64,000 bases of DNA, taken from an uncultured Gemmiger sp. (GTDB lineage: Bacteria; Bacillota; Clostridia; Oscillospirales; Ruminococcaceae). Shown piece after piece: positions 1-64,000 of this stretch; within the stretch, counting starts at the first letter, position 1; the number at the start of each line of letters is the position of its first letter. Under the pieces are notes generated by a model. The model searched no databases, was not told the origin of the DNA, and was given only the letters and a program-made list of their open reading frames with translations. The DNA lies in assembly GCA_944386225.1 (NCBI GenBank), contig CALXAH010000001.1:44161-108160 (forward strand), given 5' to 3'. The position numbers were made by a program, and so were the translations under genes.

Positions 1-1
1 G

Positions 2-892
2 GAACAAGCTATGGCGCAGGCGATCACACAGGAGATGGTGCTGGAACTGCTGCCCCCGCGCCGGCAGGAGACCCACAAGGGCAGCTACGGCAAGGCGCTG
101 GCGGTGGCCGGCTGCGCCCGGTACCGGGGCGCGGCGGCCCTGGCGGCGGAAGGCCTGCTGCGGGGCGGCGCGGGGCTGGTGACCCTGGCCTCTACCGAAA
201 CAGTGCTGGCCGGGGTGATCCCCCGCCTGCCGGAATGCGTCTGTCTGCCCTGCCCCCAGGAATCTCAGAACGGCGGGATCAGCCGCACGGCGGGCAAGCG
301 GATTCTGGAGGCCAGCCGGGGCTGCGACGCGTTGCTGCTGGGGCCGGGGCTGGGCAATACCGAGGACACCGCCGCCCTGGTGGAATTGCTGGCCCCGGGG
401 GCGGGCTGCGGGGTGGTTCTGGACGCGGACGGGCTGAACGCGGCCGCCGCCATGGATGCGCTGCCCCGGCCGGTGGACGCGCCGCTGGTGATCACCCCCC
501 ATCCCGGGGAGATGGCCCGTCTGTGCGGGCTGACGGTGGCCGAGGTGGAGGCCGGCCGGGAGGGCATCGCCGCGGGCTATGCCCGGGCCAACGGCTGCGT
601 GGTGGTGCTGAAAGGCCACCGCACCCTGGTGGCCGGGCCGGACGGTCAGGTGTACAAGAATACCACCGGCAACGCCGGGCTTTCCCGGGGCGGCAGCGGG
701 GATATCCTGGCCGGGCTGCTCACGGCGCTGCTGGCCCAGAAGCCGGACGATCCCATGGCCGCGGCGATGTGCGCGGTGTGGCTGCACGGCGCAGCCGCCG
801 ACCGGTGCGCCGCCCGCCGCAGCCAGTACGCCATGCTGCCCCACGATCTGTTTGAGGATCTGGGTGCCCTGCTGGCCGAACAGGGCCGCTGA
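2..892 (+). CDS. nnrD: ADP-dependent (S)-NAD(P)H-hydrate dehydratase, possibly the C-terminal half of a bifunctional Nnr protein
   Basis: Repairs damaged NAD(P)H hydrates in the cytoplasm, using ADP (or ATP) to dehydrate the S form. The protein has the ribokinase-like fold of the YjeF C-terminal domain, with an early HKGSYG segment, a GPGLG loop, LDADGLN, TPHPGEM and the catalytic glycine-rich segment with GGSGDILAG. The first ATG is at 11, but no Shine-Dalgarno site precedes it and the frame stays open to the window edge. In bifunctional Nnr enzymes an epimerase domain precedes exactly this kind of start, so the gene may continue to the left. The dehydratase assignment is firm; the true start is not known from this window. 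Confidence 0.88.
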   Translation, partial: EQAMAQAITQEMVLELLPPRRQETHKGSYGKALAVAGCARYRGAAALAAEGLLRGGAGLVTLASTETVLAGVIPRLPECVCLPCPQESQNGGISRTAGKRILEASRGCDALLLGPGLGNTEDTAALVELLAPGAGCGVVLDADGLNAAAAMDALPRPVDAPLVITPHPGEMARLCGLTVAEVEAGREGIAAGYARANGCVVVLKGHRTLVAGPDGQVYKNTTGNAGLSRGGSGDILAGLLTALLAQKPDDPMAAAMCAVWLHGAAADRCAARRSQYAMLPHDLFEDLGALLAEQGR

Positions 893-1019
893 TTTTCCCT
901 CTCCGTTCGGGGAACGATACGAAAAAACGCCCGATCCGCTAAAATTATTCATAATTGTATGGTATCCTGTTTCCGAAACAAACCGCCGGGGCTCCGGTTC
1001 CGGGAAAGGTAGCCGCTTT

Positions 1020-1811
1020 ATGAACCTTCTGTTTTCCATCACGCCATCCTTTGTGCCGCTGCTGGGCAGCTGCCTGCGCTCCATCCTGAAAAACGGCGGG
1101 GCAGACCGGTATACGGCCTATATTCTGCATTCCGGCCTGTCCCCCGCCGCCTGCCGCACCCTGGAGGCGGAGTTCGGCGCACGGCTGGAGATGCGGTTTC
1201 TTCCGGTGGACGAGCACCTGTTTGACGGGTTTCCCGAATTCAGGCGGTATCCCCGGCAGATCTACTACCGGCTGGCCGCACCGCTGCTGCTGCCGCCGGA
1301 AGTTGACCGCATCCTGTATCTGGATGTGGACACGGTGGTGATCAATCCGCTGGGCCCGCTGTACAGCGCCTCCTTTGACGGGGCCTGTTTCATGGCCTGC
1401 ACCAATACCCGGAAACTGCTGACCCGGGTGAACCAGCTTCGTCTGGGCGCCGGGGAGGACGTGCCCTATATCAACAGCGGGGTGCTGATGATGGATCTGG
1501 ACGCGCTGCGCCGGGTAGTGTCCATGGAGCAGATCCGCCGGTACGCCAACGAGATGTACGACCGGCTTGTGCTGCCGGATCAGGATATCCTGACCGCCCT
1601 GTACGGGGACCGGGTGAAGCTGCTGGACAGCCTGGTGTACAACCTGAGCGACCGCACCCTGCGGCTGTACAACGCCACCCCCGGCAACGAAAAGCGGGAT
1701 CTGGCCTGGGTGCGCCGTCATACGGTGATCGTGCACTATTTTGGCCGCAACAAGCCCTGGAAGGCCCATTACCGGGGTGTGCTGGGCACATTTTACTACG
1801 AGTTTGCCTGA
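1020..1811 (+). CDS. Glycosyltransferase family 8 protein
   Basis: A retaining GT-A glycosyltransferase of family 8 (general stress protein A/LgtC type), moving a hexose from a nucleotide sugar. The 263-residue product has the DxD metal site in YLDVDTVV, the family motif NSGVLMMDLDAL, an acidic DQDIL segment and the C-terminal HYFGRNKPW block that ends GT8 catalytic domains. The frame opens earlier, at 852 inside nnrD, but homology begins at the ATG at 1020, which follows a GGGAAAGG stretch. No signal peptide or membrane helix is seen. A strong hairpin terminator follows the stop, so it seems to be a short transcript of its own or the tail of the nnrD unit. Acceptor unknown. Confidence 0.87.
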   Translation: MNLLFSITPSFVPLLGSCLRSILKNGGADRYTAYILHSGLSPAACRTLEAEFGARLEMRFLPVDEHLFDGFPEFRRYPRQIYYRLAAPLLLPPEVDRILYLDVDTVVINPLGPLYSASFDGACFMACTNTRKLLTRVNQLRLGAGEDVPYINSGVLMMDLDALRRVVSMEQIRRYANEMYDRLVLPDQDILTALYGDRVKLLDSLVYNLSDRTLRLYNATPGNEKRDLAWVRRHTVIVHYFGRNKPWKAHYRGVLGTFYYEFA

Positions 1812-1854
1812 AAGACGGCCCGGCTGTGCCAGATGCGCAGCCGGGCCGTCTTTT
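1812..1854 (+). terminator. Bidirectional intrinsic terminator
   Basis: A perfect 15-bp stem (1812-1826 with 1838-1852) closes on an 11-nt loop and is followed by TTTT. It ends the GT8 transcript and can also serve the short convergent gene at 1874-1996. Confidence 0.9.
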
Positions 1855-1873
1855 ACTCTGTGTGCAAAGGGGC

Positions 1874-1996
1874 TTATGCCCACTCCTCCCGCAGTTCCTG
1901 CATGGCCTCCCGGGTGGAGTCCGCCGAAAACAGGAATACGCCGCTGTGGCTGTATACCTCCACATGTCCTGCTACCTGCCGAATCACGCAATCCAT
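1874..1996 (-). CDS. Small conserved-looking 40-aa protein
   Basis: A 40-residue ORF starting MDCVIRQVAGHVEVYS and ending in an acidic amphipathic stretch (TREAMQELREEW). The pattern of a short hydrophobic strand, a glycine, and a V-x-V/F strand resembles small orphan proteins of Clostridia and the C-terminal repeat of BofC-like proteins; that family link is tentative. The frame opens further upstream (2143) and would add a hydrophobic segment, but that stretch holds the terminator of the CBS gene and an extended -10 promoter, while a GGCGGGG stretch lies just before the ATG at 1996. The short form is therefore preferred. Function unknown. Confidence 0.6.
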   Translation of the reverse strand: MDCVIRQVAGHVEVYSHSGVFLFSADSTREAMQELREEWA

Positions 1997-2053
1997 ACCG
2001 TACCCCGCCTTTCTGCGATTTTGGGGAGGCGGTTCCTCCCTCTTTCCATCCTC

Positions 2054-2062
2054 AGTATAGCA
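2054..2062 (-). promoter_or_regulatory. Extended -10 promoter for the 40-aa ORF
   Basis: The minus strand reads TGCTATACT, an extended -10 with only a weak -35. It lies between the CBS-gene terminator and the ATG at 1996 and would give a leader of about 50 nt. Confidence 0.55.
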
Positions 2063-2100
2063 AAAGCACAGTACGATAATCAGGATTATCAACACCGGCA

Positions 2101-2132
2101 GAAAAACAGCGGGCCGCCCCGTGCGGCCCGCT
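2101..2132 (-). terminator. Intrinsic terminator of the CBS-domain gene
   Basis: A 10-bp GC-rich stem (AGCGGGCCGC with GCGGCCCGCT) is followed on the minus strand by GTTTTT, 30 bases after the stop at 2162. Confidence 0.85.
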
Positions 2133-2161
2133 TGCACAGCCATGTAAAAGCCCGGTGCGGA

Positions 2162-2611
2162 TCAGGCCCGCACCTTTTCCTCCCGGGCGGTGCGCACATC
2201 CCGGGACGCGCCGCACACCCGGTCATAGCAATACTGGATAATGCAGTTGCGCTTGACCAGGCCGATAAAGCTTTTCTTGTCGTCCACCACCGGCACAAAG
2301 TTCTGGGTCATGGCGGCGGCCACCAGCTCATCCATGGTGGTGGTTACCGGAACCGGCAGATAGTCCCGCTTGCGGGGTACGGCCGATACCGGCACGTCCT
2401 CGGCCCGCTCACAGGACAGATCCATATGGTTCTTGATGTACCAGAGCAGATCGCCCTCGGTGATGGTGCCCGCGTACTCGCCCCGCCGGGTGAGCACCGG
2501 GATGGAGGAATACCGGTGGTACTCCATCTTTTCCAGGGTCTGGCGCAGGGTGAAGTCGTCATAAATGAACGCCACATCCTGCTTGGGGGTAAGGAAGAAC
2601 AACAGATTCAT
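2162..2611 (-). CDS. Tandem CBS-domain protein
   Basis: A 149-residue stand-alone pair of CBS domains. The first spans roughly residues 10-70 (RYSSIPVLTRRGEYAGTITEGDLL) and the second roughly 78-135 (NFVPVVDDKKSFIGLVKRNCII). Such pairs bind adenosine nucleotides; the YkuL/CbpB group of Firmicutes binds cyclic di-AMP, and this protein has the same length and architecture. Its partner enzyme or transporter is not encoded nearby. The start at 2611 has GAGG eight bases upstream. It is monocistronic, with its own promoter at 2673 and terminator at 2101. The nucleotide ligand is inferred from the family only. Confidence 0.85.
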   Translation of the reverse strand: MNLLFFLTPKQDVAFIYDDFTLRQTLEKMEYHRYSSIPVLTRRGEYAGTITEGDLLWYIKNHMDLSCERAEDVPVSAVPRKRDYLPVPVTTTMDELVAAAMTQNFVPVVDDKKSFIGLVKRNCIIQYCYDRVCGASRDVRTAREEKVRA

Positions 2612-2672
2612 ATCGATGCCTCGCTTATGGTAGGATTGAGGGTCGGTGATTTTGCAATCATTTTGTAATTTT

Positions 2673-2678
2673 ATTATA
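2673..2678 (-). promoter_or_regulatory. -10 element of the CBS-gene promoter
   Basis: The minus strand reads TATAAT in an AT-rich stretch about 60 bases before the ATG at 2611. The -35 is weak. Confidence 0.55.
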
Positions 2679-2804
2679 CCGCCTCTTTATGAAAAAGGTA
2701 TGACTAAATTCCGTTGATGATGATTTTTTCGTACATTTGTCACGATGCATTCTGCAAATGTCGTACATCTGCCCAAATGCCGCTTTTCAAAGCAGGCCGG
2801 GCTG

Positions 2805-2874
2805 TGGTATAATAGCCCAAATACAGCCGTTTGCCGGCCGGCTGTACCATTTTGCCGTTATTTTATGGTATAAT
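2805..2874 (+). promoter_or_regulatory. Two tandem extended -10 promoters before the solute-binding lipoprotein gene
   Basis: TGGTATAAT occurs twice, at 2805-2813 and 2866-2874, with no convincing -35 at either. Between them lies an inverted repeat (ACAGCCG at 2823-2829 with CGGCTGT at 2839-2845), which could be an operator or an RNA hairpin from the first promoter. The rest of the 340-base gap (2612-2952) holds the divergent CBS promoter and a GC-rich hairpin at 2914-2932 in the leader. I see no gene in it. Confidence 0.6.
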
Positions 2875-2952
2875 ACCAACACCGGGAACGGCGTGTGCCG
2901 CTTCCCCAGTTCGGCGGCCCGGCGCGGGCCGCGCAAAAGGAAGTGAACGCCC

Positions 2953-4494
2953 ATGCACCCTGTTCTCCGCCGCGCACTGGCGCTGGCGGCCGGCGTCCTG
3001 CTGCTGGCCGGATGCGCTGCCAGTTCCGCGCCGGACGGCAGCGACAACGCCGCCTCCGGCGGGATGGCCACCATCCAGGTGCCGGACGGCGGCAGCACCT
3101 CCGACGGAGTGCTCTGCATCGGCTATACCGAGGCCGACGGCTTCAATCCCTATCTGGTCAACTCCTCGCTGGTGGCCCAGGACGCCGGGCTTGTGTTTGA
3201 AAAGCTGGTGGAGATCACCCCCGAAATGGATCTGGAGTACCGCCTGGCCCAGAGCATTGTAAGCACCGGCAATCAGGTGGTCATCACCCCCCGGGGCGGC
3301 TGCACCTTTGCAGACGGTTCCCCCGTTACGGCCGAGGATCTGCTGGCCAGCCTGCAGGCGGCCCAGGCCAGCGCCATGTATGGCGGACGGTTTGCCAATG
3401 TGACCGGCATGCGGCTGCAAAATGACACCGTGGTGCTGGATCTGGCTGTGCCGGACAGTCTGTTCGCCTATCTGTGCGACATCCCGGTGATGAAAGCCGG
3501 GGAGACCGGCCTGTCCGCCCCCACCGCCAGCGGCCGCTACACCTACGGCGACGGGGCCGACCAGCTGGTGGCCAACCCGCGGGCGCCCTTCGGCGCGGGG
3601 GAAGTCCCCGCCGAGATCCGCCTGTGGCCGGTATCCGGCTATGACGAGCTGGTCAGCAGCTTCTCCCAGGGTTCGGTGAACCTGTACGACGCCATCAGCG
3701 ACAGCGACGCCGCCGGCAGCATGACCAGCCAGCAGAGCTTCTACCGCACCAATGAGCTGATTTATCTGGGGGTGAACAGCACCAGCCAGAAACCCCTGCT
3801 GGCCACCGCCACCGGCCGGGTGGCCCTGAGCCGCATGACCGACCGGCGCAAGCTGGCGCAGGAGAGCTTTTATTCCCGCGCCTACCCGGCCACCGGCATT
3901 GTGAACAGCTTCTACCCCTGCGTGCGGGACGCGCAGGTGATCAGCGCCGACGCCGACACCGGCGAACTGGACGCCCTGATGGCGGCGCTGGGCTACACGA
4001 TGGACACGATGACCGGCTACTACGCCGACGCCTCCGGCGCCCGGCTGGAGGTACAGCTGCTGGTGTATACCGGCAGCGTGTACAAGCGGTACGCGGCCAA
4101 CCTGCTGCGGGAGCAGTGGGGCGAGGCCGGGGTGTATGTACAGATCGTGGAGCAGGACAATTTTGACCAGTATAAGGAACAGGTGCTCAGCGGTCAATTT
4201 GAACTGTACATCGGAGAAGTAAAGTTGTATAATAATATGGATATAACGCCGTTTCTCACCGGCGGGGCCCTGAGTGTGGGCCTGGCCCAGAGTGAGGAAC
4301 TGCTGGCCGCCCGGGACGCGTTCCGTCTGGATACGGCCGCTGCCGGCACCCTGGAACAGACCTTTGCGGATCTGATGCCCCTGGTGCCGCTGGTATGGCA
4401 GAACGGCACCGTGGTGTGCAGCCGGGACGTGACCGGCGTGAACGCCTCGGTAAGCGGCGTGTTTTATTCCCTGGCAAACCTTGCGGTCGCATAA
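2953..4494 (+). CDS. ABC transporter substrate-binding lipoprotein, family 5 (peptide/nickel type)
   Basis: An extracytoplasmic solute-binding lipoprotein of the oligopeptide/dipeptide/nickel class (SBP family 5). The signal peptide ends in the lipobox LLAGC, with lipidated Cys21, followed by a Ser/Gly-rich linker and the SBP_bac_5 fold. Recognisable parts include the GYTEADGFNPY opening, FADGSPVTAEDLLASLQAAQ and the late YKRYAANLLREQWGEAGVYVQIVEQ segment. At 513 residues it has normal length. No permease or ATPase gene adjoins it, so the transporter it serves must be elsewhere. AAGGAAGTG precedes the ATG. Two tandem promoters lie upstream, and the downstream asp23 gene starts 34 bases after the stop. 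Confidence 0.88.
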   Translation: MHPVLRRALALAAGVLLLAGCAASSAPDGSDNAASGGMATIQVPDGGSTSDGVLCIGYTEADGFNPYLVNSSLVAQDAGLVFEKLVEITPEMDLEYRLAQSIVSTGNQVVITPRGGCTFADGSPVTAEDLLASLQAAQASAMYGGRFANVTGMRLQNDTVVLDLAVPDSLFAYLCDIPVMKAGETGLSAPTASGRYTYGDGADQLVANPRAPFGAGEVPAEIRLWPVSGYDELVSSFSQGSVNLYDAISDSDAAGSMTSQQSFYRTNELIYLGVNSTSQKPLLATATGRVALSRMTDRRKLAQESFYSRAYPATGIVNSFYPCVRDAQVISADADTGELDALMAALGYTMDTMTGYYADASGARLEVQLLVYTGSVYKRYAANLLREQWGEAGVYVQIVEQDNFDQYKEQVLSGQFELYIGEVKLYNNMDITPFLTGGALSVGLAQSEELLAARDAFRLDTAAAGTLEQTFADLMPLVPLVWQNGTVVCSRDVTGVNASVSGVFYSLANLAVA

Positions 4495-4528
4495 GGCCGA
4501 CGAATCTGCGTAAAGGAGCGATGACAAG

Positions 4529-4885
4529 ATGATCACCAGCTATACCCCTCAGGGCGCCGTGAGCATCACCGGCGAGTACTTCAATCAGCTTGTGGCCGAG
4601 GTGGCCAAGCGCTGCTACGGGGTGACCGCCATGGGCGACGACACCACAGCCCAGCAGCTCAAGGGCCTGGTGCTGGGCGGCGCCCATGCCGAAAAGGGCG
4701 TGCATGTGGAACAGCGGGACGGCCAGCTGGCCATTCAGCTGCGCATCAAGGTGAGCTATGGGCTCAACATCGCCACCATCGTGCGGGCCATCACCCATAA
4801 GGTCAAGGATGAGGTGGAGCACGCCACCGGCCTGAAGGTCTGCCGCATCGACGTGCGGGTGGAGGACATCCTCTCCGCTGAATGA
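4529..4885 (+). CDS. Asp23/Gls24 family envelope stress protein
   Basis: A 118-residue Asp23/Gls24-fold protein with the typical GAVSITGEYFNQLVAEVA opening and the DVRVEDI ending. Members are small alkaline-shock/envelope-stress proteins. The B. subtilis homologue YloU lies immediately before yloV (fakA-like) as here, so this is the YloU orthologue by position. AAAGGAG stands 10 bases before the ATG. It shares a transcript with the DAK2-domain gene and probably recG. The biochemical role of the YloU subgroup is not established. Confidence 0.88.
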   Translation: MITSYTPQGAVSITGEYFNQLVAEVAKRCYGVTAMGDDTTAQQLKGLVLGGAHAEKGVHVEQRDGQLAIQLRIKVSYGLNIATIVRAITHKVKDEVEHATGLKVCRIDVRVEDILSAE

Positions 4886-4957
4886 CCGTCCGCCCGTACC
4901 TACCCCGCCCGGCGGCCCGGGTTACAAGTGATAATCGTATTTGAGGTGTTTTGAATT

Positions 4958-6640
4958 ATGATTACTGGTAAGATCCTGCGTGACGCGATCCTTTCCGGCG
5001 CCAACAACATCGCCAACCAGCGCACCCGCGTGGACGAGCTGAACGTTTTCCCGGTGCCGGACGGCGACACCGGCACCAACATGAGCATGACCGTAGGGGC
5101 CGCCGTGCCCGAACTGAACGCCCTGGAGGACGACTGCACCGTGGCCGAGGCCTCCAAGGCCGCCGCCAGCGCCATGCTGCGCGGCGCCCGCGGCAACAGC
5201 GGCGTTATCACCAGCCTGCTGTTCCGCGGCTTCTCCAAGGCGCTGGACGGCAAAAAAACCGCCGACGCCGCCGACCTGACCGCCGCGCTGCAGAAGGGTG
5301 TGGAGGCTGCCTACAAGGCCGTGATGAAGCCCACCGAGGGCACCATGCTCACCGTGGCCCGCGTGGCCGGCGAGCAGGCGGCTGCCAGCGGCCTGACCGA
5401 CGTGAACGAGCTCTGGGATCGGGTCATGACCGCCGCGCAGGAAGCCCTGGACAACACCCCCAACCAGCTGCCGGTGCTGAAAAAGGCCGGCGTGGTGGAC
5501 GCGGGCGGCCAGGGCCTGGTGATCATCTTTGCGGGTATGCAGCAGGTGTTCCACGGCGGTGAGATCATCGCCGGCGCCGAAGCCCCCGCCAAGGCCGCGG
5601 GCAGCAGCGCCGCCGGCAAGGGCGTGTTCACCGACGACCTGATGAAGGTAGAGGACATCAAGAACGGCTACTGCACCCAGTTCCTGGTGAACAAGAACGA
5701 GGACTGCAGCACCGAGAAGCTGCGCGCCTTCCTGGAGTCCAACGGCGACAGCGTGGTGGTGATCGAGGATGACGAGGTCATCAACTGCCATGTGCACACC
5801 GCCGACCCGGGCAAGATCCTGAGCCATGCTATCCAGTACGGTTACCTGACCGGCTTCAAGATTGAGAACATGCACGAGCAGTTCCTGGCCCGCCAGAAAC
5901 AGGGCAAGGGCCTGGAGAAGCAGAAGAAGGCCGAGGCGGCCCCCGCCAGCGAGTTCCCCTACGCGGCGGTTGACCCGGAGCGTCCCTACGGCTTTGTGGC
6001 TGTGGCCGCGGGCGAGGGCCTGCGGGCGGTGTTTGCCGACCTGGGTGTGGACGCCATCGTGTCCGGCGGCCAGACCATGAACCCGGCCACCGAGGACATC
6101 GTGGCCGCGGTGCAGAGCGTACCCGCCGAAACCGTGTTCGTGCTGCCCAACAACAAGAACATCATCATGGCCGCCGAGATGGCCCAGAAGATTGCCGACC
6201 GGCGGATCGTGGTGCTGCCCACCCGCACCATTCCCCAGGGCATCACCGCCATGCTGAACTTTGACCCGGATGCCACCGTGGACGCCAACACCATCAACAT
6301 GATGCAGGCGGCCGACAAGGTGAGCACCGGTCTTGTGACCTTTGCCGCCCGCGACAGCGAGTTTGACGGCAAAAAGATCAAGAAGGGCGAGATCATGGCC
6401 CTGGAGAACGGCAAGATCGTGAACACCGGCAGCGACATCACCAAGATCACCTACCGCCTGGCCCGCAGCATGGCCAAGCGGGACACCAGCTTCATCACCG
6501 TGATCAGCGGCTGCGATGTGAGCGAGGAAGAGGCCGAGCGCACCACTGAGCTGGTGCGCGCCAAGGTAGGCGGCGACATCGAGGTCACCCACATCAGCGG
6601 CGGCCAGCCGGTCTACTACTATATGATCAGCGTGGAATAA
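4958..6640 (+). CDS. fakA: DAK2-domain protein, YloV/FakA-type fatty-acid kinase
   Basis: A 560-residue protein with an N-terminal DAK2 (dihydroxyacetone-kinase-like, ATP and Mg binding) domain and a DegV-related C-terminal region. The metal/ATP signature DELNVFPVPDGDTGTN starts near residue 27, with the family segments RGARGNSGVI and DAGGQG after it. FakA phosphorylates fatty acids held by FakB (DegV-family) carriers, letting exogenous fatty acids enter phospholipid synthesis. No fakB gene is in the window. Position between asp23 and recG matches yloU-yloV of B. subtilis. The start is backed by GAGGTG. Kinase function is by family, not shown here. Confidence 0.85.
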   Translation: MITGKILRDAILSGANNIANQRTRVDELNVFPVPDGDTGTNMSMTVGAAVPELNALEDDCTVAEASKAAASAMLRGARGNSGVITSLLFRGFSKALDGKKTADAADLTAALQKGVEAAYKAVMKPTEGTMLTVARVAGEQAAASGLTDVNELWDRVMTAAQEALDNTPNQLPVLKKAGVVDAGGQGLVIIFAGMQQVFHGGEIIAGAEAPAKAAGSSAAGKGVFTDDLMKVEDIKNGYCTQFLVNKNEDCSTEKLRAFLESNGDSVVVIEDDEVINCHVHTADPGKILSHAIQYGYLTGFKIENMHEQFLARQKQGKGLEKQKKAEAAPASEFPYAAVDPERPYGFVAVAAGEGLRAVFADLGVDAIVSGGQTMNPATEDIVAAVQSVPAETVFVLPNNKNIIMAAEMAQKIADRRIVVLPTRTIPQGITAMLNFDPDATVDANTINMMQAADKVSTGLVTFAARDSEFDGKKIKKGEIMALENGKIVNTGSDITKITYRLARSMAKRDTSFITVISGCDVSEEEAERTTELVRAKVGGDIEVTHISGGQPVYYYMISVE

Positions 6641-6662
6641 GGCGGAAGGCCGGATTCCTGCC

Positions 6663-6695
6663 GCGCGGGAGAGGGGTTTCCTCTCCCGCGCTTTT
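6663..6695 (+). terminator. Intrinsic terminator or attenuator between fakA and recG
   Basis: A 12-bp stem (GCGCGGGAGAGG with CCTCTCCCGCGC) followed by TTTT, 22 bases after the fakA stop and 38 bases before recG. I find no clear separate recG promoter, so partial read-through is likely. Confidence 0.8.
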
Positions 6696-6733
6696 CGCTT
6701 CTGCACGAATTTTCCCGAAAGGAGGCACAGGCC

Positions 6734-8779
6734 ATGCAGCTGGATACGCCGGTACAGTATCTGAAGAATGTAGGCCCCCGCACCGCCGAGCGGTTTGCCC
6801 GGCTGGGCATCCGGACGGTGGCCGACCTGCTGGCCCACTATCCCCGCCGGTACATCGACTACTCGAACGCGGGCGGGGTGGCCGCCGCGCCCTTTGATAC
6901 CGAGACGGTGGTGCGGGCTTTTGTCTACGCCAAGGAGCCGATGCGCCGCCTGCCCGGCGGCCGCACCCTGCAGCGGGTGCAGGCCGGGGACGGGGACGCG
7001 GCGCTGAGCCTGGCCTGGTTCAACAACCCCTACGCTGCCGACAAGCTGGAGGTGGGGCAGGAATACTGGTTTCAGGGCCGGGTGACCGGTACCCTGACCC
7101 ACCGGGAGATGGCCAATCCGCTGGTGCGCACCCAGGCACAGGTGACCAAGGCCCCGCTGGAGCCGGTGTACCCCCAGACCGAAGGGCTGCCCAGCTGGCG
7201 GATCAGCCAGGCGGTGACGGCGGCGCTGGAGGCCGTGGGGCAGCTGGAGGAGCCTCTGCCCCCTGCCCTGCTGACCAAATACCGGCTGCCCGGCCGGGCC
7301 GAGGCGGTGCGGGCCATCCACCGGCCCCGCTCGGCGGAGGAGGCGGCCGGCGCCCGCCGGCGGCTGATCTTTGAAGAGCTGCTGACCTTGCAGCTGGGGG
7401 TCAACCTGATGAAGAGCCGGGGCGCGGGCCAGACCGGCGCCCCCATGGGCCGGGTGGATCTGGAACCGCTGTGGCGGTCGCTGCCCTTTGCCCCCACCGG
7501 GGCCCAGCGCCGGGCCGCGGGCGAGATCGCGGCCGACCTGCGGGGCCCCGCCCCCATGAACCGGCTGCTGCAGGGGGATGTGGGCAGCGGCAAAACACTG
7601 GTGGCGGCGGCGGCGGTGTACATCGCCGCCCGCAGCGGCTGGCAGAGCGCCCTGATGGCCCCCACCGAGATCCTGGCCGCCCAGCACGCCCGCAGCCTGC
7701 AGGCGATGCTGGGGCCGCTGGGGGTGCAGGTGGCGCTGCTCACCGGCGGGATGAAGGCCGCCCCCCGCCGCCAGACCCTGAAAGCCATTGCCGAGGGGCA
7801 GGCGGATCTGGTGGTGGGCACCCACGCGGTGATCGGGGCCGGGGTGGAATTTGCCCGGCTGGGTCTGGCCATTGTGGACGAGCAGCATCGGTTCGGGGTG
7901 CGGCAGCGGGGCCTGCTGGCCGCCAAGGCCGACAGCCCCCATCTGCTGGTGATGAGCGCCACCCCCATTCCCCGCACGCTGGGGCTGCTGATCTATGGGG
8001 ATCTGGACATCTCCATCCTGGACGAACTGCCCCCGGGCCGCAAACCGGTCAAGACGTATTATACAACCAGTAGAAAACGCCGTGATATGTACGGATTTTT
8101 GAATAGGCAGATCGAGGCCGGGCATCAGGTGTATGTGGTGTGCCCGCTGATCGAGCAGGGGGAAAATTCCGGCGAGGATATGCAGGCGGCGGCGGATTAC
8201 CGGGACAAGGTGGCGGCGCCGCTGCTGCCGGGGCGGCGGATCGGTCTGCTGCACGGCCGGATGAAGCCCAAGGAAAAGGCGGCGGTGATGGACGCCTTCA
8301 AAGCCGGGGAGCTGGACGTGCTGGTAAGCACCACCGTGATCGAGGTGGGGGTGGACGTGCCCAACGCCACGGTAATGGTGATCGAAAACGCCGAGCGGTA
8401 CGGCCTGAGCGCGCTGCACCAGCTGCGGGGCCGGGTGGGCCGGGGCGCGGCGGAAAGCTGCTGCATCCTGATCAGCGACCACGATTCGGACTCGGTGCGG
8501 GAGCGTCTGCGGTTTCTGTGCAGCACCAGCGACGGGTTTGCGATTGCCAAATACGACCTGGAGCACCGGGGGCCGGGGGATTTCTTCGGCAGCCGCCAGC
8601 ACGGTCTGCCGGTGCTGCAGATTGCCGACCTGATGACCGACACCCGCGCGCTGTACGCGGCGCAGGAGGAGGCCGGCGCGATCCTGCGGGCCGATCCCCA
8701 GCTGCAGCGGGAGGAAAACCAGCCGCTGGCCAGGGCGGTGGAGCATTTGTTTGAACGGGCCGAGGGAACCATGAACTGA
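6734..8779 (+). CDS. recG: ATP-dependent DNA helicase RecG
   Basis: The 681-residue branch-migration helicase that rescues stalled replication forks and processes recombination intermediates. An N-terminal wedge/OB region binds branched DNA, with the QYLKNVGPRTAERFARLGI helix-hairpin opening. The helicase core has Walker A GDVGSGKT, the RecG-specific DEQHRFG box, motif III MSATPIPRT, STTVIEVGVDVPNA and QLRGRVGRG. Length is normal for the family. GGAGG lies seven bases before the ATG. It closes the asp23-fakA-recG cluster and is followed by a strong terminator. Confidence 0.97.
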   Translation: MQLDTPVQYLKNVGPRTAERFARLGIRTVADLLAHYPRRYIDYSNAGGVAAAPFDTETVVRAFVYAKEPMRRLPGGRTLQRVQAGDGDAALSLAWFNNPYAADKLEVGQEYWFQGRVTGTLTHREMANPLVRTQAQVTKAPLEPVYPQTEGLPSWRISQAVTAALEAVGQLEEPLPPALLTKYRLPGRAEAVRAIHRPRSAEEAAGARRRLIFEELLTLQLGVNLMKSRGAGQTGAPMGRVDLEPLWRSLPFAPTGAQRRAAGEIAADLRGPAPMNRLLQGDVGSGKTLVAAAAVYIAARSGWQSALMAPTEILAAQHARSLQAMLGPLGVQVALLTGGMKAAPRRQTLKAIAEGQADLVVGTHAVIGAGVEFARLGLAIVDEQHRFGVRQRGLLAAKADSPHLLVMSATPIPRTLGLLIYGDLDISILDELPPGRKPVKTYYTTSRKRRDMYGFLNRQIEAGHQVYVVCPLIEQGENSGEDMQAAADYRDKVAAPLLPGRRIGLLHGRMKPKEKAAVMDAFKAGELDVLVSTTVIEVGVDVPNATVMVIENAERYGLSALHQLRGRVGRGAAESCCILISDHDSDSVRERLRFLCSTSDGFAIAKYDLEHRGPGDFFGSRQHGLPVLQIADLMTDTRALYAAQEEAGAILRADPQLQREENQPLARAVEHLFERAEGTMN

Positions 8780-8796
8780 TTTTCCCCTTCGCCCCG

Positions 8797-8826
8797 GCGG
8801 GCCGGAATCTTCCGGCCCGCTTTTTG
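8797..8826 (+). terminator. Intrinsic terminator after recG
   Basis: An 11-bp stem (GCGGGCCGGAA with TTCCGGCCCGC) on a two-base loop is followed by TTTTT. Confidence 0.92.
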
Positions 8827-8867
8827 TGGTGAAACAGCCGCAATTTTTCTGTTTATTTATAAAAAGT

Positions 8868-8898
8868 TTACCACAGGCTGCTGCGAATCGCGTATAAT
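8868..8898 (+). promoter_or_regulatory. Promoter of the MBL-fold hydrolase gene
   Basis: TATAAT at 8893-8898 with TTACCA at 8868-8873, spacing 19, so the -35 is only fair. The leader is about 50 bases. Confidence 0.6.
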
Positions 8899-8954
8899 AA
8901 AGCTAGAAAGCGGCCGAACACCGGCCGCACTGCTGCAAAGGAGGCGAACCCTCT

Positions 8955-10556
8955 ATGAAACTGACCTTTCTGGGCGCCGCGCACGAAGTGACCGGCAGCT
9001 GCTTTCTGCTGGAGGCGGCCGGGCACCGGCTGCTGATCGACTGCGGCATGGAGCAGGGCCCCGACCTGTACGAGAATCAGCCGATGGATCTGCCGCCCGG
9101 CCAGCTGGACGGCCTGCTGCTGACCCACGCCCACATTGACCATTCCGGGCGGATTCCGCTGCTGTACAAGCAGGGGTTTGCCGCGCCGGTCTGGTGCACC
9201 GACGCCACCGCCGACCTGTGCGCCATCATGCTGCAGGATTCCGGCCACATTCAGGAGAGTGAAGCCGAGTGGCGCAACCGCAAGGCCGCCCGCAGCGGCG
9301 GCGAGCTGTACGAGCCGCTGTACACGGTGGCCGACGCGCTGGCGGTGATGAAGCAGTTCGTGCCGGTACCCTACGGGGAAAAGCGGGAGATCCTGCCCGG
9401 CATCCGGGTGCGGTTTACCGACGTGGGGCACCTGCTCGGTTCTGCCTGCATCGAGATCTGGGCCGCGGAGAACGGCAGCGAGGAAAAGATCGTCTTTTCC
9501 GGCGACGTGGGTAACTCCGGCCAGCCCATTCTGCGGGATCCCCAGTCCCCGCCGGGCGCGGATATCCTGGTAATGGAGAGCACCTACGGCGACCGCAACC
9601 ACAACAAATCCCGGCCGGACTACGCCCGGGAACTGGCCGCGCTGGTGGAGGACACCTTCGCCCGAGGCGGCAACCTGGTCATCCCCTGTTTTGCGGTGGG
9701 CCGCACCCAGGAGATGCTCTATTTCTTCCGCCAGATCAAGGAACAGAACCTGGCCCCCCGGTTCCCGAACTTTGAGGTCTGGCTGGACAGCCCCCTGGCG
9801 GTGGAGGCCACCCACGTGTTCCGGGAAAACCTGTGGGAATGCGTGGACGACGAGACCCGCGCCCTGCTGGAAAAGGGGATCAACCCGCTGCAGTTTGAAG
9901 GGCTGCACCTGTCGGTGAAGAAAGAGGAATCCCAGGCCATCAACATGCTGCAGGGCAGCCACGTGATCCTGTCCGCCAGCGGCATGTGCGAGGCCGGACG
10001 CATCCGCCACCACCTGAAACACAACCTGTGGCGGCCGGAAAGCACCATCCTGTTTGTGGGCTACCAGTCGGTGGGCACCCTGGGCCGGGCCCTGGTGGAG
10101 GGCGCCAAAGAGGTCAAACTGTTTGGCGAGCCGGTGCAGGTGCGGGCCAAGATCCAGGTGCTGGCCGGCGTGAGCGGCCACGCGGATCAGAGCGGCCTGC
10201 TGCGCTGGGCCAAGGGCATCCAGCCGCCGCCCCGCCAGGTGTTTGTGGTGCATGGCGACGACGCGGTCTGTGACGAGTTTGCCGGGCTGCTGACCCGGGA
10301 ACTGGGCCTGCGGGCCGAAGCCCCCTTCAACGGGGCGGAGTACGACCTGCTTACCGGCCGGTGCCTGGATCCGGGCAACAGCGCCCGCATCAAGAAGCCG
10401 GCCGCCGCCCGCAAGACGAGCCCTGTGTTCCAGCGGCTGCTGAACGCGGGCAAGCGCCTGCTGGCGGTGATCGAGCGCAACGAGGGCGGCGCCAACAAGG
10501 ATCTGGCCCGCTTTGCCGACCAGATCGACGCATTGTGCGACAAGTGGGATCGCTGA
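8955..10556 (+). CDS. MBL-fold metallo-hydrolase with beta-CASP/RNA-specificity domain
   Basis: A 533-residue metallo-beta-lactamase/beta-CASP protein. The zinc site THAHIDH falls at residues 57-63, further ligands are in FTDVGHLLGSA and SGDVG, and the beta-CASP signatures LDSPLAV, SASGMCEAGR and VSGHADQ are present. The family includes ribonucleases and poly-specific exonucleases (YSH1/CPSF73-like), so an RNA nuclease role is the best guess. About 80 C-terminal residues beyond the core are rich in Lys/Arg/Ala and may contact RNA. AAAGGAGG precedes the ATG. It has its own promoter and no operon partner. It is not RNase J, which is longer and built differently. Confidence 0.87.
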   Translation: MKLTFLGAAHEVTGSCFLLEAAGHRLLIDCGMEQGPDLYENQPMDLPPGQLDGLLLTHAHIDHSGRIPLLYKQGFAAPVWCTDATADLCAIMLQDSGHIQESEAEWRNRKAARSGGELYEPLYTVADALAVMKQFVPVPYGEKREILPGIRVRFTDVGHLLGSACIEIWAAENGSEEKIVFSGDVGNSGQPILRDPQSPPGADILVMESTYGDRNHNKSRPDYARELAALVEDTFARGGNLVIPCFAVGRTQEMLYFFRQIKEQNLAPRFPNFEVWLDSPLAVEATHVFRENLWECVDDETRALLEKGINPLQFEGLHLSVKKEESQAINMLQGSHVILSASGMCEAGRIRHHLKHNLWRPESTILFVGYQSVGTLGRALVEGAKEVKLFGEPVQVRAKIQVLAGVSGHADQSGLLRWAKGIQPPPRQVFVVHGDDAVCDEFAGLLTRELGLRAEAPFNGAEYDLLTGRCLDPGNSARIKKPAAARKTSPVFQRLLNAGKRLLAVIERNEGGANKDLARFADQIDALCDKWDR

Positions 10557-10560
10557 CCTC

Positions 10561-10590
10561 TTGCATTTTGGCGAAACAATATGGTATACT
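10561..10590 (+). promoter_or_regulatory. Consensus-like promoter driving the small RNA/MATE leader
   Basis: TTGCAT (10561-10566), 18-bp spacer and extended -10 TGGTATACT ending at 10590. It begins directly after the stop of the upstream gene, so transcription starts near 10597. Confidence 0.8.
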
Positions 10591-10596
10591 CGGCTC

Positions 10597-10700
10597 TGGA
10601 AATTAAATAAAGGCCCTGCCACCGGGTAGGGCCGATGCGGGCAGCATTTCTGTTTACGGCGTTAGGTCTTTGCAGTCGTAAACCGGGATGCTGCTTTTTT
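10597..10700 (+). ncRNA. Candidate structured small RNA or leader attenuator before the MATE gene
   Basis: A promoter-to-terminator unit of about 104 nt. After an A-rich 5' end comes hairpin 1 (GGCCCT at 10612-10617 with AGGGCC at 10628-10633). A long second hairpin follows: GCAGCAT 10641-10647 with ATGCTGC 10688-10694, and inside it GTTTACGGC 10652-10660 with GTCGTAAAC 10675-10683, closing on a 14-nt loop. TTTTTT follows directly at 10695-10700. The unit could be a free small RNA (the Clostridiales-1 motif is one candidate name, not confirmed) or an attenuator/riboswitch controlling the MATE exporter, whose GGAGGAG site starts two bases after the T run. No T-box or GEMM signature was recognised. 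Confidence 0.65.
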
Positions 10701-10713
10701 CGGAGGAGTTGCC

Positions 10714-11994
10714 ATGAAAGCCAAACTGCGGCGCTACATTGTGTCCAATCTGATCGCCATGACCGGCCTGTCCTGCTACGTGCTGGCCGACACCTTTTTT
10801 ATCTCGGTGGCCCAGGGGGCAAACGGCATCACCGCGCTGAACCTGGCGCTGCCGGTATACGGGCTGATGTTTGCCATCGGTTCGATGCTCGGGGTTGGGT
10901 CGGCCACCCGGTATTCCCTGAGCCGGGCGGTGGGCTGGGGGGATGAGGACCGGTATTTTTCCGGCTCGGCCCTGGGGGCGCTGGCCGCCAGTGTGCCTTT
11001 TGTGCTGCTGGGGCTGTTTGCCACCGACGGGGTGCTGCTTATCCTGGGGGCGGACGCCACCATCCTGGCGATAGGCCGCAGCTATATGCGGATTGCTCTG
11101 TGCTGCGCACCCTTTTTCATGCTGAACTACACCTGCACCGCTTTTGTGCGCAACGACGGCGCCCCCACCGTGGCCATGGCCGCCACCCTGACCAGCGGGC
11201 TGTTCAACATCCTGTTTGACTACATCTTCATGTTTCCCATGGGGATGGGCATGGTGGGCGCGGCGCTGGCTACCGGCCTGTCCCCGCTGGTGAGCATGGG
11301 GGTCTGCCTGGTGCATTATCTCTCGCCCAAAAACAATGTACGGTTTGTCTGGGCGGTGCCCTCCCTGCGGCGGCTGGCCGCCAGCTGCAGCCTGGGTGTG
11401 GCGGCCTTTGTGGGTGAAATTTCCGGCGCGGTAACCACCCTGGTGTTCAACTTCCTGCTGCTGGGTCTGGGCGGCAACGTAACGGTGGCCGCCTATGGCG
11501 TGATCGCCAATGTGGCGCTGGTAGCTACAGCCCTGTTCAACGGCGTATCCCAGGGGCTGCAGCCGCTGGCCAGCGCCGCCCACGGCGCGGGCGATCAGGC
11601 GGGCGAAGCCTGGCTGCTGCGCCGCTGCCTGCAGATCGCCGCCGCGCTGGCGATCGCGCTGGTGGCGGCGGTGCTGCTGCTGGCCGAGCCGCTGGTGGCG
11701 GCGTTCAACAGCAAGGGTTCGGCCCAGCTGGCCGCCTATGCGGTGCCGGGTATCCGGCTGTATTTTCTCGGGTTCCTGCTGGCCTGCTTCAACATTGTGC
11801 GGGCCGGATACTTCGGGGCTGTGGACATGGGCCGGGAATCCGCGGTGATCGCCCTCTCCCGCGGGGTGGTAAGCATCGTGCTGTTTGCCGTGCTGCTGGC
11901 GGCGCTGTGGGGCGTTACCGGGGTATGGCTGGCCTTTCCCGTTTCGGAGGGCTTTACCCTGTTGATCAGCGCCCGGATGGGCCGCAAATCCTGA
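10714..11994 (+). CDS. MATE family efflux transporter
   Basis: A 426-residue, 12-helix MATE exporter, moving cationic drugs or metabolites out in exchange for Na+ or H+. Evidence is the helix pattern, the early MTGLSCYVLADTFFISVAQGANGITALNLALPVYG block and the repeated half at GNVTVAAYGVIANVALVATALFNGVSQGLQPLASAAHGAG. This layout is typical of the DinF/NorM-like Clostridia group. GGAGGAG lies six bases before the ATG, just past the terminator-like hairpin of the leader, which implies termination control. A bidirectional terminator follows. Substrate cannot be told from sequence. Confidence 0.9.
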   Translation: MKAKLRRYIVSNLIAMTGLSCYVLADTFFISVAQGANGITALNLALPVYGLMFAIGSMLGVGSATRYSLSRAVGWGDEDRYFSGSALGALAASVPFVLLGLFATDGVLLILGADATILAIGRSYMRIALCCAPFFMLNYTCTAFVRNDGAPTVAMAATLTSGLFNILFDYIFMFPMGMGMVGAALATGLSPLVSMGVCLVHYLSPKNNVRFVWAVPSLRRLAASCSLGVAAFVGEISGAVTTLVFNFLLLGLGGNVTVAAYGVIANVALVATALFNGVSQGLQPLASAAHGAGDQAGEAWLLRRCLQIAAALAIALVAAVLLLAEPLVAAFNSKGSAQLAAYAVPGIRLYFLGFLLACFNIVRAGYFGAVDMGRESAVIALSRGVVSIVLFAVLLAALWGVTGVWLAFPVSEGFTLLISARMGRKS

Positions 11995-12001
11995 CACAGA
12001 A

Positions 12002-12034
12002 AACGCGCCGCCCGGCTGGCCCGGGCGGCGCGTT
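12002..12034. terminator. Bidirectional intrinsic terminator
   Basis: A 14-bp GC-rich stem (12002-12015 with 12021-12034) between the converging MATE and phosphatase genes. A T-rich stretch lies on the plus side and AAAA-flanked sequence serves the minus side. Confidence 0.85.
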
Positions 12035-12038
12035 CTGT

Positions 12039-12494
12039 TCATTTCTTTTTCAGCGTTTCCAGCAAACCGGCACAGCCCGCACACACATCCGCGTAGGTGG
12101 CCTCAAAATCCCCGGTATACCAGGGGTCTGCGATGCCCCGTTCCTCCCCGGCGTAGTGCAGCAGCAGCCCCAGCTTGCCCTCCGGGTCGCCGCCGAAGAT
12201 CCGCTGCATATCGGTCAGGTTGCGCATCTCCATGCCGATGATCCGGTCCCAGGCGGCATAATCCAGCCGGGTCAGCGGGGTGGCAGTCCGGGGCGGACAG
12301 GGCACTCCATGGGCCAGCAGGGTGCGCCGGGCGGGAGGATAGAGGTCGTTGCCCTCCTCCTCCCGGCTGGTGGCCGCACTGGCCACCGTGACCGCATGGG
12401 TCAGCCCCGCGTCTTTTACCATCTGCTTCATCACATACTCCGCCATAGGGCTGCGGCAGATATTGCCCAGGCAGACAAACAGGATACGGGTCAC
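12039..12494 (-). CDS. Low-molecular-weight protein-tyrosine phosphatase
   Basis: A 151-residue cytoplasmic LMW-PTP. The active-site loop CLGNICRS holds the nucleophile Cys8 and Arg14 near the N-terminus, and the general acid is in the later DPWY motif. The start is GTG at 12494: GGAGGAG sits inside the end of the upstream DUF4349 gene, eight bases before it, and homology begins exactly there. The open frame extends further up only as a shadow of the neighbour. It is four bases from the upstream gene, so the two are co-translated. Such phosphatases often reverse bacterial tyrosine-kinase marks in capsule synthesis; the target here is unknown. Confidence 0.93.
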   Translation of the reverse strand: MTRILFVCLGNICRSPMAEYVMKQMVKDAGLTHAVTVASAATSREEEGNDLYPPARRTLLAHGVPCPPRTATPLTRLDYAAWDRIIGMEMRNLTDMQRIFGGDPEGKLGLLLHYAGEERGIADPWYTGDFEATYADVCAGCAGLLETLKKK

Positions 12495-12498
12495 AGGC

Positions 12499-13464
12499 TT
12501 ACTCCTCCGGTTTCTTGGCATCATTTTTCGCGTACAGCGGGCCGTAGTCCGCGCCCGCGGCGGGCGGCGGCACCGGCCGGGCGGCCGCGGCGGCACGGAT
12601 GCGTCTGCGGCTGCGGCGGGCCACCAGCAGCACGATCGCCACAATGACCGCCAGCACCAGCAGCGCCGGCAGCCGGTAGACCAGGAACACCGCCAGATCC
12701 TGGCAGAACGCGCCGAAGTCCACCCAGCTGTTGGCAAAGGCCTGGCTGATCCGCTCACCGAAGGTGGGTTCCACGATGGTCAGGGAATCCACCTCGTTCA
12801 GGTAGACCTCCACGGTGCAGTAGTCCACCTGGTCGTCCATGGCCCGCATCTGGGCGGTGTAGCTTTCGATCTGGTATTCCACGTCGCTCAGCTGCTGCTG
12901 GATCTGCAGCAGATCGGTCAGATTCTCCGCCTGGGCCATCAGCTCGGTCAGGCGGGTGCGCTGGGTCTCCAGGCTTTCCAGCCGGGCCTGCACATCCACA
13001 TAAGAGGCGGTGATGTCCTCCATCTGCTCCTGCTTGTTCACCAGGTTGCCCACGCCGGAGGCCTCATTGAGGAAATCCGCGTACCGGTCGGCCGGCACCC
13101 GCAGCGTCAGGCGGGACCATCGGCTGCCCCGCTCGGCGCTGCCGCCCTCCTCGTTGCTCTCCACATAGCCGCCCGCCTTGTCCAGCGCCTCCAGCAGGGC
13201 TGTGCGGGCGTCCGTGTAGGTTTTGGTTTCCAGATCCAGCGTGGCGGTGTACACCAGCTTGCGGCCGCCCGCTTCGGGCAGCAGGGTGCCGGTCTCTCCG
13301 CTGGACACGCCGCTTGACTCCATGGCCATATCGTAGTTTTCCTGGGGCGCGGCATCCGCCGCTCCGCCGCCCACCGCGGTGTTCATGGAAGCCGAGGCGC
13401 CGCAGCCCGCCAGCAGCGCGCAGGCCAGCAGCAGGGCCAGCATTGTCAAAATCGTGCGTTTCAT
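12499..13464 (-). CDS. DUF4349 lipoprotein with coiled coil and C-terminal membrane helix
   Basis: A 321-residue exported lipoprotein: signal peptide with lipobox ALLAGC, a Ser/Gly/Ala linker, then the DUF4349 domain. The domain has an alpha/beta part with YVESNEEGG and LTLRVPADRY, and a long heptad-rich helix pair around ARLESLETQRTRLTELMAQAENLTDLLQIQQQLSDVE. A membrane helix near residues 270-295 and a basic tail (RRSRRRIR) follow. Function of DUF4349 is not known; members sit at the outer face of the membrane. The ATG at 13464 has AAGGAGG upstream and is the only start that gives a signal peptide. It is co-transcribed with the LMW phosphatase. Confidence 0.87.
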   Translation of the reverse strand: MKRTILTMLALLLACALLAGCGASASMNTAVGGGAADAAPQENYDMAMESSGVSSGETGTLLPEAGGRKLVYTATLDLETKTYTDARTALLEALDKAGGYVESNEEGGSAERGSRWSRLTLRVPADRYADFLNEASGVGNLVNKQEQMEDITASYVDVQARLESLETQRTRLTELMAQAENLTDLLQIQQQLSDVEYQIESYTAQMRAMDDQVDYCTVEVYLNEVDSLTIVEPTFGERISQAFANSWVDFGAFCQDLAVFLVYRLPALLVLAVIVAIVLLVARRSRRRIRAAAAARPVPPPAAGADYGPLYAKNDAKKPEE

Positions 13465-13524
13465 GGGATTTCCTCCTTCTTTTTTGGTCTTTCTACTCAA
13501 AATACGCGGCCGGGCGGCGGGATA

Positions 13525-13553
13525 TTGCGTCCCGGCCGAAAATCCGATACAAT
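13525..13553 (+). promoter_or_regulatory. Promoter of the phosphofructokinase gene
   Basis: TTGCGT (13525-13530), exact 17-bp spacer, TACAAT (13548-13553). The leader is about 65 bases. Confidence 0.75.
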
Positions 13554-13626
13554 AGAGGGCAGGTCCGCGGCAGGCGGGCCTTCTGTCTGTATTATATAGC
13601 ATCCGACAGGGAAAGTGGGTAACGAT

Positions 13627-14862
13627 ATGATGACGAACGGAATCGGAAACGTTCTGGTGGGTCAGTCCGGCGGGCCGACCGCGGTAATCAACGCCAGCCT
13701 GGCCGGCGTGTACGAGGCCGCGCGGTCATTGGACGCGCCGCGTATCTACGGCATGAAGTACGGCATTCAGGGTTTTCTGCAGGGCAATCTGGTGGAACTG
13801 GACAAGCTGCTGGGGGACAAACTGGACGTGGAACTGATGCTGCGCACCCCTTCCAGCTATCTGGGCAGCTGCCGGTACAAGCTGCCCGACCCGGCTCAGG
13901 ACGAGGGCCCCTACCGCACCCTGTTCGCCCTGTTTGAGCGGTACGATATCCGGGCGGTGTTCTATATCGGCGGCAACGACAGCATGGACACCATCGCCCG
14001 CCTGAGCGCCTGGGGCCGGGCGACCGGCAGTTCGATCCGGTTCATCGGGGTGCCCAAGACCATCGACAACGACCTGATGCTCACCGACCACACCCCCGGC
14101 TACGGCAGCGCGGCCAAATACATCGCCGCCATCATGAAGGAGGTCATCTGCGACTCCTCGGTATACGATCTGCGCAGCGTGACGGTGGCCGAGATCATGG
14201 GCCGCCACGCGGGCTGGCTGGCGGGCGCGGCCTGTCTGGCCTGCGGGCCGGATTGCGACGGCCCGGATATGATCCTGCTGCCGGAGGTGCCCTTCTCACC
14301 GGAGACCTTCCTGCGCAAGGTGGACGCGCTGCAGCGCAGCAAGCCGAATGTGATCATCGCCGCCAGCGAGGGGGTGCGCACCCGGGACGGGGTGTTCCTG
14401 TGCGATCTGGTGTCCGGCGGCGGACAGCTGGACGCCTTCGGCCACAAGAGCATGCTGTCCGGCACCAGCCGGTACCTGAGCGATCTGATCCAGAGCAACC
14501 TGGGCTGCAAAAGCCGGGCTATCGAGCTGTCCACCCTGCAGCGGTGCGCCAGCCATCTGGCCAGCCGCACCGACATCGACGAGGCCTACCGGGTAGGCGC
14601 GGCGGCGGTGGAAGCGGCCCGGGGCGGGCTGACCGGCCGGATGGTGACCCTGCGCCGGATGAGCGACGTGCCCTACCAGTGCGTGACCGGCACCGTGGAG
14701 ATCGAGCAGGTGGCCAACCTGGAAAAGACGGTGCCCGCCGACTGGATCGCCGCCGACGGCACCCATGTGAACGCAGCCTTTGAACAGTACGCCCGCCCGC
14801 TGATCCAGGGCGAGCTGTCCCCCATCTTTGTGAACGGCACCCCCCGTCACATTCGTTTGTAA
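13627..14862 (+). CDS. 6-phosphofructokinase, PPi-type active site
   Basis: A glycolytic enzyme converting fructose 6-phosphate to fructose 1,6-bisphosphate. About 411 residues with GQSGGPTAVINASL, YGMKYGIQGFL, GGNDSMDT, PKTIDNDL and MGRHAGWLAGA. ATP enzymes carry a glycine after the GGD of the phosphate loop and PGTIDND, whereas this protein has Asp in GGND and Lys in PKTIDND. Those are the two hallmark positions of pyrophosphate-dependent enzymes. PPi use is therefore predicted, though the mixed GGND form makes a direct assay desirable. A GTG at 13615 is an alternative start; the ATG at 13627 is chosen because GTGGGT lies six bases before it. Monocistronic between its own promoter and terminator. 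Confidence 0.88.
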   Translation: MMTNGIGNVLVGQSGGPTAVINASLAGVYEAARSLDAPRIYGMKYGIQGFLQGNLVELDKLLGDKLDVELMLRTPSSYLGSCRYKLPDPAQDEGPYRTLFALFERYDIRAVFYIGGNDSMDTIARLSAWGRATGSSIRFIGVPKTIDNDLMLTDHTPGYGSAAKYIAAIMKEVICDSSVYDLRSVTVAEIMGRHAGWLAGAACLACGPDCDGPDMILLPEVPFSPETFLRKVDALQRSKPNVIIAASEGVRTRDGVFLCDLVSGGGQLDAFGHKSMLSGTSRYLSDLIQSNLGCKSRAIELSTLQRCASHLASRTDIDEAYRVGAAAVEAARGGLTGRMVTLRRMSDVPYQCVTGTVEIEQVANLEKTVPADWIAADGTHVNAAFEQYARPLIQGELSPIFVNGTPRHIRL

Positions 14863-14871
14863 GAAAAAAGA

Positions 14872-14920
14872 ACCGGCCGTCGCGTCAGGGAGAACTTCCC
14901 GGACGCGGCGGCCGGTATTC
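14872..14920. terminator. Bidirectional terminator after the phosphofructokinase gene
   Basis: A long imperfect stem (ACCGGCC-GTCGCGTC arm with GACGCGG-GGCCGGT arm) is followed on the plus side by TTCTGTTTT. It also ends the converging membrane glycosyltransferase transcript. Confidence 0.8.
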
Positions 14921-14924
14921 TGTT

Positions 14925-17891
14925 TTACGGCAGGATATAAAAGCCCCAGCTGGGCATCCAGAGCAGGCTGCGGGCCCAGCCTTCGCTGACCGGCACGCCT
15001 GCCAGTGCGGGATAGAACCAGACAAACAGCACGGCAGCCAGGGCCACCATTGCCACGGCCAGCCCGCGGGCCAGCTGCGGGCGGCGGCGTTCCAGCCGGG
15101 CCAGCCAGAGCAGCAGCGCCAGCAGCGTAAAGCCCAGGCTGGGGAAATAGTGGTACAGGAAGGTGCAGCGGGTTACCAGCACCCAGGGCAGAAGCTGGGC
15201 CAGGAACAGCACCCACACAAAGGCCCCCCGGCGGCTGCCCTTGCCGCAGAGGATGCGGCGGCCCACCGCCAGCAGCGCGGCCAGGCCGCCCCACCAGACC
15301 ACCGGGTTGCCCAGCACGGCGATGCTGGCATAGGTGCCCTGGGGCAGGCCGCTGCCCATATAGTACCACACCGGGCGCAGCATCAGCGGCCAGGTGTACC
15401 AGCGGGATTCAAAGGAATGGGTGGCCACCAGCTGGCTGTGGTACCGGAACATGGACAGCTGGCATTCCCACCAGTCGGCCAGGCCGAAGGAGGGATCGCG
15501 CCACACATAGGGCAGGTAGCCGGCCAGATAGATGGCCACCGGCACCACCACAAAGAACGCCACACCACCGCCGATGGCCAGCGCGGCCTCCCGGCCGAAG
15601 CCCGGCTGCTGCTGCCGCCAGCGGGCATACAGTACCCAGAAGTAGACCACTGCCAGCCCGGCCCCGGCGTAGATGCCGGTCCACTTGCTGGCACAGCCCA
15701 GGCCGAACGCCACACCGCACAGGGCCATGGGCAGGATCGCCGCCCGCACCCCCTTCTGCAGCACCGTCTGGGCATACCAGAGCATAAAATAAGCGCCCAG
15801 CAGGATGAAGAAGGTCACATACACGTCGATGGTGGCGATGCGGCTTTGGGTGAACCGCATAAAGTCCAGCCCGAAGAGCACCGCCCCCACCAGGGCCAGC
15901 CAGGGCCGGCGGGTCAGCCGGCGGCCCAGCAGGTAGAACAGCGGCACCATCGCCGCGCCGAACAGCGCCCCGGCCACCCGCCAGCCGAAGCCGTTCATCC
16001 CGAACACCGCGATGCCCAGCATGATGAACACCTTGCCCAAGGGCGGGTGGGTGGTCTCGTAGACGCTCATCTTGTGCAGCATCTCGTAGCCGGTGCGGCC
16101 GTGGTAAATCTCGTCAAAGTACATGCTGTTGAGCTGGCTGATGGCGTCCGGCACCAGGGCCTGCTCGTCGCACAGGGCGCTGCCGCCGCTCACCGGCAGC
16201 AGTGTACCCGTCTCATCCCGGAAGGCGATCTCCATGATCGCACCGTTCTCTACCGTCACTGTCACTTCGCCGGTGGCCGATGCGGTATAGGTGTTCCATT
16301 TGAAGGTGGTGCCGTGGCCCAGCTCCTGCTGCACCAGCACCTGGCCGGAAGAATCGGTCACCGTCAGGCTGCCGCCGGTGGAAATGCCCGCATAGACCCA
16401 GATTTGGGACGCCTGCCCCTCCACCGTGACCGTTTCGGTGACGGTGGTGCCGGAGGCGTCCAGCGGGTTTTCCGGCGCGGTGGTATCGCCCAGGTATACA
16501 AGGCCCAGCACCAGCGCGGCCAGGGTAAGCCCGCCCAGGGCGGCCCATTCCCATTTGGCCCAGACAGGTTGGGGGGCCGGGGCAGCCCAGACCTCCCGCC
16601 GGGGCCGCATATGGATCTGGCGCACCCGGCCGGTGAGCAGCAGCCGCCCGGCGGCCAGGGCCAGCAGCACAAAGCAGACCGTTTCGGCCAGGCCGGCAAA
16701 CCGCACCAGCAGCACCGCCTGGGCGCTGGAGAGGAATTCGTCGCTGGTGCCCACGCTGGAATACACAATGGCCAGATTCAGCAGGCTGGTCAGCGACAGG
16801 CCCGCCGCCGCGCCCAGCAGCCGCCGGTCGCCCCATTTGGCGCTGGCGGCAATGGCCAGCAGCACCGCCGGGATCAGATACCGCTCATGCATCCGGTGGG
16901 ACACGGTAAAGATGGCCGCCGCGTAGACCGCGGCCAGGGTCAACGGGCAGAAATGGCCCCGCCGGGCCGCCTGCCAGCCCAGCCAGCACAGGCCCAGGGT
17001 GGCCAGCACGATACCCAGGGTGCCCCACTGCTGCCAGGTAAGAGGGCCCAGACGGGTGGTCTGATCCACCCAGTTGCCGCCCAGCGCCGCCCACAGGTTG
17101 AAGCCGTTGACGGTGGCATAGGGATAGCTCTGGGAGGTGCCGAAATACTTCTGCACCAGCCAGACCGGGCTTTTGCCGCAGGCAAGCCCCGCCAGCACGG
17201 TGGGGGCCAAAGCGATCACCGCCCCCAGCGCGGTGCGGCCCAGCGCCCGCAGCCGGGCCCGGGCGTCCCGGGGCTGGCCGGGTGCGGGGATCACCGCCGG
17301 CTGCAAAAAGCAGAGCGCCAGCACCGGCCCCAGCAGCAGTGCCTGGGGCTTGAGCGCCAGGGCAAAACCGTAGGCCAGGGCCGCGGGCAGGCTGCGCCGG
17401 CGGTACAGCAGCCAGAAGCAGAGCACCAGAGGCAGCACAAACAGCCCGTCCACCTGTTTCCAGACGGCGGTGTCAAACAGCAGCGGCGGGCAGAACGCGG
17501 CAAACGCCGCGGCCCGCAGCGCCACCCGCTTGTTGTACCGGCAGCCGCTGCCGATCCGGTATACCAGCCAGATCAGCACGCCGTCCGCCGCGATGGGCAG
17601 TGCGCAGAGCAGCAGCCGGGCCGCCCCGCCGCCCGAATCCAGGCCCAGCGCCCGGATCAGCAGGCCGGGAACCCCCAGCCAGAGCATATACAGAGGGGGA
17701 TAATCCGCAAAATAATCCGGAGCGTAAAACTCAAACGGCCCCACCTCGGCCATGCGCAGCGCCCAGGCGGTAAAGCAGTTCATATCGTAGCTGTACCCTT
17801 CGGTCAGCACGACCAGCACCGCCCGCACCAGCACCGCTGCCGCCAGCACCGCCGCCAGCGGCCAGAAAATGTTGGATTTGCGTTGTTCCAT
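14925..17891 (-). CDS. Two-part membrane glycosyltransferase: GT-C-like N-terminal half and protein O-mannosyltransferase (PMT/GT39) C-terminal half
   Basis: A 988-residue multi-membrane protein. The N-terminal ~480 residues form a GT-C-type membrane region with an acidic first loop (EGYSYDMNCFTAW, ADYPPLYML) and a late SHRMHERYLIP motif. A hydrophilic, beta-rich, probably extracytoplasmic segment follows (about 505-615, full of T-V-T repeats). The last ~370 residues match protein mannosyltransferases: YFDEIYHGRTGYEML, HPPLGK, SRIATIDVY and a terminal membrane bundle. Such enzymes use polyprenyl-phosphate sugars outside the membrane. The ATG at 17891 is preferred over 18056 because homology and the first helix begin there and a promoter lies between the two. 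Acceptor and sugar unknown; the fusion is unusual. Confidence 0.85.
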   Translation of the reverse strand: MEQRKSNIFWPLAAVLAAAVLVRAVLVVLTEGYSYDMNCFTAWALRMAEVGPFEFYAPDYFADYPPLYMLWLGVPGLLIRALGLDSGGGAARLLLCALPIAADGVLIWLVYRIGSGCRYNKRVALRAAAFAAFCPPLLFDTAVWKQVDGLFVLPLVLCFWLLYRRRSLPAALAYGFALALKPQALLLGPVLALCFLQPAVIPAPGQPRDARARLRALGRTALGAVIALAPTVLAGLACGKSPVWLVQKYFGTSQSYPYATVNGFNLWAALGGNWVDQTTRLGPLTWQQWGTLGIVLATLGLCWLGWQAARRGHFCPLTLAAVYAAAIFTVSHRMHERYLIPAVLLAIAASAKWGDRRLLGAAAGLSLTSLLNLAIVYSSVGTSDEFLSSAQAVLLVRFAGLAETVCFVLLALAAGRLLLTGRVRQIHMRPRREVWAAPAPQPVWAKWEWAALGGLTLAALVLGLVYLGDTTAPENPLDASGTTVTETVTVEGQASQIWVYAGISTGGSLTVTDSSGQVLVQQELGHGTTFKWNTYTASATGEVTVTVENGAIMEIAFRDETGTLLPVSGGSALCDEQALVPDAISQLNSMYFDEIYHGRTGYEMLHKMSVYETTHPPLGKVFIMLGIAVFGMNGFGWRVAGALFGAAMVPLFYLLGRRLTRRPWLALVGAVLFGLDFMRFTQSRIATIDVYVTFFILLGAYFMLWYAQTVLQKGVRAAILPMALCGVAFGLGCASKWTGIYAGAGLAVVYFWVLYARWRQQQPGFGREAALAIGGGVAFFVVVPVAIYLAGYLPYVWRDPSFGLADWWECQLSMFRYHSQLVATHSFESRWYTWPLMLRPVWYYMGSGLPQGTYASIAVLGNPVVWWGGLAALLAVGRRILCGKGSRRGAFVWVLFLAQLLPWVLVTRCTFLYHYFPSLGFTLLALLLWLARLERRRPQLARGLAVAMVALAAVLFVWFYPALAGVPVSEGWARSLLWMPSWGFYILP

Positions 17892-17922
17892 GATACACCT
17901 CACAGTCCGCACAACTGGGACA

Positions 17923-17951
17923 AGTATACCACAAATCCCCTGCCGGGTACA
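17923..17951 (-). promoter_or_regulatory. Extended -10 promoter of the two-part glycosyltransferase gene
   Basis: The minus strand reads TGGTATACT (-10 at 17923-17928) with a poor TGTACC -35 at 17 bp. It lies about 30 bases before the ATG at 17891. Confidence 0.6.
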
Positions 17952-18032
17952 GGCGAAACGGCCCGCATCCCGGCGAAAAGGCTGTGAAACTTTTTCCTGT
18001 ACGCATACGAACCGGCCCGGCGTTCTATTGCA

Positions 18033-18070
18033 CAAAAAAGCGGACGGTTTCCGCAAAGGGAACCGTCCGC
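18033..18070 (-). terminator. Intrinsic terminator of the amt-P-II gene
   Basis: A 13-bp stem with one mismatch (18040-18052 with 18058-18070), followed on the minus strand by TTTTTT. Confidence 0.9.
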
Positions 18071-18107
18071 CCGGGCAAGAATTTGATCCTGTCGAAAACG
18101 AAACCGA

Positions 18108-19820
18108 TTATTCCACGTCCTGCAGCGCGGCGAAGTCCTCCTCGCCGGTGCGAACCTTGACTACACGCTGCACCCCGTAGACGAAGATCTTGCCGTCGCC
18201 CACGTGACCGGTGTACAGGGCTTTCTTGGCGGTTTCGATCACAGCGTCCACCGGAATGCTGCTGACCACGATCTCCACCTTGATCTTGGGCAGCAGGGTG
18301 GCGTCCATCTCAACGCCGCGGTAATACTCGCCCGCGCCCCGCTGGATGCCGCAACCCATGACCTGGGTCACGGTCATGCCGGTAACGCCCAGCTGGTTCA
18401 TGGCGGTCTTCAGTTCATCAAACCGGGACAGCCGGGCAATGATGCTCACCTTGTACATGCCGGACGAAGCACCCGTATCGGCGGGTTCGGTGCGCACCAC
18501 CGGGACGGCGGCCGCCTGCCGGCGCTCGCCGGCCTTTTCGTAATCCTCTTCGCCCAGATCGGTGTTTTCGTTCACGTCCAGCGCAGCGGACACATCGGTG
18601 ATGGCAAAACCGGAGTAGGCGCTGGCCAGGCCATGTTCATGGATATCCAGGCCGTCGATCTCCACCTCGGCGGGAACCCGCAGGCCCACCAGCTTGTCGA
18701 TCACCTTGAAGATGATGGTCATGGTCACCAGCACCCACACGGCCACCGAAGCCACACCCGCCAGCTGAACCAGCAGGAACCGGACGCCGCCGCCGTAGAA
18801 CAGGCCGCCGTCGGTGGCAAACAGGCCCACGCAGATAGTGCCGAAGGCACCGCAGGCACCGTGCACCGACACCGCGCCCACGGGATCGTCGATCTTGGCA
18901 ACCTTGTCAAAGAACTCCACAGCCAGCACCACCAGGATACCGGCCATCAGGCCGATGAAGAACGCGCCCACCGGGCTGACCATATCGCAGCCGGCGGTAA
19001 TGGCCACCAGGCCCGCCAGGGTACCGTTGAAGGTCATGGAGACGTCCGGCTTCTTATACCGGATCCAGGTAAAGATCATGGTGGCGCAGGTGGCAACCGC
19101 CGCGGCCATGTTGGTGTTCATGAATACCAGCGAGGCGCTGAGCATGCTTTCGTCGCTGGAAAGACTTACGGTGCTGGCGCCGTTGAAACCGAACCAGCAG
19201 AACCACAGGATAAACACGCCGGTAGCCAGCGCGGTCATGTTATGGCCGGGAATGGCGCGGGGCTTACCGTCCTTGGTGTACTTGCCGATACGGGGGCCCA
19301 GCATAGCGGCGCCGATGCAGGCGGTGATGCCGCCCACCATATGCACCGCGGTGCTGCCCGCAAAGTCATGGAAGCCCAGGCTGGAAAGCCAACCGCCGCC
19401 CCAGATCCAGTGGCCGGAAATGGGATAGACCACCATCGAAATCAGCGCGCTGTACAGGCAGTAGGCCTTGAAGTTGGTGCGCTCCGCCATCGAGCCGGAC
19501 ACGATGGTGGCGGAGGTGGCGCAGAACACGGTCTGGAAAATCACGTAGCACCACAGCGGCAGGGTGCCGAAATCGTAGCTGCCCCGGATCAGCGGATCCA
19601 GCCCGCCGATAAAGGCGCCCGCACCGCCGAACATCAGACCGAAGCCCACCAGCCAGTACAGCGGGGTACCGATACAAAAGTCCATCAGGTTTTTCATCAG
19701 GATGTTGCCGGTATTCTTGGCACGGGTCAGGCCTGCCTCACAGAGTGAAAAGCCCGCCTGCATGAAAAATACCATGGCCGCACCCCATAGGGTCCACAAT
19801 ACGTCCGCAGAGTTATACAT
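18108..19820 (-). CDS. amt: Ammonium transporter fused to a P-II (GlnB/GlnK) regulator domain
   Basis: A 570-residue fusion. Residues 1 to about 415 are an Amt channel (SLCEAGLTRAKNTGNILMKNLMDF, AGSTAVHMVGG, DDPVGAVSVHGACGAFGT) carrying NH4+/NH3 across the membrane. A linker follows, and a complete P-II domain begins at residue 455 (MYKVSIIARL). It has the T-loop segment EYYRG with a tyrosine at the usual modification site, and the ATP-binding TGHVGDGKIFV. In other bacteria a separate GlnK plugs Amt when glutamine is plentiful and 2-oxoglutarate low; here the plug is tethered. GAGGGAGG precedes the ATG at 19820. The gene stands alone behind a 230-nt structured leader. Confidence 0.94.
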   Translation of the reverse strand: MYNSADVLWTLWGAAMVFFMQAGFSLCEAGLTRAKNTGNILMKNLMDFCIGTPLYWLVGFGLMFGGAGAFIGGLDPLIRGSYDFGTLPLWCYVIFQTVFCATSATIVSGSMAERTNFKAYCLYSALISMVVYPISGHWIWGGGWLSSLGFHDFAGSTAVHMVGGITACIGAAMLGPRIGKYTKDGKPRAIPGHNMTALATGVFILWFCWFGFNGASTVSLSSDESMLSASLVFMNTNMAAAVATCATMIFTWIRYKKPDVSMTFNGTLAGLVAITAGCDMVSPVGAFFIGLMAGILVVLAVEFFDKVAKIDDPVGAVSVHGACGAFGTICVGLFATDGGLFYGGGVRFLLVQLAGVASVAVWVLVTMTIIFKVIDKLVGLRVPAEVEIDGLDIHEHGLASAYSGFAITDVSAALDVNENTDLGEEDYEKAGERRQAAAVPVVRTEPADTGASSGMYKVSIIARLSRFDELKTAMNQLGVTGMTVTQVMGCGIQRGAGEYYRGVEMDATLLPKIKVEIVVSSIPVDAVIETAKKALYTGHVGDGKIFVYGVQRVVKVRTGEEDFAALQDVE

Positions 19821-20050
19821 ACACGTTTCCTCCCTCGTTATGCCCCGCAGATGCGGCTGTTCGGGCGGCGCTTGCCTGCCGCCGCGCCCTTCCGCGCGGG
19901 TCCTGATCGGGGATGCACACCGCCCCAAGGGGTAAGGGCGGCTTTGTGCATCCAGCGCCTCGGGCCGAACGAGGCCCGGGCCCCATGGCCCGGAAAAATA
20001 AAAAACAGCAGGGACTCTGAGGTCGGCCCCCCAGCGTCCTTGCTGTTCAT
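19821..20050 (-). promoter_or_regulatory. Structured 5' leader of the amt-P-II gene
   Basis: About 230 untranslated bases between the promoter and the ATG. In transcript order they hold a terminator-like hairpin (20047-19993), a CCGGGCC/GGCCCGG hairpin, a GCCTCG/CGAGGC hairpin, and a large hairpin at 19911-19953 (GGATGCACA with TGTGCATCC, plus CCGCCC/GGGCGG inside). GC-rich hairpins near the ribosome site complete it. The layout suggests nitrogen-responsive termination or a riboswitch-like control. No known riboswitch consensus was recognised. Confidence 0.65.
19993..20047 (-). terminator. Leader attenuator of the amt-P-II gene
   Basis: On the minus strand AACAGCA (20047-20041) and GGAC pair with GTCC and TGCTGTT (to 20004), then TTTTTATTTTTC follows. 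It lies at the very start of the transcript, about 175 bases before the ATG. The same 5' arm can instead form a small hairpin CAGC-AAGGAC-GCTG, which excludes the terminator. Confidence 0.75.
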
Positions 20051-20056
20051 GCGTGT

Positions 20057-20086
20057 AGTATACGCCGATGGACAGGCAGTTGTCAA
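20057..20086 (-). promoter_or_regulatory. Strong promoter of the amt-P-II gene
   Basis: Minus strand TTGACA (20086-20081), 18-bp spacer, TATACT (20062-20057); near-consensus housekeeping promoter. Confidence 0.85.
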
Positions 20087-20161
20087 TCAGTATTTCCACG
20101 GGATTTTTTCACGGTAACGCGTAAAATTTCTCTGTCTGTGCGTCATTGGCGCACACGCTTC

Positions 20162-21562
20162 TCAGGCCCGGCTGACCTTGGGGCCCTGGGGGGTATCCTC
20201 CACCACCCAGCCAAGGGCGGTGATCTGCGCCCGCAGGGCGTCGGCGGTGGCCCAGTCCTTCGCCTTCTTGGCGGCGGCACGCTGCTCCACCAGGGCGGTG
20301 ACCTCGGCGGGCACCTCGTCCTCTTTTTTGCGGTTGTACAGCAGACCCAGCACGCCGGTCAGCTCGTCAAAGGCCTTGGCGGCTTCCTCCAGCGCGCCCT
20401 TGGAGGCGGCGGGGGCCAGGGTGTTGATCTGGCGCACAAAGTCGAACAGGGCAGCCAGCGCGTCGGGGGTGTTCAGGTCATCGTCCATGGCGGTGTCGAA
20501 CTTCTCCCGCACGGCGGCGGCCTTTTCTTTCAGGGTCTCCTCCCCCTCGGCCGGGGCGTTCTTGATCGCAAAGTCCAGGTTGTCCCGGCAGGTGTACAGA
20601 CGCTCCAGGCTGCTCTTGCAGCTTTCAATCAGCTCCACGGTGTAGTTCAGCGGCATCCGGTAGCCGGCGCTGAGCATGAAGTACCGGATGGGCTCATAGC
20701 CGTACTTGTCGGCGATCTCCCGCACGGTGAAGAAGTTGCCCGCGCTCTTGCTCATCTTGCGGTTGTCGATATTCAAAAAGCCGTTGTGCATCCAGTAGCG
20801 GCTGAACTCGCAGCCGTTGGCGCACTCGGACTGGGCGATCTCGTTTTCATGATGGGGGAAGATCAGGTCCTGGCCGCCGCAATGCAGGTCGATGGTCTTG
20901 CCCAGATGGGTGCGGGCCATGGCGCTGCATTCGATGTGCCAGCCGGGACGGCCCTCCCCGTAGGGGCTGGGCCAGGCGGGTTCGCCGGGCTTGGCGGCTT
21001 TCCAGACGGCAAAGTCCGCCGGATCCTCTTTCAGATCGTCGTCCATCTGGCTGCGCAGTTCCCGGTTGCCGCTTTCCAGATCCTCCAGGTTCAGGTGGCT
21101 GAGCTTGCCGTACTCCTTGAACTTGCGGGCCCGGAAGTACACGTCCCCGTTGCGGGCCACATAGCCGTAGCCCTTGTCGATGATATCGGCCACGATATCC
21201 AGGATCTGGTCAATGTGCTCGGTGGCGCGGGGCTGCACGGTGGGCGGCAGGGCGTTCAGCCCGGCGGCGTCCTTTTTGTACTCGGCCTCAAAGCGGCGGG
21301 CCACCTCCTGCATGGAGGTGCCTTCCTCCTGGCCTTTCTTGATCAGCTTGTCGTCGATGTCGGTGATGTTGGACACATACAGCACCTTGTTGCCCCGGTA
21401 TTCCAGGTACCGGCGCAGGGTGTCAAAAACGATCAGCGGCCGGGCGTTGCCGATGTGGATGTAGTTGTAGACGGTGGGGCCGCACACATAGATCCGGTAT
21501 TCGCCGGGGGTCTGGGGGACAAACTCCTCCTTGGTGCGGGTGAGGGTGTTGAAGATCTTCAC
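20162..21562 (-). CDS. cysS: Cysteinyl-tRNA synthetase
   Basis: A class I aminoacyl-tRNA synthetase charging tRNA-Cys. Key parts are the HIGH-type motif in [10 protein letters not shown], the zinc-site region CGPTVYNY and [15 protein letters not shown], and the KMSKS loop in [11 protein letters not shown]. Length (466 residues) is normal. The start is taken as the GTG at 21562, giving (M)[13 protein letters not shown]; a GTG at 21571 would lie only one base from AAGGAG, whereas 21562 lies ten bases away. Upstream is a T-box leader whose specifier triplet is TGC (Cys), so the gene is induced when uncharged tRNA-Cys accumulates. Only a weak hairpin (20138-20156) follows the gene. Confidence 0.97.
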
Positions 21563-21597
21563 GTTCTGCACGCTCCTTTTTCATTCAGCCGGGGCGG

Positions 21598-21870
21598 GCC
21601 GTCAAAGCAAAACGCCGCCCCCGTCCGCCCTTTCGGGCAGACGGAGGCGGCGAAAAGCCGCGGTTCCACTCCGCATTGTTTACTCGTTGCCGCCGGTAAC
21701 GGGGCGATCCGCAGAGGGCTACCGGGCCGAAACCGGCCGTTCACCCTCCGTGCTCTCGGGCGCACTTCCCGCGGCAGCCTGCCCCGAGGGGGCTTGCAGC
21801 CCATGGCCCCCTCTCTCTGTTGGTTGCTTGCCGGGTACTCTGCCCGATCCAGACGCATTTGTTTTATGTA
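21598..21870 (-). promoter_or_regulatory. T-box riboswitch, cysteine specific
   Basis: The minus strand carries the T-box core GTGGAACCGCGG (complement of 21658-21669), then a terminator (arms 21614-21630 and 21635-21651, loop TTTC) with GTTTTGCTTT after it. Stem I opens with GGGC-AGAGTA and closes with GAAGTGC-GCCC, so the specifier loop displays TGC, a cysteine codon, matching the downstream cysS. The stem I distal part includes AGAGAGAGGGGGCC and a GGGCT-GCA-AGCCC arm. It accounts for the 351-base gap before cysS. Confidence 0.93.
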
Positions 21871-21876
21871 ATTCCC

Positions 21877-21905
21877 ATTATACGGGCCGCAGCCGGGCAA
21901 GTCAA
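21877..21905 (-). promoter_or_regulatory. Promoter of the T-box/cysS transcript
   Basis: Minus strand TTGACT (21905-21900), exact 17-bp spacer, TATAAT (21882-21877). Confidence 0.9.
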
Positions 21906-21913
21906 GCGCGGCG

Positions 21914-22498
21914 TTATTTGGCCGTGTTGATGAACTGCCGGTTCTGCCAGATATACTGCACGCCGCTGAGCACCGTGACCAGCGCCACCAGCCAGCACAG
22001 CCCTTTGGAAATCCAGTAGAACGCCTGGTTGGCGGCCATGCTGCCGCCCAGGTTCAGCGCACCCAGGCCGAAGTAGTAGACCAGGATGGTGACCATCTGC
22101 AGCACGGTTTTGATCTTGCCCCACCAGTTGGCGGCGATGACCTTGCCGCCGGGGGCGCTGGCCGCCACCATCCGCACGCCGGACACAGCAAATTCCCGGG
22201 CCAGGATCAGGGTGAGTACCACCGGGCTGCAGACCCCGTCCCGCATCATGTACAGAAAGGCGGTGGTGGTGAGCAGCTTATCGGCCAGCGGGTCGGCAAA
22301 TTTGCCGAAATCGGTGACCAGATGCCAGCGGCGGGCCAGGTAGCCGTCCAGAAAATCGGTGAAGCTGGCCACCGCGAACACCGCCCCCGCCAGGAAATAC
22401 CCCGCGGGCTGGTAGGCCAGCAGAACCCCGCCGGCAAACAGCATAAAGACGGGAACCAGCAGAATACGCAGCAGGGTGAGTTTGTTGGGAAGATTCAT
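21914..22498 (-). CDS. pgsA: CDP-diacylglycerol--glycerol-3-phosphate 3-phosphatidyltransferase
   Basis: A membrane enzyme making phosphatidylglycerol phosphate from CDP-diacylglycerol and glycerol 3-phosphate. The 194-residue protein carries the complete CDP-alcohol phosphatidyltransferase motif, DG-YL-AR then G and two Asp at the proper spacing (DGYLARRW then FGKFADPLAD), and about five hydrophobic segments. The N-terminal MNLPNKLTLLRILLVPVFM is typical of PgsA. It follows rimO in the recA-recX-rimO-pgsA order, separated by a hairpin that may lower expression. AAGGAG precedes the ATG. Confidence 0.95.
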   Translation of the reverse strand: MNLPNKLTLLRILLVPVFMLFAGGVLLAYQPAGYFLAGAVFAVASFTDFLDGYLARRWHLVTDFGKFADPLADKLLTTTAFLYMMRDGVCSPVVLTLILAREFAVSGVRMVAASAPGGKVIAANWWGKIKTVLQMVTILVYYFGLGALNLGGSMAANQAFYWISKGLCWLVALVTVLSGVQYIWQNRQFINTAK

Positions 22499-22516
22499 GG
22501 GAACGCTCCTTATGAC

Positions 22517-22541
22517 GAAAACCGCCCGGGAAAGCCCGGGC
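22517..22541 (-). terminator. Weak terminator/attenuator between rimO and pgsA
   Basis: A 7-bp stem GCCCGGG/CCCGGGC (22524-22541) followed on the minus strand by GGTTTTCG. The short T run suggests partial termination. Confidence 0.5.
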
Positions 22542-22549
22542 GTACAGAA

Positions 22550-23878
22550 TTACTCGGCGGATTCGACCGGCACGCCGTACAGGTCGTACAGATCGCTTTC
22601 TTCTATGAGTATATCATAAAATTCGCCGGGGTAAAGGGGCATTTCGCTCGAAACGCAGACATTTCCGTCGATCTCGGGGGCGTCGGCGGCGCTGCGGCAG
22701 AGGTACAGGCCGGTTTCCTCGTCCACCCCGTCGCAGATCACCCGCACCGTCTGGCCCACCCGGGCGGCCTGCTTTTCGCCCATGATGCGGCTTTGCAGGT
22801 CCATGATCCGGTCGGCCCGGCGCTGTTTTTCCTCTTCCTCGATCTGGCCGGGCATGGTGGCGGCCACGGTGTTCTCCTCGGCGCTGTAGGCAAAGCAGCC
22901 CAGCCGGTCGAACCGCACGTCGTGCACAAACTGGCACAGTTCCTCAAACTGTTCCTCGCTCTCGCCGGGGAAGCCCGCGATCAGGGTGGTGCGCAGCACG
23001 ATCCCCGGGATGGCCGCCCGCAGCCGGGCGATGGCGCTGTCCACGGCAGCCCGGCCGCCCTTGCGGTTCATGCCTTTCAGAATCTCGTCGTTGCAGTGCT
23101 GGATGGGCAGATCCAGATACTTGACCACCTTGTCACAGGAGGCCAGCGTTTCGATGAACTCGTCGGTGATGCGCTCCGGATAGGCATAGAGCAGCCGGAT
23201 CCAGACCAGCCCCTCGATGGCGTTCAGACCCCGCAGCAGCTCGCAGATCTGGTTTTTGCCCTGGTCGTCCCCGTAGGCGGTGGGGTCCTGAGCCACCACG
23301 ATCAGTTCCTTGACCCCTTCCTCGGCCAGCCAGCGGGCCTCGGCCAGACAGTCCTCCAGCGGGCGGCTGCGCAGCGGGCCCCGGATCATGGGGATGGCGC
23401 AGTAATGGCAGCGGTTGTTGCAGCCCTCGGCGATCTTCAGATAGGCGAAGTGCCGGGGGGTGGAGATCACCCGGGCGCCGCCCAAAGCCAGGGAGGTCTT
23501 GGGGCCGTAGCTTTCCACCGTTTCGCCGCCGGCCACCCGCTCCAGAATGGCGGGCAGCGCCGCGTTGGAGCCAAGGCCCACCACCGCGTCCACTTCGGGC
23601 ATTTCCTCCCGGATCTGCTGACGGTACCGCTCGGCCAGGCAGCCGGTGACGATCACCTTCAGGTTCGGGTTTTCCTCTTTATAGGCGCAGACGGTCAGGA
23701 TGGTTTCGATGGCTTCCGCCTTGGCGCTTTCGATAAAGCCGCAGGTGTTGATGATGACCGCGTCGGCTTCCCGGGGTTCGGCCACGGTGGTGTGGCCCGC
23801 CCGCAGCAGGCTGTGGCAGAATACATCCGCGTCCACCTGATTTTTCGGGCAGCCCAGCGAGATCACGGCAATTTTCAT
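22550..23878 (-). CDS. rimO: Ribosomal protein S12 methylthiotransferase RimO
   Basis: A radical-SAM methylthiotransferase that modifies the conserved aspartate of ribosomal protein S12. The 442-residue protein has the MTTase N-terminal domain (ISLGCPKNQVDADVF with its [4Fe-4S] cysteines), the radical SAM motif CNNRCHYCAIP, and a C-terminal TRAM domain. The CPKNQVD opening separates RimO from the tRNA enzyme MiaB. The start is the ATG at 23878 with GGGAGG upstream; the longer open frame to 23962 has no homology. A GC hairpin (23902-23927) lies in the 80-base gap from recX. Confidence 0.94.
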   Translation of the reverse strand: MKIAVISLGCPKNQVDADVFCHSLLRAGHTTVAEPREADAVIINTCGFIESAKAEAIETILTVCAYKEENPNLKVIVTGCLAERYRQQIREEMPEVDAVVGLGSNAALPAILERVAGGETVESYGPKTSLALGGARVISTPRHFAYLKIAEGCNNRCHYCAIPMIRGPLRSRPLEDCLAEARWLAEEGVKELIVVAQDPTAYGDDQGKNQICELLRGLNAIEGLVWIRLLYAYPERITDEFIETLASCDKVVKYLDLPIQHCNDEILKGMNRKGGRAAVDSAIARLRAAIPGIVLRTTLIAGFPGESEEQFEELCQFVHDVRFDRLGCFAYSAEENTVAATMPGQIEEEEKQRRADRIMDLQSRIMGEKQAARVGQTVRVICDGVDEETGLYLCRSAADAPEIDGNVCVSSEMPLYPGEFYDILIEESDLYDLYGVPVESAE

Positions 23879-23958
23879 AGGTACCTCCCTGTACAGCGAC
23901 ACCGCACCACCCCTGGGGGCCGTGCGGCATCGGATCCTGGTTGTTTTGCGCGGGGGAA

Positions 23959-24588
23959 TCACATCTCCCGCTGTTCCTGCCAGGCGGCCAGCGCCGCCCG
24001 GATATCCTCATGGGTAAAGCCCCGGCGGGCCAGGGCAGCCTTGACCTTGTCGGTCTCGCCGGCGGCCAGGCGGGCGCCATAGGGGCGTTCCAGCAGGCGG
24101 AGAATCGCCTGCCGGGCGGGGGACAGTTCTTCCCCGTCCTCCGCGAACAGCTCTGCCAGCGTGTCCTCGATCACGCCCTCGTCCACCCCGCAGCGGGCCA
24201 GCTGCATCCGGATGTCCCGGGGGCTTTTGTTGCGGCGGGCCATCCACGCCGCTTTCTGGCGGGCAAAGGAGGCGTCATCCAGCAGGTCCAGCTGCTGCAT
24301 CTTGGCCACCGCCGCCGCGGCGGAATGCTCGTCAAAATCCCGGCAGAGCCGCTGGTACAGCTCCCCCGCCGCCCACAGCCGCACCGACAGACAGCGCAGC
24401 GCCTTGTCGCAGGCCTTGCGGGTATCGCTGGCCGCCCGCAGTTCGTCCAGTTCCTCGGGGGTGAAGCAGTCCCCCTCCTCAACATGGCGGGTGAAAAAGG
24501 TCTCGCTGTCCAGCGAGAAGAGAAAGCCCTCCTCCCCGAACAGGGCGAACCGGCCCCGCCGGGTGGTCTGGATGGCGGTGATGCGCAT
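23959..24588 (-). CDS. recX: Regulatory protein RecX
   Basis: A 209-residue all-helical RecX, which binds RecA filaments and modulates recombinase activity. Typical segments are the repeated three-helix units: ALRCLSVRLWAAGELYQRL, LDLLDDASFARQKAAWMARRNKSPRDIRMQLARCGVDE and the C-terminal RRGFTHEDIRAAL. Its ATG directly abuts the recA stop and its Shine-Dalgarno site is the GGAGG in the last recA codons, so translation is coupled to recA. Cytoplasmic. Confidence 0.92.
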   Translation of the reverse strand: MRITAIQTTRRGRFALFGEEGFLFSLDSETFFTRHVEEGDCFTPEELDELRAASDTRKACDKALRCLSVRLWAAGELYQRLCRDFDEHSAAAAVAKMQQLDLLDDASFARQKAAWMARRNKSPRDIRMQLARCGVDEGVIEDTLAELFAEDGEELSPARQAILRLLERPYGARLAAGETDKVKAALARRGFTHEDIRAALAAWQEQREM

Positions 24589-25746
24589 TTAGTCCTCCAC
24601 CATGATGTCCAGATCGGCTTCCTTGGCGCGGGCCACCGCGTCGGAGGGCAGCTTGGCGGAGGCGGCGGGCGCGGGCACCGTTACCGGTTCCACCTTGCCC
24701 TTTTTGCCGGCAGCCAGCAGCTTGTCGGCGTTGGCGCGCACGATGCCCTCCACCTCGGCCATGAAGTCGGGGTGCTCTTTCAGGTAGATCTTCACGTTGT
24801 CGCGGCCCTGACCCAGGCGGGTATCGCCGTAGCTGAACCAGGCGCCGCTCTTCTGGATCACGCCCAGCCGCACGGCCAGATCCAGCACCTCGCCGGTTTT
24901 GGAGATGCCCTCGCCGAACATGATGTCGAACTCGGCCTCCTTGAACGGGGGGGCCACCTTGTTCTTGACCACCTTGGCCCGGGTGCGGTTGCCGATGAAC
25001 TGGCCGCTGGCATCCTTCAGGCCCTCGATGCGGCGCACGTCGATCCGCACGCTGGAGTAGTATTTCAGCGCACGGCCGCCGGCGGTGACCTCCGGGTTGC
25101 CGTAGACCACGCCCACCTTTTCACGCAGCTGGTTGATGAAGATGGCCACGGTGTTGGTTTTGCCGATAACGCCGGTGAGTTTGCGCAGCGCCTGGCTCAT
25201 CAGGCGGGCCTGCAGGCCCACGTGGGAATCGCCCATCTCGCCCTCGATCTCGGCGCGGGGCACCATGGCGGCCACCGAGTCGATGACGATGGCGTCGATG
25301 GCGCCGGAGCGCACCAGCGCCTCGCAGATCTCCAGGGCCTGCTCGCCGGTGTCCGGCTGGCTGACCAGCAGGCTGTCGATGTCCACGCCCAGCGCCCGGG
25401 CATAGACCGGATCCAGGGCATGCTCCACGTCGATGAAGGCCACCTCGCCGCCGGCCTTCTGGGCCTCGGCCAGCACATGCAGGGCCAGGGTGGTTTTACC
25501 GCTGGACTCCGGCCCGAAGATCTCGATCACACGGCCGCGGGGCACACCGCCCACGCCCAGCGCCAGATCCAGGGACAGGCTGCCGGTGGAGATGGCATCC
25601 ACCTGCATGGCCACGTTGGCCCCCAGCTTCATGACGGCGCCCTTGCCGAACTGTTTTTCAATCTGGGCCAGCGCGGTTTCCAGCGCGGCCTTTTTATCAC
25701 TGCCCTGCTTCTTTTCCGGCGAAGCGGCGTTTTTCTTTTCAGCCAT
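24589..25746 (-). CDS. recA: Recombinase RecA
   Basis: The ATP-dependent strand-exchange recombinase and SOS coprotease. It has 385 residues with Walker [10 protein letters not shown], the [30 protein letters not shown] block, the DNA-contacting [30 protein letters not shown] segment, and a C-terminal tail longer than that of E. coli RecA and rich in Lys, Ala and acidic residues. GGAGCTGCAGGATAT precedes the ATG. It leads a recA-recX-rimO-pgsA run. The promoter carries a perfect inverted repeat but no canonical Firmicutes LexA box (GAAC-N4-GTTC), so SOS control through that site is not evident. Confidence 0.98.
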
Positions 25747-25822
25747 ATATCCTGCAGCTCCTTTAGCTCCGCCCGGGGGCGGGAATTGGTTCAGTAAAGC
25801 CGCCAGCGCGGCCCATGCCTAT

Positions 25823-25862
25823 AGTATACCCGATTCGCGGGCAAATTACAACTAAAAGTTGT
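25823..25862 (-). promoter_or_regulatory. recA promoter with an overlapping inverted repeat
   Basis: Minus strand TTGTAA (25851-25846), 17-bp spacer, TATACT (25828-25823). A perfect inverted repeat ACAACT-AAA-AGTTGT (25848-25862) overlaps the -35. It could be a repressor operator, or a weak terminator hairpin for the upstream prmC transcript. Confidence 0.7.
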
Positions 25863-25869
25863 TGCAAAT

Positions 25870-26733
25870 TTACGATTTTTCTGCCCAGACCACCCGGGGG
25901 TTGCCGCCGTAGTCCCGCCCGCTGCCGATGTTCGTCCAGCCCTGGGCGGCCAGCAGCCCGCGGACGGCCTGTTCCTGCTGCCAGCCGATCTCCAGCACCA
26001 GCCAGCCGCCGGCACACAGGGGTTCCCGGTAGGCGGCGGCGATGTGGCGGTAGAAATCCAGCCCGTCGGCCCCGGCAGCCAGCGCCATGGCGGGCTCAAA
26101 GGTCACCTCCGGCTGGAGAGCGTCCATCTCCTCCCCGGTCAGGTAGGGCGGGTTGGAAACGATCAGATCCAGCTGCCCGGCGGGCAGGGTATCCTGCCAG
26201 GTGAAGATATCCCCCTGCACCGGCACGGGGGCCGGGCCCGGGCGGGCGGCGGCCTGTTCGGCGCAGTTGCGCTGCAGATAGGCAAAGGCCTCGGGGCTTT
26301 TTTCCAGCAGGGTGACCCGGGCGGCGGGCACCAGGCTGCGCACTCCCAGCCCCAGCGCGCCGGTACCGGCGCAGAGATCCAGCACCCGGGGGGCGGGCAG
26401 ATCCCGCACCCGGGCGGCGGCGGCTTCGCAGACCACCTCGGTATCCGCCCGGGGGATCAGCACCCCCGGCCCCACCGCCAGCTCCATATCCAGAAAGGGC
26501 CAGCGCCCGGCCAGATACTGCAGCGGTACCCGCTCGGCCCGCTGCCGGGCCAGGTCTTTCAGCTTCGCGGCCTCGGTTTCCGAGAGGGGGGTATCGTCCA
26601 GCCGGGGGTCCCGGCCGGTGACATAGTGCAGCAGCCAGGATGCGTCAAAGGACGGGTCGGGGCAGCCGGCGTCCCGCAGGAAACCGGTCAGCCGGGCGCG
26701 GGCCTGCCGCAGGGGAAGCCCGGCGGTTACCAC
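25870..26733 (-). CDS. prmC: Peptide chain release factor N5-glutamine methyltransferase
   Basis: Methylates the glutamine of the GGQ motif in release factors, using S-adenosylmethionine. 287 residues: a helical N-terminal domain (LLHYVTGRDPRL) and a Rossmann methyltransferase core with VLDLCAGTGALGLGV (SAM site) and the catalytic SNPPYLT motif, which stacks the glutamine. The start is GTG at 26733, overlapping the end of the upstream DUF1385 gene by seven bases, so translation is coupled. prfA itself is not in the window; DUF1385-prmC is a familiar pair in Clostridia. Confidence 0.94.
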   Translation of the reverse strand: MVTAGLPLRQARARLTGFLRDAGCPDPSFDASWLLHYVTGRDPRLDDTPLSETEAAKLKDLARQRAERVPLQYLAGRWPFLDMELAVGPGVLIPRADTEVVCEAAAARVRDLPAPRVLDLCAGTGALGLGVRSLVPAARVTLLEKSPEAFAYLQRNCAEQAAARPGPAPVPVQGDIFTWQDTLPAGQLDLIVSNPPYLTGEEMDALQPEVTFEPAMALAAGADGLDFYRHIAAAYREPLCAGGWLVLEIGWQQEQAVRGLLAAQGWTNIGSGRDYGGNPRVVWAEKS

Positions 26734-27671
26734 AGGCCGTCCTCCGGCTTGTCCGGCAGGACGGGGGTCACGGCGGCAATGGCTACCTCGATCATGGAAT
26801 CGTCCGGCTCAAAGGTGGTCAGCCGCTGGAGCCACAGCCCCGGCGCGCTGATGATGCGGGTAAACAGGTTGTCGTGCCGGCCGGCCAGCTTGATAAGCTC
26901 GTAGCTGATGCCCATGACCACCGGCAGCAGCAGCAGCTTGTACACCACCCGCAGGGCGGTGCTGGGCCAGGGCAGCACGCTGGAGACCAGAATGCTGATC
27001 AGGATGACCAGAAAGATAAAGCTGGTGCCGCAGCGGGGATGGAACCGGCGGCAGGGACGGATGTTCTCCACCGTCAGGGGCAGACCGGCCTCGTAGCAGG
27101 CGATGGTCTTGTGCTCGGCCCCGTGGTACTGGAACAGCCGGTGAATCTCCTTCATGCGGCTGCACAGATACATGTAGCTGAGGAAGATAATCATCTTGAA
27201 TACGCCTTCCAGCAGGGCGCGGAAACCGTCCACCGGCAGCACCCTGGCCAGCAGGCCGGTGAGCAGGGTGGGCAGCACCAGAAACAGCAGGATGGCCAGA
27301 CCGCCGCCGGCCAGCGCCGCCAGCGCCATAATCACCGACTGCAGCTTTTCGCCGGCGTGGGCTTCCAGCCAGGCGTCAAAGCGGGATTTCTCCGCCTCCT
27401 GCTCCTCCTCGGTCATGCTCAGTTCGGCGGAATGCATTAAGTACCGGTAGCCCAGCACCATGTTCTCCACCATGGCCAGCACCCCGCGCACAAAGGGGAT
27501 GCGGGCCCAGGCGTGATGGCGCACGGTGTCGTAGCTCAGGTCGATCTCGCCGTCGGGCTTGCGCACGGCCACGCAGATCTTTTCGGGGCCGCGCATCATG
27601 ATGCCCTCCATGAGGGCCTGGCCGCCCACGCTGGTTTTGAAGCGTTCTTTGGGGGTGTGTTGGGTTGGCAT
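26727..27671 (-). CDS. DUF1385 family membrane protein (YqhQ-like)
   Basis: A 314-residue protein of the DUF1385/YqhQ family. The soluble N-terminus holds the hallmark SVGGQALMEGIMMRGPEKICVAVRKPDG; it is followed by about four or five membrane helices and the conserved FQYHGAEHKTIACYE and PRCGTSFIF motifs. The His, Glu and Cys residues in those motifs are invariant in the family and suggest a metal or catalytic site, but no function is established. AAAGGAG precedes the ATG. It overlaps prmC. Confidence 0.9.
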   Translation of the reverse strand: MPTQHTPKERFKTSVGGQALMEGIMMRGPEKICVAVRKPDGEIDLSYDTVRHHAWARIPFVRGVLAMVENMVLGYRYLMHSAELSMTEEEQEAEKSRFDAWLEAHAGEKLQSVIMALAALAGGGLAILLFLVLPTLLTGLLARVLPVDGFRALLEGVFKMIIFLSYMYLCSRMKEIHRLFQYHGAEHKTIACYEAGLPLTVENIRPCRRFHPRCGTSFIFLVILISILVSSVLPWPSTALRVVYKLLLLPVVMGISYELIKLAGRHDNLFTRIISAPGLWLQRLTTFEPDDSMIEVAIAAVTPVLPDKPEDGLW

Positions 27672-27754
27672 GGGTTCTCCTTTCGGGGCGGCCGGAAAGG
27701 CCGCCGGTGCGCCGCAGAATTATCGGCCCGGCGCGGGCCGCGATAGGGTAAGAT

Positions 27755-29194
27755 TCAGGGGTCGGGACGAACCCGGCCGGGGATGTACAGGGGCAGGCGG
27801 ATCTTGACGGCGGTGCCTTTGCCCAGCTCGGAGGTAATGTCCACCGCGCCGTCCATGGCGGCAATGATCTCATCCACCACCGCCAGGCCGATGCCGCTTC
27901 CGCGCACCGCGCCCTTGCCCTTGAAGAATTTCAGCTTGACGTTTTCCAGATCGTCCGGCGCGATGCCCCGGCCCTCGTCCCGGATGATCACATAGGCGTT
28001 TTCCCCGTCGTCCAGCAGATCCAGGGTGATGGCCCCGCCCGGCGAGGAATACTTGATGGCGTTGTCCAGCACGTTGATGAACACCTGACGCAGCCGCCCC
28101 GCGTCGCCCAGAATAGGCAGGGGCAGATCGGGTTCCTCATAGACCAGCCGCAGCCCCTCCTGTTTGATGCGGGCCTCCACAAAGAGGGCCGCGTCGGTCA
28201 GTTCCGCCACCAGATCCAGGGGAACCAGTTCCATCTTGATGCCGTTCTGCATCCGGGAAAAGTCCAGCAGTTCCTCCACCATGTCGTAGAGGCGGTCGGT
28301 TTCCCGGCCGATGATGGCGATGCCCTTGCGGTAGTTTTCGTCCTCCGGATCCCGGATCTGGGCGATGGTTTCCACCCAGCCCCGGATGCTGGTAAGCGGA
28401 GTGCGCAGTTCGTGGCTTACCGAAGAAATAAAATCGTTTTTCAGCTTTTCGGTTTTGCTCAGATCCTCGGCCATCTGGTTGATGGTGGTGCACAGACGGC
28501 CGATCTCGTCGTTTTTATTGTCTGTCTCGGGCAGGCGGGCACTCAGATCGCCCCGGGCAATGCGGGCGGCGATGTTCTCCACCTGGCCCAGAGGGTTGAC
28601 GATGGAACGCACAAAGAACAGCCCCGACCAGAGGCTGAATCCCAGGATCACGGCGATCAGCGCCAGGCTGATCCAGGCATTCTGGGACAGCGCGTCGTCC
28701 ACCAGTTCCAGGCTGGTGGACATGCGCAGGGCAGCCACGTCCTCGGCGGCGTAGGGGGTAAGCATGGTGATGGCCAGTACCCGTTCCCCGGCGGCGGAGG
28801 TATAGATGCGCCGGGCGGTACCGCCCGCCTCCACGGCGGCGTCCAGCTCCTCGCTCCAGTCTCCCTCCCCTTCGGCGGGCAGGTAGCCGCTGGAGGTGGC
28901 GATCAGCCTGCCGTCCGCATCCAGCAGCATGAACTCAAACTTGTCCTTGGCGTCGAACTGCTCCACCATGCGGCGAAGCGCCAGGCTGCGGGACTGGGCG
29001 GTGGCGGCGGCGGTGGGGCCTACATTCATCTTCAGCTGGCCGGAAATGCTGGAAAACCGGCTGAGAATCGCCTGCTCCACCCCGCTGTAGTAACTCTGGC
29101 GGTTGGCCACCAGAAAGACCGCTTCGGCCAGGATCAGCGCGATCAGGGTGATCAGAAGGCTGCCGGTAAGCCAGCGTTTGGTGATACTGTTCAT
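27755..29194 (-). CDS. Sensor histidine kinase
   Basis: A 479-residue membrane sensor kinase. Helix 1 (about 10-30) and helix 2 (about 174-195) bound an extracellular sensing region of about 140 residues. A HAMP linker (about 196-250) and the HisKA domain follow, with phospho-acceptor His261 in SSVSHELRTPLTS. The ATPase domain has VLDNAIKYS, DEGRGI and GSGIGLAVVDEI. It is the partner of the response regulator 38 bases upstream. Domain order resembles PhoR/ResE-type kinases, without a PAS domain. GGAGG precedes the ATG. Signal unknown; the lipoprotein encoded first in the operon is a candidate accessory. Confidence 0.93.
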   Translation of the reverse strand: MNSITKRWLTGSLLITLIALILAEAVFLVANRQSYYSGVEQAILSRFSSISGQLKMNVGPTAAATAQSRSLALRRMVEQFDAKDKFEFMLLDADGRLIATSSGYLPAEGEGDWSEELDAAVEAGGTARRIYTSAAGERVLAITMLTPYAAEDVAALRMSTSLELVDDALSQNAWISLALIAVILGFSLWSGLFFVRSIVNPLGQVENIAARIARGDLSARLPETDNKNDEIGRLCTTINQMAEDLSKTEKLKNDFISSVSHELRTPLTSIRGWVETIAQIRDPEDENYRKGIAIIGRETDRLYDMVEELLDFSRMQNGIKMELVPLDLVAELTDAALFVEARIKQEGLRLVYEEPDLPLPILGDAGRLRQVFINVLDNAIKYSSPGGAITLDLLDDGENAYVIIRDEGRGIAPDDLENVKLKFFKGKGAVRGSGIGLAVVDEIIAAMDGAVDITSELGKGTAVKIRLPLYIPGRVRPDP

Positions 29195-29232
29195 GGCAGC
29201 CTCCTTTCCGGCCGGGATTCAGCGGGACGCGG

Positions 29233-29931
29233 TCAGCCGTTCCAGCGGTAGCCGTAGCCCCAGACGGTAAGAATGTGCTTGGGCTGGGAGGGCTCGTCCT
29301 CGATCTTCATGCGTAGGCGGCGGATGTTCACGTCCACGATCTTCACGTCGCCGTAGTAGTTTTCGCCCCAGACCCCTTCCAGGATCTTTTCCCGCACCAG
29401 GGCGGTGCCGGGATTCTGGAAAAACAGTTCCATGATCTGGAACTCCACCTGGGTCAGGTCGATGGGCTGGCCGTCCTTGTACAGGATACGGGCTTTTTCG
29501 TCCAGCACAAAGCTGCCGCTGACCAGCCGGGTATCCGGCGGGGCGGACGCGGTGTCTCCGCCGGCCCGGGCCACCCGGCGGCAGAGCGCCTCGATGCGGG
29601 CCAGCAGTTCCGATACGCTGAAGGGTTTGGTCATATAATCGTCAGCGCCGATGGACAGGCCCCGGATTTTATCCGATTCCAGGCCCTTGGCGCTCAGGAT
29701 GATGATGCCGATGGCAGAGTCGTCCCGGCGGATGGTCTCGCACAGGGAGAACCCGTTCATGCCGGGCAGCATCACGTCCAGTACCGCCGCGTCGCATCGC
29801 TGGGCGCTGAGCAGTTCCAGCCCGCGCTCGGCGGTGGGGGCTTCCAGTACCTCGTACCCTGCCATGCGCAGGTTGAGGGCGATCAGCTCCCGGATGCTGG
29901 TTTCGTCTTCCACTACCAGTACACGTTTCAT
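29233..29931 (-). CDS. OmpR/PhoB-family response regulator
   Basis: A 232-residue DNA-binding response regulator. The receiver domain (1 to about 118) has the acidic pocket VEDE, phospho-acceptor Asp52 in VLDVMLPG, the conserved Ser in ILSAKG and Lys in TKPFS. A winged-helix Trans_reg_C domain (about 140-232) ends in VDVNIRRLRMKIEDEPSQPKHILTVWGYGYRW. It pairs with the kinase encoded just downstream. GGAGG precedes the ATG. Regulon unknown. Confidence 0.95.
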   Translation of the reverse strand: MKRVLVVEDETSIRELIALNLRMAGYEVLEAPTAERGLELLSAQRCDAAVLDVMLPGMNGFSLCETIRRDDSAIGIIILSAKGLESDKIRGLSIGADDYMTKPFSVSELLARIEALCRRVARAGGDTASAPPDTRLVSGSFVLDEKARILYKDGQPIDLTQVEFQIMELFFQNPGTALVREKILEGVWGENYYGDVKIVDVNIRRLRMKIEDEPSQPKHILTVWGYGYRWNG

Positions 29932-29989
29932 AGGGTTTGGACCTCCTTCACCGCCCGCGGGCGGCGCGATTTACCAGAAAAGCGGTGCC

Positions 29990-31279
29990 TTACAGCACCA
30001 GAGTATGCCTGACCAGGCTGTCCAGGCTGAATACCCGGCTGTCCGGTCCCAGACGTGCGCCCACCTGTTGGGAGCCCACGGTGGCAATACGGGTATAGCC
30101 CACCAGGCTGGTGGTCAGAGACGCCACCCGGACCCGCAGGTACAGGGTATCGCCGGTAAGATCCCGGATCTCCCAGCCGTCGGCGCCGCTGTCGCACAGG
30201 GAAACCTGCCCCCGCAGGCTGAACGGAACCGGCAGATAGTAGCCGTATTCCTCGTCCAGCACGCCAAAGCTCACCTGCCGGGAGCGCTGGCCGGTATAGC
30301 TGTTCCAGGCCACAAAGCTGAGCCGGTGCTCCTGCACCAGACTGGTGATGCCCAGCGAGTCGTCCTGCACCTGGGTGGGGATCTCCACCATGCCGTCGTT
30401 GTCGATGTCCATGCTGTACAAACTGCCGTAGTAGCGCAGGCTGGCGTTATACAGATCTACCCCGCCCGGTTCGGGCACCGGTTCCAGCTGGCGGCCCGCC
30501 TCATCACAGCGGAACAGGCAGCTGGCCATATAGGAGCCGGAGGAACCCACCAGCCCATCCATAACCAGGTAATGCCCGCCGTCCGAGCCGCGGCTGATCT
30601 GCAGGGACGCGCAGTCTACAAAGCGGGAATCGGTGAGCAGTTCCTGCCCGATGGTAAATCCATCCGGCCCGGCGGTGAGCAGTTTCAGCCGCAGGCCGCC
30701 CTCTGCTACCGGGGCCACCACCACCAGATCCTCCACTCCGCGGCCGGTGATGTCCGCCACCAGATACCGGGAGTACACCTCCTGCAATACACAGTTGAGG
30801 GTGCTGTCCTGATAGGCATATACGGCCAGATACTGGTCTCCCTGCGGACTGGCATAGCCCACCACCAGCTGCTGGGCGCTGCTGTCCTCCTGCAGGCTGG
30901 CCAGGCTTACGCTTTCCACCTCAGTGGAAAGGCCCTCCTGTTCCTGGGTGACGGTCCAGCCGGAGTCGGTGCGTTCCAGGATCGCCACATGGACGTTCTG
31001 GCCCTTGGCGGTGCTGGTGTAGAGCACCGCCGCGTCCTCCATTCCGTCCCCGTCCAGATCGCCGAACACAAAGGGGGAAAGCCCCTGGCCGCTGGTGGGG
31101 TATTTCAGCTGGGCGCTCTCGCCCAGGTAGCTGTCCAGCGCTTTCTGCACCTGGCTGTGCTGGCCGGAAAGCTGCGGCGCACGCAGCAGTTCTTCCACCG
31201 AGGGGGTGCTGGTCAGGCTGCAGCCCGTCAGCAGGCAGGCCAGAGCCGTCAGACAGATTTTCCGAAGTCCGCGCCGCAT
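29990..31279 (-). CDS. Lipoprotein with repeat/VCBS-like region, linked to a two-component system
   Basis: A 429-residue exported lipoprotein: signal peptide with lipobox CLLTGC and a mostly beta protein after it. FGDLDGDGMEDAAVLY, then VADITGRGVEDLVVVAP and MDIDNDGMVEIPTQV, have the D-x-D-x-D-G pattern of FG-GAP/VCBS-like beta-propeller repeats that bind calcium. No enzyme signature is seen. It is the first gene of a three-gene unit with the response regulator and kinase, 58 bases apart, so a sensory or envelope role is likely but inferred. AAAGGGGGCGG precedes the ATG; a consensus promoter lies upstream inside the end of the ZIP gene. Confidence 0.8.
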   Translation of the reverse strand: MRRGLRKICLTALACLLTGCSLTSTPSVEELLRAPQLSGQHSQVQKALDSYLGESAQLKYPTSGQGLSPFVFGDLDGDGMEDAAVLYTSTAKGQNVHVAILERTDSGWTVTQEQEGLSTEVESVSLASLQEDSSAQQLVVGYASPQGDQYLAVYAYQDSTLNCVLQEVYSRYLVADITGRGVEDLVVVAPVAEGGLRLKLLTAGPDGFTIGQELLTDSRFVDCASLQISRGSDGGHYLVMDGLVGSSGSYMASCLFRCDEAGRQLEPVPEPGGVDLYNASLRYYGSLYSMDIDNDGMVEIPTQVQDDSLGITSLVQEHRLSFVAWNSYTGQRSRQVSFGVLDEEYGYYLPVPFSLRGQVSLCDSGADGWEIRDLTGDTLYLRVRVASLTTSLVGYTRIATVGSQQVGARLGPDSRVFSLDSLVRHTLVL

Positions 31280-31348
31280 GGCCGCCGCCCCCTTTCACAC
31301 ATTCCGCGGCTGCGCGCAGGCCACCGCGAAGCAGGTTACACAAGGATT

Positions 31349-31377
31349 ATTATACCACCTTCAGCCCAAACAAGCAA
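31349..31377 (-). promoter_or_regulatory. Promoter of the lipoprotein/two-component operon
   Basis: Minus strand TTGCTT (31377-31372), 17-bp spacer, TATAAT (31354-31349) with an extended TGG. The -35 lies inside the last codons of the ZIP gene. Confidence 0.8.
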
Positions 31378-32119
31378 TTCCCGCCAGCATCAGGCAGATT
31401 CCGCCCGCCATACCACCCACCGCCGCGCCCCGGTGTACGCTCAGGCCGCCGGGGATCAGCTCCGCGGCGCTGACCCAGCACATGACCCCGGCCACCAGCA
31501 CCAGCATCCCGTTCAAAAACCCCGGGCTGAGCCGGCCGTACAGCAGCCCGAAGGCCAGCAGGGCGCCCACCGGTTCAGCCAGGCCGCTGGCCAGAGCCGC
31601 CAGGGCGGAGCGGCAGCGTTTGCCGGTGGCGCAGTAGAGCGGGGCTGCCACCGCCACCCCTTCGGGCAGATTGTGCAGGGCGATGGCCAGGGCCATCCGC
31701 AGGCCCAGCCCGGGGTCGGCCACCCCGGCAAACAGGGTGAGCAGGCCCTCCGGCAGGTTGTGCAGCACCAGGGCCAGCCCGGCGGCCATGGCCCCCCGCA
31801 GCGCGGCGGCCCGGCTGTCCGGCTGGCCGGTGCGGGCAGGGGCTTCCGGAAGCAGACGGCCCATCAGGGCGGCCAGACCCATTCCCATACAGAGCAGGCT
31901 TACCAGAGCCAGGGCGGCGGGCAGAGGCGGCAGGCTTTGCCGGTAAACGGCCAGCGCCCCTGGCAGCAGATCCGCCAGGGATACGGTGAGCATCACCCCG
32001 CCCGCGAACCCCATGGAACCGGCCATAAGCCGGTCGGAGGGGGGCACCAGCAGCGGGATCAGCCCGCCCACGCCGGTGGAAAGCCCGGCCAGAATGGTCA
32101 TGGCAAGCGGCATCCACAT
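31361..32119 (-). CDS. ZIP-family metal transporter
   Basis: A 252-residue inner-membrane ZIP transporter (ZupT/GufA-like) importing zinc or related divalent metals. About eight helices are seen, with the twin metal-site motifs VLHNLPEGLLT and ALHNLPEGVAVA, the hallmark of helices 4 and 5. The ATG at 32119 follows GGGAGG by about ten bases; the open frame further up is a shadow. A 145-base gap separates it from the upstream 51-aa gene. Metal specificity cannot be read from sequence. Confidence 0.9.
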   Translation of the reverse strand: MWMPLAMTILAGLSTGVGGLIPLLVPPSDRLMAGSMGFAGGVMLTVSLADLLPGALAVYRQSLPPLPAALALVSLLCMGMGLAALMGRLLPEAPARTGQPDSRAAALRGAMAAGLALVLHNLPEGLLTLFAGVADPGLGLRMALAIALHNLPEGVAVAAPLYCATGKRCRSALAALASGLAEPVGALLAFGLLYGRLSPGFLNGMLVLVAGVMCWVSAAELIPGGLSVHRGAAVGGMAGGICLMLAGIACLG

Positions 32120-32264
32120 ATCAGTATTCCTCCCCGGGGCCGCCGGTATCGGGATGGGCGGCCCTGTTCCAGCATATGGAAGGACGGGCCGGGGTATGCC
32201 GGAACAAAGCGGGGGTGCGTTCAAAGCCTGCGGCCTCAAACGCGCCCCCGCGCCGGATGTTGGT

Positions 32265-32420
32265 TTATACGCCGGTTTCGATCTTGCACTTCTTGCAGCG
32301 GCGGGCCTGGTACAGCCCGATAGCGGAAAAGACCACCGCCACCGCCGACACGCTGATGCCCACAATCCCCAGGATCAGGCCCACCAGACGAAACGCAAAT
32401 CCTTTGTTTTTCTTCTGCAT
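32265..32420 (-). CDS. 51-aa membrane protein with C-terminal CxxC
   Basis: A short ORF of 51 codons with a clear GGAGG seven bases before its ATG, 15 bases after the stop of gtrA. The product has a basic N-terminus (MQKKNKGFAFR), one long hydrophobic helix (about residues 11-36) and a basic C-terminus RRCKKCK with a Cys-x-x-Cys pair. The layout suits a single-pass membrane protein with its C-terminal tail at the cytoplasmic face and a possible metal or thiol site. No function is recognised; the family is probably restricted to related Clostridia. Confidence 0.75.
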   Translation of the reverse strand: MQKKNKGFAFRLVGLILGIVGISVSAVAVVFSAIGLYQARRCKKCKIETGV

Positions 32421-32435
32421 AGCTGTACCTCCGTT

Positions 32436-32894
32436 TCAGGACTTTTTCTTCTTGAAGATGATAAGTTTGGAAAAAATATAATTCAGAACCACCACGATCA
32501 CGTTGCTGGCGAACTTGGCGGCCAGTTCCCACAGAAGCATATATTTGACCGGCACGAAACGCACACCGTACAGATCCACCGCCACCCACATGAAGGCCAC
32601 GTCGGTAAAGTAGGTAAAGACGCGGCAGCCCACAAACAGGCCGAATTCCTTCCAGGCGGCAGCGCCCCGGCTTTTGCTTTTGAACACCCAGGTGCGGTTG
32701 GTGCCGTAGGCGAACAGTACCGAGATGACCCAGGCCACCGAGGTGGACCAGAAGGTATTCATAGCCAGCGGACCGGCGCAGATGCCGTAGACCAGGATGT
32801 TGACCGCGGTGGCCAGCACCCCGAAGATCAGATAGACGATGGCCTCTTCGTACTGGCGGCAGAGCCGGCAGCCCAGGGCCCAGAGTTTCTGCAT
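32436..32894 (-). CDS. GtrA-family membrane protein
   Basis: A 152-residue GtrA-like protein with four helices and the family motifs YLIFGVLATAVNILVY, WVISVLFAYGTNRTWVF and KFASNVIVVVLNYIFSKLIIF. GtrA proteins are thought to help move polyprenyl-phosphate-linked sugars across the membrane, working with GtrB-type GT2 enzymes and GT-C transferases. GT2 and GT-C genes occur at 37-60 kb. The ATG at 32894 has GGAGGTG upstream. It heads a short unit with the 51-aa gene and possibly the ZIP gene. The flippase role is the family proposal, not proven. Confidence 0.9.
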   Translation of the reverse strand: MQKLWALGCRLCRQYEEAIVYLIFGVLATAVNILVYGICAGPLAMNTFWSTSVAWVISVLFAYGTNRTWVFKSKSRGAAAWKEFGLFVGCRVFTYFTDVAFMWVAVDLYGVRFVPVKYMLLWELAAKFASNVIVVVLNYIFSKLIIFKKKKS

Positions 32895-32929
32895 GGCAGC
32901 ACCTCCAATACAGGATTTATGCAGATACC

Positions 32930-32958
32930 AGTATACCACGCCCGAAAAGGGGTGACAA
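32930..32958 (-). promoter_or_regulatory. Promoter of the gtrA unit
   Basis: Minus strand TTGTCA (32958-32953), 17-bp spacer, extended -10 TGGTATACT (-10 at 32935-32930). Confidence 0.8.
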
Positions 32959-32980
32959 GTGGCAGAAGCTGCCGGCGGGG

Positions 32981-33020
32981 ATCAAAAAGAAAGGTGCCCG
33001 GCCGTTTGGCCGGGCACCTT
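32981..33020 (-). terminator. Terminator of the ispH/rpsA operon
   Basis: A perfect 13-bp stem (32991-33003 with 33008-33020) is followed on the minus strand by TCTTTTT. Confidence 0.92.
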
Positions 33021-33056
33021 GACTGCCTTGTTGTGTCTGCCTGTTGCGGCGCAGGA

Positions 33057-34967
33057 TTACTCCTCGTCGTTGTTCAGCAGAGCCTTCATGGACAGGCTGA
33101 TGCGCTTCTTGTCGAAGTCCACATCCAGCAGCTTCACGTTGACCTCGTCGCCAACCTTCAGCACGTCGCCGACCTTCTCAACACGCTCGTTGGAGATCTC
33201 GCTGATGTGCACCAGGCCATCCACACCGGGCAGGATGCGGACGAAAGCGCCGAACTTGGTGATGCTGACCACGGGAGCGGTAAAGACGCTGCCGATGGGA
33301 TACTCGTTGCGCAGCTTCTCCCAGGGGTTGTCCTCGGCCTTCTTGTAGCCCAGGGAAACCTTCTTGTTCTCGCGGTCCAGATCCTTCACGTACACCTCGA
33401 TGGTGTCGCCCACGCTGACCACTTCGCTGGGGTGCTTGATGCGGTTCCAGCTCAGCTCGCTGATGTGGCACAGGCCGTCCACGCCGCCCACGTCCACGAA
33501 GGCGCCGTAGCTGGTCAGGCTCTTGACAACGCCGGTGTAGGTCTGGCCCACTTCCACGTTGGCCCAGAAGGCCTCACGCTTGGCGGCATTGGCCTCGGCG
33601 GTGACCTTGTTGATGCTGCCCACGATCTTGCGGCCGGCACACTCGGTGATCACCAGCTTGACGTTCTGCTTCACCAGCTGGGTGTAATCCTCATCACGGC
33701 GCATGGTAGCCTGGCTGCGGGGCACGAAGACCTTCACGCCCTTGACCAGAACAACGACGCCGCCCTTGTTGGCTTCGGTAACGACGCCTTCCATGACGGT
33801 GCCTTCTTCAGCGGCCTTGGCGATCTCTTCCAGGCCCTTGCGGCTCTCCAGCTTCTTCTTGGAGAGGTAGACGGAACCTTCCTGGTCGTTGGTCTTTTCC
33901 ACCACCAGATCCAGCTCGTCGCCGACCTTTACCAGATCCTCGGCACGGGCAGAGGGATCGTCGGTCATCTCGCTCAGCTTCACATAGCCGGTGTGCTTGG
34001 TGCCGATGTCCACCTCGATCTCATTGGGCTTGACGCTGGTCACGATGCCCTTGACAACTTTGCCGGCAAACACCGGTTTTGCCTCGGACGCTTCCAGCAT
34101 CTCGGCAAAACTCATCTCGTCACGGATTTCTTCGCTCATACGGTTAAGTACCTCCTCAATTATAGACGATGGCGTGGAAGCCCCGGCGGTGACCCCCACC
34201 CGGCGCACGCCGGAAAACCACTCCGGCCGAAGCTCGTCCGCGGTTTCCACCGAGACGGCCCGCGTGTGCCTGGCGGCTACTTTCACCAGCTTCTGGGTGT
34301 TGGAAGAATGATGACCCCCGATCACGACCATCAGGTCGCATCGTTGGCTGAGGCCTTCCGCCTCCTGTTGCCTCGTCCACGTCGCACTACATATTGTATC
34401 AAAAAGCTCGGCGTTTGTATAGACTTTTTTTAGAAACTCCGCACATTCTAACCATTTTGTAACTTGAAATGTGGTTTGTGCAACAACAAACAGCCCATTT
34501 TTCGTCATTTTTGGCCCATCCCAGGCCTTCAGTTCGGCAAGATCCGCGAATACGAACACCTCGCCGCGGGTGTGGCCCACGATTCCCTGCACTTCGGGAT
34601 GGTTCTTGTCGCCGGCCACCAGCAGGCATTTGCCCTCCTCTTCGGCGCGGCGGGCGATGCGGTGGATCTTGGCCACAAAGGGGCAGGTGGCGTCGTGCAC
34701 CACCAGGTTTCTCTGCGCCAGCTGGTCGTACACATCCCGGGGTACGCCGTGGCTGCGGATCACCACCTCGTAGCCCTCCGGCACCTGATCCGGGGTGTCC
34801 ACCGTGACCACCCCGCGCCCGGCCAGGTCGGCCACGCACTGGGGGTTGTGGATCAGCGGGCCCAGGGTGGCCACCTTATGGCCTCCGTCGGCCAGGCCGT
34901 AGGTCATGCGCACCGCCCGGTCCACCCCGAAGCAGAACCCGGCGGTTTTGGCTTTCAGGATCTCCAT
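33057..34967 (-). CDS. ispH: Bifunctional HMBPP reductase (IspH) / ribosomal protein S1 homologue
   Basis: A 636-residue fusion. Residues 1 to about 285 are IspH, the last enzyme of the MEP isoprenoid pathway, reducing HMBPP to IPP/DMAPP with a [4Fe-4S] cluster. The ligands are Cys12 (GFCFGV), Cys95 (ATCPFV) and Cys193 (TICSAT), with the substrate loop ASTPSS. Residues about 300-628 hold four S1 RNA-binding repeats (about 300-371, 387-455, 472-542, 556-628), the best conserved being [21 protein letters not shown]. IspH-S1 fusions are known from Clostridia. It is last in an operon with plsC and cmk, the usual cmk-plsC-ispH order, and ends at a strong terminator. Confidence 0.97.
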
Positions 34968-34979
34968 ACCGTGTCTCCT

Positions 34980-35591
34980 TTAGAAATGATGCTGGTCGTA
35001 CAGCTGCTGCCAGGCGTCCAGAAGCAGCTGCTTGCACTCCCGCAGGCGGGCGGCGGAGCGATGCTCCCCCAGATAGAGCTGCTCGGCGGGGATGGGCGGC
35101 CCGAAGCAGACCCGCACCCGGCAGAACAGCCGCATATGCCCGGTGGAATAGATGATGCGGCAGGGGATCATGTCCGCATTGGCGGCGCTGGCCACCACGA
35201 AAGCCCCGCTCTTGACCTTGCCGGGCTCGCCGGTGTGGCTGCGGGTGCCCTCCGGGAAGATCAGCATGCCCCGGCCGTCCCGGACCTCCTGGATGGCTTC
35301 ATCGATGACCTGGGTGTCACCCTTGCCCCGATGCACCGCCACTACGCCGACAGATTTCAGAAACCAGGTGAAAAAGCCGTTGACCTGGAAGATCTCCTCC
35401 TTGCCCAGCACCAGCATCCGCCGGCCCCAGAACCGGGCCAGCACCACGAACACCGGGTCAATGGCGGAGATGTGGTTGGGGGCCAGTACAAACCCCTTGT
35501 CTTTGGGCAGGTATTCCCGCCCGTAAACCCGAATGCGGAATCCCAGGTGCCAGATCACCCAGGCCGCCGTTACGACCACCGCGTACAGCAT
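34980..35591 (-). CDS. plsC: 1-acyl-sn-glycerol-3-phosphate acyltransferase
   Basis: Adds the second acyl chain to lysophosphatidic acid at the inner face of the membrane. 203 residues with an N-terminal membrane helix and the two acyltransferase boxes, PNHISAIDPV (catalytic His and Asp) and IFPEGTRSHTG (substrate binding). It sits between cmk (three bases away) and ispH/rpsA (12 bases away), an order shared with many Firmicutes. Confidence 0.94.
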   Translation of the reverse strand: MLYAVVVTAAWVIWHLGFRIRVYGREYLPKDKGFVLAPNHISAIDPVFVVLARFWGRRMLVLGKEEIFQVNGFFTWFLKSVGVVAVHRGKGDTQVIDEAIQEVRDGRGMLIFPEGTRSHTGEPGKVKSGAFVVASAANADMIPCRIIYSTGHMRLFCRVRVCFGPPIPAEQLYLGEHRSAARLRECKQLLLDAWQQLYDQHHF

Positions 35592-35594
35592 GTC

Positions 35595-36269
35595 TCAGCC
35601 CTCCTTCGCGGCGGCTTGCTCCACCAGTTTGCGCAGCGCGGCAAAGCTCTGCTCAAAATCCAGTTCGCTGGTGTCCACCAGCACCGCGTCCTCGGCCTGC
35701 CGCAGCGGGGCGGCGGCCCGATGGGTATCCTGATCGTCCCGGGTGCGGATATCCCGCAGCACGGTGTCGTAGTCCGCGTCCACGCCCTTGGCGGCCAGTT
35801 CGGCCTGGCGGCGGCGGGCCCGGGCTTCCGGGCTGGCGGTCAGAAAGATTTTCAGGGTGGCGTCGGGCAGCACCACGGTGCCGATGTCCCGCCCGTCCAT
35901 GAGCACGTTGTTCTGCCGGGCCAGGCCCCGCTGGGTCTCCAGCAGGAACGTCCGCACCGCCGGATGGGCCGACACGCTGCTGGCGGCCATGCCCACCTGT
36001 TCGGCCCGGATGGCCTCCGACACATCCTCCCCATTCAACAGGATATGCTGCGCGCCGTCCGCGTAGCGCAGTTCCAGCTTGATGGCGGGCAGCAGGGCGG
36101 TCACCTGGGCCTCGTCCTTCAGGTCGGCCCCGGCCCGCAGGCCGTACAGCCCGATGGCCCGGTACATGGCCCCGGTATCCACATACACATAGCCCAGCTC
36201 GGCGGCCAGCCGCCGGGCCAGCGTGGACTTGCCGGCCCCGGACGGGCCGTCGATGGCAACACTGATCAT
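35595..36269 (-). CDS. cmk: Cytidylate kinase
   Basis: Phosphorylates CMP and dCMP for nucleotide and lipid synthesis. 224 residues with the P-loop DGPSGAGKST and the DTGAMYRA motif near the N-terminus, plus DGRDIGTVVLPDA. The start is the ATG at 36269 (MISVAIDG), nine bases from AGAGG; the upstream ATG at 36278 would touch that site, and the longer frame to 36662 is a shadow. CMP from lipid synthesis and from nonulosonate transfer is recycled by this enzyme, but the placement here is simply the conserved cmk-plsC-ispH cluster. Confidence 0.96.
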   Translation of the reverse strand: MISVAIDGPSGAGKSTLARRLAAELGYVYVDTGAMYRAIGLYGLRAGADLKDEAQVTALLPAIKLELRYADGAQHILLNGEDVSEAIRAEQVGMAASSVSAHPAVRTFLLETQRGLARQNNVLMDGRDIGTVVLPDATLKIFLTASPEARARRRQAELAAKGVDADYDTVLRDIRTRDDQDTHRAAAPLRQAEDAVLVDTSELDFEQSFAALRKLVEQAAAKEG

Positions 36270-36292
36270 CTTGTACATCCTCTTTTCTTTGG

Positions 36293-36335
36293 GCAGCACC
36301 GCCTGCGGCGTCCGCCGCAAAGTATGCGGTGCTGC
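36293..36335. other. Nested inverted repeat between the flavoprotein gene and cmk
   Basis: GCAGCACCGC (36293-36302) pairs with GCGGTGCTGC (36326-36335), with a second hairpin (GCGGCG/CGCCGC) inside. On the plus strand it is followed by TTTTG, as in a terminator, but no plus-strand gene precedes it. On the minus strand it is an intercistronic RNA hairpin. Confidence 0.6.
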
Positions 36336-36349
36336 TTTTGATTTACGAT

Positions 36350-37576
36350 TTACGCGCCGGCCTGTTCGGCCAGGGCCCGGGCGGCCGCCTGGGCGGTACT
36401 CCAGGCGATCTGCAGGTTGTAGCCGCCGGTGTAGGCATCCACGTCCAGCACCTCCCCGGCGAAATACAGCCCCGGACACAGGCGGGATTCCATGGTGCGG
36501 GGGTTCACCTGCCGCACGTCCACCCCGCCGCTGGTGATGACGGCGTGTTCCAGGTCGCCCCGGCTGCGGATGGGCACCCGCCAGTCCTTGAGCAGCTTCA
36601 CCAGCGCCTGTTTTTCCTCCCGGGTGATCTGGTTGGCCTTGCGGTCGGCGGGCACGCCCCACCGCTCGCAGGCCACCGGCCGCATTTTGGCGGGCAGCAG
36701 CAGATCCAGGGCGTTCACCGCGTCCTTGTTGGCCAGCTTGGCAAAATCGCCGGTGATCCGTTTGTACAGAGCGGCCTCGTCCAGCGCGGGTTTCAGGTCG
36801 ATGGACGCCTCGTATCTGTGGGCGCGCATATCCCGGATATGGGCCGAGGCGCTCAGGGTCAGCGGCCCCGAGATCCCGAAGTGGGTAAAGAGCATCTCGC
36901 CCCGCTCCCGGAAGATCTCCTCGCCGTCCTCCAGCAGGCTCAGCTCCACGTTGCGCAGGGACAGGCCGGTCATCTGCCGGCAGAGGCCGCCCGCTTCCAC
37001 CAGGCTTACCAGACTGGGCACCGGGTCCACGATGGTGTGGCCCGCCTGGGCGGCCAGCTTGTAGCCGTCCCCGGTGGAGCCGGTGGCCGGGTAGGACACC
37101 CCGCCGGTGGCGATGAGCACCGCGTCGGCGGCAAAATCGCCGGTATCCGCCCGTACACCGGTGCAGCGGCCGTCCTCCAGCAGCAGTTCCCGGGCCTTGG
37201 CCCGGACGAGCTTTGCGCCTTCGGCCCAGCGCAGCAGGGCGTAGCGCACCTCGGAGGCCTTGTCGCTTTCCGGGAAGACCCGGCGTCCCCGCTCGGTTTT
37301 CAGCGGCACGCCCAAGTCCTCAAAAAAGGCCATGGCGTCGGCGGTGCCGAAGGCCCGCAGGCAGGAATACAAAAACCGGGGATTGGTGCGCACGTTGCGC
37401 AGAAATTCCTCGTTGTCGCAGTTGTTGGTCAGGTTGCACCGGCCCTTGCCGGTGACCAGAATCTTCTTGGCGGGTTCGGGCATATGCTCCAGCACGGTGA
37501 CCCGGCACCCGGCCCGCACGGCGGCCCCGGCGGCCATGAGCCCGGCGGCGCCGGCCCCCACGATCACGACCTGCAT
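36350..37576 (-). CDS. BaiN/HI0933-family flavoprotein (NAD(P)/FAD-dependent oxidoreductase)
   Basis: A 408-residue FAD flavoprotein of the HI0933/YhiN/BaiN family. The dinucleotide-binding site VIVGAGAAGLMAA is at the N-terminus, with the family motifs VTGKGRCNLTN, GRRVFPESDKASEV, ATGGVSYPATGSTGDGY and the C-terminal FAGEVLDVDAYTGGYNLQIAWSTA. Cellular reaction is uncertain: one clostridial member (BaiN) acts in bile-acid dehydroxylation, but most are uncharacterised housekeeping reductases found next to cmk, as here. Its start overlaps the end of the upstream membrane-protein gene by 13 bases. Confidence 0.92.
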   Translation of the reverse strand: MQVVIVGAGAAGLMAAGAAVRAGCRVTVLEHMPEPAKKILVTGKGRCNLTNNCDNEEFLRNVRTNPRFLYSCLRAFGTADAMAFFEDLGVPLKTERGRRVFPESDKASEVRYALLRWAEGAKLVRAKARELLLEDGRCTGVRADTGDFAADAVLIATGGVSYPATGSTGDGYKLAAQAGHTIVDPVPSLVSLVEAGGLCRQMTGLSLRNVELSLLEDGEEIFRERGEMLFTHFGISGPLTLSASAHIRDMRAHRYEASIDLKPALDEAALYKRITGDFAKLANKDAVNALDLLLPAKMRPVACERWGVPADRKANQITREEKQALVKLLKDWRVPIRSRGDLEHAVITSGGVDVRQVNPRTMESRLCPGLYFAGEVLDVDAYTGGYNLQIAWSTAQAAARALAEQAGA

Positions 37577-39252
37577 GCGGCGGCCTCCTTTCGGGTGAGC
37601 AGCCCGCCCGCCGCGTAGAGCAGCAGCAGCGGGTGCACGGTGGACAGATACATCACATAGGTGCCGATGTTGAAGCTGGATACCTCCACAAAGGCGATCA
37701 TAAAGCAGCGCAGCAGCGCCATGGCCAGCAGCCCGGCCAGCGCCAGCCAGAGCAGCAGCCCCTGGCTTGAGCGGCGGCGCAGCATCCCCCAGCCCAGGTA
37801 CAGCTGCCGGGCCAGAGCCGCCGCCAGCGCCAGCGGCAGGGCCACGGCGTAGAGCAGCCGCAGCACCTCAAAGGCCTTGTAGACCAGCATCCGCAGCGGG
37901 TGGTAGTAGGGCAGGTCGGTGCCCGCCTGGGCCGCGTCGTTGGTGGTGCAGCCCAGATATTCCTGGTACACCGCCAGATCTTCCGGCAGGCCCAGGCTGC
38001 GCTGGTCGGCGTAGTAGGGGGCGCAGTCCTGGAAGGTGGCCGCGTACCAGAAGCTGTGCAGCCCCTCCGCCAGCACCGGGGCCACATACTCCGCCCGGAT
38101 GGGGGCGGTGGCGGAGGCCCGGCGGGGCAGGTCACAGGGCAGCTGGCCGCTGTCGCACAGTTCGTTGATCCGGTCAGCTACCGCCTGCCAGTGCTCGGCG
38201 GCAGTCTCGGGCGTTTCGTACCAGCCCTCGTACTGGGCGGCACGGCGCAGCGCCCAGTAAAAACCGCCGGTCTGGTAGTCCCCGTCCGGGCGGCCGATCC
38301 AGGCATCCCGGAACTTCTCGTCCTCTTCCAGCCAGTATTCCAGCTGGGCCAGTTCGGGTACCTGGTCGTAGAGCTTTTCCCGCACGTCGGCGGGCACCGC
38401 CACCAGCGGGTCCCAGTCCTCGTGGGTGACCCGGGTCATGGCACCGAAGGCCTCGGCAAAGGCCCCGGTGGAGAAATCACTGGTGGCCCAGAGCCCGTAG
38501 TGCTGCCAGTTCAGCAGGCAGACAAGATTGACGCACACCGCGGTGAGGGCAAAGGGCACGGCCAGCACCGCCACCCGCCCGCCGCGGCGGGCAAGGCCGG
38601 GCAGCCGCAGCACCGCCACGGCGGTGGCGATGACAGCCACCACCGCAAAGGGCAGCAGCCACATGCCGTCCTCCCGGGTGATCCAGGCCAGGCCCATGCC
38701 AAGGCCCGCCATCGCCAGCCAGCCCAGCTGGCGGCGCACCGGCCCGGCGCAGCGCAGCGCCGCCCCGATGAAACCGGCAAAGGCGTACAGGCACAGGGCC
38801 GGGAAGATGTTGTCCCGGTAGACCCGCAGGGTGAAGCTGGCCGCGGCGGCGGGGCTGTAGGCCAGCAGACCGAACACCGCCAGCCGCATCCAGCGGCGGG
38901 GCAGCACCGGCGCCAGGGCAAAGGCCGCCGCCAGCGCCGCGCCGCCCATGAGCAGCTGCCCGCCCATCAGGTAGGGTATCCCCAACAGGTGGAGGAAGGC
39001 CAGCCACACCGCGAAGAACATCTGTTTGGAGAGTGTCAGGTAATCGTAGGCGCCCAGCCAGTTGCCGGCGGTGATGCTCTGGGCGGCCCGGAACATCAGC
39101 TCGTCGTCCAGCGGCGCGCCGTCGATCCAGACGTACACGTCCTGGCAGGCGGCCAGCACCAGGCGCCCGGCGATGAGCACCACGACCAGCACCCAGAACA
39201 GCACCGGCCCTATATCCCACTGTTTTGCCCCGAAAGGCTTGCGAAATTTCAT
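37564..39252 (-). CDS. GT-C-like multi-membrane protein
   Basis: A 562-residue protein with about ten to twelve hydrophobic helices and two longer hydrophilic stretches. After the first helix comes an extracytoplasmic loop with DGAPLDDELM, the kind of paired acidic motif that GT-C glycosyltransferases use to bind polyprenyl-phosphate sugars. A large soluble insertion (about 275-425) is rich in Trp, Asp and Glu. No closer family name is recognised. It lies between a GtrB-like GT2 and the BaiN-like gene, overlapping the latter, so it is likely the membrane transferase served by that GT2 enzyme. Function is inferred from architecture only. Confidence 0.72.
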   Translation of the reverse strand: MKFRKPFGAKQWDIGPVLFWVLVVVLIAGRLVLAACQDVYVWIDGAPLDDELMFRAAQSITAGNWLGAYDYLTLSKQMFFAVWLAFLHLLGIPYLMGGQLLMGGAALAAAFALAPVLPRRWMRLAVFGLLAYSPAAAASFTLRVYRDNIFPALCLYAFAGFIGAALRCAGPVRRQLGWLAMAGLGMGLAWITREDGMWLLPFAVVAVIATAVAVLRLPGLARRGGRVAVLAVPFALTAVCVNLVCLLNWQHYGLWATSDFSTGAFAEAFGAMTRVTHEDWDPLVAVPADVREKLYDQVPELAQLEYWLEEDEKFRDAWIGRPDGDYQTGGFYWALRRAAQYEGWYETPETAAEHWQAVADRINELCDSGQLPCDLPRRASATAPIRAEYVAPVLAEGLHSFWYAATFQDCAPYYADQRSLGLPEDLAVYQEYLGCTTNDAAQAGTDLPYYHPLRMLVYKAFEVLRLLYAVALPLALAAALARQLYLGWGMLRRRSSQGLLLWLALAGLLAMALLRCFMIAFVEVSSFNIGTYVMYLSTVHPLLLLYAAGGLLTRKEAAACRS

Positions 39253-39262
39253 GGCGTTTTCC

Positions 39263-40183
39263 TTATTTCTGCAGTTTTTCGATGGATTCCACCAGGTATT
39301 TCTGCCGCCGGAACACCAGATCCACCAGCAGGCTCAGATACTTGATGACCAGGGTAAGCACCAGGAACACCCCGAAGAATCCCACCGTGAGCACGAACAT
39401 GGTGGTGGTCCAGCCCTCAATGGGGCGGCCGGTAAAGGCCACCGCCAGGGTGTAGACCAGTTCGGCCAGGGTGAGCAGCAGCATCCCCACGGTGACCGTC
39501 AGGCTCAGGCGATAGCCCGCGGCGGTGTAGAGGGCCAGGCTGTCCGCGGCCAGGTCCAGACGCTCGCCGTCCTCGGCGGCCAGCCGTCCGGAAAAGGTCA
39601 GCGCCGCCACCCGCAGCCCGCTGGCGGCGTAGGCCGCCTTGCGGTAGGGCAGATGCTCGCTGACCGCGTGTACCCGGTTGATGGCCCGGCGGCTGACCAG
39701 CCGGAAGGCGTCGGTGCCCACCGGATAGGCCGACCGGCTGAACCGGTTGAACACGCTGTAAAACAGGCGGCTGCACGCCCGGGTCTTTTCCGGGCCCACG
39801 GTTACGATGTCGTTGCCTTCCAGCGCCTTCTCGTAGGCCTGCCAGATCATCTCCGGGGCGTAGGGGGTCTGCAGGGTGTCGAACTCGTAGACGAAATCCC
39901 CGATGGCCGCGTCCAGACCGGCGTTCATGCACAGCTCCCGGCCCTGGCGCAGGCTCATGTGCAGGACGGTCAGGGGCTTGTCCAGATTTTCCGCCGCCCA
40001 GCGGCGCACCGCTTCGGCGGTGCCGTCGGCGCAGCGGTCGTCCACGCAGATGATCTCGTACTGTTTGAAATGCTCCTCCAGCTGGCCGTACAGCATCCGG
40101 AGAAAGGGCACGGCCCGGTCGGCGCTGCCCTCGGGCAGGTAGACCACCGCGCTGAGGAAATTGCTCTCTTTATTCTTCGCCAT
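39263..40183 (-). CDS. GtrB/DPM1-like family 2 glycosyltransferase
   Basis: A 306-residue GT2 enzyme with a catalytic GT-A domain (IICVDDRCADGT, then FDTL as the DxD-like site) and two C-terminal membrane helices (about 225-250 and 262-290), the plan of GtrB/DPM1 enzymes. These transfer a sugar from a nucleotide donor to undecaprenyl phosphate. The start overlaps the upstream FAD oxidoreductase gene by 14 bases. The expected partners GtrA (32436-32894) and GT-C transferases are encoded in this window. Sugar unknown. Confidence 0.85.
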   Translation of the reverse strand: MAKNKESNFLSAVVYLPEGSADRAVPFLRMLYGQLEEHFKQYEIICVDDRCADGTAEAVRRWAAENLDKPLTVLHMSLRQGRELCMNAGLDAAIGDFVYEFDTLQTPYAPEMIWQAYEKALEGNDIVTVGPEKTRACSRLFYSVFNRFSRSAYPVGTDAFRLVSRRAINRVHAVSEHLPYRKAAYAASGLRVAALTFSGRLAAEDGERLDLAADSLALYTAAGYRLSLTVTVGMLLLTLAELVYTLAVAFTGRPIEGWTTTMFVLTVGFFGVFLVLTLVIKYLSLLVDLVFRRQKYLVESIEKLQK

Positions 40184-41297
40184 AGCGCAGCACCTCGTCC
40201 AAATCGTATACGGTATTGATCTTGCCGCTGAGCACGCTCACAAACGCCGGGTCAGCGGTATACTGCCGGATGACCGTGGGGCGGGAGTCGTCGATCTCGC
40301 TGGCCTTCAGGATCGGCTTCATGCTGAACAGACTGTGGGAATAGGCAAAGCCGTATTCCTCCCGCAGGTACTTGCGGGCCAGCTGGCTCATCATGGGCCA
40401 GGCGCTTTCCGGCCGGGCGGGGCAGTCGTTGCAGTTGGCCAGATCCCCCGGGCGGCAGCATCCGCCGCTGCGCGCCTGACAGGCGAAGGTGGGCAGCGAG
40501 TCGTAGCTGGTTACATGAGGGGTAAAGGTGACGCTGGTCAGGCTGTGCAGCCCGGTGCGGCCGAAGGGCATCAGGGAGAAGAAGGGCCCGTCCATCACGG
40601 TGACGCCGGTGTTTTTCAGCCGCTCGTTCACGGTGCAGAGGATCATCTCGCACAGCTCGTACTTGATGGCAAAGGGCTCGAAGCCCAGCATGGCGTGCAG
40701 CTCGTTGACACCCGCGTAGCTGGCGTTGAGCAGGAACGGCGCTTCGGCGGTGATGTCCCCCGCCTTGACCCGCCAGACGCTGCCCGCCCGCTGCACCGAT
40801 TCCGGTTTGTGGGAATAGGCGATGGTCACATTGGGCAAAGCGGCCAGCTTTTCAAGAAAATGCTTCTTCAGGATCTGGGCGTCGTAGGTGTACTCGGTGG
40901 TCAGGAACGCCCCGTCACACTGGCCGGGGTTGAAGTATTTGTCCGGGGACACGTCGTCGCAGCGGATATGGGCAGCGGCGCAGAATCTGCGGAACTGCTC
41001 GGCGTTGGTCCAGGAGAAATGGGCGCTGGTGGCGTAGACCTGGTCAAACTCGGTAAGCAGGCAGAAGCCGTAGTCCCGGCAGAACCGCTCGAAGTACCCG
41101 GCGCTCTTGATGGCGGTGGAGTAGCTGCGGGGATAGTGATAGCCCATATGCACCCGGGCCTGGTTGATATAGGTAGCCCGCATGAAGGGGCCGGGGTCCT
41201 TTTCCAGCACCAGCACCCGCTGGCCGCGGGCGCCGCATTGCTCAGCGGCGTAGAGCCCGTACAGCCCCGCGCCCACAATGATTTTGTCCCAGGTCAT
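40170..41297 (-). CDS. FAD-dependent oxidoreductase (DAO family) with a cysteine-rich insert
   Basis: A 375-residue amine-oxidase/DAO-like flavoprotein. The FAD site KIIVGAGLYGLYAAE is at the N-terminus, followed by RVLVLEKDPGPFMRATYINQARVHMGYHYPRS. An unusual insert, CCRPGDLANCNDCP (about residues 275-290), has four closely spaced cysteines that could bind zinc or an iron-sulfur cluster. Flavoproteins of this kind appear in surface-polysaccharide clusters, where they may oxidise or rearrange a sugar, though no reaction is established. It is flanked by two GT2 genes and overlaps the second. Confidence 0.8.
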   Translation of the reverse strand: MTWDKIIVGAGLYGLYAAEQCGARGQRVLVLEKDPGPFMRATYINQARVHMGYHYPRSYSTAIKSAGYFERFCRDYGFCLLTEFDQVYATSAHFSWTNAEQFRRFCAAAHIRCDDVSPDKYFNPGQCDGAFLTTEYTYDAQILKKHFLEKLAALPNVTIAYSHKPESVQRAGSVWRVKAGDITAEAPFLLNASYAGVNELHAMLGFEPFAIKYELCEMILCTVNERLKNTGVTVMDGPFFSLMPFGRTGLHSLTSVTFTPHVTSYDSLPTFACQARSGGCCRPGDLANCNDCPARPESAWPMMSQLARKYLREEYGFAYSHSLFSMKPILKASEIDDSRPTVIRQYTADPAFVSVLSGKINTVYDLDEVLRYGEE

Positions 41298-41330
41298 ACA
41301 AGACCTCCCGTTTTATAGTAGGATACCCCG

Positions 41331-42128
41331 TCAGGGGTCGTACCGGCCCGCCAGGGCGGCGAACAGGATCTGCAGCAGATTGGCGTTGCCCCGCATACCC
41401 TTGATCTTGGTGGGGGTGGGTTCAGCCTTGGGATAGGCCCGTTCCACCGGTACCTCGCAGGCTTTAAGCCCCAGCCGGGTGGCCCGGATGCTCAGGTAGG
41501 CCAGCAGCTCGTACCCGGCGAACACATCCCGGAAGGGCTGCACCGCCGGATGGGTCAGGTAGGCGCGGCTGTAGGCCCGGTAGGCGTTGGTGGTATCGGT
41601 GAACCAATGGCGGGCGCCCAGGCTGATGAGGGGCGCGTGGATGAACCGCACCGCCAGCCAGCGGGAAGGCGGGGTGTTGACCGCCCGGCCGCCCTTGACG
41701 AACCGGCTGCCCTGCACCAGGTCGTAGCCCTGTTCCAGCTTTTGGATGAACAGGGGCACGCTCTCGATGCTGTCTTTATTGTTGCCGTCGATGGTCAGGA
41801 TACCCTTGTAGCCCCGCTGCAGGGCCTCCCACAGGCCCATGCGCAGCTGGGCGCCCTGGCGGCCCGGGCCGGTCTTGACCAGCAGGGTGTTCACCCGCCG
41901 GGCGGTCAGCCCCGCCGGGTCCATGCTGCCGTCGGTGGAGCCGCCGTCGCACAGGATGATGTCGCACAGTTCCGGGATACCGGCCTTGGCGGCACGGTCC
42001 AGTTCGGCCAGGATGCGGCCGCCCTCGTTGATAATCGGAATCAGCAGGCAGTAATCGCTGCGTTTTTCGGCAAACCGGGTGCGGGTATAGTCCGGCACGC
42101 CGGTCAGGCCGGTGATGGTTTCGGTCAT
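41331..42128 (-). CDS. Family 2 glycosyltransferase (polyprenyl-phosphate sugar synthase-like)
   Basis: A 265-residue soluble GT2 enzyme: LLIPIINEGGRILAEL at the nucleotide site, CDGGSTDGS and the DxD-like IDGNNKD, then SRFVKGG and a C-terminal EVPVERAYP block typical of dolichol/undecaprenyl-phosphate sugar synthases. No membrane helix is seen. Its ATG overlaps the stop of the upstream sugar isomerase gene (ATGA), so the two are translationally coupled. It may make a lipid-linked sugar or extend one; substrate unknown. Confidence 0.85.
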   Translation of the reverse strand: MTETITGLTGVPDYTRTRFAEKRSDYCLLIPIINEGGRILAELDRAAKAGIPELCDIILCDGGSTDGSMDPAGLTARRVNTLLVKTGPGRQGAQLRMGLWEALQRGYKGILTIDGNNKDSIESVPLFIQKLEQGYDLVQGSRFVKGGRAVNTPPSRWLAVRFIHAPLISLGARHWFTDTTNAYRAYSRAYLTHPAVQPFRDVFAGYELLAYLSIRATRLGLKACEVPVERAYPKAEPTPTKIKGMRGNANLLQILFAALAGRYDP

Positions 42129-42913
42129 GCGAACACCTCCGCCACGTATTCCAGGCTGCGGCGCAGCGCGTCCGGGTCGCCCGCTTTCATCTCCAGGGAC
42201 ACCCAGCCTTTCCAGCCCACCGCGCCCAGGGTCAGGGCCAGTTCCTTGTGCAGGCTGCGGCGCTCGATGGGGGCCAGGCCCGGTTCGCTGATGTGCACAT
42301 GGCTCACGTATTTCATCTCGTTGGCATAGTCGGAGGGGCGCTCGCCGTTGGCGATCATGGTGCCCACATCCAGGTTGACCGCCAGGCCCGGGGTTTCCAG
42401 CTTTTTGACCAGATCCAGCGCCTGCCGGGTGGTGTTCAGGTAGTTGGTATTATACATGGGCGGATTGGGTTCCAGGGCGATCACCGCGCCCCGGCGGGCT
42501 GCTTCGGGGCCCAGACGGCGGAAAAACTCCTCCGCCGTTTTCTCATCCGCGCCCTCGGGGCGGTTGCGGTTGCGGGGGCAGCCGAACACCAGGTTCCCAC
42601 AGCGGCAGCTGCGGGCGAACTCCAGCGCGGCCAGGGTGTATTCTTCCAGTTCGGCCGCTTCTTCGGGCACAAAGATGTTGCCGGTCCGGCCGTACCAGAT
42701 GCTCTGCATACTGACCACCGAAAACCCGTACCGCTGGTACATGACCCCGGCAAACAGGGCCGCGCCGTTGCAGCATTCATAGGGTGCGTCGGGGAAAAGG
42801 CGGGTGGGGGCGATCTCCAGCCCGGTGCAGCCCAGATCTTTCATCCACTGCCAGACCGTTTCGTCCTGCGCTGCCGTCCAGCCGATGTTGGAAGCCGCCA
42901 GTTTGAAGCCCAT
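42125..42913 (-). CDS. Sugar phosphate isomerase/epimerase family (TIM barrel)
   Basis: A 262-residue AP-endonuclease-2-type TIM barrel, the fold of sugar isomerases, epimerases and dehydratases such as xylose isomerase-like and IolE/IolI proteins. Candidate metal ligands are Glu in IALEPNP, Asp in NLDVGTMI, His in SHVHISEPG and the late Glu in VSLEMKAG. The ATG at 42913 has AAGGAG ten bases upstream; the frame beyond is not conserved. It leads the operon that runs to ispH/rpsA. Exact substrate unknown. Confidence 0.85.
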   Translation of the reverse strand: MGFKLAASNIGWTAAQDETVWQWMKDLGCTGLEIAPTRLFPDAPYECCNGAALFAGVMYQRYGFSVVSMQSIWYGRTGNIFVPEEAAELEEYTLAALEFARSCRCGNLVFGCPRNRNRPEGADEKTAEEFFRRLGPEAARRGAVIALEPNPPMYNTNYLNTTRQALDLVKKLETPGLAVNLDVGTMIANGERPSDYANEMKYVSHVHISEPGLAPIERRSLHKELALTLGAVGWKGWVSLEMKAGDPDALRRSLEYVAEVFA

Positions 42914-42966
42914 GCGCAAACGCTCCTTCCGCCCGGGCGCGCCGGGCACATAGTGATACAGAATAC

Positions 42967-42995
42967 ATTATACACGGCGCGCAATAAAAAAGCAA
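42967..42995 (-). promoter_or_regulatory. Promoter of the sugar-isomerase to ispH/rpsA operon
   Basis: Minus strand TTGCTT (42995-42990), 17-bp spacer, TATAAT (42972-42967), about 50 bases before the first ATG. Confidence 0.8.
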
Positions 42996-43024
42996 TTTGA
43001 CCGGCCAAAGCGGGGGTGCCGATA

Positions 43025-43060
43025 AAAAGCCGCCGTCCCGGCAGCGGGGCGGCGGCTTTT
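43025..43060 (-). terminator. Terminator of the nonulosonate operon
   Basis: Arms AAAAGCCGCCGTCCC and GGGGCGGCGGCTTTT form a strong stem on both strands with T runs on each side. It follows the epimerase stop by two bases on the minus strand. Confidence 0.9.
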
Positions 43061-43062
43061 GT

Positions 43063-43983
43063 TCAGTTCCAGTTTTTCAGAAAATCACAGACGGCGGTCA
43101 GGCACTCATCCTCGGTGCACAGGTACTCCCCGGCCCCGCCCAGCAGCGCGGCGTGGCGGGTGCGCAGGTCGTAGTCAAAGGGGGTGCCCGGCAGGTGGTT
43201 GGTAAAGGTTTTGCCGGTAAAGGCCTCGTAGACCCGGGCGGCGCTCAAGGGCGGGGTGGCCAGATGCAGCACCCGCAGATCCGCGTCCAGGGCTGTCCGG
43301 ATATCGCCCCACAGGCGGGCCAGGTCGTAGAACTGGTAGACCGAGCGGCTGTCGGTAAAGGCCAGGGCATTGAAGGACGCGGCGGCAAACCAGGCCCGCA
43401 GCGCGGCCGGGTCGGCCTTGCCGCTCAGCTTGTAAAAGCCGTTGTGGGCGTCCTCGTAGCCGATGCGCACCAGCTCGCTCTCCTCCGCCAGCTGCCGGTA
43501 CTTGTCCGGGCGCAGCAGGGCGGGGGTGATGGTGTGCAGGTCATAGAGGAAATTCTTCTTCAGCCCCTTGCCGTAGAGGGCGGGCAGGCGGACGATCAGG
43601 GCGTCCGGCCAGTCCTCGCGCACCCAGCGTTCCAGCTGCAGGCGGTTGGCGCCGTAGGGGGCCAGCCCCTCGGGGGTGGGCTCGTCGGCCTCGGTTTTGC
43701 CCCGGCTGTCCGCAAAGACGCAGATGGAGGAGATCAGCACTACCTTTTTCGGGGCCAGGCGGCGCAGGTTTTCCCGGGCGGCGGCCATCACCGCCAGGTC
43801 GGCGGCGGGGTCGGCGTTGGCCAGGTACATGGCGGCGGGCACCCCGGCGTAGACCACCAGGCCGTTGTCGCGGCCGAAGCCGTTCTGCACGTCGGTGGAA
43901 TGGTAGGCCGCGTCAAAGGGATGGGCGGCCAGCAGGTTGCCCCCCACAAAACCGGTGCTGCCTACAAGAACGGTATCGGGCAT
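43063..43983 (-). CDS. NAD-dependent epimerase/dehydratase (SDR, RmlD-like)
   Basis: A 306-residue extended SDR. The Rossmann site is VLVGSTGFVGGNL, with a Ser in VLISSICVFA and a YGANRLQLE motif that supplies the Tyr and neighbouring residues (Tyr-x-x-x-Arg rather than Tyr-x-x-x-Lys, which is atypical). RmlD-like enzymes reduce or epimerise nucleotide 4-keto sugars. The ATG at 43983 is chosen since homology begins at MPDTVLVGST; the frame above it is a shadow of the ThrE gene. It is the last gene of the long operon and is followed by a terminator. Substrate unknown. Confidence 0.82.
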   Translation of the reverse strand: MPDTVLVGSTGFVGGNLLAAHPFDAAYHSTDVQNGFGRDNGLVVYAGVPAAMYLANADPAADLAVMAAARENLRRLAPKKVVLISSICVFADSRGKTEADEPTPEGLAPYGANRLQLERWVREDWPDALIVRLPALYGKGLKKNFLYDLHTITPALLRPDKYRQLAEESELVRIGYEDAHNGFYKLSGKADPAALRAWFAAASFNALAFTDSRSVYQFYDLARLWGDIRTALDADLRVLHLATPPLSAARVYEAFTGKTFTNHLPGTPFDYDLRTRHAALLGGAGEYLCTEDECLTAVCDFLKNWN

Positions 43984-43999
43984 GGGAGATTCCTCCTTG

Positions 44000-44443
44000 T
44001 TATTCGGATTTGCGGTGACGGCGGGGCAGCGGAATGCTGAGCACAAAGGCGATGCCCAGCGCCATGGCCACCGCGATCTTGATGGCCTCGGCGCCTTTGT
44101 GCACAAACAGTTCGTTGTTGCCCCGGATAAAGTAATAGGCAGTATAGTAGATGGCCGCGCCGGGCACCAGCGGGAAAATGCCGCTGAACAGGAACACGGT
44201 AATGGGCATCCGCAGCCCGATAGCAAACACCCGGCAGAGGACGGTCAGCGGCAGCACCGCAATCAGGCTGGCGGTGACGGTGCTGGCCCCGGCGGCCACA
44301 CACAGGCAGTAGACCAGCCAGCCCACCCCACCGGTGACCGCGCCGGCCCACCAGGAACGGCGGGGCGCGTGGAACAGGATGGCAAAGGCCCAGGTGCCGC
44401 CCGCGGAGATGAGCAGCTGGCGCAGCATTTCAGGTACGCTCAC
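44000..44443 (-). CDS. ThrE-type exporter, small subunit-like half (DUF3815)
   Basis: A 147-residue membrane protein of the threonine/serine exporter C-terminal class. It has about five helices and the segment FSGIFPLVPGAAIYYTAYYFI, typical of the DUF3815 half of split ThrE systems. Its start overlaps the stop of the larger half by ATGA. Split ThrE pairs are common in Firmicutes and are believed to export threonine or serine. Its place in a surface-sugar operon is odd, and a different export substrate cannot be excluded. Confidence 0.85.
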   Translation of the reverse strand: MSVPEMLRQLLISAGGTWAFAILFHAPRRSWWAGAVTGGVGWLVYCLCVAAGASTVTASLIAVLPLTVLCRVFAIGLRMPITVFLFSGIFPLVPGAAIYYTAYYFIRGNNELFVHKGAEAIKIAVAMALGIAFVLSIPLPRRHRKSE

Positions 44444-45222
44444 GGAAACACCACCCCCAGCAGACTGCCGGCCCCCACCAGCACAAGACCCACGCCGCAG
44501 GCGATGGAGCCCGCAATCAGCAGCGCGTCGATCAGGCGGATGGTGCCGGAGAGATAATCCCCGTTGATAAAGTCCCGGATGGACATGGTCAGGGCAATAC
44601 CGGGTGTCAGGGGCATCAGGCAGCCGATGATGACCTGATCCATCCCCCGGCAGGGCAGGGCCACCGCCAGGGCGGCCACCAGCCCGGCCCCCACCAGTTT
44701 GGTAAAGATCTTATTGAGGCGCAGCCGGGCCGCCCCGAACAGGAACAGCTGCAGCAGCACCCCGATCAGCAGCGCCCAGCCCACGTCGGCCCACACACCG
44801 CCGAACAGGATGGCAAAGCAGGCCGAACCGCCCGCGCAGGCGGCCACCTGACCCCAGGCGGGGGTGGGCGGCAGGGCGGCGATCTCCTCCAGGCGGGTGC
44901 CGGCCTCGGCCAGGGGCACCTTGCCGGCGGCGATCCGGCGGGACAAATCGTTGATCTCGGCCACACGGCCCAGGTGGGTGGTGGCTTCGGGCACGTAGGC
45001 CACCCGGGTGCGCTGGCCCTCCATCGAGCAGTACAGCCCGTTGGTGAGCACGTAGATATTTACATCCTGCCCGCCGTAGCTGCGGGCGATGATGTCCATG
45101 GTCTGCTGCACCCGGAACACCTCGGCCCCGTTTTCCAGCAGCAGCTTACCCGCCCGCATCACCAGGTTCATCAGTTCCTCGCCGGCGGCGGGGGGCGGGG
45201 TTTCCAGCTGCCGGGGGTTCAT
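44440..45222 (-). CDS. ThrE-type exporter, large half (DUF1212)
   Basis: A 260-residue protein of the ThrE N-terminal class. A soluble start carries the conserved AGKLLLENGAEVFRVQQTMDIIARSYG block, and NIYVLTNGLYCSM follows. Five to six membrane helices come next, with MPLTPGIALTMSIRDFINGDYLSG, the most conserved family motif. The ATG at 45222 is the first in-frame start downstream of the neuA-like gene, 11 bases after its stop; the Shine-Dalgarno site is weak, so translation is probably coupled. It works with the DUF3815 half. Confidence 0.87.
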   Translation of the reverse strand: MNPRQLETPPPAAGEELMNLVMRAGKLLLENGAEVFRVQQTMDIIARSYGGQDVNIYVLTNGLYCSMEGQRTRVAYVPEATTHLGRVAEINDLSRRIAAGKVPLAEAGTRLEEIAALPPTPAWGQVAACAGGSACFAILFGGVWADVGWALLIGVLLQLFLFGAARLRLNKIFTKLVGAGLVAALAVALPCRGMDQVIIGCLMPLTPGIALTMSIRDFINGDYLSGTIRLIDALLIAGSIACGVGLVLVGAGSLLGVVFP

Positions 45223-45233
45223 CGGCGCGGCGC

Positions 45234-45998
45234 TCACCGGCGGATGTTCTCCCGCACGGCAGCAAATTCCGGCAGGGTGTCGTACAGATGGCGGGCAATG
45301 ACCTCCATCAGCACGAAATCCTCCTCGCTGTCGATATCCAGCACGCCGGTGTCCTTCATGAGGGAGGCGCCGATCTTGCCGTCCCACAAAATGCCGGTGG
45401 TGTTGTTTGCCAGAAAATCCCGGGCGAACACATAGATGCTGGCGTTCACGTCATAGAACACCGGGGCCTGCTGGCGGGCGGTGTAGGTGGCGTTGTCGAT
45501 GCCCTTTTCCACATGGTCTCCGCAGTCCCGCACCATGTTGAAGCAGGGGTTGCGGCGGCTGTCGGTCACGCTGAACACCAGATCCAGATCCGCCCGGCCC
45601 GCTTTCAGCCGGTAGGCGTTCTCCACGTCCTTCGCGGTGCGCAGGGGGCTGGTGATGTCCAGATCCATGACGAAATCATAGGCTTCGCCCCGGGCCTGCT
45701 CCATCCGGGCCAGGCTGTCCTGAAAGACGGCCATCTTGGGCACTGTGTCCCCGCCCAGGGCCTCGCCCCGGGGCAGGTAGACCACCTCTGGATACTTGTC
45801 CGCCACCAGGCAGGCCAGATCCTCGCTGTCGGTGTTCAGGCAGATGTCCGCCTTGACCTGCGGGTTCGCGGCCAGGAACATCTGGGCCGCGCTCAGGGTA
45901 TAGTACACCAGCGGCAGGCCGCAGAAGGTTTTCAGATTCTTATTCTTGAATCCCTTGCTGCCCGCCCGGCCGCAGATGGTGATGAGAAGCTTTTCCAT
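45234..45998 (-). CDS. CMP-nonulosonate synthetase (LegF/NeuA-like cytidylyltransferase)
   Basis: Activates a nine-carbon sugar acid with CTP to give the CMP sugar. 254 residues with the cytidylyltransferase signature ITICGRAGSKGFKNKNLKTFCGLPLVYYTL (Arg, Gly-Ser-Lys-Gly and Asn-Lys-Asn contacts) and DLDITSPLRTAKDVE. Given LegB, LegC, LegG, LegI and the guanylyltransferase in the same run, CMP-legionaminic acid is a likelier product than CMP-Neu5Ac; this is inference from context. It lies 21 bases after an oxidoreductase gene and 11 bases before ThrE. Confidence 0.88.
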   Translation of the reverse strand: MEKLLITICGRAGSKGFKNKNLKTFCGLPLVYYTLSAAQMFLAANPQVKADICLNTDSEDLACLVADKYPEVVYLPRGEALGGDTVPKMAVFQDSLARMEQARGEAYDFVMDLDITSPLRTAKDVENAYRLKAGRADLDLVFSVTDSRRNPCFNMVRDCGDHVEKGIDNATYTARQQAPVFYDVNASIYVFARDFLANNTTGILWDGKIGASLMKDTGVLDIDSEEDFVLMEVIARHLYDTLPEFAAVRENIRR

Positions 45999-46019
45999 AA
46001 CGATTCCTCCTGAAAGGCC

Positions 46020-46958
46020 TTATGCCTTGCCTAATGTGAGCCGCAGCACCTGCAGCGCGGTGGCCGGGGTGTTGACGCTGGGCCCCGTGCCGGTGAGGGT
46101 ATAGGTGACAAAATAGTCCATCTCCCGCAGATACCGCTCGTTGACCGGTTCCTCGTACCGCTCCACCGTGCCGTCGGCCAGGGTCAGGGTGCCCGCGCCG
46201 AAATCCGCGGTGACGGTGCCGTCCTGGCAGAACAGCTCGATGGCCCGGCGGTAGGTGCGGCCGAAATAGTCCAGATGTACCTCCGCCAGCAGGCTGGGGT
46301 ACCGGGCGATATAGACCGACAGATCGTCCGAATCGATCTCCAGATCCGAATAGGTGCCCCGCAGGTTATAGCTTTCCAGCGGCATGCCGAACAATTCCAC
46401 CAGATAATCCCACTCGTGGATCAGATCGATGGTCACCCCGCCGCCCAGGTCCCGGTGGGCGGAGTAGACGGTGCGGTAATCCACCCCGGGCCGCCAGTCC
46501 GGCAGGTAGGAAGAACAGATCACTCGGGCGGAGTAGGGCCGCAGGCCGGGCAGCTTTTCCTTTAACGCCAGCATGGTGCCGCACCAGCGCATGGGGGCGG
46601 CCACATAGGCTTTCTGGCCCTGGTCGTCGGCCAGGCCCAGGGCGGCCAGATCCGCGTCCGGGTCGTCGAAGATGGGTTTTTCGATAAACAGCGCCTCCGC
46701 CCGGCCCCGCAGCGCGGCCAGGGTATCCCGGTGCATGCTGGTGGGGTTGGTGATGAAGATGGCGTCGTACCGGGGAGGCAGCTGCTCCACGCCGGTGTAC
46801 TGGTTCCGCAGCAGCCGGGCCGCGCCCTCCCGCAGCGGACGGGTGCCGCTGCGCAGCGCGTCGGCGTGCACCGGAATGCCCCGCCGCCGGGCGATCTCAT
46901 GCAGATTGTTCAGATGTCGGGTGCCGATGGAGCCCAGGCCCACAAAAAGCACGTCCAT
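46020..46958 (-). CDS. Gfo/Idh/MocA family oxidoreductase with intact EKP motif
   Basis: A 312-residue NAD(P)-dependent sugar oxidoreductase. The Rossmann motif is FVGLGSIGTRHL, the catalytic lysine lies in FIEKPIF, and a C-terminal alpha/beta domain contains GGGVTIDLIHEWDYL, with a His for substrate binding. Such enzymes act on nucleotide or free sugars at C3 or C4. It is followed 21 bases later by the cytidylyltransferase, so it may shape the nonulosonate or a partner sugar. Substrate unknown. Confidence 0.87.
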   Translation of the reverse strand: MDVLFVGLGSIGTRHLNNLHEIARRRGIPVHADALRSGTRPLREGAARLLRNQYTGVEQLPPRYDAIFITNPTSMHRDTLAALRGRAEALFIEKPIFDDPDADLAALGLADDQGQKAYVAAPMRWCGTMLALKEKLPGLRPYSARVICSSYLPDWRPGVDYRTVYSAHRDLGGGVTIDLIHEWDYLVELFGMPLESYNLRGTYSDLEIDSDDLSVYIARYPSLLAEVHLDYFGRTYRRAIELFCQDGTVTADFGAGTLTLADGTVERYEEPVNERYLREMDYFVTYTLTGTGPSVNTPATALQVLRLTLGKA

Positions 46959-46970
46959 GGTGATCCCTCC

Positions 46971-47948
46971 TCAGGCGTTCTCGATGGCCTCGATCAGGCG
47001 GATGGTCTCCTTGTCCTGTTCAAAGCTGTACCGGGGCTGTTCCGCGCCCGCCAGCACCCCCAGGAAGTTGGCCAGCTCGTCCACGTAGGCGTTCTCCACG
47101 ATGTTGTCGGAGTAGCGGGGATCCTGCTCCACCTGGGCGTAGGTGTTCACCGGCTGTTTCTCGCCGCTTTGCTTGTCGAACTCGTAGAGGGAACGGGGAT
47201 TGCCCTCCCAGAACAGGTGCAGGCCCTCGCCGAAACACTCAAAGTTGCGCACCGCCTTGGGGCTGACCACATCCACCGCCAGCATGCCCTTGGTGCCGTT
47301 CTCGTGGCGCAGGGTGACAAAGACGCTGTCCGGGTAGGCAATCTCCAGATTGCTGATCTTGTCCTTCATGGCGGTGAAGCCGGTCACCGGGCCAAAGGTG
47401 TCCAGCAGCCAGGGCAGGTCGATGCCGAAGATCTCCCGCACGCCGCCGGTGCGCGCGTCCCCCACAAAGAAGTTTTTGTAGTTCTCCCAGGGGTGCCAGT
47501 CGGGCAGGTACTGGCCGATGTGGTAGATATAGTTCACCGGGCCGGCGAACTCCTGCACCCGCTGCTTGATATACCGGGTCTCGCCCCGGTAGAGCATGGT
47601 GCTGGACAGAAACAGCGGCACGCCCTTTTCCTTGGCCTTGCGGATGTTTTCGTCGTAGCCGTCGTCCACCAGGTTCAGCTCGGTAAAGACCGGCAGGCCC
47701 GCCTCCAGCAGCCGGCCGATGAGCCCTGCGTGGCTCAGCGGCGCGGTGCAGACCAGCGCCCCGTCAAAGCCGCCCGCGGCCAGGGCCGCGTCGAGGCTTT
47801 CATAGGCGGTGATGCCCAGAGTCTGGGCTTCCTCCCGGCGGCCGGGGGCGGAATCCACCCCGGCGATCTCTACCTCCGGCACAAGGCCGCGCAGCAGCCG
47901 GGCGCGGCGCTTGCCCATGCTGCCCAGACCCACGATCAACAGTTTCAT
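46971..47948 (-). CDS. Gfo/Idh/MocA family protein lacking the EKP lysine
   Basis: A 325-residue relative of the adjacent gene with a clear Rossmann opening IVGLGSMGKRRARLL and the family C-terminal domain (MLYRGETRYIKQRV, GVREIFGIDLPWLLDTFG). The usual Glu-Lys-Pro catalytic motif is replaced by TELNL after PVF, so the lysine used for hydride-transfer catalysis is absent from its normal place. It may have lost redox activity, use another residue, or act on a different substrate. The start overlaps the stop of the LegG-like gene (ATGA). Confidence 0.82.
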   Translation of the reverse strand: MKLLIVGLGSMGKRRARLLRGLVPEVEIAGVDSAPGRREEAQTLGITAYESLDAALAAGGFDGALVCTAPLSHAGLIGRLLEAGLPVFTELNLVDDGYDENIRKAKEKGVPLFLSSTMLYRGETRYIKQRVQEFAGPVNYIYHIGQYLPDWHPWENYKNFFVGDARTGGVREIFGIDLPWLLDTFGPVTGFTAMKDKISNLEIAYPDSVFVTLRHENGTKGMLAVDVVSPKAVRNFECFGEGLHLFWEGNPRSLYEFDKQSGEKQPVNTYAQVEQDPRYSDNIVENAYVDELANFLGVLAGAEQPRYSFEQDKETIRLIEAIENA

Positions 47949-49138
47949 TTTGGCAACTCCCCTTCATAAAAGGTTTTGGGCGCGCCGAAACCGGGCCGGC
48001 GCACCTCCCGCAGCAGGATCTCCACAATTTTTTCGCTGGTGTTGCCCCCGTTGTAGGGGCTCTTAGCCGCCCGTGCCACCGGCAGAAACGCCGGGCTCAA
48101 AGCCTTGTGCAGGGCGGCTTCGATGGCGGCTTTGTCCGCCGGGCAGCCGATCACGTTTTCGCAGATCGGGCGGCCCTTCTGCCGGTCCCCCACGTTGACG
48201 GTGGGCACCCCGAAGGTGGGGGTTTCCACCACGCCGCTGGAGGAATTGCCCAGCACCACCGCCGCCCCTTTCATGGCGGAGAGGTACCGCACCACCCCCA
48301 GGCTGGTGCGCACCGCGACGGTATCGGGATGGGCGTCGGCCCAGCGGTCCAGCTTTTCGTTGATGACAAGGCCGCCCGCGTCCGCGTTGGCCTTGGTGAC
48401 CAGCCAGTGCAGGCCGGTGGCGGCGCTCACCCCGTCCATGGCGGCCAGCAGCGCGTCGGACTGGGCAGCCGGGTCGGCCCCGCCGGCGGTTTCCGGGTGG
48501 AAGGTGACCAGGCCGTAGGGCCGGGTCAGGTCAAAGCCGATGCTCCGGCTCAGTTCGTCCAGCCCCAGCAGGGTCATGGTGCGGATGTTCTCGTCCCCCA
48601 GGCCCCCCACGTTGAAAACGGCGGCGGGCTGCTCCCCCATCCGGATGACCCGCCGGGCGGATTCGTCGCAGCTGGGGAAATGCAGATGGGCGATCTTGGT
48701 GATGCAGTGGCGGTACCAGTCGTCCGCCGCGCCCAGGGTCACGTCCCCGCCGCTGATGTGGGCCACCGGCACTCCGGCAAAGGCCGCGGCCTGGGCCACG
48801 GCGAAAATTTCGTACCGGTCCCCCAGCACCAGCACGCAGGCCGGGCGGTTTTCCGCGAACCAGCGCACAAAGCCGTGGATGGTACGCTCCACCGCACCCG
48901 CGGTGGCAAGGGGGCCGCTCTCCCCCGGCACAAGGATGGGGATGCGGGCGGCGACGGGCACCCCGTCGGCCTCGATCTCGGCCACGGTGTTGCCGTACTC
49001 CGGCGCCAGATGGGCCCCCGTGACCAGCACCGACAGCTCCGCCTCCGGGCAGGCCATCAGATTTTGTATGACCGGACGCAGCAGGCCGTACTCGGCCCGG
49101 GTTCCGGTGACCACCGCCAGTTTGACCGGCTGGGACAT
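47945..49138 (-). CDS. Hydrolysing NDP-GlcNAc-type 2-epimerase (LegG/NeuC-like)
   Basis: A 397-residue UDP/GDP-sugar 2-epimerase that removes the nucleotide as it inverts C2, yielding the mannosamine-type hexose for the NeuB-type step. Motifs are VVTGTRAEYGLLRPVI, VTGAHLAPEYGNT, VLGDRYEIFA, ISGGDVTLGAADDWYRHCITKIAHLHF and GNSSSGVVETPTFGVPTVNVGDRQKGR. In the presence of a guanylyltransferase and a LegB-type dehydratase, LegG (GDP-sugar, 6-deoxy) fits better than NeuC. The ATG at 49138 is chosen because AGGAGG lies eight bases before it; a GTG at 49162 would place that site inside the gene. Confidence 0.88.
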   Translation of the reverse strand: MSQPVKLAVVTGTRAEYGLLRPVIQNLMACPEAELSVLVTGAHLAPEYGNTVAEIEADGVPVAARIPILVPGESGPLATAGAVERTIHGFVRWFAENRPACVLVLGDRYEIFAVAQAAAFAGVPVAHISGGDVTLGAADDWYRHCITKIAHLHFPSCDESARRVIRMGEQPAAVFNVGGLGDENIRTMTLLGLDELSRSIGFDLTRPYGLVTFHPETAGGADPAAQSDALLAAMDGVSAATGLHWLVTKANADAGGLVINEKLDRWADAHPDTVAVRTSLGVVRYLSAMKGAAVVLGNSSSGVVETPTFGVPTVNVGDRQKGRPICENVIGCPADKAAIEAALHKALSPAFLPVARAAKSPYNGGNTSEKIVEILLREVRRPGFGAPKTFYEGELPK

Positions 49139-49168
49139 ATTGCGTGCCTCCTGTTTTTCCACAATGCG

Positions 49169-49200
49169 CCGCCCGGAGGGTGGAAAACCTTGCCGGGCGG
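49169..49200 (-). other. Intercistronic hairpin between legI- and legG-like genes
   Basis: CCGCCCGG (49169-49176) pairs with CCGGGCGG (49193-49200) in the 69-base gap. It has no T run; it may stabilise mRNA or set relative expression. Confidence 0.5.
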
Positions 49201-49207
49201 CGGCAGT

Positions 49208-50203
49208 TTACAGCTCGATGGGCTCGTCCTCGGCGAAATCCCGTTTGGCGCAAAGGCCCAGCACCTCATGCCAGCGCATGGGGCTCACGCCGGTGCCGGG
49301 GCGCTTGGTGGTCAGGTTTTCCGCCGTGAAGGTCTCGCCCTTTTGGATCGGCCGGGCGGCCACGATGCTCTTGCGGGCCACCGGCTTGTTCCTGGCTTCG
49401 CTGGGGCTTACCGCCTTGCGGCCGGTGCCCAGCGCCGCCTCGGTGCGGCGCACCGCGGCGATCATGGCGGTGAGTTCCGCCACATCCAGGCTGGCTTTCT
49501 GGTCCGGGCCCTCCATGTTTTTATCCAGGGTGAAGTGCTTTTCAATCACGGTGGCCCCCAGCGCGGCGGCGGCCACGTCGCACTCCCAGCCGGGGGTGTG
49601 GTCGGACAGGCCCACCGGCATCCCGAACTGCTCGGCCAGATCCAGCATGGCCAGCAGGTTCGCGTCCTCGTAGGGGGTGGGGTACTCGGTGTTGCAGTGC
49701 AGCAGGGTCACGCCGGGGCAGCCGCCCTCCTCCAGCACGCTCAAGGCGTCCTCGATCTCGGGCAGGGTGCTCATGCCGGTGGACAGGATCACCGGGGTAT
49801 GGGCGGCGGCCACCGCCTCCAGATAGGGCAGGTTGGTGATCTCGCCGCTGGGGATCTTCATGACCGGCAGTTTCAGGCTGGCCAGGAATTCCACGCTGGG
49901 CAGGTCAAAGGCCGCCGACAGGTACTGGATGCCGATGGAATCGCAGTATTCCTTCAGTTCCCGGTGGGCGTCAAAGTCAAAGTGCAGCCGCCGGATCATA
50001 TCCAGCTGGCTTTCGGCGGCGTCGGTGGTGGTTTTCTGGTATTCGGCCTTGGGGGCGAACTTGCTGACCACCAGTTCCGGCACGGCGGTCTGGTACTTGA
50101 CGATATCGGCCCCGGCCTCCTTGGCCGCCCGGGCCATCTCCTTGGCCAGTTCCAGGCTGCCGTTGTGGTTCACGCCCGCCTCGGCGATGATGCAGATGCT
50201 CAT
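49208..50203 (-). CDS. Nonulosonate synthase (LegI/NeuB family)
   Basis: Condenses phosphoenolpyruvate with the six-carbon aminosugar to form a nine-carbon acid. 331 residues: a TIM-barrel NeuB domain (IAEAGVNHNGSLELAKEM, VKYQTAVPEL, PSGEITNLPYLEAVA, LSTGMSTL, LLHCNTEYPTPYEDANL) and a C-terminal SAF antifreeze-like domain (about 270-331, ARKSIVAARPIQKGETFTAENL). By context the product is legionaminic acid or a close analogue. It lies 16 bases after the guanylyltransferase gene. Confidence 0.92.
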   Translation of the reverse strand: MSICIIAEAGVNHNGSLELAKEMARAAKEAGADIVKYQTAVPELVVSKFAPKAEYQKTTTDAAESQLDMIRRLHFDFDAHRELKEYCDSIGIQYLSAAFDLPSVEFLASLKLPVMKIPSGEITNLPYLEAVAAAHTPVILSTGMSTLPEIEDALSVLEEGGCPGVTLLHCNTEYPTPYEDANLLAMLDLAEQFGMPVGLSDHTPGWECDVAAAALGATVIEKHFTLDKNMEGPDQKASLDVAELTAMIAAVRRTEAALGTGRKAVSPSEARNKPVARKSIVAARPIQKGETFTAENLTTKRPGTGVSPMRWHEVLGLCAKRDFAEDEPIEL

Positions 50204-50219
50204 GGCACACTTCCCCTTT

Positions 50220-51266
50220 TTACTGATTTTCCAGCTTGCGGCGCATGGCGTCCAGTTCTTCCATCTGGCCCATGTCCATCCAGCTCTGCTCCCGGATAGG
50301 GTACACCCCTACCCGGTCGCCGGCGGCCCGGTACCGCTCGATGATATCGGTAAAGCCCTGCTTTTTGCCGTCCTCCAGCTCCCGGATGACCCGGGGCTCC
50401 ACCACATACACGCCGGTATTGGTGAGGAAGTTCATCTCCGGCTTTTCCCGCATGGCCCGGATCTCGCCGTTTTCGCCCAGATCCACCACGCCGTAGGGCA
50501 CGGTGAAATGCTTGAAGGCGCAGACCATGGTGATAATGCTTTCGCTCTCCCTGTGGCGGCGGTAGATGTCGCCGAAGTCCGCGTCGATCAGGATGTCGCA
50601 GTTGGAGAGGAAGAACGGCTCGTCCAGCTTGCCTTTGAGCAGGCAGAGCCCGCCGCCGGTGCCCAGCGGCTGGTCCTCGTCGATATACTCCACCTCATAA
50701 TCCTTTTCCAGATCGTTGAAATAGGACTTGATCATGTTCTTTTTGTAGTTGACCACCAGATAGAATTTGCGGCAGCCGAAATCCCGGAACCGGTGGATGA
50801 TATGCTCGATGATGGGCAGTTCCCCCACCGGGATCAGGGGCTTGGGCAGGATCTTGGTGTAGGGGTAGAGCCGGGTGCCCAGCCCCCCGGCCATGATGAC
50901 CACCGGCAGCCCGGCGGGCTTGCGGTTGTCGATATCAAAGCCGCTGGCAAACACGATGTCCAGAATATGGCCCTTTTTGTCCAGCAGCGGCAACGCGTCG
51001 ATGCCCTTTTCCTCCAGCACCGCTTTGGCGCTGCCCCGTTCGGCCACCGGCAGGCTGACGGGCCGGTAGTTGGCCGCGCCGCTGACCGGGCCCTCCAGCG
51101 CCCCCGCGCGCAGGATGTACTTGCGCACGTCCCCGTCGGTGAGCACCGCCTCCAGACGGCCCTCGGGGGCCACGAACAGGATGCGCTGGCCGGTTTCGTC
51201 CAGCTTTTTCATCGCCTCCAGCACGGTGGCGTCGGGCTGGATATACAATTCCTCGATATGCAGCAT
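50220..51266 (-). CDS. CBS-domain nucleotidyltransferase (PtmE/LegX-type glucosamine-1-phosphate guanylyltransferase)
   Basis: A 348-residue two-part enzyme. The first ~115 residues are a CBS pair (QPDATVLEAMKKLDETGQRILFVAPEGRLEAVLTDGDVR), followed by a nucleotidyltransferase domain with VVIMAGGLGTRLYPYTKILPKPLIPVGELPIIEHI, FFLSNCDIL and MREKPEMNFLTNTGVYV. This architecture is that of PtmE, which uses GTP to make GDP-glucosamine for the Campylobacter legionaminic route. The start is the ATG at 51266, with GAGAGGGGG upstream. The presence of this gene argues for the GDP-sugar route. GTP preference is inferred. Confidence 0.88.
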   Translation of the reverse strand: MLHIEELYIQPDATVLEAMKKLDETGQRILFVAPEGRLEAVLTDGDVRKYILRAGALEGPVSGAANYRPVSLPVAERGSAKAVLEEKGIDALPLLDKKGHILDIVFASGFDIDNRKPAGLPVVIMAGGLGTRLYPYTKILPKPLIPVGELPIIEHIIHRFRDFGCRKFYLVVNYKKNMIKSYFNDLEKDYEVEYIDEDQPLGTGGGLCLLKGKLDEPFFLSNCDILIDADFGDIYRRHRESESIITMVCAFKHFTVPYGVVDLGENGEIRAMREKPEMNFLTNTGVYVVEPRVIRELEDGKKQGFTDIIERYRAAGDRVGVYPIREQSWMDMGQMEELDAMRRKLENQ

Positions 51267-51301
51267 GGGCTGCCCCCTCTCCGGGCCCGGGGCCCGCGTT
51301 T

Positions 51302-52465
51302 TTACAGCGCCAGCAGCGCGTCGATGACCCGCTGACAATCCTCCTCGCTCAGGTTGGTGGAGCAGGGCAGGTTGACGATATGGGAACGGTAGTCCTCGGC
51401 CTTGGCCATGGCGTAGGCCTCGTTGCGGCCGTAGTCCGCCTGCTGGTGGATCAGCGCCCAGACCGGCCGGGTCTGGATGGACTGCTCGTGCAGCTTCTGG
51501 ATCAGGGTATCCCGGTCATGCCGGTCGTCGGTCAGGTACAGCGAGTAGAACCACTTGTTGGGACGGGTGCAGTCCTCCCGGAAGCCCAGAATGCGGTAGC
51601 CGTTGACCCCGTCCAGCGCGTCCTTGTACTGCTGCCAGCGGGCGTGCTTGTGGGCGATGAAGCCCTCCAGCTGTTCCAGCTGGGCCAGGCCCAGGGCGGC
51701 CTGCAGGTTGGTCATGCGGTAGTTGTAGCCCACCTCGTCGTGGAAGAACTGCAGCTCGTTGCTCTTGGCCTGGGTGGAAAGATGCTTGGCATGCTCGGCC
51801 CAGTCGGGATGGTTGGAGACCACCATGCCGCCCGCGCCGGTGGTGATGATCTTGTTGCCGTTGAAGCTGTACACGCCCACGTCGCCGATGGTGCCGGCCA
51901 TCCTGCCCGCGAAGGGGCCGGAGGTATACCGGGTGCCCAGGGCCTCGGTGGCGTCCTCGATGAGCACCAGATTGTAGCGGCGGGCGATCTCGGTCAGGCG
52001 GGGCAGGTCGGCCATGTTGCCGAACACATGCACCACCACCAGCGCCCGCACCCGGGCCCCGGTGGTCTTGTTGTAGAGCGCGCCGTCCCGCGTCTCGCAC
52101 CGGTCACGGCAGAACTCCTCCACCGCGTCGGGGCAGATGCACAGGCTGTCGTCGCAGCCGATGAACACCGGCTCGGCCCCCATGTAGCGGGTGACCGGGT
52201 TGACCGCCGCGATAAAGGTCAGGCTTGGCACGATGACCTCGTCCCCGCGCTGCACGCCGGCCACCATCGCGGCCAGATGCAGCCCGGAAGAACCGCTGTT
52301 GCAGGCCACCGCACGGGGCATGCCCACATAGTCGGCAATGGCCTGCTCAAAATCAGACACCTTGCTGCCGCCGGTGGACACCCACTCGCTGACCACCGCT
52401 TCGTTGACATATTCCTTTTCGTGCCCGCCGAAGTTGGGCACCGACAGGGGAATGAACTTTGCCAT
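51302..52465 (-). CDS. LegC-like PLP-dependent sugar aminotransferase (DegT/DnrJ/EryC1 family)
   Basis: A 387-residue fold-type I aminotransferase transferring an amino group to C4 of a nucleotide 4-keto-6-deoxy sugar. It opens IPLSVPNFGGHEKEYVNEAVVSEWVSTGG as in LegC proteins. The PLP lysine is in FNGNKIITTGAGGM, with the PLP-phosphate/ring contacts ACNSGSSGLHLA and IEDATEALG. It acts after the LegB dehydratase and before acetylation. It is 35 bases upstream of the guanylyltransferase gene. Confidence 0.9.
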   Translation of the reverse strand: MAKFIPLSVPNFGGHEKEYVNEAVVSEWVSTGGSKVSDFEQAIADYVGMPRAVACNSGSSGLHLAAMVAGVQRGDEVIVPSLTFIAAVNPVTRYMGAEPVFIGCDDSLCICPDAVEEFCRDRCETRDGALYNKTTGARVRALVVVHVFGNMADLPRLTEIARRYNLVLIEDATEALGTRYTSGPFAGRMAGTIGDVGVYSFNGNKIITTGAGGMVVSNHPDWAEHAKHLSTQAKSNELQFFHDEVGYNYRMTNLQAALGLAQLEQLEGFIAHKHARWQQYKDALDGVNGYRILGFREDCTRPNKWFYSLYLTDDRHDRDTLIQKLHEQSIQTRPVWALIHQQADYGRNEAYAMAKAEDYRSHIVNLPCSTNLSEEDCQRVIDALLAL

Positions 52466-52546
52466 AGAAAAACACCTCTTTAACTCTATGGGCCGGCTTT
52501 GGCGCCGGTCGTACCTGAAGCGGATAGTCTCCGCCCGGTTTGCGTA

Positions 52547-53188
52547 TTATTGGCGGCGGCGCACAAAGCGCACGCCGTCCCACAGCCAGCGGATCGCCGC
52601 CGCCGCGAGACCCGGCCATACCAGATAGCCGAACAGCCCGCTCCAGCCCGGATCGAAGGCGGCGTACCAGGGTGCGTCCACGTTCAAAGTCAGGGTCAGG
52701 CCGGTCAGGGTGATGGCGCCCTGTTCCTGGGCCGGGCTGCAGGGGTCCAGACGCAGCGCCGTGATGGAGCCGGCCGGCAGGCGGAACAGATAGCTGCCGT
52801 CGTCCTGCTTCTGGCCGAACACCCGCTTGCCGCTGCTGAAAGGCTCGTCCGCCCGGGTGGTGTAGTAGAGGCACACCTCCCGGGGTGTCTGGCTGAACTG
52901 CGCCTGCATGAGCAGGGTGCGGGCCATCTGCCCGCCGGTATTGCGCCAGATCAGCTGGGGATCGCCGCCGGTGGTGACCCAGTCCCCGTTTTCATCCGGG
53001 GTAATATCCACCTGTTCCAGGGCGGCCGGGTCCAGATCGGTCTGGGCCAGACGGCCGCCGGCGCGGCCCGCGGCCTCCCATCCCAGCACGGCTAGGCCGC
53101 TGCCCAGCCAGAATAGCAGCGCCAGCCCGTAGCAGACCAGCGGGATGGGCGCGGGCAGACGGCGCGCCCAGCACTGCAATCGCTTCAT
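52547..53188 (-). CDS. Membrane-anchored beta-domain protein, copy A
   Basis: A 213-residue protein with a membrane helix near the N-terminus (about 15-36), a beta-rich hydrophilic domain and a second helix near the C-terminus (about 182-202), ending in RRRQ. It is a diverged copy of the protein at 55181-55780: both share DPQL-x-W, CLYYTT or LYYRT, a K-x-V-F/W segment, and LRLDP in the same order. The domain should face outside. Its start overlaps the stop of the upstream GT-C-like gene by ATGA, so the two are made together. Function unknown; an accessory or sugar-binding role for that transferase is a guess. Confidence 0.75.
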   Translation of the reverse strand: MKRLQCWARRLPAPIPLVCYGLALLFWLGSGLAVLGWEAAGRAGGRLAQTDLDPAALEQVDITPDENGDWVTTGGDPQLIWRNTGGQMARTLLMQAQFSQTPREVCLYYTTRADEPFSSGKRVFGQKQDDGSYLFRLPAGSITALRLDPCSPAQEQGAITLTGLTLTLNVDAPWYAAFDPGWSGLFGYLVWPGLAAAAIRWLWDGVRFVRRRQ

Positions 53189-55167
53189 CGGGGCACCTCC
53201 ATTTCCACCGGCTGCCAGCCGTCCTCGGTCACCCGGTAGAGCAGGGTGTCCTCCGCGCCGGCCAGCCCGTCGGCAAACAGGCTGCCGTAGCTTTGCACAA
53301 AGATCTCGTCCACCGCGTCCACCAGAATGTAGGTGCAGCCGCTCTCCTCCACCAGGGTGCGGAATTCCTCCAGGGTGTAAGGATGGTAGTACAGGTTGCC
53401 GTTGTCCAGCTCGGGCAGGCCGAAGGTACCGCCGCCGCCACCGCCGCCGTCAATGTCGCCGCTGTAGTCCAGGATCAGCGGCAGCAGGTCGCAGCTGTAG
53501 CTGAACCAGCGCAGGCCGTTGTCCCCCTGGCTGACAAAGAAGAGGCGGCTGCCCGGTTCCACCGTTTCGGCCACCGCGTCGGCCTTGCGCTGGATCAGGT
53601 TCTGATCGTCAAACTCCGCCTGGCTGAAGCCCAGCACGCTGTACTGGGGCAGGACGAACTGATTGGTACGCAGCAGCATACCGCCGCCCAGCGCCAGCAC
53701 CAGGGCGCCCGCCGCCAGGCTGCGCCATTTGGGGGCCGGGTGGCTTTGGGCCGCCGCCAGCAGCCAGGCCAGGGCGATCAGGAACAGGCCGATGTAGTAG
53801 GGATAGATATAGCGGTTGTAGTCCACAAGGCCGACACACTGCTCTTCCCGGAAGATAAAGGCGTAGCTAAGCCGCAGCACGAAGTTGTAGCCCACAAAGC
53901 CCGCCAGACCCACCGCCAGCAGCGCGCCGCCCCGGGCCCGCAGCCGGGCGCCCCTGGCCAGCAGGATGCCCGCCAGCAACAGCGCCACGATCAGGCCCAG
54001 CACCACGATGCCCGGCCCCAGCATGGACAGCTCGTCCTTGAAAAAGGCGCTGACCATATCCTGCCCGGCCTGCTCAAAGCGCCAGCGGCGTTCCTCGTAG
54101 TAGGCGGTAACCGGCAGGCCCAGCAGCATCTTAACGCCGTTGATCACCACCGAGGGCAGGCTCTGGCTGGTGACACCCATGCCGCCTTCGGCGGCGTTGA
54201 GGGCGGCCAGACCGGCGATATACCGGCTCCAGGCCAGGTAGGCCGCCAGCGGGGCGGCACAGGTGAGGGCCGAGAAGCCCAGCCGGCGGGGCCAGCCCTT
54301 GCGGAAGGGCCCCGAATCCGGGAAGAAGAACCAGTCGGCGGCGGCCATGCCCGCGGCTACCAGCATCACCGGGAACAGGTTATCCTTGGCCAGGGCGGCA
54401 AAGGCCAGCACCGGCACCACCGGCCAGCGGGGGCCGTCGGCGGCGCGCAGGGCCAGCCACAGGGCCACCGCCCCGCCGAACAGCACACCGGCGGGGATAT
54501 CGCCGTAGCTGTTCATATAGACCTTGCTTAAAAAGATGGTGCGGTTGTAGGTGGTGAAGAACCAGGGCGCGCACCAGCAGGCCACCGCCGCCGGCACCGC
54601 CAGGGCGTATTTTTTCCAGTCCAGCCGCCCCAGCACCGCCGCAAAGCAGGCAAACAGCAGCCAGTCGTACCCCACGTAGACCTTCCAGTAGGCGAACCTG
54701 CCCAGGAACTGGGCAAAGTACCCCATCAGGATCAGGCTGGGGGTCTGGGTGGCCTGCCAGGGGGTGCCGGTCTCGCCCACGGTGTACAGGGCGTCGTTGG
54801 CCTTGGTCAGCTTGGCCGCGGTGGCCCAGAGGGAATACTCGTCAAAATCGGTGGGGATGGGCTGGCGCACGGCAAAGTAGACCGTGACCCCCAGCGCCAT
54901 CACCAGGAACAGCACAAGGCCGGGGGTCAGCAGCTGCCGCCAGCGATCCCGCCGGCGCACCAGCGCCCAGCCGCCCAGACCCCAGCAGGCCAGATACAGC
55001 GTCCAGCCGCCCACGGCCAGCGCCCCGGCCATGCCCCAGGCGGCCAGCCACAGGCCCGCCAGGCTCAGCGCGGTGAGCGGCCCCAGCGCGGCGGGCAGAC
55101 GGGCGTACAGGGTGAGGAAGGCCGTCAGGCCCAGCACGGCCAGCAAAGCCAGCAATACATCCCACAT
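53185..55167 (-). CDS. GT-C-like multi-membrane protein, copy A
   Basis: A 660-residue protein with about 12 to 13 hydrophobic helices. An early outside loop carries the acidic motif PTDFDEYSLWATAAKL, the probable catalytic GT-C site. The C-terminal ~150 residues are soluble, ending in CTYILVDAVDEIFVQSYGSLFADGL. It is a paralogue of the 660-residue product at 55777-57759: matching blocks include the D-E motif, YGDIPAGVLFGGAV, DYNRYIYPY and YILVD. A Gly-rich tract (GGGGGG) falls in the soluble part. Likely a polyprenyl-phosphate-sugar-dependent transferase; substrate unknown. AAGGAG precedes the ATG. Confidence 0.78.
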   Translation of the reverse strand: MWDVLLALLAVLGLTAFLTLYARLPAALGPLTALSLAGLWLAAWGMAGALAVGGWTLYLACWGLGGWALVRRRDRWRQLLTPGLVLFLVMALGVTVYFAVRQPIPTDFDEYSLWATAAKLTKANDALYTVGETGTPWQATQTPSLILMGYFAQFLGRFAYWKVYVGYDWLLFACFAAVLGRLDWKKYALAVPAAVACWCAPWFFTTYNRTIFLSKVYMNSYGDIPAGVLFGGAVALWLALRAADGPRWPVVPVLAFAALAKDNLFPVMLVAAGMAAADWFFFPDSGPFRKGWPRRLGFSALTCAAPLAAYLAWSRYIAGLAALNAAEGGMGVTSQSLPSVVINGVKMLLGLPVTAYYEERRWRFEQAGQDMVSAFFKDELSMLGPGIVVLGLIVALLLAGILLARGARLRARGGALLAVGLAGFVGYNFVLRLSYAFIFREEQCVGLVDYNRYIYPYYIGLFLIALAWLLAAAQSHPAPKWRSLAAGALVLALGGGMLLRTNQFVLPQYSVLGFSQAEFDDQNLIQRKADAVAETVEPGSRLFFVSQGDNGLRWFSYSCDLLPLILDYSGDIDGGGGGGGTFGLPELDNGNLYYHPYTLEEFRTLVEESGCTYILVDAVDEIFVQSYGSLFADGLAGAEDTLLYRVTEDGWQPVEMEVPR

Positions 55168-55180
55168 ACGGTGTGTCTCC

Positions 55181-55780
55181 TTAGCGTCGTTTTTTGTCCA
55201 GCGGGGCGGCCAGTTCGGTCAGTTCCCCCGCCAGGGCGGCCAGCAGAAGCGGCGCCGCCGCCAGAAGCAGCAGCGTGCCCGCGTCCGGAATCAGCCGCTG
55301 CCACACGGGTTCGGCCTGATTAAGGGTCACGGCGGACAGGCAGCTGGTCACGCCGCCCTCGCTGTCCGGATCCAGGCGCAGGCCGGTGATCTCCACCCCG
55401 CCCAGGTCAAACTGCCATACCCCGGGGGCGGTCTGGTCGGCCCAGACCTTCTGCGCCTCGGAGTAGTCGGTCTGCCCCTCGGTGCGGTAGTACAGGGTCA
55501 CCCCGCCGGAGGGCCGGTCCTGGGTCATCTGCACCTGCACTGTGTCCACCCGGGCCGTACCCTCCCAGTACAGCTGGGGGTCGGCGTCGGTGGAGGTAAA
55601 GGTCACCGAACCGGCCGGGGCATCGGCGGCGAGTTCGGCTTCCACCGCGCCCACCAGGGTGAACCCGGCGGGATCAAGGGCGGTGGGCTCCCCTGCCTGC
55701 ACAAATCCCAGCACGGCGGCCGCCAGCCAGAGCACCAGCGCCGCCGCGTAGAAAAAGGCAAGCCAGCGTTTGGTCGTCAT
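55181..55780 (-). CDS. Membrane-anchored beta-domain protein, copy B
   Basis: A 199-residue partner protein built like the product of 52547-53188: N-terminal helix (about 7-28), beta-rich domain with TSTDADPQLYWEG, VTLYYRTEG, AQKVW and ITGLRLDPDSEGG, then a C-terminal helix (about 166-188) and KKRR tail. It overlaps the stop of copy B of the GT-C-like gene (ATGA). Exported orientation of the beta domain is inferred from the basic tail. Function unknown. Confidence 0.75.
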   Translation of the reverse strand: MTTKRWLAFFYAAALVLWLAAAVLGFVQAGEPTALDPAGFTLVGAVEAELAADAPAGSVTFTSTDADPQLYWEGTARVDTVQVQMTQDRPSGGVTLYYRTEGQTDYSEAQKVWADQTAPGVWQFDLGGVEITGLRLDPDSEGGVTSCLSAVTLNQAEPVWQRLIPDAGTLLLLAAAPLLLAALAGELTELAAPLDKKRR

Positions 55781-57759
55781 GCTTCGTCACCTCCCGCCAC
55801 CAGGGTCATACGGGCGCCGCCGTCCTCGATTTTGAACAGCAGCGGGGTGTGGGTGGTACCCAGAGGAATGGGCGCGTCAAACAGGGAGGCAAATTCCTCA
55901 CAGAAATACTCGTCGGTCCAGTCCACCAGAATGTAGTCGTAGTCCGCCTCCTGTAAAAAAGCTACCAGGCCGTTCCGGTTGCAGACCGTTTCAAACTCGT
56001 TGGCATCGGTGAAGTATGGGATCAGGGTCATGCCGGTGGTAGGCCAGCGGTTGTCCCGATGGTCGCCGAAGCTGGTACCGCCGAACCCGTTGGCAATGGT
56101 GGCGTGCAGCTCGTAGCCGTAGTAGTACCAGCGGGACACATCGTCCCCCTGACAGATCAGCAGCACTTCATCGTCCCAGTCCAGATATCCGTTGACGGTG
56201 GCGGCCCGGGCTTTGACCTCCTGCCGGGCGTCATACAGGCTGGAGGGATAGTTCCAGAAGCCGGTGTCGGGCCCGCGCCACAGGCAGACCGCCGCCAGCG
56301 CCGCGGCCGCGCCGCAGATCCCCAGCCGGGCCAGGGCGGCACGGCCCTTTTCCTCCCGGCAGGCCAGCGCCAGCAGGCCCAGGCTGGCCAGGGTCATGCC
56401 GGTATGCACGGCTCCCAGGTAGCGGGCGTAGTCCTTGAGCTGGTAGGCTTCGATGTCCGCAAAGTTGTACACATACAAAAACAGGTGAAACACCCAGAAC
56501 GCGGCCAGCCCGATCCACAGCCCGGCACTGATCCACAGCACCCGGCGGCGGGCAGTGCCCGGCGCGGCGCAGAAGGCCGCGGCCCCCTGGGCCAGCACCG
56601 CCACGGCCATGGCCACCACGCCCGGCCCCAGCAGGCAGACCGGCAGGGTAAAGGGCGCTTTAAGCATAAGCGCCAGGATGGCGGAGAACTTTTCGGTGCG
56701 GCCGATGCCCAGCAGCTGGGCCACCCCGCCCAGCAGCACGGTGGCGTAGCCCACGCTCTCCCCCTCACCGCCCACGGCGTTTTTATCCACGCCGCTGGCC
56801 TGCATCACATAGACGCTCCAGAGCACAAAGGCCCCGGCGATGAGCACCGCCGCCGCCAGCGCCAGCCCGGCGGTGGTGAGCACCCGGCGAAGGCGCACCG
56901 GTTTTTGCCCGAAGGCCCGGGCCAGGGCCATTACCAGCACCGCCACCAGGGCGTAGGCCAGGCCGATGTCCTTGATGAGGGTGAGAAAAACCAGCACAAG
57001 CCCGCACCCGGCCAGCCCGGCGGGAGAATCGCCGGCAGCCAGATACAGGCAGACTGCGCCGCCGAACACAAAGGCCAGCGCCAGATCGCCCATGGCGGAC
57101 TGGTACACCTGGCTCACCGCGCCCGGCTGGTATACGGAGAAGAAGAACGGCAGGCTGACCACGGCGGCAAAGGTGAGCACCACGCTGCGCCAGCCGCGCC
57201 CGGCCAGGCTGGCGGCCAGGGCCGCCACCGCCATGTACAGGGTATCGTAGGCGGCAAACACCGCCCATTCGGCAAAACCGGGGGCGGCAAACTGGATCAG
57301 GTAGCCCAGCAGCATCATGCCGGGCAGACTGCCCCGCCCCGCCAGATAGCCCCGGGCCGCCGGGAACAGCACATCCTGCTCACAGACCATCTTGCAGGCG
57401 CTGCCCCAGAGGGTGAATTCGTCCCACTGGGTAAACAGGGGCTGCCGCACCGCGAACAGAAGCCAGAACGCCAGCGAACCGGCCACAAACAGCCCGAACG
57501 CCGGACTCTGCGCCCGGCGCGCAAAGGCGGGCAGACCGGCCCCCAGCGCGGCAAAGACGGTCAGGCCCGCCATAGCCGCCAGCCACAGCCAGGCGGCGGG
57601 CAGCAGCAGCCCCGCCATGCCGCCCAGATACAGCCAGATCACCGACCCGGCCAGCACCGGCAGCGCCAGCAGGGCGGGGTCTTTATCCAGCAGCTCGGCC
57701 AGTGCCAGGCTGCCGCAGGCCAGGGCCGCCAGCACCAAAAGGCCGCAGAGAAGCGTCAT
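55777..57759 (-). CDS. GT-C-like multi-membrane protein, copy B
   Basis: A 660-residue paralogue of copy A with the same plan: acidic loop motif FTQWDEFTLWGSACKM, MGDLALAFVFGGAV, LKDYARYL and a soluble C-terminal region ending DYDYILVDWTDEYFCEEFASLF. About 12 helices. The ATG at 57759 is used because AAAGGAG stands seven bases before it; a GTG at 57777 is less likely. Probably an extracytoplasmic glycosyltransferase; no closer family name is recognised. Confidence 0.78.
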   Translation of the reverse strand: MTLLCGLLVLAALACGSLALAELLDKDPALLALPVLAGSVIWLYLGGMAGLLLPAAWLWLAAMAGLTVFAALGAGLPAFARRAQSPAFGLFVAGSLAFWLLFAVRQPLFTQWDEFTLWGSACKMVCEQDVLFPAARGYLAGRGSLPGMMLLGYLIQFAAPGFAEWAVFAAYDTLYMAVAALAASLAGRGWRSVVLTFAAVVSLPFFFSVYQPGAVSQVYQSAMGDLALAFVFGGAVCLYLAAGDSPAGLAGCGLVLVFLTLIKDIGLAYALVAVLVMALARAFGQKPVRLRRVLTTAGLALAAAVLIAGAFVLWSVYVMQASGVDKNAVGGEGESVGYATVLLGGVAQLLGIGRTEKFSAILALMLKAPFTLPVCLLGPGVVAMAVAVLAQGAAAFCAAPGTARRRVLWISAGLWIGLAAFWVFHLFLYVYNFADIEAYQLKDYARYLGAVHTGMTLASLGLLALACREEKGRAALARLGICGAAAALAAVCLWRGPDTGFWNYPSSLYDARQEVKARAATVNGYLDWDDEVLLICQGDDVSRWYYYGYELHATIANGFGGTSFGDHRDNRWPTTGMTLIPYFTDANEFETVCNRNGLVAFLQEADYDYILVDWTDEYFCEEFASLFDAPIPLGTTHTPLLFKIEDGGARMTLVAGGDEA

Positions 57760-57804
57760 AGGCGTCTCCTTTCCCACAGAATCCGGGCCGTGCCCGGGAT
57801 TTGC

Positions 57805-59466
57805 TTACAGATAGATGGTATACACCGGCCCGATGAACCAGTGCTGGAACAGCAGCACCGCCCCCAGCACCGCCGTGCCTCCGGCGGTGACCAGGGCCAC
57901 GTTCAGGGCCTTGCCGGTACCGGCCAGTTTGGGCTCCAGCACATGGCTGAGCAGCGCCGCCACCAGCACCAGCAGCATCAGGAACACCGGCAGGAAATAC
58001 CGGGCCTGCAGCCCGATCACCCGCACCATGCCCACGGGGGTATAGGTGATGTACATGGCGGTCATGGCGCCGGCAATGTACACCACGCCGAGGGCCCCCA
58101 GCCCCGCGGCGGGCAGCGGACGCAGGCTGCTTTTTTCATGCACCGACAGCGCCGCGCAGAACAGCAGCACCGCGGGGCACAGGATATTCAGCAGCGGGAT
58201 GGGCAGATCCAGCGACCCGAACACCCCCAGCTGGCCGATGAAGAATTCGTTTTCGTACAGGGTACCCACCAGCACCGCCATATACCGCAGCGGATTGGAC
58301 AGGATGAAAGCCAGCTGGGGCAGCTGCTCCACCCCTTCGATCATCCGCTCGATGGTGCCGTAGTTATGCCGGAAGGCCACCCCGTACCACTCGATGAACC
58401 GGGTGACGAGCAGCGCCCCGGCCAGGGCCGCCAGCGCCACCTGCCATTTTTTCCAGCGGGTTTTCCAGGCACGGCGGGGCAGAATCAGCGGCAGCACCAC
58501 CCACAGAAGGTTCAGATAGGGCTTGGCCACGTTCATGAGCACAAAGGCCGCGAAGAAGGCGTACACATCCTTGTCCCGGATCTCGTCCCGGCAGTAGTAG
58601 CTGGCCACCAGGTAGTAGAAGCCCAGCAGGGTGGCGTCGTAGCTTAAGGACGCGGCCATATACAGGCTCAGCGGCAGCAGCATCACGCCCAGGAACACCG
58701 GCTGATACCGGCGGCAGCCCCGCAGGGCCAGCCAGCACAGCAGGGTATAGCAGGCAAGGTTGGCCAGCCGCCCGGCGTACAGGCAGCCCAGCGCCCCCAG
58801 CCCCACAAGCCGGGCCAGCACCATGCCCAGCGCCTGGGGCACAAAGGGCAGGATCATCAGGCTGATGGGCTCGGTGACCTGTTCTTCCGCGGGCTCGCCG
58901 CTCAGGTACTGGGCAAAGCTGTCCGCCACCGAGAGCACTTCCCCGTCCTCGCCCCACTGTTTCAGCGCATGGCCGGAGGAATCGTAGGGTGCCCCGGCCC
59001 CCTGGGAGTTTTTGCCCCAGCCCACGCTGGTGTGGGCGTTGACCCAGGCGCCGGGAAAGGCCGCCAGCAGCCGGTCCACGTCCTCGGGATAGCCCCGGTC
59101 GGCGTCAAAATCCAGCCGGCCCAGGCTGATGGCATAGCTGCGCAGGTAATGGTCGGTCTCGTCGGGGGCCTGCAGGGGCGGGTTGGCAAAGCAGAACAGC
59201 GCCCCGCACACAAAGATGCAGACGGCGGCCCGCCCGGCGAAGCTGCGGCCCAGCCGCACCGCCAGGAACACTGCCAGATAGAGCGCCCAGGCCACCGTAC
59301 AGGCCAGCAGGGTGAACAGGCCCGCGGCCATCCGGTCGAAGGAGTAGAACACCCGCCAGTAGTACACCAGCCCCACGGCCAGCGCGGTGACCGGCGCAAG
59401 GCCCAGCAGCCACCCGGCCCAGGCGGGCAGCCGGGGCAGGCGGCGGGGAGAAGTTCGTTCGTTCAT
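57805..59466 (-). CDS. DUF2142-like multi-membrane protein
   Basis: A 553-residue membrane protein with about 12 helices. The first outside loop has PPLQAPDETDHYLRSYAISLG, matching the P-x-E-x-x-H-x-R pattern of DUF2142 and related GT-C enzymes. SLSYDATLLGFYYLVASYY and MNVAKPYLNLLWVVLPLIL match the second conserved block of that family. DUF2142 proteins are predicted transferases for surface polysaccharides. It lies 66 bases after legB with an attenuator-like hairpin between. Substrate unknown. Confidence 0.8.
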   Translation of the reverse strand: MNERTSPRRLPRLPAWAGWLLGLAPVTALAVGLVYYWRVFYSFDRMAAGLFTLLACTVAWALYLAVFLAVRLGRSFAGRAAVCIFVCGALFCFANPPLQAPDETDHYLRSYAISLGRLDFDADRGYPEDVDRLLAAFPGAWVNAHTSVGWGKNSQGAGAPYDSSGHALKQWGEDGEVLSVADSFAQYLSGEPAEEQVTEPISLMILPFVPQALGMVLARLVGLGALGCLYAGRLANLACYTLLCWLALRGCRRYQPVFLGVMLLPLSLYMAASLSYDATLLGFYYLVASYYCRDEIRDKDVYAFFAAFVLMNVAKPYLNLLWVVLPLILPRRAWKTRWKKWQVALAALAGALLVTRFIEWYGVAFRHNYGTIERMIEGVEQLPQLAFILSNPLRYMAVLVGTLYENEFFIGQLGVFGSLDLPIPLLNILCPAVLLFCAALSVHEKSSLRPLPAAGLGALGVVYIAGAMTAMYITYTPVGMVRVIGLQARYFLPVFLMLLVLVAALLSHVLEPKLAGTGKALNVALVTAGGTAVLGAVLLFQHWFIGPVYTIYL

Positions 59467-59480
59467 GAAAACCTCGCAAA

Positions 59481-59521
59481 ACAGGCAAAGGCCCGGCGTT
59501 TCCGATGCGGAGAAGCCGGGC
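59481..59521 (-). terminator. Attenuator-like hairpin after legB
   Basis: GCCCGGC (59491-59497) pairs with GCCGGGC (59515-59521), followed on the minus strand by CTTTGCCTGTTTTG. The broken T run suggests partial termination between legB and the downstream 15 genes. Confidence 0.55.
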
Positions 59522-59532
59522 CCGGCCAGAAT

Positions 59533-60516
59533 TTACAGGCTGTACACCCCGGGCTTGTAGCTGTCCATATGGGTGCGCAGGAATTCGATGGTTTCCGCCA
59601 GGCCCTGTTCAAAGGTGTATTTCGGGGCCCAGCCGGTCATGGCGCGCAGCTTGTCCGCGCAGCCCAGCAGGCGGTTGACCTCGCTCTTTTCCGGGCGCAG
59701 GCGCTGCTCGTCGCAGACGATCTTGGCCTCGGGGTTGATCTGGCGGATCAGCTCATTGGCCAGATCACCGATGGAATGCTCCTGCCCGGTGGCGATGTTG
59801 ACCTCCTGACCCACGGCGGCGGTGCAGTCCGCCAGGGCCATGAAGCCGGCGGCGGTGTCCTTGACGTAGTTGAAGTCCCGGGTGGGGGTCAGGCTGCCCA
59901 GCTTGATCTCGGTCTGGCCGTTCAGCAGCTGGGTAATGATGGTGGGGATGACGGCCCGGCCGCTCTGGCGGGGGCCGTAGGTGTTGAAGGGCCGCACGAT
60001 GGTGACCGGCAGGTCAAAGCTGCGGTAGAAGCTCTCGGCCAGACGGTCGGCGCCGATCTTGGTGGCGGAGTAGGGGCTCTGGCCCTGGAAGGGGTGTTTT
60101 TCATCGATGGGCACGTACTGGGCGGTGCCGTACACCTCGCTGGTGCTGGTGACCAGCAGGCGGGAGGTGCCCACCTGACGGGCTGCGTTCAGCACGTTCA
60201 GGGTGCCCTTGATGTTGGTGTCCACATAGCTGTCCGGGCTGTGGTAGCTGAAGGGAATGGCGATCAGCGCCGCCAGATGGTAGACGATCTCCTGGCCTTC
60301 CATGGCGGTGCGCACCCCGTTGGGGTCGCGGATGTCGCCCATAAAGACCTCGATCTCGTTTTTGACGGCCGGTTCCAGGCTGTCCAGCCAGCCCCAGCTG
60401 CCGAAAGAGTTATAGTAGCAGAACGCCTTGACACGCTCGCCTTTTTTGACCAGTTCCTCGGTGAGGTGACTGCCGATAAAGCCGTCCGCGCCGGCGACCA
60501 TGACGGTATGCGCCAT
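59533..60516 (-). CDS. LegB-like NDP-sugar 4,6-dehydratase
   Basis: A 327-residue extended SDR that forms a 4-keto-6-deoxy sugar from an NDP-N-acetylhexosamine. Motifs are VMVAGADGFIGSHL, the active-site TSTSEVYGTAQ and YSATKIGADRLAESFYRSF (Tyr-x-x-x-Lys), RPFNTYGPRQSGRAVIP and RDFNYVKDTAAGF. The GFGSWGWLD-like segment NSFGSWGWLDSL is typical of LegB/PglF-adjacent dehydratases acting on GDP- or UDP-GlcNAc. The start is the ATG at 60516, nine bases after AAAGG; an ATG at 60525 would lie directly on that site. First gene of the long operon. Confidence 0.9.
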   Translation of the reverse strand: MAHTVMVAGADGFIGSHLTEELVKKGERVKAFCYYNSFGSWGWLDSLEPAVKNEIEVFMGDIRDPNGVRTAMEGQEIVYHLAALIAIPFSYHSPDSYVDTNIKGTLNVLNAARQVGTSRLLVTSTSEVYGTAQYVPIDEKHPFQGQSPYSATKIGADRLAESFYRSFDLPVTIVRPFNTYGPRQSGRAVIPTIITQLLNGQTEIKLGSLTPTRDFNYVKDTAAGFMALADCTAAVGQEVNIATGQEHSIGDLANELIRQINPEAKIVCDEQRLRPEKSEVNRLLGCADKLRAMTGWAPKYTFEQGLAETIEFLRTHMDSYKPGVYSL

Positions 60517-60592
60517 ATTGTCCATCCTTTCTGCCCGCGCCGAGGGCGGGCGGGGCCCCGCGGTTGGCCGCGGGCCGCAATTTTCTTTGTAT

Positions 60593-60621
60593 AGTATACC
60601 GTAAAAGGGCGTAAACTTCAA
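60593..60621 (-). promoter_or_regulatory. Promoter of the nonulosonate/GT-C operon
   Basis: Minus strand TTGAAG (60621-60616), 17-bp spacer, TATACT (60598-60593), about 70 bases before the legB ATG. Confidence 0.82.
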
Positions 60622-60640
60622 CACGCAACCGCGCCGGAGC

Positions 60641-60685
60641 AAAACAAAAGGCTCTCCCCTGTCCGCCGCGGACAAGGGAAAGCCT
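60641..60685 (-). terminator. Terminator of the TetR-family gene
   Basis: A long stem (AGGCT-TCCC-TGTCC arms with small bulges around 60649-60685) is followed on the minus strand by TTTTGTTTTG. Confidence 0.85.
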
Positions 60686-60696
60686 GGTTTGACCTT

Positions 60697-61269
60697 TCAG
60701 CCCCGCAGCCCGGCCAGGCTGATGGGGAAGAAGCGGCGTACCACTTCCACCAGATCGTAGGAACCGTCCCGCTTGGCCCAGTCGCTGCAGAAGCCCCGCA
60801 GCACCACCATGGTGTAGCGGGCGCACTCCCGGGCGGAGTGGGGGCACAAGAACTGATTCTTGGCCTTGCCCCGCTCGAAGATGCCCTCCAGCACCTGGCT
60901 GATGGGCCGCTTTTCGCTGAGCAGGTCGCCGGCGGGCTGCTGCAGGGGCAGCACCATGAAGCAGCGGGTGGCGGCCACGCCGGTCTGGACGCAGTAGTCG
61001 GCGTAGCATTCCGCAAACAGGGACAGGTTGGCGGCCTCGTCCTCGCCGAAACGGGGCTGCACCCGCCGCTGGAAATACTCGTCGATGCGCCGGTAGAGCA
61101 GCTGGTGCAGCTCATATTTTTCCGGGAAATAGTGATAGAAGGTGCCGGTGGAGATGCCCAGCCGGCCGCACAGGTACCGTACCCGCAGCGCCTCGTAGCC
61201 CTCCCGGTCAACCAGTTCGTAGATTTCTTCCAGCAGCGCCGTGCGGCGCGCCTGGTATTTATCGGTCAT
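60697..61269 (-). CDS. TetR-family transcriptional regulator
   Basis: A 190-residue repressor. The helix-turn-helix is at the N-terminus (ALRVRYLCGRLGISTGTFYHYFPEKYEL, about residues 26-53, with the near-invariant TFYHYFPEKYEL). The all-helical ligand domain behind it has several Cys residues. The start is the ATG at 61269, eight bases after AAAGGAG. It has its own promoter and terminators on both sides. Its ligand and targets are unknown; the adjoining flavoprotein gene with an 18-bp palindrome upstream is one candidate target. Confidence 0.9.
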   Translation of the reverse strand: MTDKYQARRTALLEEIYELVDREGYEALRVRYLCGRLGISTGTFYHYFPEKYELHQLLYRRIDEYFQRRVQPRFGEDEAANLSLFAECYADYCVQTGVAATRCFMVLPLQQPAGDLLSEKRPISQVLEGIFERGKAKNQFLCPHSARECARYTMVVLRGFCSDWAKRDGSYDLVEVVRRFFPISLAGLRG

Positions 61270-61322
61270 ATGGCCCACTCCTTTCCGCCGCCAGGGTCTC
61301 GCGGCCGGGGCGAACAGGTTAA

Positions 61323-61351
61323 ATTGTAACGGATTTTATAAAAAAAGTAAA
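61323..61351 (-). promoter_or_regulatory. Promoter of the TetR-family gene
   Basis: Minus strand TTTACT (61351-61346), 17-bp spacer, TACAAT (61328-61323), in an AT-rich island. Confidence 0.7.
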
Positions 61352-61386
61352 GCGCGGCGATCCCCTTTTCTGTTTGCCGCCCCCTG

Positions 61387-61437
61387 AAAACGCCCGGCGG
61401 GGGCCGGGAGCCGCTGCCGGCCCCCGGCCCCCGCCGG
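61387..61437 (-). terminator. Terminator of the flavoprotein gene
   Basis: A perfect 15-bp stem (61394-61408 with 61423-61437) with GCGTTTT after it on the minus strand. Confidence 0.85.
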
Positions 61438-61472
61438 TAGTATAGGATAGGTACTTAACTGCGACGTTCCGC

Positions 61473-63329
61473 TTAGCGGGTGTACTCGCTGGCGCTGGTG
61501 CCGGCGATGCGGCCGAACACCACGGTGTCGGTCAGCGCGTTGCCGCCCAGACGGTTGGTGCCGTGGATGCCGCCGGTGACCTCACCCGCCGCAAACAGGC
61601 CGGGGATGATCTCGCCGTCGGTGTTGATCACATGGCACTCGGCGTCGATCTGCACGCCGCCCATGGTGTGGTGCACGGTGGGCACACGCTCAGCCGCATA
61701 GAAGGGGCCGTCGTTGATGCCGTCGTTCACGCCTTCCACGTCGCTGAACAGGGTGCGGCCGAAGGAGTCGGTCTGACCCTCCAGGTCGCCGCCCTTGCAG
61801 TAACGGTTGTACTCCTCAACGGTGGCAACCAGAGCGTCGGCGGGCACGCCGATCTGCTCGGCCAGCTCTTCCAGGGTGTCGGCCTTGTAGGCACGGCCGG
61901 CAGCCACCAGATCGTTGACGGTCTCGCCGAAGTTGTTCAGCTCGTCACCGGTGGGATAGGTGTCGCTGTCCATGATGATGAACATGGTGGTGTTGGTCTG
62001 CTCGAACAGAGCCAGGGTCATCTCGTCGCGGCGGCCGCCCTCGTTGACAAACCGCTCGCCCTGCTCGTTGACGAAGATACGGCTCTCCACAGAGTGCTCG
62101 ATGTTGCCGGACAGGCTGCCGGTCTCGGGATCGCCCAGGGGCAGCAGCTGGATGTTGCCCATCTGCACCAGGTTGGCGCCCACAGCCTCGGCCATCACGA
62201 TGCCGTCACCGGTGATGCCGGAAGCGTTGGTGCTGGGGATGCTCTCGTCCAGGGTGGGCCACAGCTGGGTTTCCTCGTTGGCGGCCACGCGCATCTCCAC
62301 GTTGCGGCCGAAACCGCCGGTGGCCAGCACCACGCCGTTGGTGGCGGTGACGGTGACGGTGTTGCCGGTAGCGCCGGTGCACTTGACGCCGGTCACCGCG
62401 CCGTTCTCATCCACCAGCAGCTCGTTGGCGGTGGTGTTGTACAGCATGGTGATGCCTTCGTTGTTGTCCAGGTAGTTCTGGTAGGCCTTGAAGAAGCCGG
62501 TGCCCTCGGGGTCAGCGGGCTGCTGGGCGCGGGGCCACAGGCCGCCGGTCACGGTAAAGACCACGCCGGTGAATTCCATGCCCAGATCCTTCAGCCATTC
62601 CACGCCGTCCCAGGCCTGCTCGCACAGGATGGTGACCAGTTCCAGGTCGCCCTGCTCGTCGCCGCCCTCGTAGGTCTGCTGGATGTGCAGGGCCACGCTG
62701 TCCTCATGCTCGGCGGCCACTTCGCTGCCGTCGTCCACCGCGTTCATGGCGCCGCCGCTCAGGATGGTGTTGCCGCCCATCGCGCCGGTCTTTTCCACCA
62801 CGATCACGTTCTTGCCCGCCTGGTTGGCGGTCACGGCAGCAGCCATGCCGGCGCCGCCCGCACCGATCACCAGCACGTCGGTGGTGTACTCGGCGTCTTC
62901 TTCCTTGACCACCTCAGGGCTCTTGGCCTGCCAGGCGGCAATGGTCTCGTCGCTGGCGCCCGCCTGCACGAGGCAGTCGGTCACGCCTTCCAGGATGGCG
63001 TTGCTGGTCAGGGTCGCGCCGGCCACGGCGTCGATGCCCAGGCCCTGCAGCTCCATGATCTGAGCGGGCAGGCTCTCGGCGATCGGGGCGCCCACGCCCT
63101 CGGTCTCCTGATGCTCCACCTGGATGTCGGTGATGGCATTGGCATCCACCGTCACGCTGACGGTCAGCTCATGCATGCCCATCTGGGTGCTGCTGTAGGT
63201 GCCCGGGGTGAACAGGCCCGCCGCCGCGCTGGAGGACGAGGAGGACGGGGCGCTGCCGCAAGCCACCGCGCTCAGCGCCATGGCGGCGCAGAGCACCAGG
63301 CACAGCAGTCTGCGCATGGTCTTTTTCAT
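61473..63329 (-). CDS. Secreted FMN/FAD flavoprotein, fumarate/urocanate reductase family
   Basis: A 618-residue exported reductase. The signal peptide ends in a lipobox-like AVAC (Cys24) followed by a serine run. An FMN-binding domain (about 45-125) has the covalent-FMN motif AGATLTSNA, where a threonine carries the flavin. The FAD-binding fumarate-reductase domain then runs to the end: VLVIGAGGAGMAAAV, SGGAMNAVDDG, PTVHHTMGGVQID and GTNRLGGNALTDTVVFGRIAG. Such proteins pass electrons from a membrane flavin chain to an organic acceptor (fumarate, urocanate, acrylate-type) outside the cell. The start at 63329 has AAAGGAAGG upstream. Acceptor unknown. Confidence 0.9.
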   Translation of the reverse strand: MKKTMRRLLCLVLCAAMALSAVACGSAPSSSSSSAAAGLFTPGTYSSTQMGMHELTVSVTVDANAITDIQVEHQETEGVGAPIAESLPAQIMELQGLGIDAVAGATLTSNAILEGVTDCLVQAGASDETIAAWQAKSPEVVKEEDAEYTTDVLVIGAGGAGMAAAVTANQAGKNVIVVEKTGAMGGNTILSGGAMNAVDDGSEVAAEHEDSVALHIQQTYEGGDEQGDLELVTILCEQAWDGVEWLKDLGMEFTGVVFTVTGGLWPRAQQPADPEGTGFFKAYQNYLDNNEGITMLYNTTANELLVDENGAVTGVKCTGATGNTVTVTATNGVVLATGGFGRNVEMRVAANEETQLWPTLDESIPSTNASGITGDGIVMAEAVGANLVQMGNIQLLPLGDPETGSLSGNIEHSVESRIFVNEQGERFVNEGGRRDEMTLALFEQTNTTMFIIMDSDTYPTGDELNNFGETVNDLVAAGRAYKADTLEELAEQIGVPADALVATVEEYNRYCKGGDLEGQTDSFGRTLFSDVEGVNDGINDGPFYAAERVPTVHHTMGGVQIDAECHVINTDGEIIPGLFAAGEVTGGIHGTNRLGGNALTDTVVFGRIAGTSASEYTR

Positions 63330-63398
63330 GTGTTTCCTTCCTTTCTTAAACAATCCCTGTCATGTACCGGCCCGCCTGTGTTGCGGCGCCGGTTTAAC

Positions 63399-63416
63399 AC
63401 GCGTTATAAAACGCGT
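63399..63416. promoter_or_regulatory. 18-bp palindrome upstream of the flavoprotein gene
   Basis: ACGCGTT-ATAA-AACGCGT, perfect 7-bp arms, 70 bases before the ATG at 63329. It looks like an operator. A TATGAT -10 candidate lies just upstream on the minus strand (63435-63430). The rest of the 63330-63546 gap shows no gene. Confidence 0.6.
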
Positions 63417-63546
63417 TTGAAAAAAACTTATCATACGCCCGTCACAAAATCAACACATTTTCCCACAGGTAACCAAATTGTTACTTTTTTGCCATTCCTC
63501 ATAAACCGCGCCATGCTGCCTTCCTCTGCTTTTCTTATAATTTTTG

Positions 63547-63575
63547 TTGTTCTCGCACCGGAAATTTGATATACT
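63547..63575 (+). promoter_or_regulatory. Promoter of the ATP synthase operon
   Basis: TTGTTC (63547-63552), 17-bp spacer, TATACT (63570-63575), about 55 bases before the first start codon. Confidence 0.8.
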
Positions 63576-63631
63576 ATGAACAATGCTTTTTGCGGCGCGC
63601 CGGTGTGCCGCGGAAAGGAGGCAGACCTGTT

Positions 63632-63895
63632 TTGAAACCTATGATGGAGCTGGTGCGGGGCCTGGCCTGGTTTACCCAGCTGGGCATCTCGCTGGTGGTT
63701 CCGGTTCTGTTGTTTGTGGGGGGCGCGGCCTGGCTGCAGCAGCGGTTTGGCGCGCCCGGCTGGATCATGGTTCCGGCCTTTGTGCTGGGGCTTGGCACCG
63801 CCGGGGCCACCGCCCGCAAATTCTACCGGGACGCCTGCCGCAAGGCGGATCGATCCGCGCGCAAAGCCCCTCAGAGCTTCAACCGGCATCTTTGA
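63632..63895 (+). CDS. AtpZ/AtpI-family protein
   Basis: An 87-residue protein of the F1Fo ATP synthase accessory AtpZ class: two membrane helices (LAWFTQLGISLVVPVLLFVGG and GWIMVPAFVLGLGTAGAT) and a basic C-terminal tail. AtpZ is a small membrane protein encoded first in atp operons and thought to help Mg2+ supply or c-ring assembly. The start is taken as TTG at 63632, ten bases after AAAGGAGG; the first ATG after it is 19 bases away and the upstream ATG at 63566 lies in the promoter. The rest of the operon lies outside the window. Confidence 0.8.
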   Translation: MKPMMELVRGLAWFTQLGISLVVPVLLFVGGAAWLQQRFGAPGWIMVPAFVLGLGTAGATARKFYRDACRKADRSARKAPQSFNRHL

Positions 63896-63915
63896 TCCAG
63901 AAAGGAGTGTATCCT

Positions 63916-64000
63916 ATGCATCTGCAGCCGGACGTTAAGCGGGAACTGCGGCACATCGGCATCGGCTGTGCCGTGGGCGCTGCGGTGCTGAGCGCGGGGT
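63916..64000 (+). CDS. 5' end of the second gene of the ATP synthase operon
   Basis: An ATG with AAAGGAG nine bases upstream, 20 bases after the atpZ stop. It reads MHLQPDVKRELRHIGIG and then enters a hydrophobic stretch before the window ends. By position it could be an AtpI/subunit-I-like membrane protein; too little is visible to assign it. Confidence 0.6.
   Translation, partial: MHLQPDVKRELRHIGIGCAVGAAVLSAG

Follow-up and report, generated by a model that had tools for sequence, protein, structure and literature searches.

How a gut member of the Clostridia might make a sialic-acid-like sugar and display it at its surface is the question raised by a 16-gene locus of an uncultured Gemmiger sp. 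(the window, a stretch of 64,000 nucleotides of contig CALXAH010000001.1). Bacteria of this and related genera are common gut commensals, and to our knowledge little is known of their surface glycans, while host lectins and antibodies may respond to legionaminic-type sugars as they do to sialic acids.

Organisation of the locus

All 16 open reading frames are encoded on the minus strand from 60516 to 43063, with intergenic distances ranging from -4 (four overlaps) to +81 bases, confirming the initial annotation of co-directional, tightly spaced genes. In order of transcription, the features are:

60593 to 60621, minus: promoter TTGAAG-17-TATACT (match 9/12, kept in relatives)
59533 to 60516, minus: LegB, NAD-dependent 4,6-dehydratase (TIGR04180 501.3 bits, cut-off 475)
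59467 to 59532, minus: hairpin in the 66-base LegB/DUF2142 gap (z -3.4)
57805 to 59466, minus: DUF2142 membrane protein, putative GT-C (PF09913, E 1.1e-39)
55777 to 57777, minus: M1 (M666), polytopic membrane protein of an unnamed family
55181 to 55780, minus: S1 (S199), partner of M1, unnamed family
53185 to 55167, minus: M2 (M660), polytopic membrane protein (AlphaFold2 mean pLDDT 92.5)
52547 to 53188, minus: S2 (S213), beta domain between two long helices (pLDDT 94)
51302 to 52465, minus: LegC aminotransferase (TIGR04181 465.3 bits, cut-off 420)
50220 to 51266, minus: PtmE, CBS plus nucleotidyltransferase (PF00571 and PF00483)
49208 to 50203, minus: LegI, NeuB-family synthase (PF03102 plus SAF; TIGR03569 460.6 bits, cut-off 399.65)
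47945 to 49162, minus: LegG, hydrolysing 2-epimerase (PDB 5zlr 266.6 bits)
46971 to 47948, minus: OxA, Gfo/Idh/MocA oxidoreductase (PF01408)
46020 to 46958, minus: OxB, second Gfo/Idh/MocA oxidoreductase (PF01408)
45234 to 45998, minus: LegF, CMP-nonulosonate synthetase (PF02348; PDB 6ifd E 1.4e-15)
44440 to 45222, minus: ThrE N-terminal half, neighbour (PF06738, E 5.9e-61)
44000 to 44443, minus: ThrE C-terminal half, neighbour (NF047720 positions 310-447, below cut-off)
43063 to 43983, minus: Epi, NAD-dependent epimerase/RmlD-like (PF04321/PF01370)
43025 to 43060, minus: intrinsic terminator (z -5.25)

A promoter score of 9/12 is by itself at chance level (4 such sites found vs 2.5 expected). 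The proposed promoter is supported by conservation, as the two hexamers recur at an unchanged distance in 3/3 Gemmiger relatives, two of which partly differ in the flanks; only these two are informative, because the third is identical throughout. It lies downstream of a terminator-like hairpin behind a TetR gene (z -6.2), and the strong terminator claimed at the other end agrees with its fold score. The hairpin between LegB and the DUF2142 gene, with an altered loop and a retained stem in two relatives, could act as an attenuator that reduces read-through.

The gene order LegB-DUF2142-M-S-M-S-LegC-PtmE-LegI-LegG-OxA-OxB-LegF is found again in other genera and is therefore not due to chance. 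The genes beyond LegF are less constant: ThrE1/ThrE2 follow LegF in some loci but not in all, while Epi is found in Gemmiger loci only, most other loci ending or differing at that place. ThrE1/ThrE2 have no evident role and probably stand outside the pathway.

Enzymes of the probable nonulosonate pathway

Homologues of LegB, LegC, LegG, LegI, LegF and PtmE are present as first described, with LegB and LegC above their NCBIfam cut-offs. LegG is closer to Leg than to Neu5Ac enzymes, scoring 266.6 bits to the GDP/UDP-diacetylbacillosamine 2-epimerase 5zlr vs 121.7 bits to the UDP-GlcNAc 2-epimerase/ManNAc kinase 4zht. PtmE, which likely starts at 51266 and aligns with Gemmiger relatives across 348 aa, displays the architecture expected for a GDP-sugar-forming PtmE with predicted GTP use. 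LegI passes TIGR03569 and falls below the PseI-model cut-off, with PDB scores of 191.8 bits to PseI and 181.6 bits to SiaC, and LegF reaches 65.7 of 205.7 bits for the PseF model and 60.5 bits to 6ifd; these scores do not tell Leg from Neu5Ac enzymes. The LegB and LegC scores, the LegG match and the CBS-type PtmE support a legionaminic-type route. Judged by sequence, the predicted operon very probably serves the synthesis of a legionaminic-type sugar resembling sialic acid, through a pathway that is probably GDP-linked.

The set had been called complete, which does not hold, since both LegH and an enzyme using the CMP-sugar are missing from the operon: neither a LegH 4-N-acetyltransferase nor a CMP-sugar-using enzyme was recognised among the 16 genes, and Pfam and NCBIfam profile searches of these genes recognised no PtmA-like gene. 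OxA fits a PtmF-like enzyme by size and place alone, PtmF being a 326-aa oxidoreductase according to excerpts of PMC4481668. OxB lies downstream of OxA in many related loci.

A duplicated membrane module

The DUF2142 protein (PF09913 136.8 bits, cut-off 30.1) is encoded next after LegB in 33/35 named LegB loci. The other membrane genes form a duplicated two-gene module, with M of about 660 aa and S of about 200 aa. M1 and M2 share 28% identity (E 4.6e-38), S1 and S2 34% (E 6.5e-14), and M1 clusters with M1 proteins of other genera. No Pfam or NCBIfam family was found for M or S; Pfam searches with 66 M and 51 S proteins returned scattered matches in few members (best E 0.0088 and 0.0058, respectively), and a PDB sequence search with a 15-row M alignment gave one chance match (E 0.93). 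Likewise, PHROGs searched with five proteins and phage records searched with M yielded no match. In Foldseek, the M2 model retrieved the GT-C enzymes AftA, ALG12 and AftB at ranks 1, 2 and 4 (E 1.7e-3, 2.3e-3 and 0.04), with no M match below E 0.001, and Asp109 is invariant and Glu110 near-invariant (at least 90%) in 66 sequences, so that the two are candidates for the acidic residues that GT-C enzymes carry in their first long outer loop. M may therefore be a GT-C protein by fold, though the resemblance of the model is weak. S carries a CBM-like domain flanked by two membrane helices, the top Foldseek match of S2 being CBM86 6sgf (E 1.5e-6). By analogy with the predicted lactococcal WpsI/WpsH, M and S most likely act outside the membrane, where the pair may build the legionaminic-type sugar into a surface coat.

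A proposed partner locus and candidates for the missing steps

On a third contig (C3) of the same genome, genes for an MBOAT acyltransferase, an SGNH-like protein, a TIGR04396 putative glycosyltransferase (267.9 bits, cut-off 125) and an unclassified protein are found in a row. The MBOAT protein resembles DltB (140.5 of 375 bits), and its gene adjoins LegB divergently in 20/35 named LegB loci, 18 of these 20 with a small SGNH-like gene and 16 with a TIGR04396 gene; Subdoligranulum variabile has the same arrangement. A PDB search with the TIGR04396 protein gave chance matches only. The labels "SGNH" and "flippase", the latter for the unclassified protein, were assigned by eye, and these proteins had no Pfam match above chance and no NCBIfam match; in the distant locus L129, the protein adjoining TIGR04396 is Polysacc_synt (Wzx-type). 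Of the two transferase families searched for this step, PF01973 and TIGR04396, the TIGR04396 protein fits the CMP-sugar step and would use this donor. GT-C enzymes use lipid-linked donors, so the proposal that GT-C proteins of the operon add the sugar is too simple: what stands is that membrane proteins, maybe of GT-C type, are joined to the pathway, not that they take up the CMP-sugar.

TIGR04396 is above cut-off in exactly the 12/61 relatives holding M. In 297 family genomes, which include these 12, it is above cut-off in 51/52 genomes with M vs 5/245 without, and LegB in 48/52 vs 6/245, all as raw genome counts uncorrected for kinship; the 52nd M genome holds a TIGR04396 fragment of 92 bits. 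M occurs in one to three copies per locus in varying order, interleaved with LegC and PtmE. In 11/50 M loci (L102, L103, L104, L108, L115, L122, L126, L127, L130, L131, L134), some on short contigs, no Leg-pathway gene is in view, and several of these adjoin a YfhO gene, the product of which matches the PgfM1/PgfM2 models far under cut-off. Five loci with DUF2142 and M are without a visible S (L127-L130, L132), and some members of the M branch that diverges most come from LegI-DUF2142-M clusters (L129, L132).

The most promising protein for the LegH step is encoded on another contig (G000:C5:134192-135829) and combines a NeuD/PglD-type domain with an N-acetylhexosamine kinase (NahK) in one fusion. 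With 131.1 and 134.2 bits it falls short of the NeuD cut-off of 160.8, and it matches pilin-glycosylation and PglD acetyltransferases (E 1.1e-27 and 2.6e-18). The fusion occurs in 7/12 M genomes vs 0/49 without M; 4/12 M genomes have no NeuD domain resembling it, and weaker NeuD-domain matches (about 27-37%) are present in genomes without M, with six besides the fusion in the Gemmiger genome itself. A GNAT gene following LegF in some loci was set aside as LegH, because the window has no GNAT gene and two genomes hold both GNAT and the fusion.

A two-locus model and its alternatives

From the gene identities, order and co-occurrence described above, we infer reactions, a link between the loci and a role for M and S, in which the operon would be one half of a two-locus system for a surface glycan that contains a nonulosonate of legionaminic type (probability about 0.62). 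In the cytosol, PtmE would make GDP-GlcNAc, which LegB, LegC, the unlinked LegH-like NeuD-NahK, LegG, LegI and LegF would convert to the CMP-activated sugar. The TIGR04396 protein would transfer it to a lipid-linked acceptor, to be turned over by a putative flippase, perhaps the unclassified protein adjoining TIGR04396. On the outer side of the membrane, DUF2142 together with both M and S pairs would polymerise or attach the glycan, and the MBOAT enzyme would O-acylate it. The model is supported because LegB and LegC exceed their cut-offs and LegG scores about twice as many bits to the Leg-type epimerase as to 4zht, because TIGR04396 and LegB track M, MBOAT lies beside LegB, the C3 genes stand in a row and NeuD-NahK occurs in M genomes, and because M is weakly GT-C-like, S is CBM-like and WpsI/WpsH offer a precedent. 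Counting against it are the Foldseek result for M, the 5 TIGR04396 and 6 LegB genomes without M, the Leg-less and S-less M loci, the M genomes without a fusion-like NeuD and NeuD matches in M-less genomes, and the unsupported "flippase" and "SGNH" labels. It could further be speculated, though this is doubtful, that M and S represent a novel type of GT-C glycan synthase working outside the cytoplasm, with S as sugar-binding subunit, and acting on lipid-linked nonulosonate or nonulosonate-ended repeats with each pair setting one linkage, and forming with the divergent MBOAT and TIGR04396 an undescribed coat system of the gut bacteria Gemmiger, Fournierella, Faecalibacterium-like, Anaerofilum and Subdoligranulum.

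The likelihoods of the other readings overlap and are not intended to sum to one. At slightly less than even odds, M and S are side-chain or ligase GT-C enzymes using polyprenyl-phosphate hexoses, with the nonulosonate a single residue of a glycan polymerised otherwise. The variable number and order of M copies is as expected of swappable linkage-specific enzymes, and the Leg-less loci, several beside YfhO with its faint PgfM1/PgfM2 match, point the same way, but the tracking of M by TIGR04396 and LegB and the LegI-DUF2142-M clusters in the most divergent branch argue against it. The GT-C fold is also common to protein O-mannosyltransferases, and a glycosyltransferase model named BFO_1060 also matches the TIGR04396 protein, with 75.5 of 200 bits. 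Hence the glycan might be attached to surface proteins by M or DUF2142, as in Tannerella-like general O-glycosylation, in which GtfS is the transferase for a pseudaminic residue of a protein O-glycan (PMC6120980, in part); the tag BFO_1060 was not found in the literature examined for its equation with GtfS. This is unlikely, as sections of PMC9746298 and PMC12599335 place DUF2142 proteins in loci for wall polysaccharides, and MBOAT resembles DltB. Flagellin glycosylation is also unlikely. PF01973 (named MptE-like), which we take to detect bacterial Maf, had no match in the Gemmiger genome, a result of limited weight because its control matched in 4 archaea only.

As to the sugar itself, another member of the series (an 8-epimer, a variant with different N-acyl groups, or something altered by OxA/OxB) is a serious prospect, if short of even. 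LegH is not in line, two Gfo/Idh oxidoreductases are present and a PtmA-like gene went unrecognised; yet OxA fits PtmF by size and place, and the known set of enzymes could therefore suffice. Neu5Ac is very improbable. While LegI scores above the cut-off of the NeuB_NnaB model and LegG above that of NeuC_NnaA, the established Neu5Ac pathway requires neither LegB, LegC nor PtmE and has no dehydratase and aminotransferase steps, and here LegB and LegC are in the operon and LegG is closest to a diacetylbacillosamine epimerase.

Among literature on these genera or gut Clostridia retrieved with nonulosonate or sialic terms, no title concerned this system, and none of the partial passages seen describes it. 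What emerges are candidates for the steps missing from the operon (NeuD-NahK, the TIGR04396 protein and MBOAT) and a membrane module of two genes that has no family name, all testable in species such as Subdoligranulum variabile and Fournierella massiliensis.

Comparison with known systems

A GDP-linked pathway to CMP-legionaminic acid was reportedly described in Campylobacter by Schoenhofen in 2009. As presented in parts of PMC4481668, PMC13317340 and PMC7439481, it shares LegB, LegC, LegG, LegI, LegF, PtmE and a PtmF-sized oxidoreductase with the Gemmiger operon, which differs in having no LegH or recognised PtmA, an extra Gfo/Idh gene, and DUF2142 and the M and S pairs joined to it. Sulfitobacter plasmid NZ_CP083567 encodes similar enzymes (LegB 57%, LegI 46%, LegC 40%, LegG 37%, PtmE 36% and LegF 31% identity), but with a LegH-like acetyltransferase in line and no Gfo/Idh-annotated gene in the 19 kb viewed. 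In Bacillus subtilis, the sps genes also place Leg on a Bacillota surface, although with UDP-linked precursors and in the spore crust (excerpts of PMC7439481). For the membrane module, the closest likeness is that of lactococcal WpsI, a predicted DUF2142 polymerase, and its predicted co-polymerase WpsH. Drawn from the published description alone (sections of PMC12599335), it consists of a polytopic GT-like protein and a small protein with an outer part between two membrane-directed segments, whereas M is not DUF2142 and has no Pfam match, and the Gemmiger pairs are duplicated.

Organisation of the probable operon

The legionaminic-type genes and the M+S membrane module, each unit of which pairs a polytopic membrane protein (M) with a small partner (S), lie among 16 co-directional genes spaced by -4 to +81 bases:

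60697-63353, minus strand: TetR regulator and flavocytochrome c-type FAD/FMN protein immediately upstream; a terminator-like hairpin behind the TetR gene
60516-43063, minus strand: the 16 genes, ending at a strong terminator
59467-59532: LegB/DUF2142 gap, holding a hairpin
44000-45222: ThrE exporter as two overlapping genes; ThrE also follows LegF in several other loci
40170-42949, minus strand: TIM-barrel isomerase-like, GT2 and DAO-type genes right after the terminator

The two promoter hexamers keep their sequence and distance in all three Gemmiger relatives, of which one is identical throughout. Among named relatives, Gemmiger sp. An120 is nearest (97% over M660). The single 16-gene operon of the initial annotation is supported by the shared strand, short gaps, kept promoter and strong terminator, yet a single transcript is only likely, because the hairpin in the LegB/DUF2142 gap, whose stem is kept and whose loop is changed in relatives, is a possible attenuator that could weaken read-through.

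The sugar pathway

LegB and LegC passed curated models, and PtmE has the CBS plus nucleotidyltransferase architecture. The proposal that the enzymes are of Leg rather than Neu type is favoured by LegG, which scored 266.6 bits against the GDP/UDP-diacetylbacillosamine 2-epimerase 5zlr versus 121.7 against the UDP-GlcNAc 2-epimerase/ManNAc kinase 4zht; LegI and LegF give no decision, as their similarity does not tell Leg, Neu and Pse apart. The nonulosonate set cannot be called complete, as had been claimed, since LegH was not recognised among the 16 genes. The absent acetyltransferase may instead be a NeuD-kinase fusion (G000:C5:134192-135829). Its NeuD domain, which stays under the cut-off of the NeuD model, is the top match of seven in this genome and is joined to an N-acetylhexosamine 1-kinase; a Plesiomonas LegH is listed as NeuD-similar. 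Of the 12 genomes with M, 7 have the fusion in full; none of the 49 without M has it, and some of these hold NeuD domains that match less well (about 27 to 37%). G014 encodes a separate NeuD-like protein (49%), and a NeuD domain like that of the fusion is absent from four M genomes, G002 (75% complete), G016, G019 and G026 (86% complete).

A second NahK-like kinase gene (L148 5277-6389, G000:C3), 58% identical to the fused kinase, is some 5.5 kb away from the MBOAT and TIGR04396 genes. A second nonulosonate-like locus (L159, G000:C2, 4606-9704), probably for a different sugar, has a NeuB-family synthase adjoining a fused PseF-PseG-like protein, both under cut-offs, together with aminotransferase- and dehydratase-like genes.

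The M+S membrane module

A two-gene unit is present twice in tandem, as M666/S199 and as M660/S213 (M pair 28%, S pair 34% identical). In a tree of 94 M proteins, built by a quick method with 15 open forks and SH-aLRT of 95 to 100 on the starred forks holding the groups, M666 and M660 fall in separate groups, each common to several genera, so both copies look old. A Pfam search with 66 M and 51 S proteins matched neither family beyond chance, and M and S are two protein families unnamed so far. With the M660 model (pLDDT 92.5), hits 1, 2 and 4 of the structure search were GT-C enzymes, and no E-value fell below 0.001. The S213 model (pLDDT 94), a beta domain flanked by two long helices, best matched CBM86 (E 1.5e-6).

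A locus has one to three M genes, interspersed with LegC and PtmE. YfhO is present in some M+S loci, an assignment demonstrated for L101 and L124. In L102, L103, L104, L108 and L115, a YfhO-like gene neighbours the M+S pair and Leg genes are not in view; Gemmiger formicilis An812 is among such cases.

Neighbourhood and co-occurrence

Among 50 loci from named genomes collected by M motif, LegB, located by tblastn, is on the plus strand in 35, followed by DUF2142 in 33; no Leg-pathway gene was found in 11 of the 50. A divergent MBOAT gene lies upstream of LegB in 20 of the 35, accompanied by an SGNH-like gene in 18, by TIGR04396 in 16 and by an unclassified protein in 7. The other 15 include five with <1 kb upstream, and L128 and L129, where TIGR04396, a putative glycosyltransferase, adjoins LegF instead. 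In Subdoligranulum variabile OY725868, the row LegB-DUF2142-M-S-LegC-PtmE-LegI-LegG-OxA-OxB-LegF (OxA and OxB, Gfo/Idh/MocA oxidoreductases) diverges from a group made up of TIGR04396, the SGNH-like gene and MBOAT. Both halves of the system share this record (L160, OY725868.1 134934-168082), labelled a 305-kb circular plasmid.

In the Gemmiger genome itself and in G001-G003, the two halves are on separate contigs, the Gemmiger TIGR04396 copy following an MBOAT gene and a small gene on contig C3 and preceding an unclassified protein (79% identical over 350 residues to its G022 counterpart). A candidate for the transferase absent from the operon came from three divergent loci, which encode a related protein (67 to 69% identical); both of the copies scanned passed the TIGR04396 model. 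Among 61 relatives, TIGR04396 exceeded the cut-off in exactly the 12 with M. Across 297 family genomes, these 12 included, M occurs in 52 (24 genera), and TIGR04396 exceeded the cut-off in 51 of them, the 52nd holding a 92-bit fragment, versus 5 of 245 without M (Fisher p 2e-50, kinship ignored). LegB did so in 48 of 52 versus 6 of 245, the remaining four M genomes having a lower, partial or split match; only over-cut-off LegB counts are informative, because at a threshold of E 0.001 the model has a match in 293 of the 297 genomes.

Proposed function and comparison with known systems

These gene identities, gene order and co-occurrence suggest a route in which each reaction, the export, the acceptor and the precise sugar are putative. 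A legionaminic-type sugar would be made and CMP-activated, transferred by the TIGR04396 protein and exported; on the outside, DUF2142 together with M+S would help build it into an O-acylated surface glycan.

The system appears to be a known kind in a new form. Sulfitobacter LegB, LegC, LegG, LegI, PtmE and LegF are 31 to 57% identical to their counterparts here, although the Sulfitobacter cluster has an acetyltransferase in line. OxA is PtmF-like in size (326 aa for PtmF, PMC4481668). The closest described build to M+S is lactococcal WpsI/WpsH, itself predicted and likened here by its description in PMC12599335.
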